DNA of 64,000 nt. Origin: Tribonema minus (taxonomy: Eukaryota; Sar; Xanthophyceae; Tribonematales; Tribonemataceae). This document shows, in pieces, positions 1-64,000 of the stretch. The DNA is taken from NCBI GenBank assembly GCA_017506865.1, contig JAFCMP010000501.1, positions 62,001 through 126,000 of the forward strand. Direction: 5' to 3'. Positions within the stretch are counted from its first letter, which is position 1, and each line of letters starts with the position of its first letter. Made by a program: the position numbers and the translations under genes. The notes beneath the pieces are model-generated. The model made no database searches. It was not told the origin of the DNA and saw only the letters and a list, made by a program, of their open reading frames with translations.

Positions 1-1248
1 TGGAAACACTTATTTTGTAAAATCAGTGCGTGCAAGACCAAGCGGCCTCAGGCTACTAGTAGTACGAACCAGCTGCTCGTTAGCACCGAGAGGTGCGGCA
101 GCGCTTGCGGTGGCGCTGATGGTGGCGAGGGTGCATCAGGCAGCGAGGGGATGGGAGATGCTGGCTCTGACTGTGAGCAGGAGCTGCGGAGTCGCGTGTG
201 GTGAGGATACGGCTTTGGGCAGCAGCAGGGGATATTGGAACATGGGGATGCGGATAGCATCAGGGCACACTGTAGATCGTTTGCTTGAACACGCAAGAAA
301 GAGAACCTCGGCCAGGCACGTCAGCGGCGTGCTTAGGCAAGGAATCGAGGACCGGGCGCCTCTGGCCCAAATGTATACTAGAGGCATAACCGCGGTCCTC
401 CGGCGTTTTCGCTCAAGAGATGGAGACATCGGCTACGATAGGTGTGGCTCAGACTGGGTGCCGCTGTGTCTAACCCCCATGAGTCTAGTACAAGCCTGCA
501 ACGCAGGGCTCTAAGGGCCCGTCCGATTTTAGTTTTTTGCAATCTTATCCAACGCATCAAGCCCACCTTGGGGCTGCTATAAATACAAGATCATAAGTAC
601 GAACCAGAAAAGGCGCGTGTGATCCGAGTCACCAGGAAAAGGTGTGTGCCGTGCACAAGCAGTTCACTCTGTCTCAATATGCACCCAAATAATGAAGTCG
701 GTCTACACACAGTGGATATCTGTTGAATGCACAACAAACAGTGTGCACGTTACGCACAGAACTGATTCAGAAGCATGCCATCCTTGTCCGCGCGCATTGT
801 AATGCATTGCCACTAGTATAGAGACACATGACAAATCGTTGCACGGCTGACGAATGGTCCACTGTGTGTCACCCGGTCCGTGCATGCGTGACTACGTAAA
901 ACCTGTAGACATCGCATTGCAGTCATCAGCGACTTGTACCTCCTCCGGCACAGATGGTGCCCAGCAGCATTCATGAGTGGCAAGATAATGGTGCATCCAT
1001 GGATGGACCACAGAGGAAACTCTGTACCCAATGCTGTCTGAAAACATGGGTGCAAGACAGTCACAATCACCCAACCTGCAGACGTTCGTGCATGTTCTTG
1101 CCGCCGCTGTGCTGCTACGAATCAGGCGAGCGGCAGTGAGACCAGCATTAAAGCGCGGCGGGCAGCAGCGAGTTCAGCAATCCAGCAACAGCAACAAGCA
1201 GTGGCGGAGGCGCCAGCAGCGCCCTCCTGAGACTTGCCACATTGAACC
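1..1248. other. Intergenic, no supported gene
   Basis: I see no conserved protein, tRNA or rRNA here. An open frame on the + strand between about 26 and 514 has no recognisable domain and a composition typical of chance frames in GC-rich DNA. The region is mixed-composition, non-repetitive DNA. Confidence 0.5.
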
Positions 1249-1869
1249 TCACGCAAAAGCGCCGACACATCTGCTCAAGAAAAGCCGTTGTCGTGCTCCT
1301 GCAAACCTCTGTTGAGGTGCGGACATAAGCGTGGGCCGCCTTGAACTAATTTTTGGGAAATGCTTAGGATATGTCACAGCTTCTTTTGTGTGCAACTCGG
1401 AAGCAAAGTAGACCATCAGCATGCCGCTTTGCAATGTCACGGGTGTCAGACCCTGCTGTTCCACTGGCACGTATGCAGCGCGATAAGCACGTGGGCTAAA
1501 TAACAGTTGTTGAAGGTTTGCCAAATCGCTCACCATCACGCAACAAGCTCCTTCAGCCTGAGGATCGGTCCAACTCCTGGTTGGCGCTGCTAGTGTCCGG
1601 CGATCCCGAAACGCCAGCCTGCAACCACGTTCAACAGCCTGAGAGAGCGGCCCTCGTATATACTCTCTCTGCTCCCTGATACAGGCTCTTCCCTGATGAT
1701 CATGATCCAAAAAAGAGTTTATAAATAAATAAACGCGAAGTGTAAGTGTAGCATCGGGAAGTAGCTTGTTATTCAATCCTGGCTGGGATGTCATTGAAAA
1801 AGAGCTGTTCGCACGACATAGCGCCAGCAACAGGAGCTGAACAGGGATAGCTTGCTGGCGTGCTGTCAT
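1249..1869 (-). CDS. Doubtful 206-codon ORF, divergent from TIM21
   Basis: This open frame starts with ATG at 1869, only 21 bp from the TIM21 start codon on the other strand. The first 25 residues are hydrophobic enough to resemble a signal sequence, but no family motif is visible in the rest. If both starts were real, the two genes would share almost no promoter, which argues against this ORF or places its real start elsewhere. It could also be TIM21 promoter and 5'UTR DNA read by chance. I do not assign a function. Confidence 0.2.
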   Translation of the reverse strand: MTARQQAIPVQLLLLALCRANSSFSMTSQPGLNNKLLPDATLTLRVYLFINSFLDHDHQGRACIREQREYIRGPLSQAVERGCRLAFRDRRTLAAPTRSWTDPQAEGACCVMVSDLANLQQLLFSPRAYRAAYVPVEQQGLTPVTLQSGMLMVYFASELHTKEAVTYPKHFPKISSRRPTLMSAPQQRFAGARQRLFLSRCVGAFA

Positions 1870-1890
1870 ATCTGAAAAGCCGGCAGCACC

Positions 1891-4872
1891 ATGTTCACAA
1901 CATGCATGCGTCAGGCGCCATCACTGGCACGGCGAAGATTGCTGTCTTCAGTCATCGCCAAGCCTTCCTCAGCAGCACAAAGGCTCCCTGCTCACCTGCG
2001 ATTGGGAGCTGCAGGACCATTTGCGAGACATAATATGGGGGCGCTGTCGCTGTTGGGGCCTGCGCAGGCGAATCAATGGCCTGCGTCCATCACGGTGAGA
2101 AGCGCAGGATCTTTTGGATCTATACAAAGCCCCCCCTTCCTCACTATGAGTGGATTGTCTGAAACACACGGCAGCCGTCATGAATTTTTATAAAGTCTGA
2201 TCGATTTGCAATGACATCCTGGTCATCACGTCTGGCAAAAATACTGCAGCACTCTCCCTCCGATCGTTGGAACTTAGCTGGACACAGTTTTGAGTAATTC
2301 CTGATTCAACGTTCTCCATGTTTAGCAACAGTTTGTGTGTTGGCGCCGCGGCCGCTGCATGCTGGTCTGAGCGGCGGATACCGATGCTGAGTTTCAATGT
2401 GAGGTGGACGCAAGATGGCCGTGGCTGTATTGGCCACCTGTGACCGCCACGAGCATGTCCTGTAACTGAGTTGAGTAGCTCAGAATGAAGGCACTGGAGC
2501 GGGACAGAGTGCAAGACGAGTCGAACGCCATTCAATGAAGTCGCATAAATGCAGCTTTTTCCTGATTTGTCGCGTTAGGCGATGCAAATCTGCATGCTCG
2601 CAGCGATGATGGGCACGCCGCATGGCGACCATGCGAGGCCTTGCTTTGCCGAGTACCCATAACATGCGTGTGGTCGATTCTGTCATCACCAGCGCGGCCA
2701 TCCTCTAACGCGAAAGGCATAGTACCGTGCACGGTGAGAGGCTTTGCTCAGTCGTTCCATCTTCTGAACACTAGTCTGCATGTCTCTGTACATGCATGTG
2801 TGCGCTCGCATCAGTGGGCCCATCACCCAATGCCTTCGACCGCATCGCTGTTCACTCCCATCCAGTTGCGGCAGCTGAGCAGCGACGCAAAGGAGTCGCA
2901 AGGTCAGAAGCAGCCGCCGCCGCCGCAGGGCGATGGCGGCGACAAAAACATCTTTGACGATGAACCGGAGGGCCCCCGGACGACTGGCCAGAAGATGAAG
3001 GAGGCTGCTCAGATGGTGCTGCTGCTGGCGATACTGGGGGTGGTGGGTGTGTGTGGGTACTTTGTGGTGCAGGAGCTCTTCCCAGGTACGTCGTCGCCAT
3101 CACTTACCCCATTCATGCGTGCAGCACAAGCGGACAGGAGCGCTGGTCGCTATGGTGCGTGTGCATAGGACCGCATGGCAAGGCGACCCGCTTGAGCATT
3201 CGGTCAGCTGTCAACGTTATCGTTTGTGGTGTAGTTAGCAGGCATTGGCAGGCATCTCAGTACACAGGACGGGCTTTTGGGAGTTGATAGTAGAGGAGGG
3301 GATGCTTGAATGTCAACAAGGAGCAGAAGTAGTAGCTGACTCTTGGACAACAAGGCAACAAGATGCAGGCACTGTGAGTATGCCTGTATTAGATGATGGC
3401 TCCCAGCAGGACTGCATCACTTGCTAGCATGTCATGATCATTCATAACACTGTGTGTGATAACAGGCGCAACGGTGGGGGCGGCGAGGTTTGCAGCTGCC
3501 CTTCGAGCAGGGAGCCTCAAACACTTACAGCGGTACTTTCTGTGACTTGCAGAGCTCACATCGCCCGTGAGTTGGCAGGCTGTCAAAACATGAAAAGCCA
3601 GATCCATCGAGCACAGCAACAGCATTTGACAAGGACGCAATTTCTAAGTGATGTACCTGTCTTGCATGAGCAATTTCTAGCTTGAGTAGTCCACAAATGA
3701 CTGCCCCAACGTTACACAGGCCTGTGGCCAGGTAGGTACGGTGGGCATGCGGCAGACTCAGGTTCAGACTCGCAAGTCCCCTGCCAGGTCGATGTCGACC
3801 TTGACCAGTGGTGTCAAACGACCCCCTTGCAAGCTGTGCTGTCGTCGTCTCTTGGGCGTGCCTGTGGCACATACTTGCGCAACAGCATGCTTGAGGCCCT
3901 CTCGCAACCCGGCGGTTACATTTGCACCTCAGGCAGTCGGAAGCGCTGCTGATGTCGCCCCCCCCCCCCCCCCCCCCCAACCCCCTCTGCCCTTGCGCCA
4001 CTTCCCCCCTCCGTCTACAGGCAAGCTGTCCCCGAACGGCCTCTTCAACCGCGCGTTCGAGGCGATGCAGGGGGAGCCCGACGTCGCCAACCACTTCGGC
4101 ACGCCGCTCACGGCGTACGGGCGCGACCACGGCGGCACGCGCGAGGGCCGGCGCCACTTCGTTGAGCACGAGGAGTACAAGGCCAAGGAGGATGGGTCCA
4201 AGCGTATGCGCATACGCTTCAACGTGGAGGGGCCCTACGGGCACGGGTTTGTGTTTGCGGAGGGGTCGGACAAGCTGCCCAGCGGCGAGTGGGTGTACCT
4301 GATGGTGCAGGACTCGAGCACGGGGCACGTGGTGAGCGCTGCTGCATTGAGTTTCGTGTGATTATTGTGATATTTGCACTGCGCTCATGCGATGCGAGGT
4401 GACTGTACAGCGGTACTGTAGCATGCGCAAGGCTGGCAGGCCGAGATTTTGCATATGAATTAGCGATGAGCCATTTGGTGAGGAATGCCTTCTGACCAGG
4501 GGTCATTGGGTTGGTAAGCGTATGAAAATGTTATTGCAACACACCGCCTGCTTGCTGACGACAGCACGCGATGGTGCAGATGTACAGATGCAGTATGGGC
4601 CACTGATCCTGCAGACCTGCACAGTGCTACTTGTCACTCATTGTCTTGCGGCAAGCACCAGTGGTCATGAGATGAGGAGTCTCGTCGCAGCACTGCCGGC
4701 TCTCGGGACTGCTCGATGATGGCAAAACTGATTCTATGCCATGTGTCTCATTGCGCAGATCACGCTGCAAGACAACCGTGCCCTCATATACGGCCGCGCA
4801 TCCGCAACAAGCGACGCCGAGGCAGACGCGCTCACTAACATGCTCGGAGGCGGCAAGACGGGGGGGCGCTAG
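1891..4872 (+). CDS. TIM21: TIM21, subunit of the mitochondrial inner-membrane TIM23 translocase
   Basis: TIM21 tethers the TIM23 presequence translocase to the TOM complex and to respiratory-chain complexes at the inner membrane. Four exons join in frame: 1891-2094, 2815-3085, 4021-4331 and 4759-4872 (900 nt, 299 aa), all with GT-AG introns. Exon 1 encodes an Arg/Ser/Ala-rich presequence (MFTTCMRQAPSLARRRLLSS). Exon 2 ends in one transmembrane helix (about residues 135-155, core VLLLAILGVVGVCGYFVV). Exons 3 and 4 encode the intermembrane-space domain, with the family motifs FNRAFEAMQGEPDV, a GYG-like YGRDHG, RMRIRFNVEGPYG, GEWVYLMVQD and ITLQDNRALIYG. Length is normal for the family. Intron 2 carries a poly(C) run of about 20 nt just upstream of its acceptor. 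The stop is TAG. The identification rests on order and spacing of motifs; splice sites were chosen because all phases close. Confidence 0.9.
3957..4020 (+). repeat. Poly(C) tract and pyrimidine run before TIM21 exon 3
   Basis: About 20 consecutive C residues (3959-3978) are followed by a C/T-rich stretch ending in the CTACAG acceptor at 4020. It probably acts as the polypyrimidine tract of TIM21 intron 2. The exact homopolymer length may be an assembly estimate. Confidence 0.7.
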
Positions 4873-5601
4873 CCGCCGCTGTCGTGCCAGCGCCCGTGTG
4901 TATGTAGCTTTGCAACATGCATCTGGGCGACGCCTGGTGCGTCCGGTACGCACTGCAGCAGCAGGCCTCAACAGGCGTGCCGTGCTTGCACTACTGCAGC
5001 TGGCTTGTGTTTCACAATCAAGGCAGGCAGCTAGCCGCTTCTCTTCCTGAGGCGCACTGCAGCGTTGCAGTGCCTGTCAGCGCTTCTCACCCAGAAGCAC
5101 TGGTACGAGGCTTGTCAAGGAAAAGGCAATTCCAATGGCTATAGCGGACGACGCGAAACAGGCCCTACTCAGTAATGCATGACTATTCTGAACAAGATTT
5201 CATGTTTTATTCTACACTGCACTGCCTCAAAACTTGCTTGCCCTCACCCAGTTTCGGCTGGTTGAAGTTGAAGTTGATCGAACCGAAACCGCCCCTTAGA
5301 GAAAAAGAGAGCCAGCGCGGCATGACCTGGTCGAAGGCACATGATTGGCGCGTGCACGTGCACGTCTTCACGCCAACGCGCAGGAATTTGGTTGGCGTAC
5401 CGCCTGCTGGGGCTTTAATTTGACAGGCAGCTTGTGTCATTTTGGCAAGCGAGAACAGTGGAGCTGGAGTCCACGGAGGGAGCATTGAACCTATCGCTCG
5501 CCGATTATCGCCGCTGGCGGCTCATGCGACGACTACTCATGCCTAGGCGCTGATGTACCTTAGTGTGGTGCCTTCCTCGACGCGTTCATCTCATTGCGAG
5601 C
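4873..5601. other. Intergenic between TIM21 and the CNBD gene
   Basis: I see no gene in this 729-bp spacer. It contains one short (TTGAAG)n motif at about 5259-5277 and should hold the TIM21 3' end and the promoter of the next gene. No TATA-like or other element stands out. Confidence 0.5.
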
Positions 5602-8600
5602 ATGTCGAGAAGTCCCGCACCTGGTGGCGGCAGCAGCCGCCAGCCCAGCAACAGCCCCAAGAGAAAGAGGCCTCGCCAATTATCGCCACTGGCAGACAAA
5701 TACGAGCCGCAACCTGCTCTGCAGAGCGACAGCTCCTCCCATCAGGTGTTTCCGGAGTGGCTGTCGGAGCGCAAGGACTTCAGGCAGATTTTCGGCCACG
5801 GAGACCTATCGGAGGGGAGGGGGAAGCTGGTGAGGTCACTGAGGGCACCGCCTGAGAACAGGACTCTTGCGGACCTGCAGACCATCGCCGCATACTTTCA
5901 GACAAGCGACGTGCTGGCGCCTCTGGGGGGGAAGATACACGCGGACCTGGCGCGCACCGTCCTGTTTCAGGAGGTATGTACTTCAACAGCGAAGTTTACC
6001 TTGATGCGCAGAGTGCTGTCACAGGGGGGGAAATGCAAGAGGGGCACAATTCTCGCCGGCAACATTAAAAACGGTCCCTCTGCAGGTTGGAGAAGTATAC
6101 GCGTGTGTACAGCACAGCCCATAAAGTTGCCAACTAGCGCTGCCGTTGCCAAGACACTGATGAGTGCCGATGTTCAAGTCATCGCAGTGGGCTGTTGCCT
6201 ACAACACCGACCTGCAGCATCTGAATTAGAACATGGGCGATCCAGCTTGCAATGCGGCTTTGCTTAACTGTCAGTCAGGGTATCGGGTATCAGGGCGAAA
6301 GAAGTCATGACGACAAGTATGACACCAGAAGGACTTCGAAGAAGCAGCAAGGACCCCTGGTATGAGGGCCCATTTACGCTGAGTGCTGCACTGCAGTGAA
6401 GCAGCAGTAACGCCAGCAAGCAAGGAGCATTGTGCATCGGCCTGGTAGATGAATTGTGCCACTAAGGGCCTACCAGTGGTCATCGTTGACGTTGAGCGCT
6501 GACCAGCGACGTGTACTTAACGGTGAATTTCTGAGTTCTGTTGCGAATTGGCGAAAAAAAATGAAACGGTGCTTGGAGCGCCCAATGCAGTTGTCAGCTG
6601 ACTTACTCGTGCATCCTAGTGTGTCTGCCCTCGTATTCAGAGTTTAGGTGCCAGGGACAGTGCCACAGAAATGACATGATCAGGAAAGGCTTTCACCACA
6701 AGGACGCTGCAGAAACGGCACTGCACCTCAAGAGTAGCATCTTGACAGACTCGGGGTGCAGCACGACACACTCATCATCACCTTGTGTACATGAACTAGC
6801 GCAGTGAGTGTGCCAAGAAAGTTGTCTGTGAAGCGCAGTGCTCAGCGCCTGAGTCACTGCTCAGCCTCTGCAGTGTAGACTACACAGCAGCGTATGTGCT
6901 GCAAGTAGCTGCACGAGTGCCGGCGCGGCGCGGCGCGGTGAACTCAGAGCGCAGCCCTTTATCGCACTGTCATTGAGTCGCGCTGCCGCAGCAGCAGCGC
7001 GCGTAGGCCAAAGCAGCGCTCACAATCACCCAGCGCTGAGCAACTTGCGGATCACGGTGCCGCATGGCGGTGCACTTCGCTGGCACCATCCGTGTGCTCT
7101 TGAAGACCACTAGGTGCGGCACGGGTAGTGCTGCAGCAGTGCTCAATTGCCTCAACAACAGCGCTTCATACGCCTCAGCAGCGCCTTTGCACGCTCAATG
7201 CGTGCAATGCAGCAGCGCTCAATTCTGCCTCAGCAGCGCTCCACACACCCTCACCGCGCGCGACAAAGCATCGCTCAAAATTTGCCTCAGCAGCGCCCCG
7301 CACGCTCTCATCGCGCATTATGGAACAACGCTCAACTTTGCCTCAGCGGCACTCCACACCCTCAACGCGCGCGCGACGAAACAGCGCTCAACTTTGCATC
7401 AGCAGCGCCCCGCGCTCTCGGCGCGCGTGATGAAGCAGCGCTCATTTTCGGCGCAACAGCGGTCCACGCCCTCACTAGTTCAGCAGCGCTCAATTTCTGC
7501 CTCAGCTTGCCTCAGCAGCGCTCCACACGTCGCCGTCGCAGGTCCCCGCGGGCACGACGCTGGTGCGGCAGGGCGACATTGGCCTCGAGTTCTTCATCAT
7601 ACTCGCCGGCGCGGTACATGTGGTGGTGGACGGCCAGGACGTCGCGGACCTCACTGACGGCTGCACGTTCGGGGAGAAGGCGAGTGCTATTGAGCGCTGC
7701 CCCCAATGAAATATCAAAGTGTTGAAGTATGAGATGTGGTGGAGGACGGCCAGGACGTCGCGGACCTCACTGACGGCTGCACGTTCGGGGAGAAGGCGAG
7801 TGCCGTCGCCTAGGCGCAGCCCCCCAATGAGTGATGAAGTATGGGTGTTGAAGTATGAGATGCAGCGCCTGGAGCAGCGCCCCTGCGCGAGGCTCCTGGC
7901 TGCTGCAGCGGCGTGACGCAGCTAGTTGCCGTGGCAGAGCAGGACGCTCAGGGTGGACCCAATGCGGAAGCGCAGAGCAGCACTTGACCAGGACAGGCTG
8001 CGGTTACAGAGAAACAATGAGTGTAGGTGCTGGTGCAGATAGAGCAATAGTCCAAACGCAGGGAGGAAACAGTGTGAGACTGGTGCTGGACCAGTCCATG
8101 GTGAATTATTATGAGTACCTCCACTGTGGTGATAACCTTGGCAGATTTGTGGGCATAACAGAATGTAGGGTAGGTAGGTTTCATACTCCATCACAGCGCT
8201 CAACTGGGCTGCCCACCCACCAGGCTTGCCACCGCAGCAGCTCTCCGGCAGGCTGTGATGCGGTGGGCAAAGCATTGAGCACTGCGCACGGTACTGAGCA
8301 CTGACATTGTGCGCGCGGCTTAGCCCCGAAGCTGTGAAGCGCGGCGCGAGAGTCTGACCTCGGCGTCTTGCAAATTGCCATGTACAATTGTGGCCCGTGC
8401 AGCCATTCTGCCAACATGGTATACGGCTTTCTAACCCTCGTGGTATGCCATTTCTCATGCTCATGTCCAAGCCCATGTGTCAATGGTCTTGCGCGCTCAT
8501 GCTGGCGTGCATTTTGTCCCTGCGCCTGGTCCGCTGTCGCGCGCTCAGGCCCTTGAGAACAGCGAGCCGCGGAACGCCACCATTACATCCACGGCGCCAA

Positions 8601-11600
8601 CACAGGTCGTCATTGTCAAGGTGAGCTGGGGCCATCTGCAAGGCGCGCATTCGATACTTGTGTAATGTGAATATGCCCCCCGGGCGCATGGGTACAGTGC
8701 ATGCAGACAGCGCACGGCGGCGACTCATTTCGTACGAGTCGGGGGCGCATTTTGTCACATTGGAGCGGTGAACGCTGGTTGACACTGCGGCGGACGCAGC
8801 GCATCACCGCATCACCTTGTGATGTATGCTGAACGCCACGGCGGTGTGCTGCAGCCACCGACGTCACGCGGATGCAAAAACGTTGTTCAACTTCTCGAGT
8901 GCATCCCAGCGCGGCGTTGCTGTGCGCTGCTGCGCGGCATGTGCACGGTGACAAATTGCTTTGCGGCGCCCGCGTCGCCTTCAGTTGGCAGAGCGCCGGT
9001 GTGCCAGCACACGGCCTCTACTCTCATTTTCAAGTCACAAATGCCGGTTTCACACCGTCTGCTCCGTGACTCGCGCGCTGGCGTCTGACAGGCCATCAAC
9101 TACCACAGGGCCATGAACCGCAGGGCGGCGCTGACCAAGCAGCACATGGTGGAGCTGCTGGCGAACCACTTTGAGTGCGCACAAACATGGGCGATAGGGC
9201 GCGTCATCGGTTTTGCGAGCTCCATGAGCAGGCACGGCTACGACGCGGGACAGGCAAGTGCTGACCGCTAGATCGTGTCGTCTGTGCATGTCGCCGAGCA
9301 TCGCACAATGAAGTCATGCACTTCTAATTCTCAGCGCCTTTCCAAGTTCAGAACATGTAGTGTCATGCGCACGTGAAGCATCGGACTGAACATGTGGGGG
9401 ACGGAAAATGGGGCAGGTACTTGAAGTTGAAGTATGCTGATGCAGACACCTGTATCGGTCCGCACTTCAAGAAGGGGCTAATTCCAAACTCCATACAACG
9501 CAACTGTCAAAACCTCACCAACGGTGCTTGAGATGCCCAAACTGCAAGACTAGCGCTGCAGTACGCATGTCAACATGCATGTCAGTCGGTGCGCCTGCCC
9601 CTCATCACTGCCTGAGGCGGCGACACCACCACCACCCTCCCACACCGCTCACCTAATGCAACCAATAGTCACGCCAAGACGATTTTGTCAATGCCAAATC
9701 GCCGTCAACGCAGATCATCTTCACGGAGGGCGAACCCGCCGGGATGCTCATCATCGTCGCGCGCGGCAGCGTGGTCCTCAAGGTCGCCGTCACGCAGAAC
9801 GACGCCAACCTGTGGCCGACGCGCAGAAGAGACCCTGCCGCCGCCGCCGCTGCTGCCGCCGCCGCCGCAGCCGCAGCAGAGCCCCAGCTGCTCAGGGCTC
9901 ACAAGCTGCCCGAGTTGGACGACCTGGATGCTGACGACTGGTTCAGCAGCGCCGTCGGCATGGGCGGAGGCAGCATTGGCAGCGATGCCGGCGGCGGCGC
10001 TGTCCACGACGGTGCCGCAGCTAGTGGCGGCGGCGGCGGCGGCAGCGGCAGCGGCGGCGGCGGTAGCACAAGCGGCGGCAGCGCCAGTCACAGGGGCAGG
10101 GATAGAGGCAGCGGCGGTGGCGGCAGCAGCGTAGCCAGTGGCAGTATGCACAGAGACAGCGGCGGAAGCGGCGGCGGCGGCACTATGTACGAGGTATGCC
10201 CCCACACGCGCACGGTGCTGCTGCCGCTGGCGACGGTGCGCGTCGGCGGCGTTTTTGGCGAGGATTGCCTGCTGGGCTACGGCGCGCGGCAGTACAGGGC
10301 GGTGGCCGCGGAGCCGGGGACGCGCGTGCTGCTGGCGAATCGGCCCACAGCGATGCGCTACCTGAGCGACGCGGACATCGAGGCCATGAGGGTATGTATG
10401 TATGGTACTTCATAGTATACACTCAGGCTGTTGCCGAGGCACCATGTGAGAGAGTAGTGTGTCGGTGTAAAAAGGGGGGTGCGTGGGGGAGTGAGGTCAT
10501 GGGGGTATGTGACGTGCATGTCATCGCTCCTACATTGAGTAGCAATGGTGCATGAGAGCGGTTTTTGCGTGGCTTAGCATACCAGTTGCTTCAGATGGTA
10601 CGCAGCCACCCCCGCATGACGCGCGTTGTGCCGGCAGGCTGCGAGAGAGCCTTCATCCACAGTATGAAGGTGCAGGAGTGCCGCACACTTCAGCAATGTC
10701 TGTGCTGGTCACAAGGTGGTGTGCGGCCTACAGTACGTCTTGCCCACTGCATTGCGCTCACTACTTGTGGACATTAAGGCAAGGTTTGGCATACATGTAT
10801 GAGTCGCTACTGCGCCCCACAGCATTTTTTGCCGGTTTGCGCGCAAACGTGCACACTACGCGTCACCATCAGAGCAGCTGGCATTGCCAGCTCCTCTGCT
10901 AATCGATCTGCACTGGTGGCGCTGCTGCGCATGGCAGGTTGCCCGCGCGCCTCTGTACCGGCCCATGCAGGATCTGCAGAAGGAGCTGGCGGCGCAGCTC
11001 AGAAAGCAGAAGCTGTTCCATGCGCTCAAGGAAGAGTCACTGGGGCCCCGCTACAGCAGGAGCTTGCATGAGGTGAGGTCAGACGGATGTCACGCAGTGC
11101 TGAGTGTGCAGAGTGCAGTTGGCGACCGTTGAAGTCTCACCGCACATAACTGGTTTGATGGACGGGGATTGCGACGACTGCACCGACAGCCGCATTGAAG
11201 CCTGCCGTGGCGACAACAATGCCGATGATGCATGCATCTGCACGTAGGCACCTTATCCAATGCCTCACTCATCACTGCCGGCAACCTGAGCTAAAGCACA
11301 CACTGCTGCTTGTTCCGCACGCGGCAGCACCACCCCCACCCCCACCATCACCACCACAGCAGCAGCAGCAGCAGCAGCCTGTTGCCGCCGCGCGGCAGCC
11401 TCGGCAGCGACGACGGCGCCTCCGCCGCCGCTGCCGCCGACGACGACGTGCACGCAGCGCACTCATCGACCGCCGCGCGCGCCGCGCCGCTGCCGACCAT
11501 CCTCATCAGCGCCAACCAGCTGTGGCACGGGCGCCACAGCATACTCAAGGAGCAGCACCAGGCGCTCGCGCAGACGCGGCGCGACGCGACGCCGCTGGCG

Positions 11601-11627
11601 CGGTCCGCGGCGCCGCGGCACTGGTGA
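5602..11627 (+). CDS. Protein with two cyclic-nucleotide-binding domains
   Basis: Seven exons join in frame (about 618 aa): 5602-5973, 7542-7679, 8549-8620, 9092-9253, 9714-10391, 10938-11072 and 11328-11627. Exons 2 and 3 form the first cNMP-binding domain: VPAGTTLVRQGDIGLEFFI, then a phosphate-binding cassette FGEKALENSEPRNATI that is created only by splicing 2 to 3. Exons 4 and 5 give a second domain (GYDAGQ joined to IIFTEGEPAGM, then VFGEDCLLGYGARQYRAVA), which is interrupted by about 110 residues of poly-Ala/Gly/Ser. The N-terminal segment (RAPPENRTLADLQ) is of the kind that precedes this domain in CNBD2-like proteins. The tail is His/Ser-rich and has no kinase, channel or exchange-factor domain. 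Introns 2 and 4 must use GC donors (7680 and 9254) to preserve the conserved motifs. The last exon is the least certain. Cyclic AMP or GMP binding is expected from the family; the partner is unknown. Confidence 0.85.
7130..7541 (+). repeat. Minisatellite (about 56-bp unit, about 7 copies) abutting a splice acceptor
   Basis: The core GCCTCAGCAGCGCTCCACAC recurs in degraded form near 7171, 7229, 7283, 7340, 7397, 7452 and 7508, about every 56-57 bp, in the 3' part of CNBD intron 1. The final unit runs directly into the CGCAG acceptor at 7541, so the array ends exactly at exon 2. Several units keep pyrimidine-AG strings that could act as decoy acceptors. Confidence 0.75.
7620..7862 (+). repeat. 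Tandem duplication of the CNBD exon 2 end plus its donor
   Basis: The last about 60 nt of exon 2, its GC donor and about 55 nt of following intron (from 7620) are repeated 116 bp downstream (7737 to about 7862). The second copy retains GGGGAGAAG followed by GCGAGT. The copies diverge at indels and after the donor. The second copy lies inside intron 2 and cannot restore the reading frame of the domain. Confidence 0.85.
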
Positions 11628-12537
11628 CCGCCGCTACGCTGCCTGTCATGTGGCAGTGCTCGGCTGCTGCTGCTGCAGGCTGTGTCAGCGCTCAACAAGG
11701 CACTGGTGATCAGCGCTCAGCTCGGTGACCGCCAGCAGCGCACGGCTGCTGCTGCTGTAGGCTGCGGCAGCGCTCAGTGGCGGCCGTTGGATGGCACTGC
11801 TCATCACTTCAGCGAATGGTGGTGCAGTGCTCAGTCACTGCCACGATGGTTGTGCGCAGCAGCGGCCGCAGCGGCCGCATGCGGTGACCGCGCCTCAGCC
11901 GACACTGCTGCTACCGTTGCTGAGTGTGCCTGCGCCAATGTCGACTGCTCGCGAGAGCTTTGCGGTCACTTCCGACGGCACCGCTGGCAGCTCATAGTGC
12001 AGTGGCACGATTTTAGAGGTGCAGTTGCATTGGCGCGAGCGCCGATGCCACACTGCAACTGGTGACGCGCCTGCGCTGATGCGGGGCGCCGGCGCCTCTG
12101 CCATGGGGGGGGCAGCGCTCTTGTGTCTCGCTTGGCGCACGACAGCAGCTCGCCTGAGCGCTGATGTGCAAGGGTTGAGTCGCTTGTCTACAGAGGAGTC
12201 CTCAAGGGCGAACGCAGTGCCTCCGTGACAGCATCAACACCGGCAGAGACTCTGGCAGAGCCTTGTGCCACTGGCGCAGTTGCGGTGCGCCACAACAAAG
12301 CCGCCAGCAGCAGCAGCAGCGGCGGCAGCAGTGCTCAGCAACGCACTCGACACAACCTGCACGTTGGTCAAGCGGCTGGCTAATAGGTATATTGCGGACC
12401 AGCGCAGCGCATGCCAATGCAGTGGGCAGCACGCAGGCACGGGCGCGTCGCACGCAGGCAAGGACGACCAGGGAGTCTCAGCGCAGCTCTGGTGATGGAG
12501 GTACAGGGTGTATTAGCAGAGCAGCACAAGCCGCGCC
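11628..12537. other. Intergenic between convergent CNBD gene and RPS17
   Basis: This is the 3'-to-3' spacer of two convergent genes. It is rich in GCAGCGCTCA-type words and CAG/CTG trinucleotides (for example 12299-12330). These words are also frequent in the CNBD introns and near 25.1 kb. I see no gene. Confidence 0.5.
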
Positions 12538-14771
12538 TCATGCGCGCGCCGGCACAACGATGCTCAGGTTGGGGATGTCCTTGAAATCGAGGGCGTCCAG
12601 CAGCTCCTTGGTGTCTGGGTCTATTTCAATGCGCTCCTGCTCGATTGCGGACACCTGTAGATTTGAAGAAAGCGGCAGCAGTAGCAGCAGTTGAGGGGGG
12701 TCACCAGCGGAAGCGGTTGGGCCAATCTCGAGCTTGGGTCCTCACAAGTGACGGCAGTGGTTTGAGAGTTTCTTGTTCGCACACTTTACAGCGTTCGCAT
12801 TTGTGATTTGTCTTTTTTCTTCTGATGAAGTGGTTCTAGAACCGGGCGTTGCAGCTTGCGCCGCGCCGCGTTCAAGCTGCCATGCAGGCCAGCCCAGCAG
12901 CTGTACCTGAGACATCGGGGTTTCTGGTTGAATGCACAAGAGCACATGCTCCAACGCCGGCAGCACATGCGTCCGCGCTCTCTTTGATAACTGCCACAGG
13001 CTATGCCAAAAAATGTGGAGTGGCGTACATGTGAAGTGCACATAGCTTAACGAGTTCCGCTGTGTGCCAACGCACGGCACCGCATGCGACGTTGGTGTGC
13101 CTGCAGCAGAGCCACAGGCACGGACTCTTGATGTCGCTCGAGCGCACCCTCGTTTCTCGCGCGCGGTGCCGCGCGCTGTACCTCATCAAACACTGCACAT
13201 GTACTGCATCCACTCCGCTATGTACCTGCGGGTACAGAATGCCCACGTGATTCCCTGACATGCAGCACTTCAAGAATTTGCGCGTGTACGGTTGAAGTTG
13301 ATTGCAAGGTTTTGCGACGCACCTCCGGCACAAAGTCAAACAGCCTCTCCCCCTCCTCCTCCTGCAGCTTGAGCGAGATGCAGAGCGCAACATGCGCCCC
13401 CCCCCCCCCCCCCCCGGTAAACTGCATCACGTTCCCCGCAGGTACTGCATCACAATGAGATCTTGCACACCGCTACGTTATATCATGAGGCCAGGGTCCG
13501 CAACTCACCTCGGGCACAAAGTCGAGGCGCCGCTCGCGCTCCTCCTCCTGCAGCTTGAGCGAGATGCCGCGCACGGGGCCGCGCTGAATGCGCTTCATGA
13601 GGTGCGTGACGAAGCCCGCAATCTTGTTGCGCATGCGCTTGGAGGGGATGATGGCGACCTCGTCGCACACGCGCTTGTTGGTGTGGAAGTCCAGCGTCAG
13701 GCGCGCGTAGTACTTCTCTATGATCACGCGCGCCGACTTCTTGACGGTCTTGGTGCGGACGCCCTGGGGGACAAACAAAGGGGGGGGGGGGGGGGGTGAA
13801 GTTGAAGTTGAAGTTGATATACCAGGCGCGGCTGTGTGTGTGTGTGTGGGGCCCGCCGCCTTACGGTGCGAGCGGCGCATGCACGCGCATGCTGACAGTA
13901 ACTGCTGGAGCACCGTGAATCGACTGATGTGAAGTACATGAAACGCTCGCAATCTGGCTCATTACATTACGAGCGGCGCGGTGGCAGCAATCAGCTTGCT
14001 TAGGCGAACTTGCGCTCTCTGCGCGCCGCGCGGCTGCCTGCAGAAAGAACATGCACTTGCAAAAAACCAATGTCCGGTGGCTGCTGAGGACTATTTGCAC
14101 TTGCCGTGACTTCTGTAGTTGCCGTGCCATGGACGGTCTCAGGCTGCAGCTTGGAGAGGGAGAAGGTTGGAGCAAAAGCAACCAACCAGGCAGGTTCTAC
14201 TTGCCTACATAGCTGCTGCCTACGCACTACTGCGGAAGCCAGAAGCAGCGGCGAGAGCGCGGCAGCATAGCGGCAACACACACTGCCTGTCTCACGGATA
14301 AATAGCATCATGGGGTGTTGCGCTTGGCACAAGGCCTGGCGCAGCACATCGAGAGGCGGGCTGGAAAGGAAGCAGTGCTGGACGATAAGGGAGCGCTCTG
14401 CAGCAGAGAGAGGCGCCTCTTCCAGCTGCTGGGCGCGGTGAGTGCGCCAGTGGAGGGCTGCATGGGATCCCGGCTCGCCTTCTCGCGGTTGTACAGTGAG
14501 CGCAGCAGCGTTCTGGTCGTCAAAGCCAATCCACAGGGCACCGCGCTACGGCGCTCCACACTGCTCAAGGCGTTTCGGCGATGACTGCTTCTGTCACTTG
14601 GTAACATGTATGAGTCACCGAGTGCAGAACCAGTGCTTGTGCTTGCTCACTTGCTTGCTTGTACACCGCCGCTCGTGGCGTATTATGTACATCGCCTGGC
14701 TCTCACTCACTAGCCGGCATTGTGGTTCACACAATATAGAGCTATTCTTGCAAGGCAGCAGCACTCACCAT
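12538..14771 (-). CDS. RPS17: 40S ribosomal protein S17 (eS17)
   Basis: eS17 is a small-subunit ribosomal protein. Exon 2 (13509-13763) encodes [20 protein letters not shown] through [35 protein letters not shown] and LDFVPE. Exon 3 (12538-12654) encodes [20 protein letters not shown] and the tail, ending in TGA. These match eS17 nearly end to end. The initiator must lie upstream, because exon 2 opens with the residue after Met. The best candidate is an exon whose coding part is only ATG (14769-14771), followed at once by a GTGAGTGC donor. This gives 124 aa, slightly shorter than typical eS17 (about 135-140). That first intron (13764-14768) would contain one arm of an inverted duplication. 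Exons 2 and 3 are certain; the ATG exon is an inference. Confidence 0.85.
13320..13386 (-). repeat. RPS17: Decayed copy of the RPS17 exon 2 3' end and donor
   Basis: Intron 2 of RPS17 contains a second version of the exon 2 end, 186 bp from the original. Read on the minus strand it gives [19 protein letters not shown], against [19 protein letters not shown] in the real exon, and it is followed by an intact-looking GTGCGT. Upstream of it lies a C/G homopolymer. It is a partial tandem duplicate with several substitutions. Confidence 0.85.
13396..13415. repeat. Poly(C) homopolymer in RPS17 intron 2
   Basis: An uninterrupted C run on the + strand forms the edge of the decayed exon copy. A matching homopolymer (poly-G on the + strand, 13780-13797) lies upstream of the real exon 2 in transcript orientation, where it serves as poly(C) before the acceptor. 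Confidence 0.7.
14000..14574 (+). repeat. Inverted duplication, arm 1
   Basis: About 575 bp that match the reverse complement of 16273-16847 with scattered differences. It starts near GGCGAACTTGCGC and ends in GCTCAAGGCGTT. It carries a truncated copy of the small ORF present in arm 2 (MGCCAWHKA beginning near 14311), with its reading frame disturbed. It lies inside the inferred RPS17 intron 1. Confidence 0.85.
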
Positions 14772-16070
14772 GATTTTAAACTCCAGATATAAGGCAAGAC
14801 TCACTGACCAGCAGCTGCTCCTGTCCAGACTCCACCGTCTTCCCACCGCAGCTCAAAGTGCACATTTGCAGTTGACCCTCACTATTAGAGCTTTGACCAA
14901 CCAGAAAACCTGAAGCCTCTACCTAGAGGTTGAAAACAAGTGGCGCTCATGGACGAAATGCCCTCATCTTCCACGCAGAACAGTTGCATAAAGGTGGGGG
15001 CAATCAGCAGCAGAGAACTCTAAAAAGATGAAGCAGTTGTCCGATTCATTGCAACAACTGTCACACTAAAGGAGGTGCCAGCATTTGGCCCAGCAAGCCG
15101 CAGCGTCAACATGTTGTCCCCACAAAACAGAACTGTACTGAAAAGTACCAGCATTACGCTGCATGCAGAACACATCCAATCATTTGATCGCAACTCGTTG
15201 TGACTTCGCAGCCAAATTCTAGTCAGATGCTACCCAGGATTTCAATGCCAATAAAACAACACATATGCCAATACAATTTGCAGAGACACAACTACAAAGC
15301 TAGGGAAGGATGCGTGCGGCAGTAAATGCAAGAGCACACTCAGAACATACGGCAACGAAGCTTACATACGAGCAGGCCAGAGGGCATCCACACATCATGT
15401 GAAGAAGGTACCTTGGCTACATGGCAGCAGTAGCAATGGCCCAAGACCTTTTGCAGCGCTTGTGAGTCGGTGGCATGTGCACAGCGGGCTGGAATGCCAG
15501 CCTTTCAAAACCGCTGCTGCGACGACTGTAAAATGAGCTGCTGATGCGGCAAGACAACCCATGCGCAACATTGCCGTCCACAGCATGCAGAGTGAAATGC
15601 GGGGAAGCGAGGATGAACGTATTACAATGCATGAACAATGCACCATGCAATGTACCATTGGCACGTACATGACCAACAAGCTACACATGAACGGGACAAC
15701 CAGTGCAGCACGGAAAGCGGAGGCTGTGCTGCAAAGGAAAGGATGATGAGGGAAAGTTCCATTTGCATGTGTTGCACCTCTGTGTGATGGAAGGGAGCTA
15801 GCACATTAGGGTCTATGGGCGCTGGGGTCGGCACCGCAGGCCTCGCGCTCTGCAGCCCGGCATAGTGCGCTAAGGCGGACTAAGAGTGACTGTCCTGCTG
15901 TGCCCTGTGCTATCTCGTCTCTAAACACCATGACTCCACTTCTACTGCAATCGTGTACCAACATGCAAAAGACGACCATGGAGACCAGAGGAGGGGGTAA
16001 CGATGGAGCCGACAGCAGAGGTGCGATGCACCTTCCGATAAGCGTGCTGCGCTGGGGCTAATAGGTGGCG
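14772..16070. other. Spacer of the inverted duplication, no gene seen
   Basis: This stretch includes the presumed RPS17 promoter at its left end. The rest (about 14.8-16.07 kb) is less GC-rich and non-repetitive, with no conserved protein or RNA gene that I can recognise. Confidence 0.5.
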
Positions 16071-16538
16071 CTACGACGTCGCGCTGCTGGCAGTCCGTAA
16101 ACGCTTATGTGACGACACTAGAAATGAAGGTGCGCATCCGCCGACACTGTCTGGCCGCCGCCTCTTTGAAGCTTGTGGTAATGCTGCCGCCGACGATGCT
16201 GTTGTGCCCAGCGCGGTGAGGATCGCCTCAGGCAGGTCTCGTAAGTCGAAGTCGTCTCGTAAAGAGTCCAGCAACGCCTTGAGCAGTGTGGAGCGCCGTA
16301 GCGCGGTGCCCTGTGGATTGGCTTTGACGACCAGAACGCTGCTGCGCTCACTGTACAACCGCAAGAAGGCGAGCCGGGATCCCATGCAGCCCTCCGCTGG
16401 CGCACTCACCGCGCCCAGCAGCTGGAAGAGGCGCCTCTCTCTGCTGCAGAGCGCTCCCATATCGTCCGGCACTGCATGCTTTCCAGCCCGCCTCTCGATG
16501 TGCTGCGCCAGGGCCTTGTGCCAAGCGCAACACCCCAT
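16071..16538 (-). CDS. Unknown 155-aa protein within inverted-repeat arm 2
   Basis: The open frame begins [20 protein letters not shown], with ATG at 16538, and runs past the duplicated segment into unique DNA (LRDDFDLRDLPEAILTAL and a Lys/Arg/Ser-rich tail). Arm 1 holds a shorter, frame-damaged copy of its first about 90 codons, so arm 2 looks like the parent. The N-terminal MGCC would suit myristoylation plus palmitoylation, but this could also be an internal fragment of a larger unrecognised gene. No domain is recognised. Confidence 0.4.
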   Translation of the reverse strand: MGCCAWHKALAQHIERRAGKHAVPDDMGALCSRERRLFQLLGAVSAPAEGCMGSRLAFLRLYSERSSVLVVKANPQGTALRRSTLLKALLDSLRDDFDLRDLPEAILTALGTTASSAAALPQASKRRRPDSVGGCAPSFLVSSHKRLRTASSATS

Positions 16539-16847
16539 GATGCTTTTATCCGTGAGACAGGCAGAGTGTGTGTTATGTTGCCGCTATGCTGCCGCGCTCA
16601 CACTGCTTCTGGCTTCCGCAGTAGTGCGTAGGCAGCTCAAGAGGAATTTGCTTTGCCTGGTTGGTTGCTCCAACCTTCTCCCTCTCCAAGCTGCAGCCTG
16701 AGACCGTCCATGTCTCGGCAACTACAGAAGTCACGGCAAGTGCAAATAGTCCTCAGCAGCCACCGGAAGTTGGTTTTTGCAAGTGCATGTTCTTTCTGCA
16801 GGCAGCCGCGCGGCGCGCAGAGAGAGAAGTTGAAGTTCGCCCCAGTA
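16273..16847 (-). repeat. Inverted duplication, arm 2
   Basis: This is the partner of arm 1 (14000-14574) in opposite orientation, separated by about 1.7 kb. It includes the first part of the 155-aa ORF and about 300 bp upstream of it. The outer end coincides with a GAAGTTGAAGTT motif (about 16827-16838) that arm 1 lacks. Confidence 0.85.
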
Positions 16848-16982
16848 AAATGTAGAATTGGGACAGACAGGCAGGCAGGCAGGCACTGACCGAGGCAGGC
16901 ACTGACCGCGGCAGGCGTACATCACGAGATATTTAGCATAGGCGCGAGCGAATAAAAAAAACTGCTGATTACATCACCAAGC

Positions 16983-18358
16983 ATGGACCACATGCATTCC
17001 CGGGCGCGGTTGCAGTTTCAGCCGGAAAAAGCTAGTTGGAACATGGCGAAGAGGCAGCACAATGCCGATGAGAGCCCTGTTCTGGATGCCTCCGTTGCTC
17101 CTCACATCCTGGCCTTTCTGCGCCCGTCCCTCATGGTCAGAAGCGCGTGCCGGGCTTTCAATTGCGCCATCGAGAGTCTCGAAGCCCCCAAGAAGCACCA
17201 GACCGTGGCACAGGAAGCCACATTCAGCACCAGTCTGCTGCGCTGGGCTGTAGGCAACGGCATGGGCCCGCAGCTGGCGCAGAAGTCCTGCATCTGCCAT
17301 GGCGACTTTGAAGGACTGCTGCTGCTCCGCAGCCATTACGATCTGCCCCTGCAAGCCGAGCACGCTTACCGCGCCGCCAGCAGTGGCAATTGTGCGGATG
17401 CTGCAGTGGCTGCGAACGCACGGCTTTCCTTTCACTTCTCGCGACAAGCAGGTATGCCGCTTTGCCGCCGAAGGCGGGCATCTACAGGCGCTGCAGTGGC
17501 TGCGCCAAGCTGGCAGCAAGTGGAACTGTCTCACATGCTGCGCAGCAGCAGAACATGGGCATTTGGAGGTGCTGCAGTGGGCGCGCGCCAATGGCTGCCA
17601 CTGGAACAAGGGGGTCTGCTCAGGGGCGGCGGCAGGCGGGCACCTTGAGGTGTTGCAGTGGGCACGCGCCAACGGGTGCCCCTGGGGCAACACGATCTGC
17701 TTTGAGGCGGTGGCTGGCGGGCACCTGGACGTGCTGCAGGGGCACGAGCCAATGGGTGCCCCTGGGACCAAAGTCTCTGCTTGAAGGCGGCGGCAGGCGG
17801 CCACCTGGAGGTGCTACGATGGGCGCACGCCAACGGCTGCCCCTGGGACGCCCGGACATGCGGCGCTGCCGCGCGGCAGAGGCACCTGGCCATGCTGCAG
17901 TGGCTGCGCGCCAATGGGTGCCCCTGGGACGAAGGGGTGTGCCGATGCGCCGCGCAGGACGGACGCCTCGAAGCGCTGCAGTGGCTGCGCACCAACGGCT
18001 GCCCCTGGGACGCGTGGACGTGCGACGAAGCCGCCGGTTGGGGGCACCTCGAGGTGCTGCAGTGGGCGCGCACTAGCGGCTGCCCGTGGAGCGAACGCAC
18101 ATGCATTGTGCCGCGCAGTCTGGACGCTGCGATGTGCTGGACTGGGCGCTCGCGAATGGCGCCCCTCGCGACGGGCGGCTTTGCAGGTATGCTGCCGAGG
18201 CAGGGCGCCTTGAGATGCTGCAACTTGCACGCGCTCACGGTTGCACGTGGGGTGCCGCCGCCATGAAATACGCTGCATCCAAGCAGGTACTGGAGTGGGC
18301 GCGCGCCAATGGGTGCCCCAAGCCGCATGATGAAGTTGAAACGTTGGCACCCCCCTGA
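16983..18358 (+). pseudogene. Ankyrin-type repeat protein, frame-broken
   Basis: About 12 repeats of the LQWARANGCPWD...TC...AA..G(H/R)LE type follow an N-terminal, F-box-like helical segment (VAPHILAFLRPSLMVRSACR, about residues 38-57 from ATG 16983). Such proteins form large families in stramenopiles, haptophytes and some giant viruses and are thought to be protein-binding scaffolds. Here the repeats are spread over three reading frames with about three frame breaks, each inside a repeat, where no intron fits. It is therefore a decayed family member, or the assembly has errors in this repetitive DNA. Individual repeats are well preserved, so the damage is recent. Stop at 18356-18358. Confidence 0.75.
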
Positions 18359-19802
18359 GTCGATCAGACCGCCGCTTCAGGCAGCGAGTTCAGCGCTTCT
18401 GATGATGATTGAGAACAGTCAGACTGCGGCGGCATGCGCGAGTGCAGCAGCAAGAGTACCTGGAATGTATTTGGGCAAGAATGCGCAGTGTAGGACACGT
18501 TCGCATGGGTGCCTGTGAGGCATGAGTCATAGGTCGTGAGTCATTTGGTCACGGGAGCATGCTGTGAGCGCACAGAACTCATCACAAATGTATCAATCAT
18601 GAGCCTCATCACCAATAGACTAGTGCATACCAAACTTTAACTGGTGCAGGCGATGAGTGGCTTCTGTCTGATGTCGTGTGCCTCGCCTCAGGTGATGGTC
18701 TGATGAGCCGAAACGAGCAATCACACTGCACAGCTGGGGGAGGAATATGTTTGTGTGAGGCGCCGGCACTTGCAACTCCCCACTGCTAGCATTGCGTCAA
18801 ACTACAGTACATAGCGTGCGTCCTTGCGTCTTGAAGTAGACGAACGTGGATGCCAAAAAGGCAGGCGTTCCTGGCGTCCTACATACATCAGGATTGACGC
18901 ACATCGAACTGCTGACTACAATCGCAGCATAGCAATGCGGGCTGTTGTCAGCACTTCCGCTGGCATGTCACCACCCTGAAGTTGTAGGCAATGCTGACAG
19001 GTTGCGAGTGCAATCAAGACACCATAAAGAGCGAGTCAGCTTGCACTACCCAAAGCTCGTTGTGTGACATTGCCATCGATGGCAGACACTTGGCTCTAAC
19101 TTGTGAGCTGTCGCATAAATGCTTTGTCTCATGATATAGGCAAATCTCAACCCGCCCCAATTGGCCTGCTGTCAATCATGTCTGTACAGAGCATCTTCAG
19201 CATCATGATGGCACATGACGACATCATGGGACAAAGTCGTTGAAATCAAGAGTTATCAATAAAGTTGTGTTTTGTGTTGTGTGCCGACGCGCTCAGACAT
19301 CAAACCTCCCCGTGTCAGATGGAGGTCGCGCTGCTGCCCGCCGCGACAGCAGAAATGGCCACAGGGAACATGCCCCCCTTGACAGCCCACAAGAGGCGTG
19401 CCAGCGTGGCAGTGCTGATCTGTGTTACCTCCCTGCACCACCGCTTAGCGCGGTTTTAGCAGGGGCGCCACGAGCAGCAGCAACTGCACGAGGCAGCTGC
19501 GCCTCGAATCAGCGTACTGAAGGACAGAGCCAAAATTGTGCCAGCAGCACTCAGGATGCTGCTGGCAGCAGATGCTGCTGGTACGCTGCCCGCCCGGTGC
19601 AGACAGCTCTGCAGCAGCTGCGGCAGCTATGCTGCGCCCACTGCAGACTGCTGCGCAGCAGCTGTGGCCGGTGCGTCACCGCGGCGGCCACCTGCCGCAG
19701 CGCTAGCGACTGCCGCAACGCTGAGCACTGCACGCGCGTGTGCGTGACACATCTCCAGACTGCAGCAGCGCTCAATCGATGCGCGTGCCGCAGCAACGTA
19801 TC
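18359..19802. other. Intergenic between ankyrin gene and RNR
   Basis: I see no supported gene here. The left part is lower in GC; the right part (19.5-19.8 kb) is rich in CAG/GCAGC words, where an open frame of about 190 codons is compositional. The RNR 3' end lies at the right edge. Confidence 0.5.
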
Positions 19803-22800
19803 TCATCCTTGACACGAAAGGCATACGTCACCGTCGCAGTAGCTGTCAGCGGCACCATCGTCATCGCCGCCGCCGCCCGCATCGGCAGCAGCCGCGCCAG
19901 CGCGCGAGCGCCACCCAGCGGCGCCGCCGCCGCCTGACGCCCTGGGGTCCAGCGTGAACTGAATGGCGCTGGCGGCGGGGCGCGTGCGCAGGTAGTACAT
20001 GCCCGTCTTGAGGCCGCGGCGCCATGCGTAGAAGTGCATTGACGTGAGGCGGCTGTAGTTGGGCTCCTCGACAAAGAGGTTCATGCTCTGCGACTGGTCG
20101 ATGTACGCGCCGCGGTCTGCGTCAGCGGGCAATGCATGAAGGGGGGCGGCGGCGGGGGGGGGGGGGGGGCACGAGTGAGTGACGTCATGTGGCTTCAACT
20201 GGATGCAGGTGTCGTGAGTGCGTAGAGCTTTCCTTCAAGATGGTGAACTTGAAATTTTATTGGCAGAAGCTTCAGATGTGAGGGAGTAACGCGGGAGCGG
20301 CTGTCTGCAAGAGGGACACTGCTTGCGGAGCGCGGATCATGGATTATCAGCAAGGTGCTGCTGCGTGCGAACGTGCACAGCGTGCAATGTACGCAGTCCT
20401 CCCTCGCGATCTGTGATGACAGGGTCAATGAAGGCGCTGCGCGCTGCGCGCAGGCCCTCACCGCAACCGCACGCCATCAAAAGTATTGCACCAACAAGCC
20501 AACCCAGACGCAGACCGCAGAGCGAGCAGAAGCGCTCACCGGCCGCGAGGTCGATAATCGTCTTCTGCTTGATCTCCCAGACCGTCTTGTAGAGCTCGCG
20601 CAGCTCCGCGGGCAGGCCTGGGAGCCGCATCACGCTGCCGCCATCAGCGATCAGCTGCGCGCGCGCGTCCGCCGTCCAGAGGCCGCGGTTCACGAGGTCG
20701 CGGAAGAGGTGCGGGTTCACGACGATGAATTCACCCGCCTTGACGCGCCGCACGTACATGTTGCTCGTGTACGGCTCGATGCACTCGTTGTACCCCTGCG
20801 GGCCGGGGGGGGCGCGGCGGAGGGTTTAATATGAGGCAGGGGTTGGGAGTTAGGGTTGGAGAATGGGCGCGATAGAGGCGCAGTCGCGTCACCGCCGATG
20901 GAACGAGAGATGTTGGCTGAATGCAACCACATTTATGGCGAGCAGAGCACGCACGCGCAGCAAAACAACCCGTTAAGACCCCCCAAGCCTGGCCCACGAG
21001 ACCACCAGAACGTAACACGCGCCTCTGTGAAGCCTCAAGCAAAACTGACCGACACTGCCAAACAGCGCTTTGCGACCGCATTCACCCAGTATGACTGAGC
21101 GGCGGACACCATGGGCATCGGCGCCAGCACCAGCGTGCTGCGCAGAGTCACCTCAAGCTCAACCCTCTCATCACACTGCAACACACGCGCCGCTGCAAAG
21201 CTTTAAGCGAAAAATGCCAACATTGCCGAGCAACGCTTCGCGAACGCGCACGCACCAGTATCTGAGCTGTGGACGCCGTGGGCATCGGCGCCAGCAGCAG
21301 CGAGTTCCGCAGCCCCGTGCGCGCGACCCGCTCCTTCAGGGCCCCCCAGTCCCACCGCCCCCCCGGCGTCCCCCCCTCCTGCCCCCACAGATCAAACTGA
21401 AACCGCCCCTGGCTCATGGGACTCCCCTCGTACGAGTCGTAGGGGCCCTCGAATGCGGCGAGGTCCGAGCTCGCCGTGAGCGCGGCGTGGTACATGGTCT
21501 CGAAGATCTCCTTGTTGAGTGCGCGCGCGCCGTCCGACTCAAAGGGGAGCCGCATGAGGATGAAGGCGTCGGCGAGGCCCTGCGCGCGATCGAGGGAGAT
21601 GGAAGTGTGACAATGTCGGTTACTGCATTGCGCTGGCGCGTGTCACAGTCGCGTTTAATTGGCCGCGAGGCCCTGCGCTCGCATGAGGAACGGGCCGGCA
21701 GCAAGTATGTATACTAAATAATGCCAGTCACCACGCAGGTATGTACCAATGACAATTATCACGTGCTTTCACAGCCGTGTTTAATGGGTGAGGCGCCAGG
21801 CTTCAGAAGGCACGCGGCACACCGCGCAGCGTCTCAGGCGTGCTTGAAGGCCTACATCAAGATCAGTGTGGTGGTGCGCGGGGGTGGCCAGGCTTGCGCC
21901 GAGCTTCACGCGAATGAGTGCTTGCAGCGGTCGCTGATGCAGACCACGTGCAGCACGAATGCAGTTTGCGCATTGCTGCAGTGCACGCCAAGCGAGCGCG
22001 ACACGATGGAAACATGCGTCTCGGAGACTTCACTGTAGAATGTTATCGTAAAACGCGCGCAGACTAGAAGCAGACACGTGACTATGTAGGCGTCAGCCTG
22101 GCTTGGCCAGGCCCTGCGCAGCACCAACCCTAACCCTTACCCTAACCAACGTGCGTGACGCCCAGATACAGATTCACACTGTGCTCAGAGGCGGCGACAG
22201 AGAGTCCGAATTGGCGCCGGCTCACCTGCACGCCGATGCCAATGGGGCGGTGGCGCAGGTTGCTGCGCCGCGCCTCCTTCAGCGGGTACTTGTTGGCGTC
22301 GATGATGCGGTTGAGGTTGCGCGTCACCACTTGAACTGCGGCGTGCAGCGCCGCGTGGTCAAAGTAGGGCTGCGCGGGCTCGGCGCTGCCGCCGCTGCCG
22401 CCGCCGCCATCGTCAGCGCCCGGCGGCTTGATGACAAATCGCGGCAGCACCAGCGACGCGAGGTTGCAGACGGCGACCTCGTCGGGGCTGGTGTACTCGA
22501 CAACCTGAAGTTCAAGGTGAAGAAGGGGGGTGGAGGGGGGGCGCGGGGGGGGGGGGGGGGGGGGCACAGGTGACTAAGAAACCGATGCACTGGAACAGGG
22601 ACAGGGTGCACACCCAGCTGAGCCAGGTGGTGGTTGCCATGCTGCACTTGTGCTAGACTACGGCCACGTCCGCACCCTGGGGCTCCATGGTCTTAACAAT
22701 ACGCGCCGTGCACACACAACAGCACCGGAGCTCGGCCTACACAGCAGCAACTTCTTTTTTCCTCTTTTTCCCTCAGGCGCTCACACACTCTGCCTCCAAA

Positions 22801-25800
22801 ACTGAATTCACGTTGTCTTCACTCGTGTGTCTTCACTCGTGTGTGTGTCACGCCCAGCCCCTGACCCTAGCCCTAACTGTAACCCTAACTAGCGGCTGCG
22901 CTCACCTCGCAGCACAGGTTCGACGACCGGATCGTCCCCAGATTCTGCTGGTTGGACTTGGCGTTGCACGCGTCCTTGTACATGATGTACGGCGTGCCTG
23001 TCTCAATCTGCGCGTCCAGGACGCGGTACCAGAGGTCGCGCGCGCGCACGCGGCGCACGTACCGCCCCTCCTTCTCATACCTGCACGCATGGGGTCACAG
23101 CAAGGGGGGGAACAAAGGGGGTTAAAAGCGCCACTGACGTTTCAGGTCACTGGGCGTGCCGGGTGGTGCCGCTGCACGGGTGTGTAGGCATCACTGCATG
23201 CAGTGTAGGGTACATACCAGCCCTCCGCATGCGTGCCTGCGAGCGGAGCAGCGGTCGAGGAGGGCCTCGCTGTAAGCCATTACACTCTGCGCGCGTCTCT
23301 GCAGGCAAAGAGCCGACCGTACTATACAGTACACACTTCAACACTGCAATGGGTGCGGTGTGCTGCGACTCACGCGGTAAGCACCACGCTTCTGATCCGC
23401 GGTTGGTGCACGACTGTAAACTCTGTAAAGGCAGAGCGCGTGCGAGTCCGCCCGCACTGCTGGTCCAAGCACACACGCAAGAGCGCCCCCCTCCCCCCCT
23501 AAAGGGACCAGCACCCAGCACCAACAGCTTCAACAACAGAAAGACCCAGCGGCAACCCAACTTCAAGAAAGCACCAAGTGGCATACGCCCCAAGCTCGCA
23601 TCAGAGTGACCCCAATCAAGCACAAGTGCGCGCGCCCCAATCACTCATCAACCGCATCCTAGCGCGCATACGCGCATACACTCGTCTTGAAGTACGTATA
23701 TGCACACTGAAGTACATATATGCATACATTTGAGCCTTGCCGCTCGTACAGCTCATCAACCCCATCCGAGCGCACATATATATGCATGTACATATACGCA
23801 TGCATTGGGCCTCACCGCTCGTACAGCGCGTCGAACTCCGGCCCCCACGCGTCAGCGAGCCCCGGGCACTGGTGCGGGCACATGAGCGACCACTCCGCGT
23901 CCTCCTCCACCCTCCGCATGAAGAGGTCAGGGACCCACAGCCCATAGAAGAGGTCGCGCGCACGTAGCTCGTCCTTGCCGTGGTTCTTGCGCAGCTCCAG
24001 AACCTCCTCCACGTCCGCATGCCACGGCTCCAGGTAGATGGCGAACGCGCCGGGGCGCTTGCCGCCGCCCTGAAACAAGTGGTGGAGGTCAGGGTGAAGT
24101 GTAAGTTGAAGTTGAACTTAAAGTAATGTGGAGGTTGCGTGCCACGGCTCCAGGTAGATGGCGAACGCACCAGGGCACTTGTCGCCGCCCTGAAAAGGAG
24201 TGGTGAGCAGGGTGAAGTTGAGATAGTGGAGGTTTGAAGTTCGACTTCAAGTATGTGAAGTCTGATGTTGGTGGTGATTGCGCCGGGGCGCTTGCCGCTG
24301 CCCCGGAAGGGGTGGTGGTGAGCACGAGCACACAGGGCAGGAGTTGAGGAGTGGTGGAAGTTTGCGGTGGAACCTTAAGTTTGTAAAGATTGCGTGTTGC
24401 GGCGCGAGGTGAGCGGCCAACGCGCCAGGGCGCAAGCCGCCGATCTGAAAGGGGGGTGGTGGGCAGGAGTACTCACAGAAGAGAGCGCTTGCAGTGGCCA
24501 CCGTCACCGTGCACATCCAACGCTGCGCAAGCACGCAGGCGCGGCAGCGCTGCTGCCGCTTCGGTCCCCACACACCCTCCGCGGGGCGCACGCCACGGCG
24601 CAGCAGACGGTTCAACCAACCAAGCACTCCTCTGTACCATCCAAAAGAGGGGTTCACGTCACAGCATTAGGCAGCAGCGCTCCGCAGTAGCGCTCGGCGC
24701 GCACCTGATCGACGTAGCGCGCGGTCGCGTCAAACACGCGCAGCATGGGGACGAGGCCGTTGGACGTCCCCTTGGTGCCCTTGATGTACGTCCCCTTGGC
24801 GCGGATGTCGTGTACGCTGAGGCCAATGCCGCCCGCGCCCTTGCTGATCTGTGCACAGCGCTTTAGGGTGTCATAGATCCCCACGATGCTGGGGGTGGTG
24901 CACGAAATGGGGGAAGGGGGGAGGGGGGGCTTAGCACAGTTGTCGTGCAATTGAGCGCAGTCAAGGGAGGTGCGTGACAATGCAGGGCACGGGCTATTGA
25001 GGACTGAGGTGCGCCGCCAAAGCAGTCCTTGCGCTTCAATCGAGCTGGCGCAGGCAGCGCTGCTCTCCATCATAGCCATACGCTAGCAGCAGGGCTCACC
25101 TACCCACGGTCACGGTGAGGTAGGCAGCAGATGCTCAGCTGTGTCGCAGGCAGCACTGCTCAACACTGTAGCCAAACCCTAGCAGAACGGCTCACCCTCT
25201 TCGCCCTCATGGCGAGCAGGCTCAGCTGTATCGCACGCAGCACTTCTCAACGCTGTAGCCAAACCCGAGCAGGAGGGCTCACCTGTCCTCGGTCATGGTG
25301 AGCAGGAAGCAGCTGCTGAGCTGCGGATGCGCGGTGCCCGCGTGGAAGAGCGTAGGGCTGGCGTGTATGAAGAACTTCCTGCTCATGAGGTCGTACGTCT
25401 CAAACGCGGCGGCGAGGTCGGCCTTGTGAATGCCGAGCGCCACGCGCATGAACTGCGGCGCGAGGGGGTGTGGGAGGGGGGGGGGGGTTACAAGGGTGCA
25501 AAGTGGCAGACATGTGATCAATTGTGCATCTGTGCATGGTGTGGCAGCTGTCAGTGCTGGTTGACTGGACATGCACTAAAGCGCAACAGGTGTCTTGCAA
25601 TAAGCCGCACTCGAACGTCCGCATACATCAACTACGAAGGACCCCATAGACAAATGAAAACGAATCAAAAGATCGTAGAGCTCTAGGTGACAAAGAATGG
25701 TCGGCCGCAAGTGCCTTCCACCAACAGCCGTGGTCGCCGCTGCTGCAGAAATCTTCTTTCATGCAGTTCGCCCACTTCATCCTGTGCAAATGCATTCACG

Positions 25801-28800
25801 GCTGCTGCAGGTCTCGACTCAGGGCAGTAACTTCAACTGAAGAAGTTGCAGGATAACTTTAACTTAAGATGTTGCAGAGGCGACTCACCATATGCTGTGG
25901 CCGCTCCACAACCTTGCCGCCAGCGCGCAGCAGGTACGAGCGTTCCAGCGTCTTGAACCCAAAATAGTCAAAGTCAAAGTCGCGCGAGTAGTCTATCTGT
26001 GCCTCTATTTCCTCCCTGTGTTCCACCACTATTCTGTACACCTGCGGGGGGAGAAGGGGGACATGGGGGACGGGGGGGGGTCGCAGAGGGCGGATGAAGG
26101 TCACGCACTGGACGTCAGCGCTGTCGCTGTCATCACTTTGAAGACATCAACATCAACTGCGCACCTGGCACCAGAACATGGTTCGTTTGCATGGCGTTGA
26201 GAGCCATGTGGATGCTCCTGCACGAAGCGGAGCACGGCATCATTTGACATCACCAGTGCGCAAGCTTGCGCAAGGTGCACGTCTCTCATTGTTGCGGTTG
26301 GGCTCTGCGGTGGGCAAGGGTCAGACAGCAGCTCTGGGCCGCTCTTTGTGGGCAGTGCGTGCGCATGCTTGCCAGAGGGTTCAGTTCCAGCAACAAATGC
26401 GCAGCATTCCTCAGCTTTGTGTCATCATACCCCGCGCGTTCACCCCCTGGCCTGAGCGGTCATGCTGAACCCGGTGATGCTCAACTTTCATGGTCCTACG
26501 CGGCTATGTTCAGCCTCATTCAACAGTTTGGGTGCCGCAACAATGGCCGGCATGGTGTGACAGCATCGACTTCACTGGCGCTGGTGTCTTTGCGCAGACA
26601 CAGGGCGCAGCAGATAATGCCTAGCGCTGCTGACACCGGTCGCGCGCATGGCCCGCTGTAGGGCCTCTCAAGACAAGACGTGCACAGCAGCCTTCAGTGC
26701 TGGTGCCCTCACAGCTGGTGTGCGAATTGAATGGCCCACACATTTTTATGTCACACCAAAGTTGATGTTGTTGATCTTATTTTCTTGTTTTAATTTGAAA
26801 GGCCTGAGAAAGTTGGAAATCCCACCTTGCCCATTTTCATCAACAGCGCATGTAATGTGAAATATCAGTTCTGAAACGTAAGCAACGTCAGCGTGCGATA
26901 CAGCACGTGGACAAAGAGGGACGCACATAGCCAACGGGTCAGACAGCAGCTCTGGGCCGCTCTTTGTGGGCAGTGCGTGCGCATGCTTGCCAGAGGGTTC
27001 AGTTCCAGCAACAAATGTGCAGCATTCCTCAGCTTCGTGTCATCATACCCCACACTTTCACCCCTGGCCTTGAGCGGCAATGCTGAGCCCGATGATGCTC
27101 AACTTGCATGTTCCTGTACTGGCCGTCATGAGCCTCATTCAGCAAGCTGGGTTCCGAGACAATAGACATGGTTTGACCGCAATGACTGCCCTAAGTAGCG
27201 CCGGTGACTTCGCGTGTGGCACAAGGCACAGCAGCTGGCAATGCTGAGCGCTGCTGACACCAGCCGCGCATATGTGCTAGCCTGCTGGAGGGCCTTTCCG
27301 CATAGGACATGCACAGCAGCCTTCCAGTGGTGATGTGCCCGAAAGTGATCTCGACCCGCTTTTGCAGTGAACACATAAGCAATTTTATCGCGCAGCACGG
27401 CGCAAGGAGGGAGGGTGTGTGTGCGTCGCCAACGGGTCAGACAGCAGCTCTGGGCCGCTCTCTGTGGGCAGTGCGTGCGCATGCTTGCCAGAGGGTTCAG
27501 ATCCAGCAACAAATGCGCAGCATTCCTCAGCTTTGTGTCATCACACCCGCTGGCCAGCCGTACAAGATACTCCTCAGAGGGAGGCTGCCATTGCGAGGCT
27601 AACATTCGTACTGAACTCAGTGGATACCAGAGCTCCCGGGTACATAAAAGTTGAAATTGACAATCCGACGGCAGTGCTCCACAGACGTGACTCTCTTTGA
27701 GCATGAGGCTGGGTGCGGTTGCTGGTGTTCAATCTGCCAGCGGTCTGCCACACAGTGTCTTGCGCCAAATTTTCGAGACACGATGCACGGGCAGCATGTT
27801 GACTGTGAAGTTCCAGAAACGCTGCAGTCAGCGAGCACGCATGGGGTCCAACCCTTAGCGTTACCCTAACCCTAAAATGAGTAGACATCGCGTCACGCGT
27901 CCTTGTGTGTGGGGATGTGACCGACTGCTCATCATCAAAAGGCGCATGAAAGGCGACCTTATCCACGGCAGTATACAGGCACATTGATCGTGGCACCAGA
28001 GGGGTCTGACAGCGATTCTGATTGCTGGGCAGTGCCGCGCGGAGCGGAGCCTTCCAGGCTTTCTTGGTCTGCAATCTTCATCCCCGGCATCAAGGTCCCA
28101 AGCTGAATTCAGACCAAACTTCAAGTTGAAGTCAAACCTTCACTCCCACTTTTAAACTTCAAATTGAAGTTGAACATGCCGCGCGCGCACCCACCTCGTC
28201 ACTCAGCAGCCCCGCCGCCATCCCCGTCTTGGGGTCGCGGTACGCGTGCAGCTGCGCGGCGGCGGCGCCGAAGCTCGCGTGCGTGTCGCGGTGCAGCGCG
28301 CTGACGCTGATGCGCGCCGCGAGGCGCGAGTAGTCGGGGTGGTCCGCGCACATGTACGCGCACGTCTCCGCCGCGAGCGTGTCGATCTCGGCCGCGCCGA
28401 CGCCGCTGTAGATCCCCTGCGCCACCTGCGGGCGGCGGCGCGCGGCGCGGCGGCGCGCGTGCAAAGGAGGAGCGGATGAGTCATGCTTTTTAAATATATA
28501 CAGTGATACATACGCCGTATTTCGGGCTGTGCAAGGGTGCCTCTGAGACGCCTGCGCCGCCTACACCGGTCCGTGTCAGAGTGGTTGAGGTTTCTTTGAA
28601 TTTCAAGACGTGTGGCGCGGTGATGACCGATGCAAGGTCGTCATGCACACGTCGCGTGCGGTTCAGTCTGCGGATATAAAGTTATGACACAATTGCTTCA
28701 GCAGGAATGAAGCTCAAACCAACAGCAAACAGCAAGTGTAGAAGTGCTGCTACTTGACCACCGATGTCGGGCCCTACCAGGCATGAGTTGCGGCACATAT

Positions 28801-30299
28801 TATGTGAGTGCCTGGATGCTTGTTGCATACCATATGTACATCACAAATCAGAGTCGAATAACGTGAAAGTGCCTCAGAGCTACATACATATTGTATGTAT
28901 GTGGGCACTGAAGAATCATTACATGAGATGAGACTGGACCACACAATGTCAAGTGGTGTGAAGTGCCTGCACATGGCGACAATTTGGTGTTTTTGTCGCC
29001 CGCACGACACGCTCGGCCTTCAAAGGCTCAATACAAGCACAACAAAAGCACAATTCAAACCGTCACCAATGCCTGCCATTTGATGATGAAGCATGAATGG
29101 TGCACTTGCGTTGCACAATGTAAATAGTGCAAGGTTGAACGGCACGACCGGTATATCTCAGGTCAGTGCTGTCTCCAGTTAGAAAGCTCTTTGAAACAGC
29201 AAAACGCTGGCTGCACAATTCAAACCAGCATGTGGCTGGTGCCACAGTGAATGACACTATATCCAACAAGTGTTACAAATGGCTTGTTTTGCTGTCAATG
29301 CCATGGCTGCCTCAACTGCCATCGACAGCACACAGCATCACGACCCATGGGTGATGATGAAACACCTCAGCTCACACCAGCGCTGCAGACATTGATGTGG
29401 CAGTGTGTGGTATCCCAGCATCTACAGTGGAAGGGGGAGTAAGAAGCCTCATCCAGAACACCCAGCCTGTGCCCTAGTGCGCATGGCGGGAGCAGAATGC
29501 GCACTGCCCGCCAGCGAGTGTCATTGCTACAGCCATGGTGGCTGAGGGTCGAGGGTCACACCAAACAGCTGCTGCGCCAGTTGCAGATTGCACCATCTGC
29601 TTTGCTATGACTTTATTTGCACTGTTTACGCATACATATAGTCAACACACAAAGGGCCACAACTAATTTGGGCAAATCACTTCAGTGCAGGTGTGTCCAA
29701 ACCTCCCCCTACATGATTACAGGCCATGAGGTCTAGCCTGATGAGGCTGTGGCGGGTTAAACTCCAATTCACTTGTCGTGTGTAGGCGGTTTGAGCTTGT
29801 AATTGCAAACTGACAGAAGATCATGACAAAAGACGCCAATTAACTGACTGCCGGGATAGAGAAGTGGAAGTGGTGCTCACTTTCTTATGCTGCAAACACA
29901 TGGTATATCAGGGTAAAGCAGGAGACGTACTGCACGTGTTATCCCTAGAAATGGTGGCGGGTGTGCAATGGCAACAAGCTTCACCCACCAAAGGCAACCA
30001 TACAACTCGATCCATCAAAATTGCCGGCTGCGTCAGAGCCGGCCACACCTCCTGACCACCAACTCCAACATGAACACCATTGACCACTCATTGTATGAAA
30101 TGTTGCGTACCTTTTGCGCCACCAGCACAGGATCTATGTGCCTTTCATCCAGCCCGTTGCACAGCCTCCTGACTCGCGTAACAATCTTGTCGAACGACGC
30201 CGGCTCCGTGCGGCCGTCTCGCTTCACCACGTGCATGCGGCTGAGCGCCACATTGAGCTCCTCGTCTGACGCCAGCGAGCTGCTGCTGCTGTCCTCCAT
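19803..30299 (-). CDS. RNR1: Ribonucleoside-diphosphate reductase large subunit (class Ia R1)
   Basis: R1 reduces ribonucleotides to dNTP precursors together with the radical-bearing small subunit, in the cytosol. Eleven exons join with all phases closing (about 842 aa): 30111-30299, 28195-28425, 25889-26041, 25283-25452, 24705-24888, 23816-24069, 22906-23080, 22226-22504, 21256-21579, 20540-20795, 19803-20116. Visible landmarks: N-terminal [18 protein letters not shown], substrate cysteine in [11 protein letters not shown], radical-site SSNLCCE, second redox cysteine in [10 protein letters not shown], tyrosine pair in KTGMYYLRT, and the C-terminal CxxC (VCLSCQG) that passes electrons from thioredoxin or glutaredoxin. 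Spliced codons recreate [11 protein letters not shown] and [14 protein letters not shown] 30299 (MEDSSSSS) was chosen; ATG 30236 (MHVVKRDG) is the alternative. Introns are long and full of repeats. Confidence 0.94.
20149..20170. repeat. Poly(G) tract in RNR intron 10
   Basis: In transcript orientation this is poly(C), lying about 35-55 nt upstream of the exon 11 acceptor at 20116. It is the likely polypyrimidine tract. Confidence 0.65.
21030..21312 (-). repeat. Tandem partial copy of RNR exon 9 3' end with donor
   Basis: The end of exon 9 (around 21256-21312) and about 40 bp of adjoining intron recur about 169 bp away (about 21040-21130). Shared strings on the + strand include GGGCATCGGCGCCAGCA and AGTAT.TGAGC. 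The donor position in the copy still has GT. The copy sits in intron 9 and is degraded. Confidence 0.8.
22121..22147. repeat. Interstitial telomere-like tract in RNR intron 8
   Basis: A short string of CCCTAA-like units (ACCCTAACCCTTACCCTAACC) lies about 80 bp downstream, in transcript sense, of exon 8. Confidence 0.75.
22540..22564. repeat. Poly(G) tract in RNR intron 7
   Basis: In transcript orientation this is poly(C), about 35-60 nt before the exon 8 acceptor at 22504. Confidence 0.65.
22861..22892. repeat. Interstitial telomere-like tract beside RNR exon 7
   Basis: Degenerate CCCTAA units (CTGACCCTAGCCCTAACTGTAACCCTAACT) end 14 bp from the exon 7 donor at 22906. Confidence 0.75.
24021..24460 (-). 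repeat. Echo array of the RNR exon 6 5' end and acceptor (about 120-bp period, 4 copies)
   Basis: The start of exon 6 with its acceptor (24021-24075) recurs at 24141-24195 with only a few changes over 50 bp, and in more decayed form near 24278-24312 and 24384-24450. The first two copies are exactly 120 bp apart. Each copy keeps a GCCGCCGCCCTG-like block, i.e. CAG acceptor plus GGCGGCGGC in sense. All extra copies lie in intron 5. Confidence 0.9.
25050..25350 (-). repeat. Echo array of the RNR exon 4 3' end and donor (about 90-bp period, 3 copies)
   Basis: The real donor (GCTCAC on + at 25277-25282) and flanks are repeated with GCTCAC at 25190-25195 and 25094-25099. Flanking words such as CTGTAGCCAAACC and GCAGGCAGCACTGCTC are shared, and the exon-side segment (CTCGGTCATGGTGAGCAGG) has recognisable counterparts in each copy. 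The two extra copies lie in intron 4. Confidence 0.85.
25640..25735 (+). repeat. Dispersed intronic repeat, copy A
   Basis: A segment with ACGAATCAAAAGA.CGTAGAG and GCTCTAGGTGACAA in RNR intron 3 is nearly identical to one at about 55281-55370 in a carrier-gene intron. Weaker similarity extends about 50 bp further (GCCTT...CC...CCGTGGTC). Confidence 0.8.
26318..27548. repeat. Three tandem copies of a 400-600-bp repeat in RNR intron 2
   Basis: Copies begin at about 26318, 26929 and 27427 with GGTCAGACAGCAGCTCTGGG. The first about 110 bp are more than 95 percent alike. Copies 1 and 2 stay alignable for about 400 bp (to GTGCACAGCAGCCTTC); copy 3 stops after about 120 bp. Open frames exist on both strands but none matches a known protein, and reading frame is not conserved between copies. 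No terminal inverted repeats or poly(A) were seen. Confidence 0.85.
27853..27874. repeat. Interstitial telomere-like tract in RNR intron 2
   Basis: The string CCCTTAGCGTTACCCTAACC with one further unit is a third CCCTAA-type tract inside this gene. Confidence 0.7.
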
Positions 30300-30967
30300 G
30301 GCTCCTCCAGACAGCTGCATCACAACGCTGAGGATGGCTCCCTGGGACAGTTCCCGAGCGCGACGTGCACGTGGATGTCGATGGTGCTGCACCACAGAAG
30401 AGGTCACTACCCGCCATGCCTTTCGCGCCAGGCCGTACTGCTGCTTCTGTTGCTGCTGCCTGCGATTCAGGCCTTGTCGATGTGCCGTTGCCGGTTGTGA
30501 TGGTGGCGTCCTCGTGTGCTTGGGGTGCACAGCGGCTGCGGTCGTGGAGTCGCTCAACAGTAGTAGCGTGATCGCTGCATCCAGCAGCCGCCGCCTTCCG
30601 CGTGGGGACAGGTCCATGACCTGCACCGTGTCGCAGGCGCCGCGGGCTGCACTGCAGCTATCGCACCGTTGCCTTCTCCTCGCCATATCCTCAGCTTGTG
30701 GCTTTCCTGCGCTGTGGACTGCTGCCTCTGCCCATTCAGGGTCGACAAGCCATTGCTGTACGGTTTGCACGCATGCAATCGCGTCGACTCATTGCGACAT
30801 CGCCAGCACTGTCTGTGTTACCGTGTTACAGCTGGCCACTCCGAGACCGCAGCCTTCAATCGAGCCCACCAGGAAGTTCAAACTTCACCCCCTTTATCAC
30901 GGAATCAACTGCCACTTGCTGAGCTTTTTTTGGACAAAAGGTGTACCTGCGGCGTGCGAATGAGTAC
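30300..30967. promoter_or_regulatory. Divergent intergenic region, RNR and giant coiled-coil gene
   Basis: About 670 bp separate the two start codons, so promoters for both must lie here, unless one gene has further 5' exons. A pyrimidine-rich stretch followed by AG (about 30921-30940) could be an acceptor for an upstream exon of the coiled-coil gene. No clear TATA or initiator element is visible. Confidence 0.4.
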
Positions 30968-33900
30968 ATGAGCGCGCCTATGCGGCTGACGGCTGACGGA
31001 GCGCAGCGGTACGCATTTGATCTCAAGCTCCAGCAGCATGATCAAGCGGCACCGATTGACACAGTCAACTTCGATCACGATTATGCAGAAGACAGCCTGT
31101 CTGTCGAAGCGCCGCCTGCTATCTTGCGGCTCAAAGACGACAGCAGCAGCACTAGTTCTCTACCGCCGGTGCTTCAAGTGCAGCTTCGGCTGATCAGGAA
31201 GCAGCTGGCCACAAGGGGGTATCCTGCCGCAGCAACTGCACCTGTGGCTCCCGCTGATGCCCAGAGGACTCAGTCATTGTCTTCTTGTATAGACCTTGGC
31301 GCTTCGCCCAACAATGTGGGTGGCGGCGAGCCCTTGCAAGGCTACGAAGGCCTGCTCAGGCAGCTCAGGAGCCTCAGGGCGCAGCTACAAGATGCGGACG
31401 CGGCCTGGGTCCTGGACGAGACAGCCACGGGTACTTCGCCGGCATCACACGTGGCGAATAGCGTGCAGAATTCGTCAGTCCAGTGCGCGCTGGCGTCAGT
31501 CAGCCCCGCGGCGTCTTCCACATCACATTCGTCACTGACGTCAGTGACGAGCTCATCGGAACACGAGCGGAACAGGCCAGGGGACAGTCAGCTCTTGGAG
31601 CAGCAACCTCTGCGTTTGCCCACACGAGAGGATGCAGTGTCCGTGAACGCAGCAGCGCTGGCAGCCTGTCTTGCAGACGTTCGTGAGAGATTAGAGCACG
31701 AGACGAGCGCGCGGCAGGCGGCAGAAGACAAGGCGGCGACGCTCCAACTTGAGGTTGTGGCACTGCAGGCGAGCGGTGAACGCGATCGCGAGCACCTGCG
31801 CAGCAAACGCGACGCTACAGCAGCAGCACTACAGGAGGCTCTCGCCATGGCCACAGAGGACGCGCATGCAGCGCGTTGCGCTGCCGCTGCCGCAAGCGCT
31901 GCCACGGCCGCCGTCAGCGCAACGATGGCCGCACGAGAGCAGCACTGGCTCAGCGAACGCTCAGACCTGGAGGCAGCCGCAGCTGCTGTTTTGCGCAATG
32001 AGCGAGCCGCTGCCGCAGCGCATCGCGCGGAGCTTGCGGCGCAGCTGCAGCTGCTGCGCGCAGCCACACAGGCGGCGCAGCAGGATGCTGACCACTGCCG
32101 TGGCGAGCTCGCGGCAGAAGCGGCAGCCCATGAGACACGCCTGCAAGCTCAGATCGACGAGCACACAGCGGCGGCGGCGGGGCTGCAGGCGCGCCTTGCA
32201 GCGGGGGTAGCGGAGCGAGACACAGCCCTAGCAGCGGCCGCCGAGAGCGCCGACCGCGCAGCACCTGCCACAGCGCACCTCAGGGCAGCAGAGGCCGCAG
32301 CAGAGCTGCGCGCCGCCGCTTCTGCGGCAGCTCTCGACAGCATGGCGGAGCGCTGCGCAATGGCGGCGGAGGAGATCGCGGCATGCGCTGCGCAGCGCGG
32401 CGCGCTGCGCGCGCCGGAGCAGGCTGCACGGGAGCAGCTGCACGCGCTGTGCGCGACGGCCGCGGCGCTTGCGCAGCAGAGCGCTGCCGCAGCAGCCGTA
32501 TCGCAGCAGCTGAGAGGCAGTGCTCAGGAGGCGGAGCGCGCGTGTGCGGAACTGCGGCGAGCCAGCGCTGACGGCGCTGCCGAACTCGCCGTGACGCGCC
32601 GGCGCGCCGCCGACGCAGAGGCTCAGCTTCGGTCGGAGCTGGCGGAGTTGAGGGCAATGCAGCAGTGTGATGCCGATGAGCCGATCGTGGCGGCAGCAGA
32701 GGCAGCGCGAGCGCTGCGCACTGCCACACCCGGTTCAGCGGTAGCGGCGCATGGGGAGCGGGAGGCACAGCCTACGTCGCTGCAATCGCAGCCTGCGGCA
32801 CGCGCCGCCAGTGACTGCGATGCAGAGCAGGGGCTTATGGCAGGGGAGAACGCGGCGACGCCGCGCGCCCGCTGCCACGAGGCAGAAGTGCCAGAGTGGC
32901 TGTTGCATGTGCAGTCTCGTGAGCAGCTCACAGTTTCGGCACAGCAGCAGACGCACGCGCAGCAGCAGCAGCAGGGGCAGCAGCAGCAGCATGCGGCTCC
33001 CACTGCAGAGCCTGATGGCAGTGCGTCAGGTGGCGCGCCCGACCTGACCCTGCAGAGCACTGACGCAGCCGCAGCAGACGCCAGCGCTCAGGCGAGGCAG
33101 CACGAGAGCCGCGCATCCCGGCACGCCGTCATTGCAGATCAGCTGCGCGCAGGATCCGGCCTAGCGGCGCGGCTGCGCGCGGCAGCGGCGGATGCGGCGG
33201 CTGCGCGCGCGCTGCAGGCCGCGCAGCGCGAGCAGCTGGAGGCGGCGGCAGCGCGCTTGGCCATGGCGGAGGAGGACCGCGCTGCTCAGCTGCACGCGGC
33301 GGCGCAGGCGCTGCGGCAGCAGCGCCGGATTGCGACTGCGGCGGTGGCGGAGGCGGCAGCGGCGCGCCGGCAGCTGGACGTGATGATGGCAGCTGCGGCG
33401 CAGGTGGTGGAGGACGGTGGCGCTGCGCCGCTGGCGGCAGCGGCGCCGCCGTCAGCAGCGGAGGCGGGGGCGGCAGCAGAGGCGTCCGCGGAGGGCGCAG
33501 TGCTGCCAGCCGTGGTTGCTGCTAGTGCTGTTCCTCTGGCGGCGGCGCAATGTGCCCTGCAGGAGCGCCACGCGCCTGCACCATCAACAGCGGAGGAGGC
33601 GAAACATGGGGATGCAGCGGCAGATGTAGTGAGCTTGCCGCCGCCGGCAGCGCCACGAGAGGCGCAGCAAGTGTGCCCGACAACAGCAGAGCCGGTGGCG
33701 GCGCAGCCCTCAACACAACGCAGCGCTGCCGAACATCTGGCCACGGCGGCAGGCGCAGCCGCCTCGCAGCTGCGCGCCGCTGCCGCGGAGGCCGATCTGC
33801 GGGAGCAACGCGCGCTATATGGCGACGCGCTCGCGCAGTGGGCGGCGGAGCGCCGCAGCGCTGCTGAGCATGCAGCAACGCTCGAGTATGATGTGGAGCG

Positions 33901-36900
33901 CCTGAGCAAAGCGCTGCGTGCCGCTGAGCAGAAGGCAGCTGACGCGGAAGCCGCCGCTGCCGTCGCCGCGTGCGGCGCAGCTGCCGCTGGCGACGCGCTG
34001 CGAGCGCGGCTCGACGCGGCGGAGCGCGAGCGCGACAATGCCGCCGCCGCAGCAGCAGCGCTCCGCAAGCAGTGTCTGAGCGCGCGCAGCGAGGTCGCCC
34101 AGCTGCGCAGCGCTGCCGAGGATGCTGCCGCCGCGGCCGATGCCGCGCGCGCGGAGGCGGCGGCGCACATCTCTCTCAGCGCCGACAGCGCCGCGGCGGC
34201 GGCGGGCGCGCTGCGCTCGCAGCTCGATGCTGCGCGGCGCGAGGCGGCGGACGCTGCGCGACAGCGCTCAACTGATGCCGCAGCCATCGCCGCCGCAGGC
34301 CTGCAGCTGCGCGAGCTGCGGGAGGAGCTTCCGCGCGCGGAGGCACTCGCCGCGGAGACGCGGGAGACGTGCGATGCGCTCCGTGCTCAGCTGGCGGCAT
34401 CTGCCACTGCTGCTGCGGCGCTGCGGCAGGCGTCCGAAGCCGCGGCGGCAACGTCTCGTGCTGACGCGGAGGCGCGATTGCGCAGCCTCCAGGCGGAATT
34501 GGATGCGGCTGCGGAGCAGCTTGCCGCGGAGCAGAGCCGTGGTGCCGCTGCAATTGCGCACGCGCAGGCGCAGGCGGCGGAGGTGGCGGCGGCAGCGCGC
34601 GCTGCGCACGAACGGCTGCAGTCCGACAATGCAAAGCTGGCCGCAGCGGCGGCAGCAGCGGCGGAGCGGGCGTCCATGGCAGTGGCGGATGCGGAGGCAC
34701 AGCTGTGCAGCAGCATCGGCGCGGAGCGTGCACTGCGCCACCAGCTTGCTCGGGCGCATGCTCACTGCCAGGTGCTGCGCATGGGCCGTGAAGCGATCGC
34801 CTCGGAGACCGCTGTCGCGTACGCAGCCCTCGGCGCGCAGCTGGACGCGTCGGAAGCTGCGGCGGAGGCATCGCGGGCGCGCTGCACGTCGCTGGCGGCG
34901 GCGGCGGACGCGCTGCGGCAGCAGCTGGCGCAGGCGCGCTGCTCGCTGCTGCAGGAGGGCAGCGATGCTCAGGCTGCCGAGCTCGCCGCGGCGCTCACCG
35001 CCGCAGCTGCTGCGCACGAGCGCGAGCGTGTGGCGGATGCTTCCGCCGCAGAGCTGCGCGCTCAGCTGCAGACGCTGCAGCAGGCGCTGGAAGCGACGCG
35101 CGCAGACGCCAAGCGGCACGGCGCAGCGGCAGCGAATGCTGCCGCGCAGCTGGTGGCAGCGCGTGCAGCGTGCACAGCGCTGGAGTCGGAGAAGGCGGCG
35201 AAGGCGGAAGCTGCGGCGGCGGCAGCAGATGAGCTGCGCTCGGCGGCGGCGGCAGCAGCGGCAGATGCGGAGGCGGAGCTTGCTGCAGCGGCGCAAGGGC
35301 AGGCAGCCTCTGCGTCGCGTGCTGCAGAACTTGAAGTTGCTGTACAGGAGCTGGCGGCAGAGGGCGCACAGCTGCGGAGCGCTGCGGCAACGGCTGCGGA
35401 GCGGCTGCAGATGGCCGCGGCGGAAGTGGCGGCGCAGCGCGGCGCAGCTGCTGCTGCCGCGGCTGCTGCCGCTGCTCAAGTCGCGGCTGAAACTGCTACG
35501 GATGTTGCAGCACAAGAGCAGCAGGCCCTGCTGTCTGCGGCGGCGCTGGCCGCAAGGGAACGACTACAAACAGCTATGGCGGCAGCAGAGGCGCAGCAGC
35601 ATCACCTGGTGGCAGCTGCGCTCAGCAACGGGCCCGCAGCTGCTCGCGTTGCATCCGTGCGCGTCATTCACGAGCAGCTGCTGACGGAGCAGACAGAGGC
35701 AGCAACGGTAGCTGCTGGTGCGACAACCGAGCAGCAGCAGCTGGCAGCGGCAAATGTGGAAGTGCAGCAGGACACAGAGGGCACCATGACCGGCGGCGTG
35801 GACGATGCGCTGCGGTCGAGTGCCTTGGCGTTGGCGGACGCGGCGGCTGCGCCATCCAGCATTGCTCAGCAGCGGGCAATTTCGGCTGCGCATCTGATGC
35901 AAACAGCTGCGCATGTCGCAAATCGGATTTCCACGCAGCAAGCGCAGTGGCAGCAGTCGATACTGGAGCTGCTGGTGCAGCTGGCGGAGGCAGCCGAGGC
36001 ACATAAAAGCGCGGAGGAAATGGTGGCTTCTGTCAGATGCAGCGCGAGCGCAACAGCAGCAAAACGTCAGCTGGAGCTGGAGGCGCTACACGACAGCATC
36101 AAGCACATGGAGCACTGCCTGCATCCGGTGCAGGCGCTGCTGGCCCCGGTTGGCGCTTTGAGTGAAGGTGACGCTGCTGCCGCTGCTGCTGCTGCGGCGG
36201 CAGCGGAGCCACCGGCAGCTGCCGATTTCAGCTCATTGCGGGACAAGCTGGTGGCGCTGGGTGACACCGCAGCCGCTGCGGCGCGCACGTTGCGCCTGCA
36301 GCAGGAGGAAGCGCGCAGCGCTGCACAGGCGCGCGAACAGCAGCTAACAGCTGCAACACACGATGTTGAGGCCCAGCAGGCGCGCGCTGCAGCAGCGGAA
36401 GCCGCTGCTGCGGAGGCTGCAGCAGCAGCCGCAGCGCTCAAAGCAGAGGCGGCGTCCCTGCGCGCTGCACACGGCGCGCTCCTCCAGACCGCGGCGCGGC
36501 AGGCGCGCGCTGCTGCGGAGCGCGATGCCGCCGCGCAGCAGCTGCGGGCAGAGCTGCAACACGTCACAGCTCAGCGCGCAGATCTCGCCGAGCAGGCGGC
36601 GCAGTGGCGCGAGCAGTGCTCATTGGCACAGAGCGCCGCTGCCCTGGCAGAAGAGCAGCGCAGCAGCGAGGGCGCGGCGCTGCGCGGCGACATCAGCCGC
36701 CTCAACGCAGAGCTCGGGGCGGCAGCGGAGCGCAGCGAGCGGGCGGCAGCGGAGGCGGAGCAGTGGCAGGAGCAGTGCTCAGCGGCAGAGGGCGCTGCTG
36801 CCGCGCTGGGCATGCAGCTGCAGCAGCAGTCGGAACGGGAGCGCGAAGATGCTGCGCGTCTGCATGCAAGCATCGAGCGCCTCACAGGGGAGCTCGAAGC

Positions 36901-39141
36901 GGCGCACGCTGACAGCCGGCGGGCGGCCGCCGAGGCGGCGCAGTGGCAGCAGCAGTGCTCGACTGCTGCACAGTCAGAGGCGAAGCTTCGCGAGCAGTTG
37001 CAGCAGGTGCTGGAAGAGGCTTCAGAACTGCGCGCGGACAACGCGAACATCACAGAGATGCTGGCAGCAGAGAGCAAGCGGGCTGCGGCGAAGGCGGGGC
37101 TGTGGCAGCAGCAGTGCTCAGCAGTGCGAAGCACCGCAGCGCAGTCGGAGGCGCAGCTGCAGCAGCAGTGCCAGCAGCTGCGCAGCGAGGCAGATGCGCT
37201 GCGCAGCGATGTCGAGCGCCTCAACGCGGAGCTGGAGGCAGCGACGGCCGTGAGCGCGCGCGCAGCCGCAGAGGCGGCGCGGCAGCGCGAGCAGCACGCC
37301 TTGGCGCAGCAGGCGGTGGCGCTGCTGCAGACGCAGCTGCAGGAGGCTCAGGCGGCGTGCGACGACACCGACAGCCCTGCCGCTGCTGCAAGCGCAGCGC
37401 GCCCGCACCGCAGGCGCAGCGAACCCGCTCTGCCGGTCTCAGATCTTGAAACTGCCGCGTCGCCGCGCCGCGCCGCATCGTCGGTGCCCGCTGTGCGTGA
37501 CAGCGCGGCGCTCCTCACCGGTGCTTATGCTTGGGGACTTGCTGCGCCATTCGGCAGCCCCGGCTCTGCGGAAGACGAGCTGTGCAACGTGCGGCGCCTC
37601 GCCAGCTGCCTCGCGGCCGCGCATGAGGCGCTAATCGCCGCCAGGCGCGACGCCGATGCTGCCGCCGCGCTGGGCGCTGCTGCGGAGGCGCAGCGGTGGC
37701 GCGCGCGGCTGGCAGAGTGCAACGCGTCGTCGCACGCAGGGCAAGCTGATGCAGCGGCAGCGGCGGCGGTAGCGGTCGAATGCGAGGCTCAGCATGGCCG
37801 CACCGATGCAGGCACTCAGTGTGATGACGGTGGCGTCCGAGTCGTTCGCTGCGGCTTCTGTGAAGCGGGTGAAGAGAGTGCAGGGGCATCTGCACTTTCG
37901 CCCGGTAGCAAACACGCTGATCGCTTTGGCAGCAGCGGCAGCAGCAGCGGCGGTAGCAGCGGCGGCGGCGGCGGCACTAGTGGCAATCAGCAGCTCACCA
38001 CCATCAGCTCCCTTGTGCTACCGCCGCTGCTGTCGCCTTTCGAGTCGTCGAGCGTTTGCATTTCGTCTGCGGCACCGTCGCCGCCGCTATCCTCAGCCGC
38101 ATCCACCGCTACGCATTCCGCGGACGAAGGCGCGCCACCTCTCCCGCTGCAGCGGCGCCACGTCGACAGCGCCAACATGACATCGGCGGCAGCAGCAGCA
38201 GCAGCAGCAGCGCCGCCGCCGCCGCTGCGGAGACCGGCGCTGCTCGCGCAGCGCATGCAGCGGCGCCGCATCAACCAGCCGGCCGGCAGCGGCAGCGGCA
38301 GCAGCAACAGCGCGCCCAGTGCCATCGGCAGCAGCGGCAGCACGCGCAGCGGCGCCGGCGCCGGCGACGCCGAAGTCGCCAAGCTGCGTGCTGCGCTCGC
38401 GGAGCTCGCCGCCAGCGCCGCCGCGCTCACCGCAGCAGTGGAGGCGAAGGAGTGCGAGGCGGCGCAGCAGCGGCAGCGCGCAGCGAGCAGCGAGGCTCAG
38501 CGGGCCGCCCTGGAGCAGCGCGTTCTGGCAGTGGCGGCGGCGCACGGCGGGGCGGACGGGAAGTGCGACGCCCTTGGTGCACTCGAGGCAAGTCATTATG
38601 CTAGATACAATGAGGGCAAAAGAGGACTGATGTAGGCTGGATTTATTGCGTGACATGCTGCGCAGTGAAGCGCAGCACGCTGCGGCGATTTGCCCTGCCA
38701 GGCAGCTGCGCACACAAACCGGAAATGCGGTCCTCTCACGGCCACTGAATAACAAGCCATGACAGGAAGTACTTGGCTTGATGGTTTTGGCCACAGACGT
38801 CTGGCCAGCAGAAGTGTGGAAAGCATGCCTGCCGCATGCAACATCGGGTCAGTCGCTCTTCAGCCAGACTGGCACGTCAACCAAGGACACACCAATACGG
38901 TGCAAACATCTGACTCGACTTCAACTCCCTGATCGGCGCGACGCAGGCGCGGCTGCGGCGGCTCCGCGACGAAGGCGCGCTGCGCGAGCAGCAGGTGGAC
39001 CTGCTCTACCGCCAGCTGGAGGACACAGCGCACGAGTGCACGCAGCAGGAGGCGCTCATCCAGAAGGCGCAGCACGAGCTGGCGCTGGCCAAGATGCAGC
39101 TGCGGCGCTGCACGTGTGGCGCGCGCGCGGCGGCGCCGTGA
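30968..39141 (+). CDS. Very large alanine-rich coiled-coil protein
   Basis: Two exons, 30968-38587 and 38947-39141, give about 2,604 aa; the first is a 7.6-kb uninterrupted frame. After about 230 residues of mixed sequence, most of the chain is Ala/Glu/Gln/Arg heptads typical of long coiled coils, with a repeat of about 58 residues between about 36.57 and 37.34 kb (AEAAQWQQQCS...LNAELEAA, four to five times). The C-terminal third has Gly/Ser-rich linkers, a DAGTQCDDG segment and a final coiled coil completed by exon 2 (LLYRQLEDTAHECTQQEALI...). Exon 1 ends at a GC donor (CTCGAG then GCAAGT); reading on instead adds 15 residues to a TGA at about 38635. Such proteins are usually cytoskeletal, centrosomal/basal-body or Golgi tethers; no motor or localisation domain was found. 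Start ATG 30968 is the first in frame. Function unassigned. Confidence 0.8.
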
Positions 39142-40400
39142 CAGCCCGCCTCGTGACGGCGGCGGCGACGCGCGGCGTGCCTGCGGCGGCCGCAGCAGCT
39201 ACAACGGCGGCAGCGGCGGCGCTGGCGCCAACTCCGACTCGGATGACACGTACAAGGAGGACTTGAGCGTGCACGGCAGCAGTGGCGCAAGAGCGCGCTG
39301 GGGCGAGCGCAAGCAGTGATGCAGCAAGCGCAGCACGGGCGCGCGACGGCCGAGAAGCATCTGCGGCATTGCGTGGCGCGCACGGCAGCAGCGCAGTGGG
39401 AGCGCACTGGCGGGGCACGGCTGCAGCCAGCTCGCTCTCATCCGCTGCAGCAGGATGTGTGGCAATGTACACAAGACGCAGCGGTGCTCTGCAAGAGGCA
39501 GCAGCGGCAGCTTGCTTGCGCTGGCCACCGCGCTGCTAGGCTTGCATTAAGGTGCCTGCCATTTGGTGGCAGGCACACAAGGCGTGGTGCAGGCACACAA
39601 GGCGCTTTGGGGCAGCCAGTCTTGAAAGCAGGCCGGGAGGAAGATTTGCAACGCTGTTGTGTCCATGCCGGCTGCAGGCCATGTTGTGATTACAAGTGTA
39701 TATACACAGGCGAAGGGCGATGTCGATATTTACTACTGTAGACAGCGCACAGCAGTGGCAACATGCATCACATAAATGACATGAGCATGATCAGTTTACG
39801 GGCCCTGCGTTTCATTTGAGAGCAAATGCACAAAAGCATGTTTTCAGCGGCAGGCTCAGTTCAGTCTGTGCTGAGCCATGATGAAAACTGGAGTTGTGCG
39901 ACCTCGCCACTGCCCAAGTATCATCCCTATTTGTCGGTCAGCGCTGCAGTAAGTGCTAACATTGCAAGGCACATCAATGCAGCATCTTGCTGGCTTGCGA
40001 GCTGGCGAGTAGGTCCACACCCCACAGCCAGGCGATCCATGTAATGCGATGGCAATCTTCAAGCCTTGTGAATGCTGGGTACAATTCATGCGGCAAACTC
40101 CAAACCCTGCAGCGGCGGCGTTGATGCGACAACTGTTGTGGCAAATACCCAACTCCGTCCACTCCATGTCGCCATTCAAGTCATCATTTTTCGAAGGACA
40201 ACAAGCGGCATTGCCCACTTGCAGTGGCGACTCTCCGGAGTATCATCTCAATCCTATTCACAGCCATGTCCTGCTGCATGACCAGCAGAGAATGCGACAA
40301 ATAGAGTCTCCACCTTCACCTGGGCCGATCTCTGGTCTACATCTATCTGCATTTCACACCATCGCTGATATGGCATCAGCTGCAAAATCTGCATCGGAGC
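39142..40400. other. Intergenic between convergent genes
   Basis: This is the 3'-to-3' spacer between the coiled-coil gene and the helical-repeat gene. The first 350 bp are GC-rich and repetitive; the rest is of moderate GC. I see no conserved gene. A direct repeat of GGCACACAAGGCG occurs at about 39568-39603. Confidence 0.5.
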
Positions 40401-40424
40401 TGAAGGACGGGTGCCATTGCAGCC

Positions 40425-40620
40425 ATGTCTGCACTCCAACGAACATCAGCAATGACGCGGAAGAATCCGCTGCCGTAGCTACCACGTTTGCGCCTCAAAC
40501 AACCATCAGCGACGGAGCTACAGGGCTGGCGCCATTGCTGCCACGTTCAACAAAGTTTGCGCGTCAGACAACCATCAATGAAGGAGCTGCAGGATTGGCG
40601 CCATCGCTGCTATCGGCGCG
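40425..40620 (-). repeat. Tandem copies of the helical-repeat gene's last codons and stop
   Basis: The coding end of the minus-strand gene (GANPAAPSLMVV then TGA, stop 40564-40566) is followed 69 bp downstream by a copy reading GASPVAPSLMVV and a stop at 40495-40497. A third, weaker copy lies near 40432. The unit includes the stop codon. Confidence 0.85.
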
Positions 40621-43600
40621 CACGTCGCCAAGAGCGATGAGGGTCCTGATGACGTCATCTGACAGAGCATAGTGCTCAGTGCGCCTGTCCTCCAAGTCAG
40701 CGAGCATCACGTCTGACCACGCGCTGCCGCTGACGGTGACAATGCCCCCCACTAAGCCCACCTGCAGTAGAGGGAGGTGTCACGAAGCACACAGAGTTGG
40801 CGGTGACGTTAACATTGTGGTCGGACATTGCATCATTTCATGACGAGACATTGAGTCCTCCTGATAGGTGCAATTTTGGTCATCTGGGCTGCTTTGTGCG
40901 CATTTCTGGTGAACACCAACCGTCACATCCACGCATAGTCACGCAGCAGGAAAGGCCGATGACCTCAGCACCAGAGCTTTGAGCCCATGGCAGCAGCATT
41001 TCTCAGCAGCATCTACTGTAGGCCAAGCGCAACTTGTGTGTGAGGGTCCACTTGTTCATGAGCGGAGCAAAGGAAATTTACCCCTCAACAGTGACATGCG
41101 TGGCTTGCAGTCATGCTGCAGCTGCCCAATGCATGCGCAACCAAAGAGCTAATAGCTGTCATGATCGTGGCCTGACAAGTGCACATGGTGGCCTGACAAG
41201 CGCAACAGACACAGTACACATCACGAACGACCGCCACTCTACACCTGCGTCTTGTCGGCGACGTGCAGCGCGCGGTGCCGCAGCCGCGACGGCACGCGGA
41301 ACGTCCGCGCTTGCTGCGCCACCTCCGCCCACGGCACCGCCGCCATGGCAGCCGCCAGCGCCGCCGCCCCCGCCTTATCGCTGCTGCCCGCGGCCGCATC
41401 TGCGGCCTTCGCCAGCGCCGCCAGCACGCGGGCGCAGTGCACGAACGTGATGGCATCAGCGCCGCCGCTGCCGCCGCTGCCGCCGCCGCTGCCGCCGCTG
41501 CCGCCGCCGCTGCCGCTGGCGACGAGCGCCTCGCCCACGTCGCACGCGAGCGCCGCGGCGGTGGCGGCGTCGCAGTGCGCGTGGCGCACCGGCACGCACG
41601 GCAGCGCGGCCTCCAGGAACAGCAGCGCCGCGGGCGGCAGCGGCCTGCGACCATCCCCCCCTCCAGCAGGGCCGTAGTGCAGCAGCAGCGCCTGCAGCAG
41701 GAAGACCGTCCAAGGCTGCGCCGAGAGCGGCGGCGGCGGCGGCGGCGGCAGCGGCGCAGCGTTCGGCAGCGGCGCCACCGCGCACGGCACGCGCCACAGC
41801 GCCGCGAGCGCCGTGAACCCCGCCGCAGCGCACTCTGGGTCCGCCATCCCTTCCACCAGCCAGCCCAGCAGCGCCAGGTGCAGCGCGCGCGCGGCATCCA
41901 GCGCCACGTCGCCGCGCATCGCCAGCGCCGCGATGCAGTACGCGGCGTGCCGCCCACGCGTCTGCGCCGCGCCGTGCGGCGGCGCGCCCTGCGAGCGCGC
42001 CAGCGCCGTCGCGAGCGCGTCCAGCGGCGGCACTGCGCCGCCGCCGCCGCCGCTGCTGCCGCTGCCGATGGACTGGTCGCGCAGCGCGGCAAGCAGCAGC
42101 AGCGCTGCGTGCAAGCTCGCGTACGTGAGCGCCGGCGCGGCGGCCACAGCGGCGTTACTGAGGGGAGCGTCGTCACGGCAGCTGGCGCACGCGTCCCACC
42201 AGGGCTGCACGCGCAGCCAGACGTCCTGCAGCCGCGCGGCGGCGCCGCTGCTGCCGCGAGGGGAGCCGCTGCTGCCGCTGCCGCTCTGCGCCTCCGCATC
42301 TACGCCATGCGTGGAGAGCGCGACGAGGTTGATCAGGTTCACTGCAGCGCACAGAGCAGCCCCAGCGCTGGGACAGGAGAGTGGGCCGTTGAGCTCGTCG
42401 AATGTGCGCGCCGCGCACGCCGCCGCTGCGCCCACTAGGCTATCAAACTCTGCGTTTCGCTGCGCCGGCGTCAGCGCCTCGCAGCGCACGGCCACGCACG
42501 TGCAGCTGAGCTGCAGCAGGTCCTCAAGCGCGGCGGCGGCAGGCGCGCTGCGCGGCGGCGGCATCGCCGCGATGCAGCCGGCCAGTGCGTCGGCGAACCG
42601 GCATGCGCTGCTGCCGCAGCAGCTGACGTCAAAGAAGGTGTTGGGCTCCATGTGCAGGATGGAGGCGATGCGCTCTGCTGCTGTGCCGTCGCCGCTACTC
42701 CGCCTGTCATGTGTGCTGCCGCCGCCGCCTGCGGTGCTGCCGCTGCCGCCACTGGTCTCATCTCGCAGCACGTCCAGCGCCGCTGCAGCTAGTGCTGCCT
42801 TCAGGCAGCCGTCACCCCCCACCAGCAGGTCGGCAGTTACATCCAGCACGCGGTGCATCGGCGCGAGCCGCAGCCACGTCATGAACGCGTCCTGTTGTGC
42901 AGGTCCGCTCTGGCTGCGCAGCAGCAACAGCTGCGCGGCGGCGCCTGTGCTGAACGCGCTGCTGCTGACCAGCTGCGCCGCCGGGCACCGCATCAGCATG
43001 GAGGCCGCGGCGGCAGCAGCATCCTCCGCTTCCGGCGACAGCGCGCGATCGCCAGAGTCCGCGGGCTGCAGCACTGAGAGCGCAAATAGCGCCATGGCAG
43101 GATCGTGGATACGGCTCATTATGTTCACCGCATCGGCGGCAGCAGCGGTCGAGGTGAACACGTCCGGCCTGCCCGCCGCTGGCGCCGCGCACCACAGCAG
43201 CAGCAGCAGCAGCGTCGGCGCGCCGCCGCCGGCGTCGGTGCTGCCATCGCGCAGCAGCAGCTCACGGGCGTGCTCAAAGAGCGTGCAGCGCGCCGCGACT
43301 GCGCCTGTCCACCGCTTTAGCGCATGGGACAGCGCTCGCGCGATGGCTTCGCGCAGCTGCTCTGCAGCGCCACACCTGCCGCCGTCGCCGCCGATGTCCC
43401 CATCGTCGCCGTGCGCAGCAAGGCCATGCGCTGCGGCGCACGCACAGAGCACTGTCACGAGCGCATTCTGCAAGGTATCGCTGGCGCTGAGGGTGTCGGC
43501 TCCATCGAGCGCTGCGCCCTGCTGCTGCTGCTGCTGCTGCTGCTGTTGGAACCCTCTCCATAGTCCCAGCAGCCACGCAACAGCGTCCCCTTCAAGCAGC

Positions 43601-46600
43601 TCGTGCAGGAGGCGGGCTGCACACTCCGCAGCATCAGCGGCAAACGCCTCGCTATATGTGCCGCCGCCGCTGCCGCCGCCGCCGCTGCTGCTGACGCGAC
43701 AGTCACCGTCTGTGGCCACAGAGCTTGCGCTCTCCGCCAGCTTGAGCGCTGCTGTGAGGCACGTCACATAAGACATGCACGCGCTCCCTGCGCCATACGC
43801 GTCGCGCCCCATGATCGAACGCTGCAGCGGCAGCGCAGCCCTCTCAAACACCTCCAGGGCGCCCGAACTGCAGCCGCCGCGCGCGCGCACCAGCGCGTCT
43901 GCTCCTGCGCGCGCCGCCGCCGTCGCCGCCGCCGTGCCGCTGCAGCCAGCGGCGGGCAGAAATCGCGTGGCGAGGTGCGCATCTCTCCCTCCGCTGCTGC
44001 GCTGAGCATCCTTCAGGTCCGCTCGTGCCAGGTCCATGAGCACCGACAGAAAGCCGCAAGCGCTCGCTGCCAAGACCTCGTGAGCGCCGCCGCCGCCGCT
44101 GCCGCCAGCTCCTGCGCCGCAGATGCCAGCGAGCCGGCCGCCGCCGCTGCCATCGCCGCTGCCGCCACTGCTGCGGCTGTCAGTCCTGGCGCTCAGCTGC
44201 AGAGCCTCCTCGGCGTGAGGCAGCGCTCCGGCGGCAGCGCGCCACATGGCGGCGGCGTCGCGCGGCATGTCCACGAGCCCTGCGCCGATGGCTCGCAGGA
44301 CGTCAGCAGCAGCGCTCAGATTAGTGGCGCACACGCGCGCCTGCGCCTCCACGCCGCCGCCGCCGCCGCCGCCGCCAGCACTGCCGCCACTGTTGCCCTT
44401 GACGGATGAGGCTGCACTGTCTACGATCTGTGATAGGATGGCGGCGATGGTGCCGGAACTGCGGGGCGGCGGCGTGAAGCGCAGCGCTTGCAGCAGCAGC
44501 TGCATCGCGAGCTCGCACGCGCGCAGCACGTCGGCGTTGTCAGGCGCTGCGCCGCCGGCCGCCGGCAGCGCGCGCACGGTGCCGAGCAGCAGCGGGTACA
44601 TGATGCCCTGGTGCAAGGAGGCCGTGTGCAGGAGGGCGAATGCGTCAGGGCAGTTACCAGAAGATGTGATTTTCTGATTTTTTTTTTTTCAATGGTGTGC
44701 ACATGCACATTGGCAGTACTGGCTTTGACTGCAGGACACTGATTTTAGCGCGTGCAGAAGCTGTATAGGTGAGCGTCGGCGACGTCTGGACAAGACGTGG
44801 GCTACCTGCGCGTGCGGCTGCAGAGCGGGCACGGCCACTGCATCTGCCGGCGCTTCACGGCCATGGTGATGACGCGCTGCCTCGTGTGTGCGCCACACAC
44901 TCGCGCACCGCGTACGACGGCGCACTGCGTCACATGCAGCTCGCTGCCACCGACGCCATTCACGGTCGTGCGTGCAAGCATCATCGTCATCTCGCTGGGT
45001 TCAATGCACACGCAGCACGGCTCGGCACCGCCAGTGCTGCGCCAAAGACTGCTTTGTCAAGCGATAAAATGCGGCATTGACAGACGGCAGGCCAGGTTGG
45101 GCCAAGTGCGAACACACAGTGCAGCCGCAGATTCATCGCGGACCACATTGGCATGTTACCACCGCTACCATTGCGCGCTTGCGCTGCTGCCTTACCTGAT
45201 CAAACAAAGGCGCGGCAAAGTACGCTGCGGGCGCCGCCGCCGCGAGCGCGCACAGCGCCTCTAGCGCTGCGTCGGGGACCGTTCCGTCGCGCGCCGCCAG
45301 CGTCGCGCGCACCGCCTCCGCCAAGAAATCCCCCAGTCCCGCACGCAGCAGCGGCTCCGACAGCGCCGGCAGCGCGCCGCAGAGGTAGGCGACGAAGTGC
45401 GCGGCGGCGCTGCGCGCGGCGGCGGCGGCGGCGCCGAGCAGCAGCGGCTTGAGCGCCCACGGCAGCGTGGACGTGCCATCACCCTCGAAGAGCGCGGCGA
45501 TGGGCTGCGGCAGGCTGGCGCCGGTTTCGCGCTGCGCGGCGGAGGGGAGTCCGTGGCCGTTGAAGGCGGCGGCGGCAGCTATGGTGCTGTTGCTGTTGGG
45601 GCGGACCCAGTCGCACCAGTCCGGGTGGCGCGCGCGCGCCAGGCAGTACCTGCCGCGGGGGTTAAGGGCGCGTTTGAGACCACGTGAGGACATGACGCTG
45701 CTCTGGCTGTGCGCGCAGGTTCGTCTTGGGTGCCTGTACGGCACTAGGTACGACACGGTGTGAAGCCGGTACTGGTACGACATTAGTGGCGTGCAGGTAC
45801 CGAGATGCGTCCTCGTACAGTTATCAGGATGCACTGCATCGCCAACACCTGGGCGCACATGGCACGCATTGCAGGCGTCATTGTAGCGGAGAGGCTGTGT
45901 GGACCAAGTGCGTAATGCGCGTCAAGCAGGCTACAACCCTCAACTATAGTTATGCTCAAGTGCAAAGCACGGAAGCATCGCTGACCTAGTTGCAGCTGCC
46001 ATATAGTGTGCTGCGTTAATCTGCACGGCGTCTCCCCGGTGCGCCGCCAGCACGCGCGGCAGCGCCAGCAGCAGCGCCACGAAAGGATCGCTCCGCCACT
46101 CGTCGTCCCTGCTGAACTCGAAGCCCCCGTCCTCGGCTGTTGCGTTCAATGCCCCTACCACCTCCAAGCACACATACAAGATGGTGGCGAGGGTCTCCGA
46201 TGAGCAGGAGCCTCTGCAGGCGTAGCTGGCGAGCGCATCGGCGAAGGCGTGGATGCTCGGAACGGCGAGGTAGGCCGGAAGATCCGTGCCGTCGCCATGG
46301 CTCTCCAGCAGTGTGCATAGAGCGAGAAGATGCGAGCTTGCGCGTGGAAGCCCCAGCGTCAGCAGCTTCTGAACGAGCGTGGTAGCGAGCTGCTTGACGT
46401 GAGGCTGCAGTCCGCTCTGCAGGCTGTCGAGGCACTGCAGCGCGGCATCCACCACCGGCTCACTGGAAGAATCAAGACCCACGACGACAATGGGCAGGAT
46501 TTTGAGCTCGATCACCCTCGCTGGCGGGTTGGCAGCCTGCAGAGCATCAGCAAGCTGGCGCATGACGCCCTGCTGCCTGCAGGTGGTGGCATCGCCACCG

Positions 46601-46722
46601 ACGACCGCGGAAGCGGCGCAGTCAACACAGAAGACATCGCCTCCTGGCACGCGAAAGGTGAAATGGTGGCCACGGTGAACTGCTGCGAAACCCGGCTGCG
46701 CCTCTTGAGTTTGCGATGGCAT
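40564..46722 (-). CDS. Large helical-repeat (HEAT/ARM-like) protein, family unassigned
   Basis: Four exons join with matching phases: 45986-46722, 45196-45649, 41245-44607 and 40564-40761, about 1,583 aa from ATG 46722; ATG 46563 (MRQLADALQ) is an alternative, and further 5' exons are possible. The chain is rich in Leu/Ala helices in pairs, as in HEAT or ARM solenoids (for example KILPIVVVGLDSSSEPVVDA, FVALLLALPRVLAAH, GIMYPLLLGTVRAL, RVLAALAKAADAA). Glycine/serine/alanine runs (GGGGGGG, SGGGGGSGGG) lie between helices. Such solenoids are typical of karyopherins and other scaffold proteins, but no diagnostic importin-beta motif was seen. The splice 45986 to 45649 recreates an Arg codon and uses GTCAGC, a weaker donor. 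Downstream of the stop lie tandem copies of the final codons. Confidence 0.65.
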
Positions 46723-47557
46723 GCACGCTGCTGCAGCTAAGTTCTCCTGGCCTTGATACTTATCACTCCATTGATGTTGACTGAATTTCACTGAAGTTGC
46801 ACTTGAAGTTCAGGTTCGTGACACTCCGCACTTGAAGTTCAGGGTAGGACATTGAAGTTACAGTTCTCATCGCGCCAAAAAAAATCGCATCATGCATGGC
46901 ACAAGACACAGCATTCCAAATCAGGCAGGAAGTAATAGTGTCACTGTGATTTTTTGCAGGTAGGTCGCCAGAGGTTTGATGTGGGACTTGACTGAAATGT
47001 AGGATATTTGCACATGAGGAGCCTTTGTGTCGCACTTCTTGTGGTGCTGTCCGCAGCTGCCAGTGGCAGCCATGCAAACACTACTAGCGTGAGCACCCTG
47101 GCACTCATCTGTCTATCCAATGCTATGTACCTGAGTGACTTTCGATGGGCTGCAAGCTAGGCTAGGATCATCTTAGGATCAAATATGCACCTGCTGAAGT
47201 TTGCCCTACACAAAATAGCATACTTGTACATGCTGCAGAGTGGCAACGAGAGTCGTGGTCTGCGCCGACTAGCATCTGCACCCTTCTCCCCCTTGGTGTT
47301 TGGACAACCAGCCCTGCTACTGCAACTGTGAGCAGCAGCAAAGGACAGCCCACGACCCAATCGAGTATGCCAGCAGACGACTGCCCAAGTGTAGCCCCGC
47401 CCGGTCCCATCCACGATGCGTGCAGAAGGCGAGAGCGCATGCGTGCCAGGCCCCACAGGCATACCCAGCACCACCACAGCATGACCACACGTGCGGCGCC
47501 ATCGTGCCCCCGACCCCTTGCACCGTCGTCGCACCCCAAGCAAAGCGCCACCCTCCC
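46723..47557. other. Intergenic, upstream of helical-repeat gene
   Basis: This region contains several TTGAAGTTCAGG and TTGAAGTTGC motifs (46791-46862) belonging to the dispersed (TTGAAG)-type repeat. The rest is the APMAP-like gene's 3' flank. I see no gene. Confidence 0.5.
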
Positions 47558-50500
47558 TCAAGGCGCACGCACTCGCGCCAGGAATGGGTTCTGACTCGAC
47601 CCCAGGAACAGGTAGCCCGTCGTAGGGTGCCGCAGCGCCGTGCTGACGAACGGCACGCGCCCCGTGGGGTCGTGGTAGCTGGCCTGCACCTCTCCCGTCT
47701 GTGCGTTCAGCTCCAGCACGAGGCCGTAGCGCGGTATGAGCCGCTCCATGAGCACCGGGCCGAGCAGCGCGACGACCGCGGAGCGCGCCGCCGGCGGCAG
47801 CCAGAACATGTAGTGCAGCAGCGAGAACGGCTTGGCGGCGCGCGTGCCGACGCCGATCAGGAGCGTCGCGGCGCCGCCGCCGCCGCCGCCGCCGCCGCTG
47901 CTGCCAGCGGTCATGGCTGCAGGAATCTCGCTGCCGCGCTCGACGGACTCGTCGCTCTCGATGACCTCGCCGCCGCCGGCGTCGGCGCCGGAACCGTCCT
48001 CGTACGGCGCGCTTTCCTCGAGGTTGTCCGCAAAGCCGGGCAGGTTCGCGGCGAGGACGCGCACGTGCGGCGGCAGCGCGGCGCCGCTGCAGCGTGTCAG
48101 CGCCGCCGCCGTGGCGCTGGCGTCGCCGGCGTCCGCGGAGAGCGCGGCCAGCGGCACCTCGAGGACGCGGAAGCGCAGCGACTCTGCGATGAGCGCTGTC
48201 GTGCCGTTGCGGATGACGACGCCGTTGGCAAAGTGCAGGCCGCACAGGAGCGTCTTGAGGGAGCCGTCGGCGGGGTCGAAGCGCAGCAGGCGGCCGCGCG
48301 GCGCGGCGTCCAGGATCTCCAGCTGCGGCGCCGGAGCACGCAAATGAAGGTTAGGATTGATAGGCATGTAGGTTGGCTGCGGCGCCGGAGCACGCAAATG
48401 AAGGCTGGGATTGATGGGTACGCAGGTTGGAGGTGCGCGGGACTTTGAGAGCGGTGGCGCTGGCGACAACTTGGCGAATGAGTGCATCTGTCGAATTCCG
48501 TGGCGGGCATGCGTAAGTGCCGTGCAGCTTTGCTAAATCGCGACCTGATTGCGCTGGAAGTCGGCAGTTGCTCAGTGACAGCAGCACTCATGCAACAGCT
48601 CCAAGTACCCGACACTAGCAAACGATGACACCATGCGCCATGCGCTACGCTTGCGCATCATGAGTGTCGCGCGGTTCCACTGCCCAAGACAGTTTGTGAT
48701 CACGTACGCTGAGCATTGCAGAAACTCTCTGTGAGATTGGAAATGCGTGCTGTGGTCTAGTGAAGCGACACCAGCCACACCAGCAGTACGCACTACCACC
48801 CCTTGCACCCCGGCCGCTCCACATCAGCAATCACTCAACGTTCACAACATCGCCACCAGGCTGGCCGAGCGTCAACTGCCGCAAATCACAAGCGCCACTC
48901 CCAGCACACGCATTCGACCCCCCCCCCCTCCCCCCCCCCCTGCGCTCACCCTGTTGTTGAAGCGCGCGTGCTTCCAGCTCGAGTCCGTGATGAGGAACGT
49001 TCCGTCGGGCGCCAGCGCCAGGTCGTTCAGGAAGCGCACCGGCCGCCGCGTGTCGCGGTGCGCGCGCGCGCCGCCCGCCGCCGGCTCCGGCACCGTGCTC
49101 GCCGCGTCGAACAGCTGGCGCGCCGCGTGCCGAGCGCTGACGTCCAGCGCAAATAGGCCGTGGTACGCATCCAGAACGTAGAGCGTGGCGTTGGAAGCAA
49201 CGAACTGCAGCCCCAGGGGGCGGCCGCAGCGGCGCTCCGTGTCCTCGCTCGCGCCGCGGTTGCGCGCGCGCGCTGCCGCGGAGCACTCGGCGCGCAGCTC
49301 TGCGCGGGGGCGGCGGCGGCGGCGGCAGTGCACGGTGTTGTGAGTGACAATGGTGCATTTCGAATATGTTGAGAGATGTTGAATGGCGTGTGAATAAGGT
49401 TATGCGGGCGTGCGCTGCGGCGGCGCCGCGAGTCTGCGCTCGAGCGGCAGCGACGTGAGCGCGCAGGTGCGAAACAAGACTTCAGGCCGCAGAGGTCAAG
49501 CTGAGCATTGCTACGCTGTGTGCAGCTGCATTGACAGCAGCGCTCCGCACCCTGCCTAAGGCTGCAGACGCGCGCGCCCATTGCCGCATAAGGGGGGACG
49601 GACAGGTTTACGCTCTGCAGTTCTTGGTCCTAGCGACTGTAAGCTACTTGAGGTTGACAGCAGTGATGCGTCAAGCTGCGCACATGCGCCGCAGCCGCTC
49701 TGCAAAACCGACAAGGACGTCAGAGATTACGCATGCGAAACGCAGCCGCGAGGCGTGCACATGTGCCTCGAATGAGAGTGGGGATGGGCATACCATATCG
49801 GCATTGACGTGGTGCAAGAGTGAGCAGTGCGCGGCAGCGACGGTCGCAGAAGCGGTGGCATGCTCGTGGTGTAAATCTGCACGTCACTGATGGTGCTGCA
49901 CTCAGTACCATGAGCGCAACGGCTTGTGCACGGCGGAACAGTCGGTGCATGGATCTGCGTGGTGGTGCAGTAAATCCGCCCATGTTTACGGTGACATGCT
50001 GGCCGAGCGCGAGCGGCAACAGCAAAGGACCTGGCGAAGGTTTCGAGCCTCTCGCATGCCGTTCCACACACGACGCTTGCACCTCACGCAAACTACTCAG
50101 GGCGCGAGCGCAGATAACCGCTGCAGGAGTTTACACGGACGCCCGCTCTGGGTACCTGGGCACAGACACTAGACACCAGAGCGAGACGGTGAAGGGATTG
50201 ATGAAGCGCGCCATAGGCCTCCGGCATGTAGGTATGTAGCCGCCGTACCCCACTTGACCACCCTGCCAAATACCATCACGCCTGTGCTGGCCAACGGTCT
50301 GGCTTGACCCCAGTGGCACACCACACTAGCACATAGTCATACAACACGATTGCTTCTGAAGTATACTTCTTGAAGTTCAACAGGGCAGAGGCACGTCACT
50401 AGGTGCTCCGTGCTCACCCTTGCCGCACTCCTCCAGGCCCGTCTTCGCGCCCGCCTCACGGCACTGCGAGGATAGGAAACCGCCGACGAAGAACACGGTG

Positions 50501-51561
50501 CGCAAGTCCTCGCCGCGGTCGTTGAGCATCACCACCCGACCATCTGCGACGCGCGCGTGCCGCAGGCGGGTGCGGGGGTCAGGCGCGGCAGGGGCCACGT
50601 TGCTCTGATGACGTGATGATGTGCTTGTGGTAACAGTGCATGATTTTGCAAGGTGGAGAATCAACACCCTGCCTGTGGTTTTGAGATGAATTATCGTACA
50701 AGCATTGAGGTTGAGGCTTGGGTGACGCGCCGGACAGCTGGAGGTTCAGTTGGTTGATCACAATCATGCCGGGGTATATGCCTGAAGTGATTATGAGTAA
50801 AAAAATTATTGAAGCACAACTAGCATAGTGAAACCTTCCCTTTCCATCTACGCACTCTGAGCATATGATTGATGTCTCTATTGAGTTTGGGTCTCAACCT
50901 GGTTTGGTCCGCAGGCGTGCACGACCCCCAAGCGCTACATGCCGCATGCACTAGCATTTCAGTCAAACCTACGTCATTAAATGTGCTCAACCACCAGTCG
51001 CATATGGCACACGGTGCTGTTGAAAGCAGCAGGAATATGGCCCGAGGTGTTGGTGCATGGCCATGTGTCAAACATGACAGCGTGTGCGGGGGACGCGCAT
51101 GCGCGATGGCACTAGCAGAGAGCACCTGCCAGTATATCATGAGCGCATGTCAGCACTACATGCCTGACACAGCTGGTCTCTATGCAAGCCCCACAGCTGT
51201 GCATGGTTTCTGCACGGCTGTGAAGCGGTGCAAGTATCCACAGTGTGAAGTCACATTGACAGACGTGCCGGCAGCAACTCTCAAACTATGCAATGCAGCA
51301 TCATCGCTCACCTGCCAGGCCTGTGTAGATTGAGCCATCTGCACCCAGGGCGAATGCTTCTGGGCCTACTGTTTCATTGACGTGGAGCAGCTCGGCGTTG
51401 ATCAGCACCTCGTTTGGCGCCAGAGCACCGTGAAGAGATGGCGGTGACGGTACCTGACTCCACGGAAATGGCTCCAGTGGACTCTTGGATATCCTTTTAC
51501 CCACCATGTACCCCAGGGCCGCCACAGCTATTGCCAGCAGTAGAAGTGATTGCCCCCCCAT
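47558..51561 (-). CDS. APMAP / strictosidine-synthase-like beta-propeller membrane protein
   Basis: Four exons (51312-51561, 50418-50543, 48950-49299, 47558-48322) give 496 aa. Residues 4-22 (SLLLLAIAVAALGYMVGKR) form an N-terminal membrane anchor. A six-bladed propeller of the SSL family follows: GPEAFALGADGSIYTGLADG (created by splicing 1 to 2), CGRPLGLQF, LYVLDAYHGLFALD, VRFLNDLALAPDGTFLITDSS, GRLLRFDPADGSLKTLL and CGLHFANGV, then LPGFADNL and the C-terminal blade YHDPTGRVPFVSTAL...GYLFLGSSQNPFLARV. Animal APMAP is an ER/plasma-membrane arylesterase-like protein; plant members include strictosidine synthase, but the catalytic residue of true strictosidine synthase cannot be assumed here. 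A poly-Gly insertion (around 47873-47900) interrupts the last third. The promoter lies in the 240 bp shared with HMG-CoA lyase. Confidence 0.88.
48322..48440 (-). repeat. 54-bp tandem repeat at the APMAP-like exon 4 acceptor
   Basis: The intron sequence next to the acceptor (CTGCGGCGCCGGAGCACGCA...) is repeated once in full, 54 bp away (from 48323 and 48377), and partially a third time. The repeat is mostly intronic and includes the CAG acceptor. Confidence 0.85.
48919..48942. repeat. C-rich homopolymer in APMAP-like intron 3
   Basis: A run of C interrupted by one T on the + strand lies just downstream, in transcript sense, of exon 3. It is poly(G) in the transcript, so unlike other tracts here it is not a polypyrimidine tract. 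Confidence 0.6.
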
Positions 51562-51801
51562 GTTGTGCGCTGGGGGTCGGAATTGCCTTCGCTGCGTTCA
51601 GTCAGTGATGTGCTGGTAATCTGCTGCGCGACTACCTCGCACGGTGGCGATAGCTCTGTTAACTCACTTGCAAGCTTCTCTTTCTTTAGAAAGAAGATCT
51701 TACCGAACTGCAACTTCGACAGTTGTCAGTTGAAGTGTGAACATTATACCTTGTGCGTGGAACGTGAGGTGTGTGGCCGTACCGCTACTGGCTCACTTAA
51801 C
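51562..51801. promoter_or_regulatory. Shared 240-bp divergent promoter region, APMAP-like gene and HMG-CoA lyase
   Basis: The start codons of two well-supported genes face away from each other across 240 bp. The region is clearly less GC-rich than both genes and contains an A/T-rich palindromic stretch (TCTTTCTTTAGAAAGAAGA, about 51679-51697) near its middle. Both promoters must overlap here. Confidence 0.55.
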
Positions 51802-52863
51802 ATGCTGCGGCCAGCATTCCGATGGGTTAGGCGAGTCCAGCCCGGCAGCGCTGCCGGCGCCTTTACTTCACGCCACTTGAACAACAGTGCCAGCACCGCG
51901 GCCCCAGACAATGACAGTGCCCCTAAGCTTCCTCCAGAAGTCACCATCGTGGAGGTAGGACCTAGAGACGGGCTTCAGAACGAGCGTACCCCCATCAGCG
52001 CAGAGAGCAAGATTGGCTTCGTCAATCGCCTGGCTGCAGCTGGCCTGCGAAGAATCGAGGCGGTGTCATTCGTGAGCCCCAAATGGGTGCCGCAGATGGC
52101 AGATGGAGCGGCGGTCATGGCTGGCGTAGATCGCCCCCCAGGCGTCCGCTACATGGCCCTGGTGCCTAATTTGAAAGGCTTGGAGGGAGCGGTGTCCGCC
52201 AAGGTGCACGAGGTGGCCGTCTTCGCCTCCGCCTCCGAGACCTTCAGCCAGCGCAACATCAACTGCACCATCGCCGAGAGCATCGAGCGCTTCAGGCCCG
52301 CGTGCGCCGCCGCCGCCTCCGCCGGCCTCCCCGTCCGCGGCTACATCTCCTGCGCGCTGGGCTGCCCCTTCGAGGGCGCCGTCCCCCCCGCCGCAGTCGG
52401 CCGCGTCGCCGAGGCGCTGCTCGCCGTCGGCTGCGCCGAGATCTGCGTCGCGGACACGGTCGGCGCGGGCACGCCGCTGCGCGCCGCCGCCGCGCTGCGC
52501 GCCGCCGCCGCCGCCGGCGTCCCGCTGCTGCGCCTCGCCGCGCACTTCCACGACACGTACGGCCAGGCGCTCGCCAACATCCTGACGGCGCTGCAGATGG
52601 GCGTCACGACGGTCGACGCGGCCGCGGCGGGGCTCGGCGGCTGCCCGTACGCGCCCGGCGCCACCGGAAACGTCGCCACGGAGGACGTCGTGTACTTGCT
52701 CGAGGGCTGCGGCGTGCGGACGGGCGTGGATCTGGAGCGGCTGCTCGACGCGAGCGACTACATCTGCGGCGCGCTCGGCGGCGGCAGGCTGCCCGCCGCC
52801 GGCGCGGCGCGCGCGCTGCTGCTCAGGCGCAGGGCTGCGGCGGGTGCGGCGGCGCAGCAATAG
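51802..52863 (+). CDS. HMGCL: Hydroxymethylglutaryl-CoA lyase, probably mitochondrial
   Basis: The enzyme cleaves HMG-CoA to acetoacetate and acetyl-CoA in leucine breakdown and ketogenesis. One intronless frame of 353 aa, a rare case in this window. The first about 35 residues (MLRPAFRWVRRVQPGSAAG...) are Arg/Ala/Ser-rich and acid-free, a good mitochondrial presequence. The TIM-barrel motifs follow: VEVGPRDGLQNE (catalytic Arg-Asp and metal site), EAVSFVSPKWVPQMAD, SASETFSQRNINCTI, RGYISCALGCPFEG, CVADTVGAGTP, AHFHDTYGQALANI (metal-binding histidines), and GLGGCPYAPGATGNVATED with the active-site loop cysteine. The C-terminus is an Ala/Arg/Gln tail ending in TAG, without a peroxisomal signal. 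ATG 51802 is preferred over an in-frame ATG at 51550, which lies in the neighbour's coding sequence. Confidence 0.96.
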   Translation: MLRPAFRWVRRVQPGSAAGAFTSRHLNNSASTAAPDNDSAPKLPPEVTIVEVGPRDGLQNERTPISAESKIGFVNRLAAAGLRRIEAVSFVSPKWVPQMADGAAVMAGVDRPPGVRYMALVPNLKGLEGAVSAKVHEVAVFASASETFSQRNINCTIAESIERFRPACAAAASAGLPVRGYISCALGCPFEGAVPPAAVGRVAEALLAVGCAEICVADTVGAGTPLRAAAALRAAAAAGVPLLRLAAHFHDTYGQALANILTALQMGVTTVDAAAAGLGGCPYAPGATGNVATEDVVYLLEGCGVRTGVDLERLLDASDYICGALGGGRLPAAGAARALLLRRRAAAGAAAQQ

Positions 52864-53230
52864 CAGCGGCGGCGCCGGCGGTAGGTCCGGCAGCGCCGGC
52901 GGTAGGTCCGGCGGCGCCGCAACAGTGGCGGCAGCGTGCTGCTGCTCAAGCGCAGCGGCGGCGGCGGTAGGTCTGGCAGCGGCGGCGGCGGGAGTGGTGG
53001 AGGCGGCTGTGGAGGCGGCGGCAATGAGGCGACGACACACATCACTCTGGGGGGCAATTGGCAAGCTGGCGTCCTTGGCGCAGCGCGTGCACTGCTGCTC
53101 AGGGCCCGTTTGGCACCGCAACAGCAGGGTCAGTAGCAGCGGTGAGAGCTAAGATCTGCAGGGTACGGATGCCCTTGGCAGGCGCGGCGCGCGCTGCTGC
53201 TCCTGCGCACGGTGGGTCGCAGCATCAGCT
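52801..53230 (+). repeat. Decayed copies of the HMG-CoA lyase 3' coding end
   Basis: The final coding segment (ARALLLRRRA, CGCGCTGCTGCTCAGGCGCA) is echoed downstream of the stop near 52931-52965, 53055-53125 and 53168-53228, spaced roughly 120 bp apart. The second copy is the best, alignable over about 60 nt (GGCAAGCTGGCGTCC...CTGCTGCTCAGG). A short direct repeat (CGGCGGTAGGTCCGGC) lies between. Confidence 0.7.
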
Positions 53231-55090
53231 GCATCAGTGACCAACACAGTTCGCTGACGGAGCAATCGTCATGCTTTCACCGCCTTCGACATTACAGCTC
53301 TTCCCCACAGCTGTGGGTTTTCGCTCGGCTGCAGCAAGTGCACTCGTCAAGGTGCAGTCGAAGTCTAGGATGCAGAGATGTAGCATGTTGCGCCCAACGG
53401 CCGCCGGTGCCAGATGTGCTTGCACGCAGGCGAGCTTGCGTCAGGCTCAACGAGGCTGTTCACAACCTGCGCGGACCATACCATGTATATAGAAGGCACC
53501 CGCTGTGAGACCTTAGAATGTTGATGCAAGCTGCTTGTGATGCATTTGCACAAAGTCAACTTTGAAGTTGATACAGGAGGGCGGCGGCAAGGCACCAACC
53601 TCGGGGCATTGGCAGCCGATGGCCAGGGCCTGTCCATCTGCTTGCCAGATCAGAACAGCAGCTACCTTGTGGTCATGTGTATAGACATTGTACAGAGCCC
53701 GCCATGTCTTAGCACTGAAAAACGCGCTGACATGGTGTCCGTGCGGGTGCTTGACAATGGCGTACATGCCACTACAACAAAGGCGCGCAGCACCGTTGCA
53801 AGCCACATGCACAATCACAGTTGCTGCAGCATACGCCAGTTCCTTTCATAATTGAAGTTGAGCATTGGCTCCCCCAATCATCGAGTGCCGCTGTCCAAGT
53901 ACTCAACATGTGCTGCTGCTTACATGCGCTTGCGTGCCTGCATGCATATGCACTGCATACTCCAGAGTGCCACCTTTGAATGGCTTTACTACTGAGCACT
54001 GATGACTGTCACTTGCTCATGTGGTCCACATGTAAGAAGTACCTACAGCATGAAGTTGCAATGGCGCCATGCAGAATTGTGTAGCGCGCGGCGAAAGCCT
54101 GCGCCTGAACCGCCGTCGCTGCACACAAAGTGCCAACACGCAATGGCGCTGCCAGCAATGACTGTTGTCAATGAACATTGTACATCTGCTCCGTGATCTT
54201 GCAAGTAGGCACAGGCGGTGGCGTCACAAGCAACATTGCGGCACGAAGAACAACTGCATGGCAGAAAAGGCGATGGACTGAGATTGAGGTTGCGCCTGTA
54301 TGAGGACGGAGCATAGTTGTTAAAATGATCCTCCGCCATTGTAAATTTATGATGCGCGTGCATGGTCGTGGTACCTTTGTAGAATGAACGCGCGATGCTG
54401 CACCAAGGCGACGCCGTCGTCGCCGCTGCACTACCAGCAGTAGCTAGCAGCAGCACCACTGCACCAATTGAGCCGCTGTACAACCCCCGGGGCACTGCTT
54501 GCACCGAAGCCCCCAGTCGCATTACTCAACAACTCGATGCTTTTGCCTCAGCGCGTGCAGCAGTACTCAAATACGTTGCTGAGCACCTGCACTCCTACAG
54601 AGGACTACATGGAGGGGCCTGCGTGCTGTGTACTCCAACACTCTGCTCCCAGTCTATGTGACCACCGCTCAGAAATGTCTCTTACTGCCCGTCCGCCGCT
54701 GTAAACGCCCGTGGGAGTATGTGCTGGTCAAACGGACGGGCCTGACGGACATCACATTGCCCGGACGAGGGGGAAAACTGGAACTTCCGCGATCATCACG
54801 CCAGTCCTGTAAAGTGTTTGATTGCGAGGCGCGCCCTCTCCCTTGCATGCCAACCAACGCGCCTCCTCCTCCTACGCGCTGCCGCCTTACTCCGCAGCCT
54901 CCTCATCCCCCCCCCCTCCCCCCGGCTCCGGGTGCTTGGGGTCAACGCTGGTGCCGTCCGGCCAGACGTCAATGTAGTCAGCGTCGGGCCAGGTGATGGC
55001 GCTGACGGCCTTGTAGCGGCGTGCAAAGTCGGCGTAGGAGAAGCCCTGGCGCCGCACGCAGAGGTTCTCCTCCAGGCCCAGGTACGTCAC
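53231..55090. other. Intergenic, with an unexplained open frame at the right end
   Basis: There is no supported gene between 53.2 and 54.88 kb. (TTGAAG)-type motifs occur at about 53561 and 53851. At 54887-55090 on the minus strand, directly after the TAG of the carrier gene, 67 further in-frame codons stay open and are rich in acidic and aromatic residues (FSYADFARRYKAVSAITWPD). Confidence 0.5.
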
Positions 55091-58000
55091 CTATTCCAAG
55101 TTGCGCTTGGCCACCTCGTACCCGAGGAACAGCGCGGCGTTCGCGGGGAACGCGCGGACGCACGTGACGGTCACGCCGGCGAACAGCGCGCGCGGGCCGC
55201 CCGCGGCGACCAGCGGCCGCGCCACTGCGCTCAGCGACCGCGGCCCGTGGGGCGTCACCTGCAGGGAACAAGCACAGTTCATGAAGACGAATCAAAAGAC
55301 CGTAGAGCTCTAGGTGACAAGGCGTGTTAGCCGTCAGATTGAACGCCTTGCGCCAGTGACCGTGGTCATGATTTGTGGACGTAGATCAGATCGGGCCAGG
55401 ACGGTTCAGTGTGGATCAAGTCGTTTCAGGACGGGTCAGTTCAAAACGCAGACACAATGGGCCCGTTCAGATAGATACTGATTCTGAATCGTGAGCTGTT
55501 CTTGGTTCTGCTGTGGCCGTGAACTGCGCCTTCCCTTGGACACCAGCTCAAATTGCAGATCCTGGAGTTGGCGCTTCGACATGGGCTTCAGTCTGCATAC
55601 TTTGTTTTGATCTGTAATGTGAAGACAAGACAGAACTCTTTGTCTTTCATAAAAAAAAAGCAAAATTGTAATTTTGATACGGAAAAACTGGTCACCTGCA
55701 TCCTGCTCTTGAGCACGTCAAAGGGCATGCTGAGGAGCCAGCCGGCGACGCCCGCGAGGCCGCCGGCGCCAATGTAGGCAACCTCGCGCGGGAAGGACGT
55801 GCGGCGCATGGCCTGCTCCACGAGCACGTCGTACACGCCAAAGAACATGCTGCGCGCAGGGGGGGGGGGGGGGGGGGGGGGCGCGGGGGGGGGGAGAGGG
55901 CAAGCGCTCAGAAAGGGTCGGCGCACGGCGCCAGGCGGCATTGGCTGAGCATGAGATCTTGTTGCTTCGGGACGTGTCGCTGGCTCGACGACATGCGCAG
56001 CGCACCGTCGCGTGCGCATGCAGGGGTCAGGGATGCCGAGGGTGTCTCTGCACACGTTTTGATGAGTGCATGCCTCTGTGCACGTTTTGATGAGGACGTG
56101 CCATGGCGCCAGAAGTCGGCATCGCAGAAATGACCGTATGCCATCGGCGAGCACCACTTGCTGCAGCATGTGTACACCACGACGGATGATGCCGTGCTGG
56201 GTGCGCGCTCGGTCCGCGCCGCGGGGCCCTTGAGTGTTGAGCCCAATGACTTGTCAAGCCACACCTCTCAGAACTCAATACGCGGGGGCGGCGAGACGTG
56301 CAGAGCACCAGGAACACGCCTGCGCGCACCGCGCCGAGGACGTTGTGCGCAACTTCAACAACAGCAGCGTCATGCACCACCTGTGCCCTCCCCGGTGAAA
56401 AGTGCCGCTGGGGCGCCATCGTCGAGAGGGCGCCAGCATGCAGCACGCAAGACGCTCCAGGTAGACGGGCTTCAGCACCAGCGGCGTTGATTGAACTGGC
56501 CATGACTACACCACTGCCCAAATGCAGCCCCCCCCTTCCCGCCCCCCATGCCCCGTGCACGCCCGCCGCTCGCCGCTCGAATCACAGCAGCATACAGCCC
56601 CCCACTCCCCGTGCCCCCCCCCCCACCCATAGAAGTTTTAACATATTGGAGGCATCACCTGAAGAACAGCGCGTCGCGCGCCACCTGCGCCCGCAGCCCC
56701 CTGTAGAACCCCCGCATCCCCTCTGTCCGCACCATGAGCTGGGCCATTTCCACGGCGTTGGGGGCGCGTCGTGCTGCAGTGCCGCGCGCCACCTGAACGC
56801 GACATTTGATGACGTCAAAGGGGCACAGGGCGACGGCTGCGGAGGGTGCAGCAAGGGGGGGGGGGGGAGAACGATTGTCATGGCATCAATGATCACATTA
56901 GCTGATGGTAGAGGGATAGACGCGGGAGGGAAGGGGGGTAACGAGCTCTGCATGTTTGCCACATCATCCTGCGAGCGTCTCGGACACGGCAATTGAAGGC
57001 TGCAAGATGTGACAGCGCAGCTGCGCAAGGTGCAGGCTGATCAACTCTGTGAGCTATCGTGATGCGCAGGTGCTGCACCGGGTGACGTCAGGCCATTCGC
57101 CAACAGGTCATCTGCCCCACCACCAGTCATGTAGCCGGCAAAGCAGTGGCATCGCTGCATTGACCGGCATCAGGGACTGCCTGAGACCATGTGCAGCTCT
57201 CCAGCTGCGCATCCTCCGCACGCCGCACTTCCACTGCACAAGCGCCCATGCTCTGATGTGCGTTTCCGAGCGCCCATCGACGGATCGCAATGCAAATTTT
57301 GAGCTACCGAGGAATCCCGTGCATGTTATGCGTTTCAGAGCGTCCGTTGACGGATCGCACGCCAACTTCCAGCTACTGAGGAACCCCGTGCACGTTGTGA
57401 GCTACTGCAGGTACGCACCTGTAACGGCCCCCGTGACAGCTCCATAGGCCACAGGCTGCACGGCAGCATGCCTGTCTGACGGCGGCCACAGGAGCTTGAG
57501 CTCCTTGTTGATGGCAAACGCCACGATGTTCTCAACGACTGCGCCGCTCAGCGCTGGCGTAGCGCCTTTCCACAGCGACGCCACGCCCTCCTGCGATATT
57601 GTGGTGCGCAGGCACTGCATGGCGCCGGAAAATGCCTGGAATCGGAGCGGGTAGGACACCGAAGTAAGGGTTGGAGTTGGGGCGGTGCGCAGAGGGCATG
57701 GTGTTTGTTTGGAGGCTGTCAACACAGAGCAGGGGCGCGGCCGCATTGCTGATGGTGCTAAAGCAAAGGTCGCCGATGCGGGGCACATATCCATTTCATA
57801 ACGGTGACTGACGGCAGAGCAAGGCTGCAGTCGCATGTCCTGGAGCGGCGTCAGCTGTGGTGATGGCTTGACAGCAAGCATCAACTATACCGCACAAGCA
57901 GGTCTAGGGTAGAACTACAAGACGGCAGACCGCCACAATTTGATCATGAGGTGTCACAGTTGGCGGTGATGGTGCTTGTTGAGGCTGCTCTGATGCTTCA

Positions 58001-58361
58001 ATTGGCTGTAAATCAGCGCAGAGCACCACCAGCATCACTTGCTATCACCCACGGTTGTGCAGCATGATTCAAAAACTTTGTAGCTTTTTCCTCAGACAAA
58101 GGACAATAAGTCACTGCCATGCAGGCCATCGGAAAAAAGCATGTCGGCAGCACTGACCTCAGGAGTGGCTTGTATTCTGACTTTGATGGTATCCAGTGGT
58201 TGTCCTGTGTAGATACAGGCAAACGAGCCAAATATGGATGCAGCTGCCTCTATCGCCAGCAATCTGGCATTCTCCATCCACTCTAACCGCGCTGGTGGTG
58301 GTGCCGAAGTGAGGTGTCTGACTGGCAGAGCGACTGCTGCTGCTGCGCCTTGCCGGTCCAT
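55091..58361 (-). CDS. SLC25 mitochondrial carrier, ornithine/carnitine-carrier-like
   Basis: Five exons (58158-58361, 57419-57635, 56659-56836, 55696-55849, 55091-55258) give 306 aa, the normal length of the family. All three repeats carry the signature on odd helices: QPLDTIKVRIQ, CPFDVIKCRVQ (first residue from a spliced codon), MPFDVLKSRMQ. Conserved EG..LWKG, EGMRGFYRG and GPRALFAGV segments follow each. Such carriers exchange metabolites across the inner mitochondrial membrane. The signatures are closest in style to the ornithine/carnitine/basic-amino-acid subgroup, but substrate cannot be fixed by eye. Start ATG 58361 was chosen; an ATG at 58475 is also in frame. The TAG stop at 55091-55093 is followed by 67 open in-frame codons. 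Exon 4 is preceded by a long poly(C) tract. Confidence 0.9.
55281..55370 (+). repeat. Dispersed intronic repeat, copy B
   Basis: Matches copy A (about 25640-25735) over ACGAATCAAAAGA.CGTAGAG and GCTCTAGGTGACAA, in carrier intron 4. The surrounding intron (55.27-55.69 kb) is unusually AT-rich for the window and contains an A9 run (about 55650). Confidence 0.8.
55859..55900. repeat. Poly(G) tract in carrier intron 3
   Basis: More than 20 consecutive G (poly(C) in the transcript) lie 10-45 nt upstream of the exon 4 acceptor at 55849. It is a homopolymeric polypyrimidine tract. Confidence 0.7.
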
Positions 58362-59296
58362 CGTACAAGTATTCAGCAGCACCGCCGGCGGCAGATGAAG
58401 GGCTTGATTCAGTGCCTGTTCAGTGCCTGCTTCAGATGCACACGCTTTTCCTCCCTGCAGCTGAATCAACTTCAAACTTCACGCATTCACGGTTTCGCGC
58501 GTAACCCCTAACTCTGCACTGCAAACCCTCTTGAGGGTGTTCAGCATTCGTAAATTAGGCATCGCAACATCAGGGCAATCAGTGATTGCTACGATGCATG
58601 CTATACGCATGTTGTGCATGAGGTAGATCAATGCCACCTGCCTTCGTGAACAAGTCAGTGAGAGCCTGAGTACCCATGGGGCGGTGTGCAACAGCAACGT
58701 TCATGCCCCTATCCGGGGGACTAAGAGTGTAGCTGCGTTCAGATGTTTCAGAGGCTTGCAACAAGTCTGACGATGAACTCTCACCACAGCAGCCGCATGC
58801 AGCAATGATGATGCAAAGCAATAGCGATGCAGGCAAGCAAGGGACTACAGCGGCAAGCAACGGGAGTGCTTGAAAGCACTCTTGGCACTGTAACATTGTA
58901 ACCAGCACATGCACAACGCACGGCAGCAACGCATACAGTGGAGACACATCACACCGCACCGCAATGGGAAAGCTTCGAGAAACTTTATTACTCTGTGCAG
59001 ATGTGACAGTCGCCTGTGGTCGGCATGTGATTGGAGGCGGACCCACTTGAAGGGATGCATGTGCCTTGACGGCCCTTGAGAAAGTCGAGTTTCCTCTGAC
59101 TGAAAGCCCATTACACGACTGTGCATTTGCTGACAAGTACGTCAGAAGGGAAGACAGGTATGTGCCAAGTGCCAACTAATGTCGTGCAGCAGTTGCTAAA
59201 AGGATGTACCGCAACTGATTTGTGCCATTGGAGGACTTTTGTGAATAGACGTGGTTGTTCGCAAGTGCTGCTCAAAGTGAACTACAGCCTTAACAG
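58362..59296. other. Intergenic, carrier gene promoter side
   Basis: No supported gene. A minus-strand open frame between about 58579 and 59175 includes a hydrophobic stretch (ALPLLAAVVPCLPASLLLCI) but has no start context, motif or splice evidence linking it to a neighbour. Confidence 0.4.
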
Positions 59297-60388
59297 TCAG
59301 CAAGCCTCCGTAGCCTGTCTGAACAGCTGTCCATAGTACTTGGACGCAGCATCAGACCACGCAAGCCTGGCAACCAACATTTGCCTGACAAGGGCATTAT
59401 AGCTGCAGAGCCTGCTAAGTATGCACAGAGCCCGTGCGCGACTAGCGCCTCTTTGCAGGCTAGGCATGCACTCAACCGCCATTACATACACTAATGTACA
59501 TTTCCCTACATATACCTTCTGTACCTGTACCCTGCAGCAGCCTGCACACTCACCTGGAGAGCTGGCCAGACTGACTATCAAGGAAAAAACCACAATCGTA
59601 TTTTCCACAGTACACGGCAGTAGTTGCTGCGGCCACGCCAGTGTCGTCTCGCTGTCCCGTGAGGGACATGCTAAGCTCTCCACATGAAGGTCACGACACA
59701 AAAGTACCTGTATGATGTCATGGTCATATGTGCGTGTGTCAGCTGAGGAATGTGTGCGTGTGTCAGCTGAGGAAAGCGATGTCACCCACCCACCCAATCC
59801 CCCCCTCTTCCACCCTGCGCGACGCGCGTGCTGACTTACAGCACCACTAAGGTTGCCGATGCCGTTGGTGCACTGCGCCAGTCTGTGATGCCGAGCAACT
59901 ATGCGGGCCTGCATGGCGACACAAGGGGCACCGCAGCATGTCTCAGCACACAGCCTGGAAAACATTATGGATAAGAGCGTTCAGTTGATTGAACTGTGTG
60001 CATCAGGGTAAAAAGTATCCTCAAGTGTCAGATTACGCTTGTCTTTACTAAAAGTCATCATTGCACACATAATTTCGCCCACATGCAACGAGCTGTACTG
60101 GGTGCTATGTAGATGCTCTCTCACCTTTCCCTCAGGTATCCAAAGCAGTCCCAACTGCAGAGTTTCTGGATCCACATGTCGTGTGTCTGTAGAGAGTTGA
60201 TCAACAGCAGGTCCGCTGCTGGGATTTTCTTTGACGCAAGGGGCCTGCAGTGCATGGTCAAGAGCAACATGCGGAACAGCTGATCAGACAATATGCGCAT
60301 ATGGATATTATACTGAGCGATGCCAGCTTTCGCAGAGAGATACTCGGCCCACAGAGCGATACTCGGCCCAACTGCTACTTCTGTCCAT
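59297..60388 (-). CDS. Unknown multi-exon gene, 3' part only resolved
   Basis: Three exons with good splice sites and matching phases: 60125-60388 (acceptor TTGCTAGCAG, donor GTGAGA), 59840-59954 (acceptor GTTTTCCAG, donor GTAAGT) and 59297-59524 ending in TGA. The middle junction makes an Arg codon (FGYLRERLCAETCC). Together they give about 200 residues, moderately hydrophobic and Cys-rich (ALWAEYLSAKAGIAQYN, MQARIVARHHRLAQCTNG, LVRQMLVARLAWSDAASKYY). Exon 1 begins with a split codon, so the 5' end lies further right; a candidate exon at 60802-60882 (donor GTACGT) could not be joined in phase. The last acceptor is the weakest. No family recognised. Confidence 0.35.
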
Positions 60389-61961
60389 CTGCTAGCAAGA
60401 AAAAAAAGTGAATGGAGCACCAATTGGAGCTGATGCTGACTACATGAGTGGTGCTTTAGAGCAGCATGTCACAGGGCACATGATGTGAGAGCAGGACCAC
60501 GCCTTGCGGCGCCCCTGAACCCCCTCTTGCATGCAATGATGCAGCAAGACACGCGCTAGTTGTTGTTACTCTACCTCCGGTATCAGGGCAGTACAGCTAG
60601 GACGGCCTCAGAGAGGACCGAGCTGTTGCCTAGTTTCCAAAGGCGGATCTTGCTTTCACTGCCTTCACTGCCGATGCCGCTAGTGAAAGCGATAACTGCG
60701 ATTACCAAGTGTGAGTACTGACTACTGGGCTGTTTGTTGGTGACATTTTTGGCCACACGCTGCCATTGAGAACGAACAGCCACTTCCAAATCACAACGTA
60801 CCTGAATGTGCGTGTCCGCGCATGACGGTGATCTCAGTTGCTGCCAGCGGAGCATATGGTCACATGTGTGTACACGATCCAAGTTTCAAGCTGTGGTAGC
60901 GTAGCCACAAATTTTGGGCGACGAGTTGAAGTTTTGCAGGAGTGTCACCTGCGAGGACGCGCCAGTGGGTATGTCACGCGCACCAGCAACGGAGCGGCGC
61001 TTGCATGACATGCCGCCGCCGGCCTGCAGAATGCGCAGAAGGATCATGTCCCAGCAGCACGCTCACAGGGAGCATTAATGCCACGCGCCCAACTCTGCTG
61101 CGACAAAAAGTGTGCAAGCGAGATGGCCGCTGCAGCGCTGATGGCTTAACCAAGGCCCATATAGTAAGGCTGGGTCATACATATGAGTCATGGGTCATGA
61201 TACTTGTCGAGCGGGTCATTCGTGCGCGAGCCTCAAACGTTGTTGTGTTGTGCAAGTTGTACAAATACTGTGTTGGCGGCAACGACTGCGCGGCTGGCGC
61301 CATGTTGTTTGGAGGTTGCACATGATTGCACAGAGCAACAATTGTGGTCTCGACAACGTGTAGAAAGCTCAACATGTCCTGTCAATACATCCGCCAAGAG
61401 AAGGCCAACTGATCGCACCTGCAACCTGCAGGTACAACATTCACCATTTGTTTTCCAGCCATCAGCAACTCACAGCTTCTGGCTTTAACATGTAACATTC
61501 AACAGTTGGAACCTCAAAACTTCCCAAAAGTTGTCAACACCCACAGAGCACATTTAAAACAGCTCAGTGCAATGTAAAATCCAAACAATCAGTGTGCCCC
61601 CTGCTTCACAGCTCAGCGTCACCACCGTATCTCCTGACAAACAAGTATTTGTGGAATGCCATCTGCGCCTACTCAATGCACACAACATCATTCTACAACT
61701 GGGTGACACCGACCATGCATCTTTCAAGAAGCAAATCACAGGCACACAAAAATGACTTGATACCGTGAGTGTGACCATTACATCTTGTGTATGACGTGTG
61801 TGACATCACCGAAGCCGCAGTGCTGAACAGCACCGCACCCATCTTGTTGACAACAACTGCCAGGCATGTGCTTAACGACTGCTCCCCTATCTGAAACGTA
61901 GAAACAACCTACCCGCATCTTTTGTTGCGCATGCGCATCCTCGTGTTTGCACATTGTAGCC
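60389..61961. other. Intergenic or 5' part of the unknown gene
   Basis: Contains the unplaced candidate exon at 60802-60882 and otherwise nothing recognisable. The right half (61.0-61.96 kb) has moderate GC and no conserved frame. Confidence 0.4.
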
Positions 61962-63950
61962 CTAGAGCTTGCTCCCTGCTGCTGTGCCCCACTGCACGCC
62001 TAATTGCCGATACTCGTCCAGACACTCTGGATTCACCAATGCGCTCACGTTCGTCACCTGCGTCCATGGCGAACATGGCAGTGGTTGTAGTTTAACACGT
62101 GTTTGTTTGACACGTCTGCATTGGCATTCATACGTCAGTTGCCTCATTATGTTGATAGCGACACAAGAGTGCTCAGGCGGTGCATGTCGTGCTTTGAATG
62201 GCGCAGCAACTGCTGCAGCAAATCATGCGCAACTGCTGCACATGTGGTGTGAGCAAAACCACCAATGGCATGTGCGTTTTACGGAGAGTACGACCTAAGC
62301 TCAATTTATCAGTCGAAAGATCTCCTGTCACATGAGTTGCAGTGATTTAGAGGGATCGTCCGCACACTCACGCGGGTCAGGTGCGAGTCCCTGATGCGCT
62401 GCGCAAAAATTGACCACTCCAGCTTGCATTCCCAAGCACAGCACAACAAAGGCCACAGCAGATGCCTAAACACCATCTTGTGCAGCACACACACATACAT
62501 GCTGAACCCACGACTACTTTCGCCATTAAACGGCTCATGCGACGGCCACCTATGCCCAATCACCTTTGTGCAGCACACGCCCAGGTTCATGAAACTCACG
62601 AGTGCCAAAGCTCCGTACCTTTTCGCCATGGACGGCCCTTGTGACGGCCACCTCCACCTTCTTGCCGCTGCGCGTGTAGGGCACGTCCGCAACGCGCACC
62701 ACATCGCGCGGCACGTGCCGCGGCGTCAGCCGCGCGCGGATCGTGGTCTGGATGGGCGGTGAGAGCAGCAAGGGCAGGGCTTGTAAGGGCCAATAGCTTG
62801 CTGTTGGGAAAAGGGACAGCTGTGCAAACGATGTGAACAGCGGAAGCCAAAGCCGTGCACGCGGAGTGTGATGCGCGGTGCATCTTACGTGTGCCGCGGC
62901 GTCAGCCGTGCGAGGATCGTGGTCTGCTTAAGCGCTGACAGCAACGAAGGCGGAGCTTTACAGTTGCGCACACGATGTGTACCGCGGGGAGCGGAACCCG
63001 TGCGCGCGGAAAATGATGTGCAGTGCATCTTACGTGCGCCAAAGATCCTGTGACGGGCCTCGCAGATCTGGCAGAGCACACAGTCTTAGCTATAGTGAAA
63101 TCGCACTTCAATGCGCTGTTGAAGTATGGGTGACGCACCTTGATGAGCTTGACCATGTCCTCGTCCAGCACGTGCCCATCCGCCATCTTCACGAACAACA
63201 CAACATCGACGTCGCCTGCGCTGGTGCGCCGGCCAATCGCCAGGCTGTCAGCGATGGCGGGAAGAGTCTCCACCTGGCGGTAGATCTGACAGACGCGGCA
63301 GAGGAGGGGCGAGCACCAGTGCCATTTGTCAGGGCTTGTACGATCATGCGGGTCGGACCGTTCCGAACAAAGACCTGTGCGTGGTGTCTTCATCACGTCA
63401 CACTTTGGCTCTACGTTGGGGCACCGAACTTGCAACAGCGCCAGCAGTAGCGCGCAGCACATTAGGTATAACTCAGCGATTCCACTTCTCACGCCGGTGA
63501 GGCATCGGACGTACAACAGTGACAGTGCGCTGCGTAGCATACCTCAGCGATTCCGCTTCTCACGACGGGTGAGGCATCGCGCCTGCAACGTTGACAGTAC
63601 GCGATGGAGCATACCTCAGCGGTCACGATCCTCAGAAGACAAGCAACGGACCCGCAATACTGTAAAGGCACAGTGTGTAACGCAGCACACCTCAGCGGTC
63701 CCGGTTCTCGCGGCAAGAGTGGCTTTGGGCGGGCAAGAGTGGCTTTGGGCGTGCAACAGTGACAGTGCGCGAGTTGTGATGAATAGAAGCATACCTCAGC
63801 AGTTCCGATTCTCACGCCGCCAGGGTTTAAAGTGGCATCGCTCCGCCCGTGCACAACCACGCCGCCCCTCTCGTTGACCTCGATGAAGTCGCCGTGGCGC
63901 CACATGTCCTCGCCCTGCGCAAAGTACGCGTCCCTGTACTTGAGGCCTTG
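61962..63950 (-). CDS. AACS: Acetoacetyl-CoA synthetase, C-terminal part, with peroxisomal SKL end
   Basis: The enzyme activates acetoacetate to acetoacetyl-CoA with ATP. Four 3' exons are in the window (63795-63950, 63139-63285, 62619-62747, 61962-62057; 175 aa, all phase 0); the N-terminal two thirds lie beyond the right edge. Motifs of the acyl-CoA synthetase C-terminal domain: [38 protein letters not shown] continuing across a splice to [32 protein letters not shown], and [15 protein letters not shown] with the catalytic lysine of motif A10. The tail [14 protein letters not shown] matches the AACS-specific C-terminus, which distinguishes it from acetyl-CoA synthetase. It then extends to end in SKL and TAG, a canonical PTS1. 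Two introns carry echo arrays of the flanking exon edges. Confidence 0.92.
62835..63040 (-). repeat. Tandem partial copy of the AACS penultimate-exon start and acceptor
   Basis: The acceptor and first codons of exon 62619-62747 (CAG then ACCACGATCCGCGCGCGGCT) are copied 176 bp upstream in the transcript at 62884-62926, reading [12 protein letters not shown] further block (GATGTG...GTGCATCTTACGTG) occurs twice, near 62839-62893 and 62969-63035, showing that a unit of about 130-150 bp was duplicated. Confidence 0.8.
63430..63830 (-). repeat. Echo array of an AACS exon 3' end and donor (about 72-bp unit, 5 copies)
   Basis: The end of exon 63795-63950 (RIGTAE) with its GTATGC donor recurs with CTCAGC (exon edge) at 63691, 63615, 63543 and 63472, giving spacings of 104, 76, 72 and 71 bp. 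Copies read TAE or IAE before GTGTGC or GTATGC in sense, so most keep a usable donor. The larger first gap contains an internal duplication of GGCAAGAGTGGCTTTGG. All extra copies lie in the intron. Confidence 0.92.
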
Positions 63951-64000
63951 CTGCGTGGGGCCACGGCGCAGGCGGGGGGGGGGCGAGCGAATTGGGCAAC

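Follow-up and report, generated by a model that had tools for sequence, protein, structure and literature searches.

Exon-edge copies in introns and 3' flanks

The copies of exon edges lying beside exon borders in the window (the whole 64-kb stretch of Tribonema minus DNA analysed) are genuine, and most of the pattern is explained by ordinary local duplication. Tandem units of ~54-186 bp were observed at many exon borders, each unit being restricted, within this DNA, to its own locus. Nine strong arrays cross a border, at the donors of CNBD exon 2, RPS17 exon 2, RNR exons 4, 6 and 9 and AACS exon 1, at the acceptors of RNR exon 6 and AACS exon 3, and at the stop of the helical-repeat gene (Table 1). 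Beyond these nine, crossing was found at the AACS exon 3 donor and at two weaker stops, those of the coiled-coil and HMG-CoA lyase genes; stops were crossed in three of ten cases, two of them weak. Copies in the crossing arrays are direct, adjacent and colinear, the unit of each strong array takes in exon as well as intron (or 3'-flank) sequence, and in the alignments the copies continue colinearly across the border from exon into intron. The intronic arrays are tandem with units longer than 10 bp, as in intronic minisatellites or satellites; the crossing arrays hold exon sequence too. Arrays without edge involvement, for example in RNR intron 2, are also present.

Gene models were obtained by strict ab initio gene finding and hand curation by homology, the RNR model being checked against yeast Rnr1; the sequence was read directly to place the last exon of the helical-repeat gene, APMAP exon 1, the ends of AACS and the acceptors of the carrier gene. 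After masking of simple repeats and of coding targets, 60-base windows, exonic and non-exonic alike, were compared with noncoding DNA up to 800 bp away, and 158 of 2642 scorable windows were positive at P < 1e-3 (~2.6 expected), falling into 20 clusters. Individual edges were scored against second-order Markov targets (600 draws, Gumbel-extrapolated).

Most of the echo places listed in the earlier note on this DNA hold above chance. At the CNBD exon 2 acceptor, however, the exon part was not significant in the per-edge test (P = 0.14; 0.03 for half exon plus half intron), the last profile match of the acceptor-side array ending at 7529, ~12 nt before the exon start, and the signal at the HMG-CoA lyase 3' end is weak. 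The APMAP-like acceptor had been described as mainly intronic, correctly: its significance is owed to the intron part, and the copy reaches the first exon base in one alignment and 18 nt of exon in another. That the real boundary is always one of the copies applies to the crossing arrays but not to RNR intron 2, carrier intron 1 or the CNBD acceptor array, where no boundary was clearly found among the copies. Echoes at the RNR exon 6 donor, the AACS exon 3 donor and the coiled-coil gene stop were not on the earlier list. Marginal cases, left uncounted, were the carrier exon 2 donor (P = 0.0045), the RNR exon 9 acceptor (0.018), the RPS17 exon 3 acceptor (0.021), the APMAP exon 3 acceptor (0.083) and two TIM21 donors (0.13 and 0.14).

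Table 1 Exon-edge copies and related arrays in the window, with distances or units in bp and P values for the edge.
Feature	Position	Strand	Distance or unit (bp)	P	Remarks
CNBD intronic array	7135..7529	+	unit ~56		TRF and profile matches
CNBD exon 2	7542..7679	+			GC-AG intron downstream
CNBD exon 2 donor echo	7616..7856	+	116 (border to echo)	1.5e-16	64 nt of exon plus intron; identity exonic 62/64, intronic 43/51
RPS17 exon 2 donor echo	13261..13573	-	186	1.4e-10	identity exonic 56/65, intronic 38/63
RNR exon 9 donor echo	21003..21335	-	170	5e-10	almost entire unit alignable
RNR exon 6 donor echoes	23625..23845	-	75, 145 (weak)	1.4e-6 with ~40 nt each side; 0.11 from exon alone	
RNR exon 6 acceptor echoes	24008..24500	-	120, 233, 375	9e-11	four copies in total
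RNR exon 4 donor echoes	25043..25355	-	87, 183	4e-4	TRF and alignment
RNR intron 2 large repeats	26301..27580	-			entirely intronic, no edge
Coiled-coil gene stop echo	39028..39403	+	~258	8.4e-5	weaker
Helical-repeat gene stop echo	40391..40612	-	69	1e-5	
APMAP-like exon 4 acceptor	48322..48430	-	54	1.7e-5	two copies, mostly intron sequence; the inner one stops close to the start of the exon
HMG-CoA lyase 3' end	52746..53237	+		7.5e-4 (DNA very GC-rich); more distant copies 0.0088	partial GC-rich copies; weak
Mitochondrial-carrier intron 1	57249..57387	-	69		two intronic copies, 32 nt from donor
AACS exon 3 donor echo	62518..62668	-		8.9e-5	
AACS exon 3 acceptor echo	62715..63045	-	176	6e-5	identity exonic 31/33, intronic 79/133
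AACS exon 1 donor echoes	63458..63857	-	104, 180, 252, 323; unit ~72	3e-4	five copies in total

Probable local duplication and intron growth

Tandem duplication at these loci is probably an ordinary local process, tolerated as the outer copy of the edge stays in use, with introns lengthening as a result. Stretches of ~54-186 bp inside transcription units would be duplicated in tandem, the molecular cause presumably being ordinary local duplication. Where such a unit straddles a border, the copy joined to the remaining exon would still be used; we infer that the outer splice site therefore remains the functional one, leaving the protein unchanged and the change nearly neutral. The other copy would become intron or 3'-flank sequence, decay at the noncoding rate and perhaps duplicate again, and intron growth would be a by-product.

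Growth of introns by repeated duplication, one of the possibilities raised in the earlier note, is supported, arrays being present in 12 of 31 introns (median length 579 bp) and covering 4189 of 21734 intron bases. The accompanying premise, that duplication at random would take no account of exon edges, is wrong, because duplications in mid-exon should be removed by selection, and because a unit of 54-186 bp is sizeable beside the median intron and the exon copy changes less.

Placement of the arrays

In the comparison proposed in the earlier note, edge-spanning windows were positive about as often as windows in introns and 3' flanks (28/202 versus 119/1128; Fisher P = 0.18); none was positive among exon windows centred more than 100 nt from an edge (0/318) or among intergenic windows within the 64 kb (0/696). 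With RNR intron 2 left out, edge-spanning windows were more often positive than those in introns and 3' flanks (74/1024; P = 0.003, the windows overlapping one another). The association is primarily with introns and 3' flanks, and secondarily, perhaps, with edges.

A set of thirteen arrays was put together manually, drawing on the 20 scan clusters, TRF and repeat results, and alignments. This set omits the weak coiled-coil and HMG-CoA lyase stops, the AACS exon 3 donor (a later exon-anchored find, though scan cluster 62461-62520 points there) and the single-window clusters 11001-11060, 11381-11440 and 21461-21520, whose partners were untraced. All 13 lie within introns or 400-nt 3' flanks (P = 0.003), a confinement that ordinary duplication does not predict. 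Also against ordinary duplication, border crossing was commoner than expected under a null placing single units at random in transcribed DNA (9 of 13 arrays observed versus 3.61; P = 0.0013), and remained so after correction for decay (4.2-4.6 expected; P = 0.004-0.010). The P value depends on the detection odds allowed to crossing units, being 0.004 at 1.25, 0.010 at 1.5, 0.034 at 2 and 0.13 at 3; simulation gave a ratio of 1.24. Placing whole array spans instead yielded 6.8 expected crossings (P = 0.16). We prefer the unit-length null on the argument, rather than any result, that the first duplicated unit alone decides edge content. The border-crossing sample is small, and it had attracted notice ahead of the test.

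Several earlier versions of these tests were set aside. An array-span null over the whole window (13/14 versus 5.5; P = 3e-5) was superseded because the CNBD exon 2 array had been pooled as one, and the merely touching APMAP and nearby carrier arrays counted as crossing. Array-span nulls in transcribed DNA (13/15 versus 8.1, P = 0.007; 10/13 versus 6.8, P = 0.059) and unit-length nulls (12/15 and 10/13) that counted the CNBD acceptor array as crossing were replaced by the strict versions above. The proximity of noncoding clusters to edges (P = 8e-6 to 1e-4) was discarded because the design of the test itself truncates crossing arrays at the edge.

The roughly twofold corrected excess of crossing units under the unit-length null, together with the absence of positive intergenic windows and the preponderance of crossed donors over acceptors (7 versus 2; P = 0.10), would fit a mechanism coupled to splicing or transcription, such as fork stalling or breakage in the vicinity of splice sites or R-loops, that makes or favours border duplications. 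We regard such a mechanism as rather unlikely. Breakpoints lie away from splice sites, each of the nine strong units taking in 24-74 nt of exon; crossing also occurs at stops, where there is no splice site; the array-span null shows no significant excess; and the sample carries the limits given above. The exonic share of crossing units, which counts against ordinary duplication, is bunched at 0.19-0.55, with none mostly exonic (KS P = 0.036; n = 9, depths entered by hand). The broader proposal, that in this lineage a mechanism linked to splicing or transcription directs tandem duplication towards transcribed DNA and exon borders, with introns extending from their edges outward and spare splice sites arising continually, is likewise unlikely.

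Decay of the copies

In whole units compared with the nearest copy, exon identity over the nine crossing arrays was 344/416 versus 465/687 for intron sequence. The exon part was the more alike in eight of nine, RNR exon 4 showing the reverse. This difference would be expected if one of the copies is constrained. Trimmed local alignments of 16 pairs gave a smaller gap (exon 597/711 versus intron 379/471, summed by hand); the whole-unit count takes the place of an earlier estimate on six pairs chosen by hand.

The copies might instead be preserved by selection, serving as spare splice sites or as alternative ones. The splice dinucleotide, as read from the alignments, is still present in 12 of 16 copies, with one further copy ambiguous, and the border-to-echo distance is divisible by three in 9 of 16, slightly above the expected third. 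Neutral decay at ~18% change per site would, by a hand estimate, keep ~11 of 16 dinucleotides, close to the number seen. Furthermore, differences between exon and echo are spread nearly evenly over codon positions (33/232, 38/241 and 43/238 in 16 non-independent pairs), and the exon parts of the copies are therefore not retained as coding sequence. Retention by selection is improbable.

Intron gain and mobile elements

Copies of exon ends within introns might also recall the Rogers model, in which introns are born from a duplicated exonic AG|GT segment. We compared upstream exon ends with intron 3' ends and downstream exon starts with intron 5' ends, and across 31 introns the signature was absent, the smallest P in 62 tests being 0.033; old gains would leave no trace. 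In addition, the echo units hold intron sequence past the donor and so straddle the site. Duplication at AG|GT protosplice sites, a possibility raised in the earlier note, is not supported, and intron birth by this route is very improbable here.

An origin as introner-like mobile elements or a common repeat family is equally improbable: repeats do occur in many introns, but profiles built from the 13 arrays matched nothing convincingly in the rest of the window. Among the top six matches per array beyond that array's own intron, the best had E = 0.03. Searches of viral and prokaryote collections with RPS17, the carrier and RNR returned no intron-bearing algal gene among the matches listed, those for RNR being viral-collection contigs at 41-61% identity.

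Relation to known systems

Tandem duplication within genes shapes introns. A search of titles and abstract openings returned, among the matches listed, no survey of decaying exon-edge copies in introns. If the 12 of 31 array-bearing introns are typical, local duplication would be a main source of intron length here; the cause of the lack of short introns in many green algae is an open question. Retention and use of splice sites could also be measured across the series of decaying border copies, and a border excess that survived genome-wide would point to a mutational process tied to splicing.

In core-Reinhardtinia green algae, introns are long and the usual peak of short introns is absent, the driver of length being described as likely ancient and left open (PMC8226300); unlike the present arrays, tandem exon-edge duplication does not figure in the available part of that account. 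In Drosophila, novel intron positions have been attributed to tandem duplication or sliding, and tandem duplications containing part of an exon are common, as at the present loci: 624 of 1901 duplications in fly lines carried partial exonic sequence short of a whole gene (cited in PMC2891723). The fly account concerns new positions from coding duplications with protosplice sites; decaying edge copies next to introns that have not moved, as at the present loci, do not figure in the available part of it. The potato RdRp gene carries a duplication across an intron-exon boundary and a separate 83-bp tandem duplication in intron 1 (PMC4974935). The potato boundary duplication resembles the present arrays in being a direct tandem unit that includes an intron end and an exon end, with splice signals inherited within the unit. 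It created an additional intron that is spliced and introduced extra exon sequence, whereas the copies described here lie in introns and 3' flanks, are diverged and often multiple, and occur at several genes.

Copies of exon borders

We searched for echoes, meaning decaying tandem copies of an exon border in the adjoining intron or 3' flank, by matching 60-base windows, taken every 20 bases, to noncoding DNA up to 800 bp away, using dinucleotide-shuffled targets as the null. P<1e-3 was reached by 158 of 2642 scorable windows, forming 20 clusters; because the scan masked simple repeats and any coding target, it depends on the gene models and sees the GC-rich HMG-CoA lyase case poorly. In pairwise alignments the copies extend through the border, from exon into intron. 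The earlier note's claim that exon edges are copied across unrelated genes held for, among others, the RNR (ribonucleotide reductase large subunit) alignments and the exon 2 donor of the CNBD (cyclic-nucleotide-binding-domain) gene, but not for the CNBD acceptor, whose array is intronic and stops some 12 nt ahead of the exon. In the nine strong arrays that cross a border, the nearest copy lies 69-186 bp away from it, and more distant ones up to 375 bp. Three further echoes, not listed in the note, lie at the coiled-coil stop and at the donors of RNR exon 6 and AACS (acetoacetyl-CoA synthetase) exon 3.

Border alignments and other features of the window
Feature	Position	Observation
RNR exon 9 donor echo		identities: exon side 59/74, intron side 62/82
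RNR exon 6 acceptor echo		identities: exon side 48/53, intron side 53/61
CNBD exon 2 donor echo		identities: exon side 62/64, intron side 43/51
GC-AG donor (AAG|GCGAGT), CNBD gene	7679-7680	intact in its echo
Inverted duplication between RPS17 and ankyrin-like gene	14007-14574 and 16273-16831	~570 bp, 92% identity; possibly a transposable element or gene fragment
Ankyrin-like repeat gene	16983-18358	frame broken (3 stops in best single frame): possible pseudogene, or undetected introns
CCCTAA repeats, RNR introns 8, 7, 2	22128-22145, 22871-22888, 27864-27875	telomere-like; possibly scars of double-strand-break repair
Single TTAGGG, RNR intron 9	20850	
Dispersed 40-bp repeat, third introns of RNR and carrier	25654-25693 and 55281-55320	95% identical
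RPS17 stretch on contig L003, filed as Oscillospiraceae MAG	L003 5902-6054	59% identical to the window's, residues 57-107; may be eukaryote contamination

Single telomere-like hexamers elsewhere may be chance.

Gene models

GC content across the window was 51-73% (2-kb windows). The genes modelled were TIM21-like, CNBD, RPS17, RNR, coiled-coil, helical-repeat, APMAP/strictosidine-synthase-like, HMG-CoA lyase, mitochondrial carrier, AACS C-terminus and ankyrin-like genes. Pfam matches comprised HMGL-like, cNMP_binding, Ribosomal_S17e, AMP-binding_C, Str_synth and SGL; no Pfam family was matched by either the helical-repeat or the coiled-coil pieces. The labels TIM21, carrier, ankyrin, helical and coiled-coil were assigned by reading the sequence. 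The RNR exon borders are the safest, since the 11-exon protein aligned with yeast Rnr1 residues 22-798 gap-free at the junctions. The models contain 31 introns (median 579 bp; GT-AG, with at least one GC-AG). They define 83 edges, made up of 31 donors, 32 acceptors and a further uncertain one, 10 stops, 6 starts and 3 edges of unknown kind.

Distribution of echoed windows

In the 60-base scan, positives were absent from intergenic windows (0/696), deeper exon windows (0/318) and edge-spanning windows at starts and other unscored edges (0/18). They made up 119/1128 windows in introns or 400-nt 3' flanks, 28/202 edge-spanning windows and 10/211 exon windows whose centre was no more than 100 nt from an edge. 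The intron and 3'-flank rate was 7-12% at every distance out to 600 bp and higher beyond, owing to RNR intron 2 (45/104 windows positive; intron rate without it 74/1024). Edges exceeded mid-exon and intergenic DNA, but not clearly introns (Fisher P = 0.18; edge-spanning windows commoner without RNR intron 2, P = 0.003), these P values being optimistic because windows overlap. The lack of positives in intergenic DNA is as striking as their presence at edges, and the rates assign the duplications to introns and 3' flanks.

Border crossing compared with chance

Among 13 strong arrays, assembled by hand, nine crossed a border, compared with 3.61 expected when single units were placed at random in transcribed DNA, sparing exons (P = 0.0013), and 2.62 in the whole window (P = 9e-5). 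Crossing echoes should remain visible for longer because the exon copy is constrained; simulated duplications in the window sequence, assuming uniform ages and exons changing at a relative rate of 0.35, gave a 1.24-fold longer visible time. With detection odds of 1.25, 1.5, 2 and 3, the unit-length P became 0.004, 0.010, 0.034 and 0.13. Random placement of whole array spans gave 6.8 expected (P = 0.16), or, with the CNBD acceptor array counted as crossing, P = 0.007 (15 arrays) and 0.059 (13 arrays). The exonic share was 0.19-0.55 in the nine units, mostly exonic units being absent (KS P = 0.036). A modest excess of border crossing is possible, not proved, in a window picked because the pattern had already been noticed.

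Decay and origin of the copies

Compared along their entire units, the nine crossing arrays were identical at 344/416 exon sites and 465/687 intron sites (unrelated 90-mers aligned likewise, mean 0.47), RNR exon 4 being reversed, with its exon part less alike than its intron part. Exon-to-echo differences at codon positions 1, 2 and 3 (33/232, 38/241, 43/238) were nearly even, as if the echo drifted like noncoding DNA and the exon changed little. The splice dinucleotide was kept in 12 of 16 clear copies, counted from alignments (rough neutral expectation 11). Nothing in the decay pattern or dinucleotide retention points to use of the copies.

Intron growth by repeated duplication, one origin suggested earlier, agrees with visible arrays in 12 of 31 introns, covering 4189/21734 intron bases (spans set by hand) and as much as 76% of an individual intron. 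Some of the intron length in the window thus visibly stems from local tandem duplication. Duplication at AG|GT protosplice sites, also suggested, found no support, the Rogers AG|GT intron-gain signature being absent in the 31 introns (62 tests, smallest P 0.033). Profiles of the 13 arrays revealed no family common to several loci within the 64-kb window, which argues against introners. An assembly artefact is unlikely because the copies have diverged from each other.

Comparison with known systems

In the literature searched, neither such a density of exon-border copies nor their decaying series was found described. A comparative study of Chlamydomonas (PMC8226300) notes long introns that lack the usual short peak, its authors giving no settled cause. 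Border-crossing duplication as a kind is already known: two reports describe duplications taking in part of an exon as common in flies (PMC2891723) and a duplication across an intron-exon boundary in a potato gene (PMC4974935), the latter sharing its boundary-crossing character with the arrays of the window.
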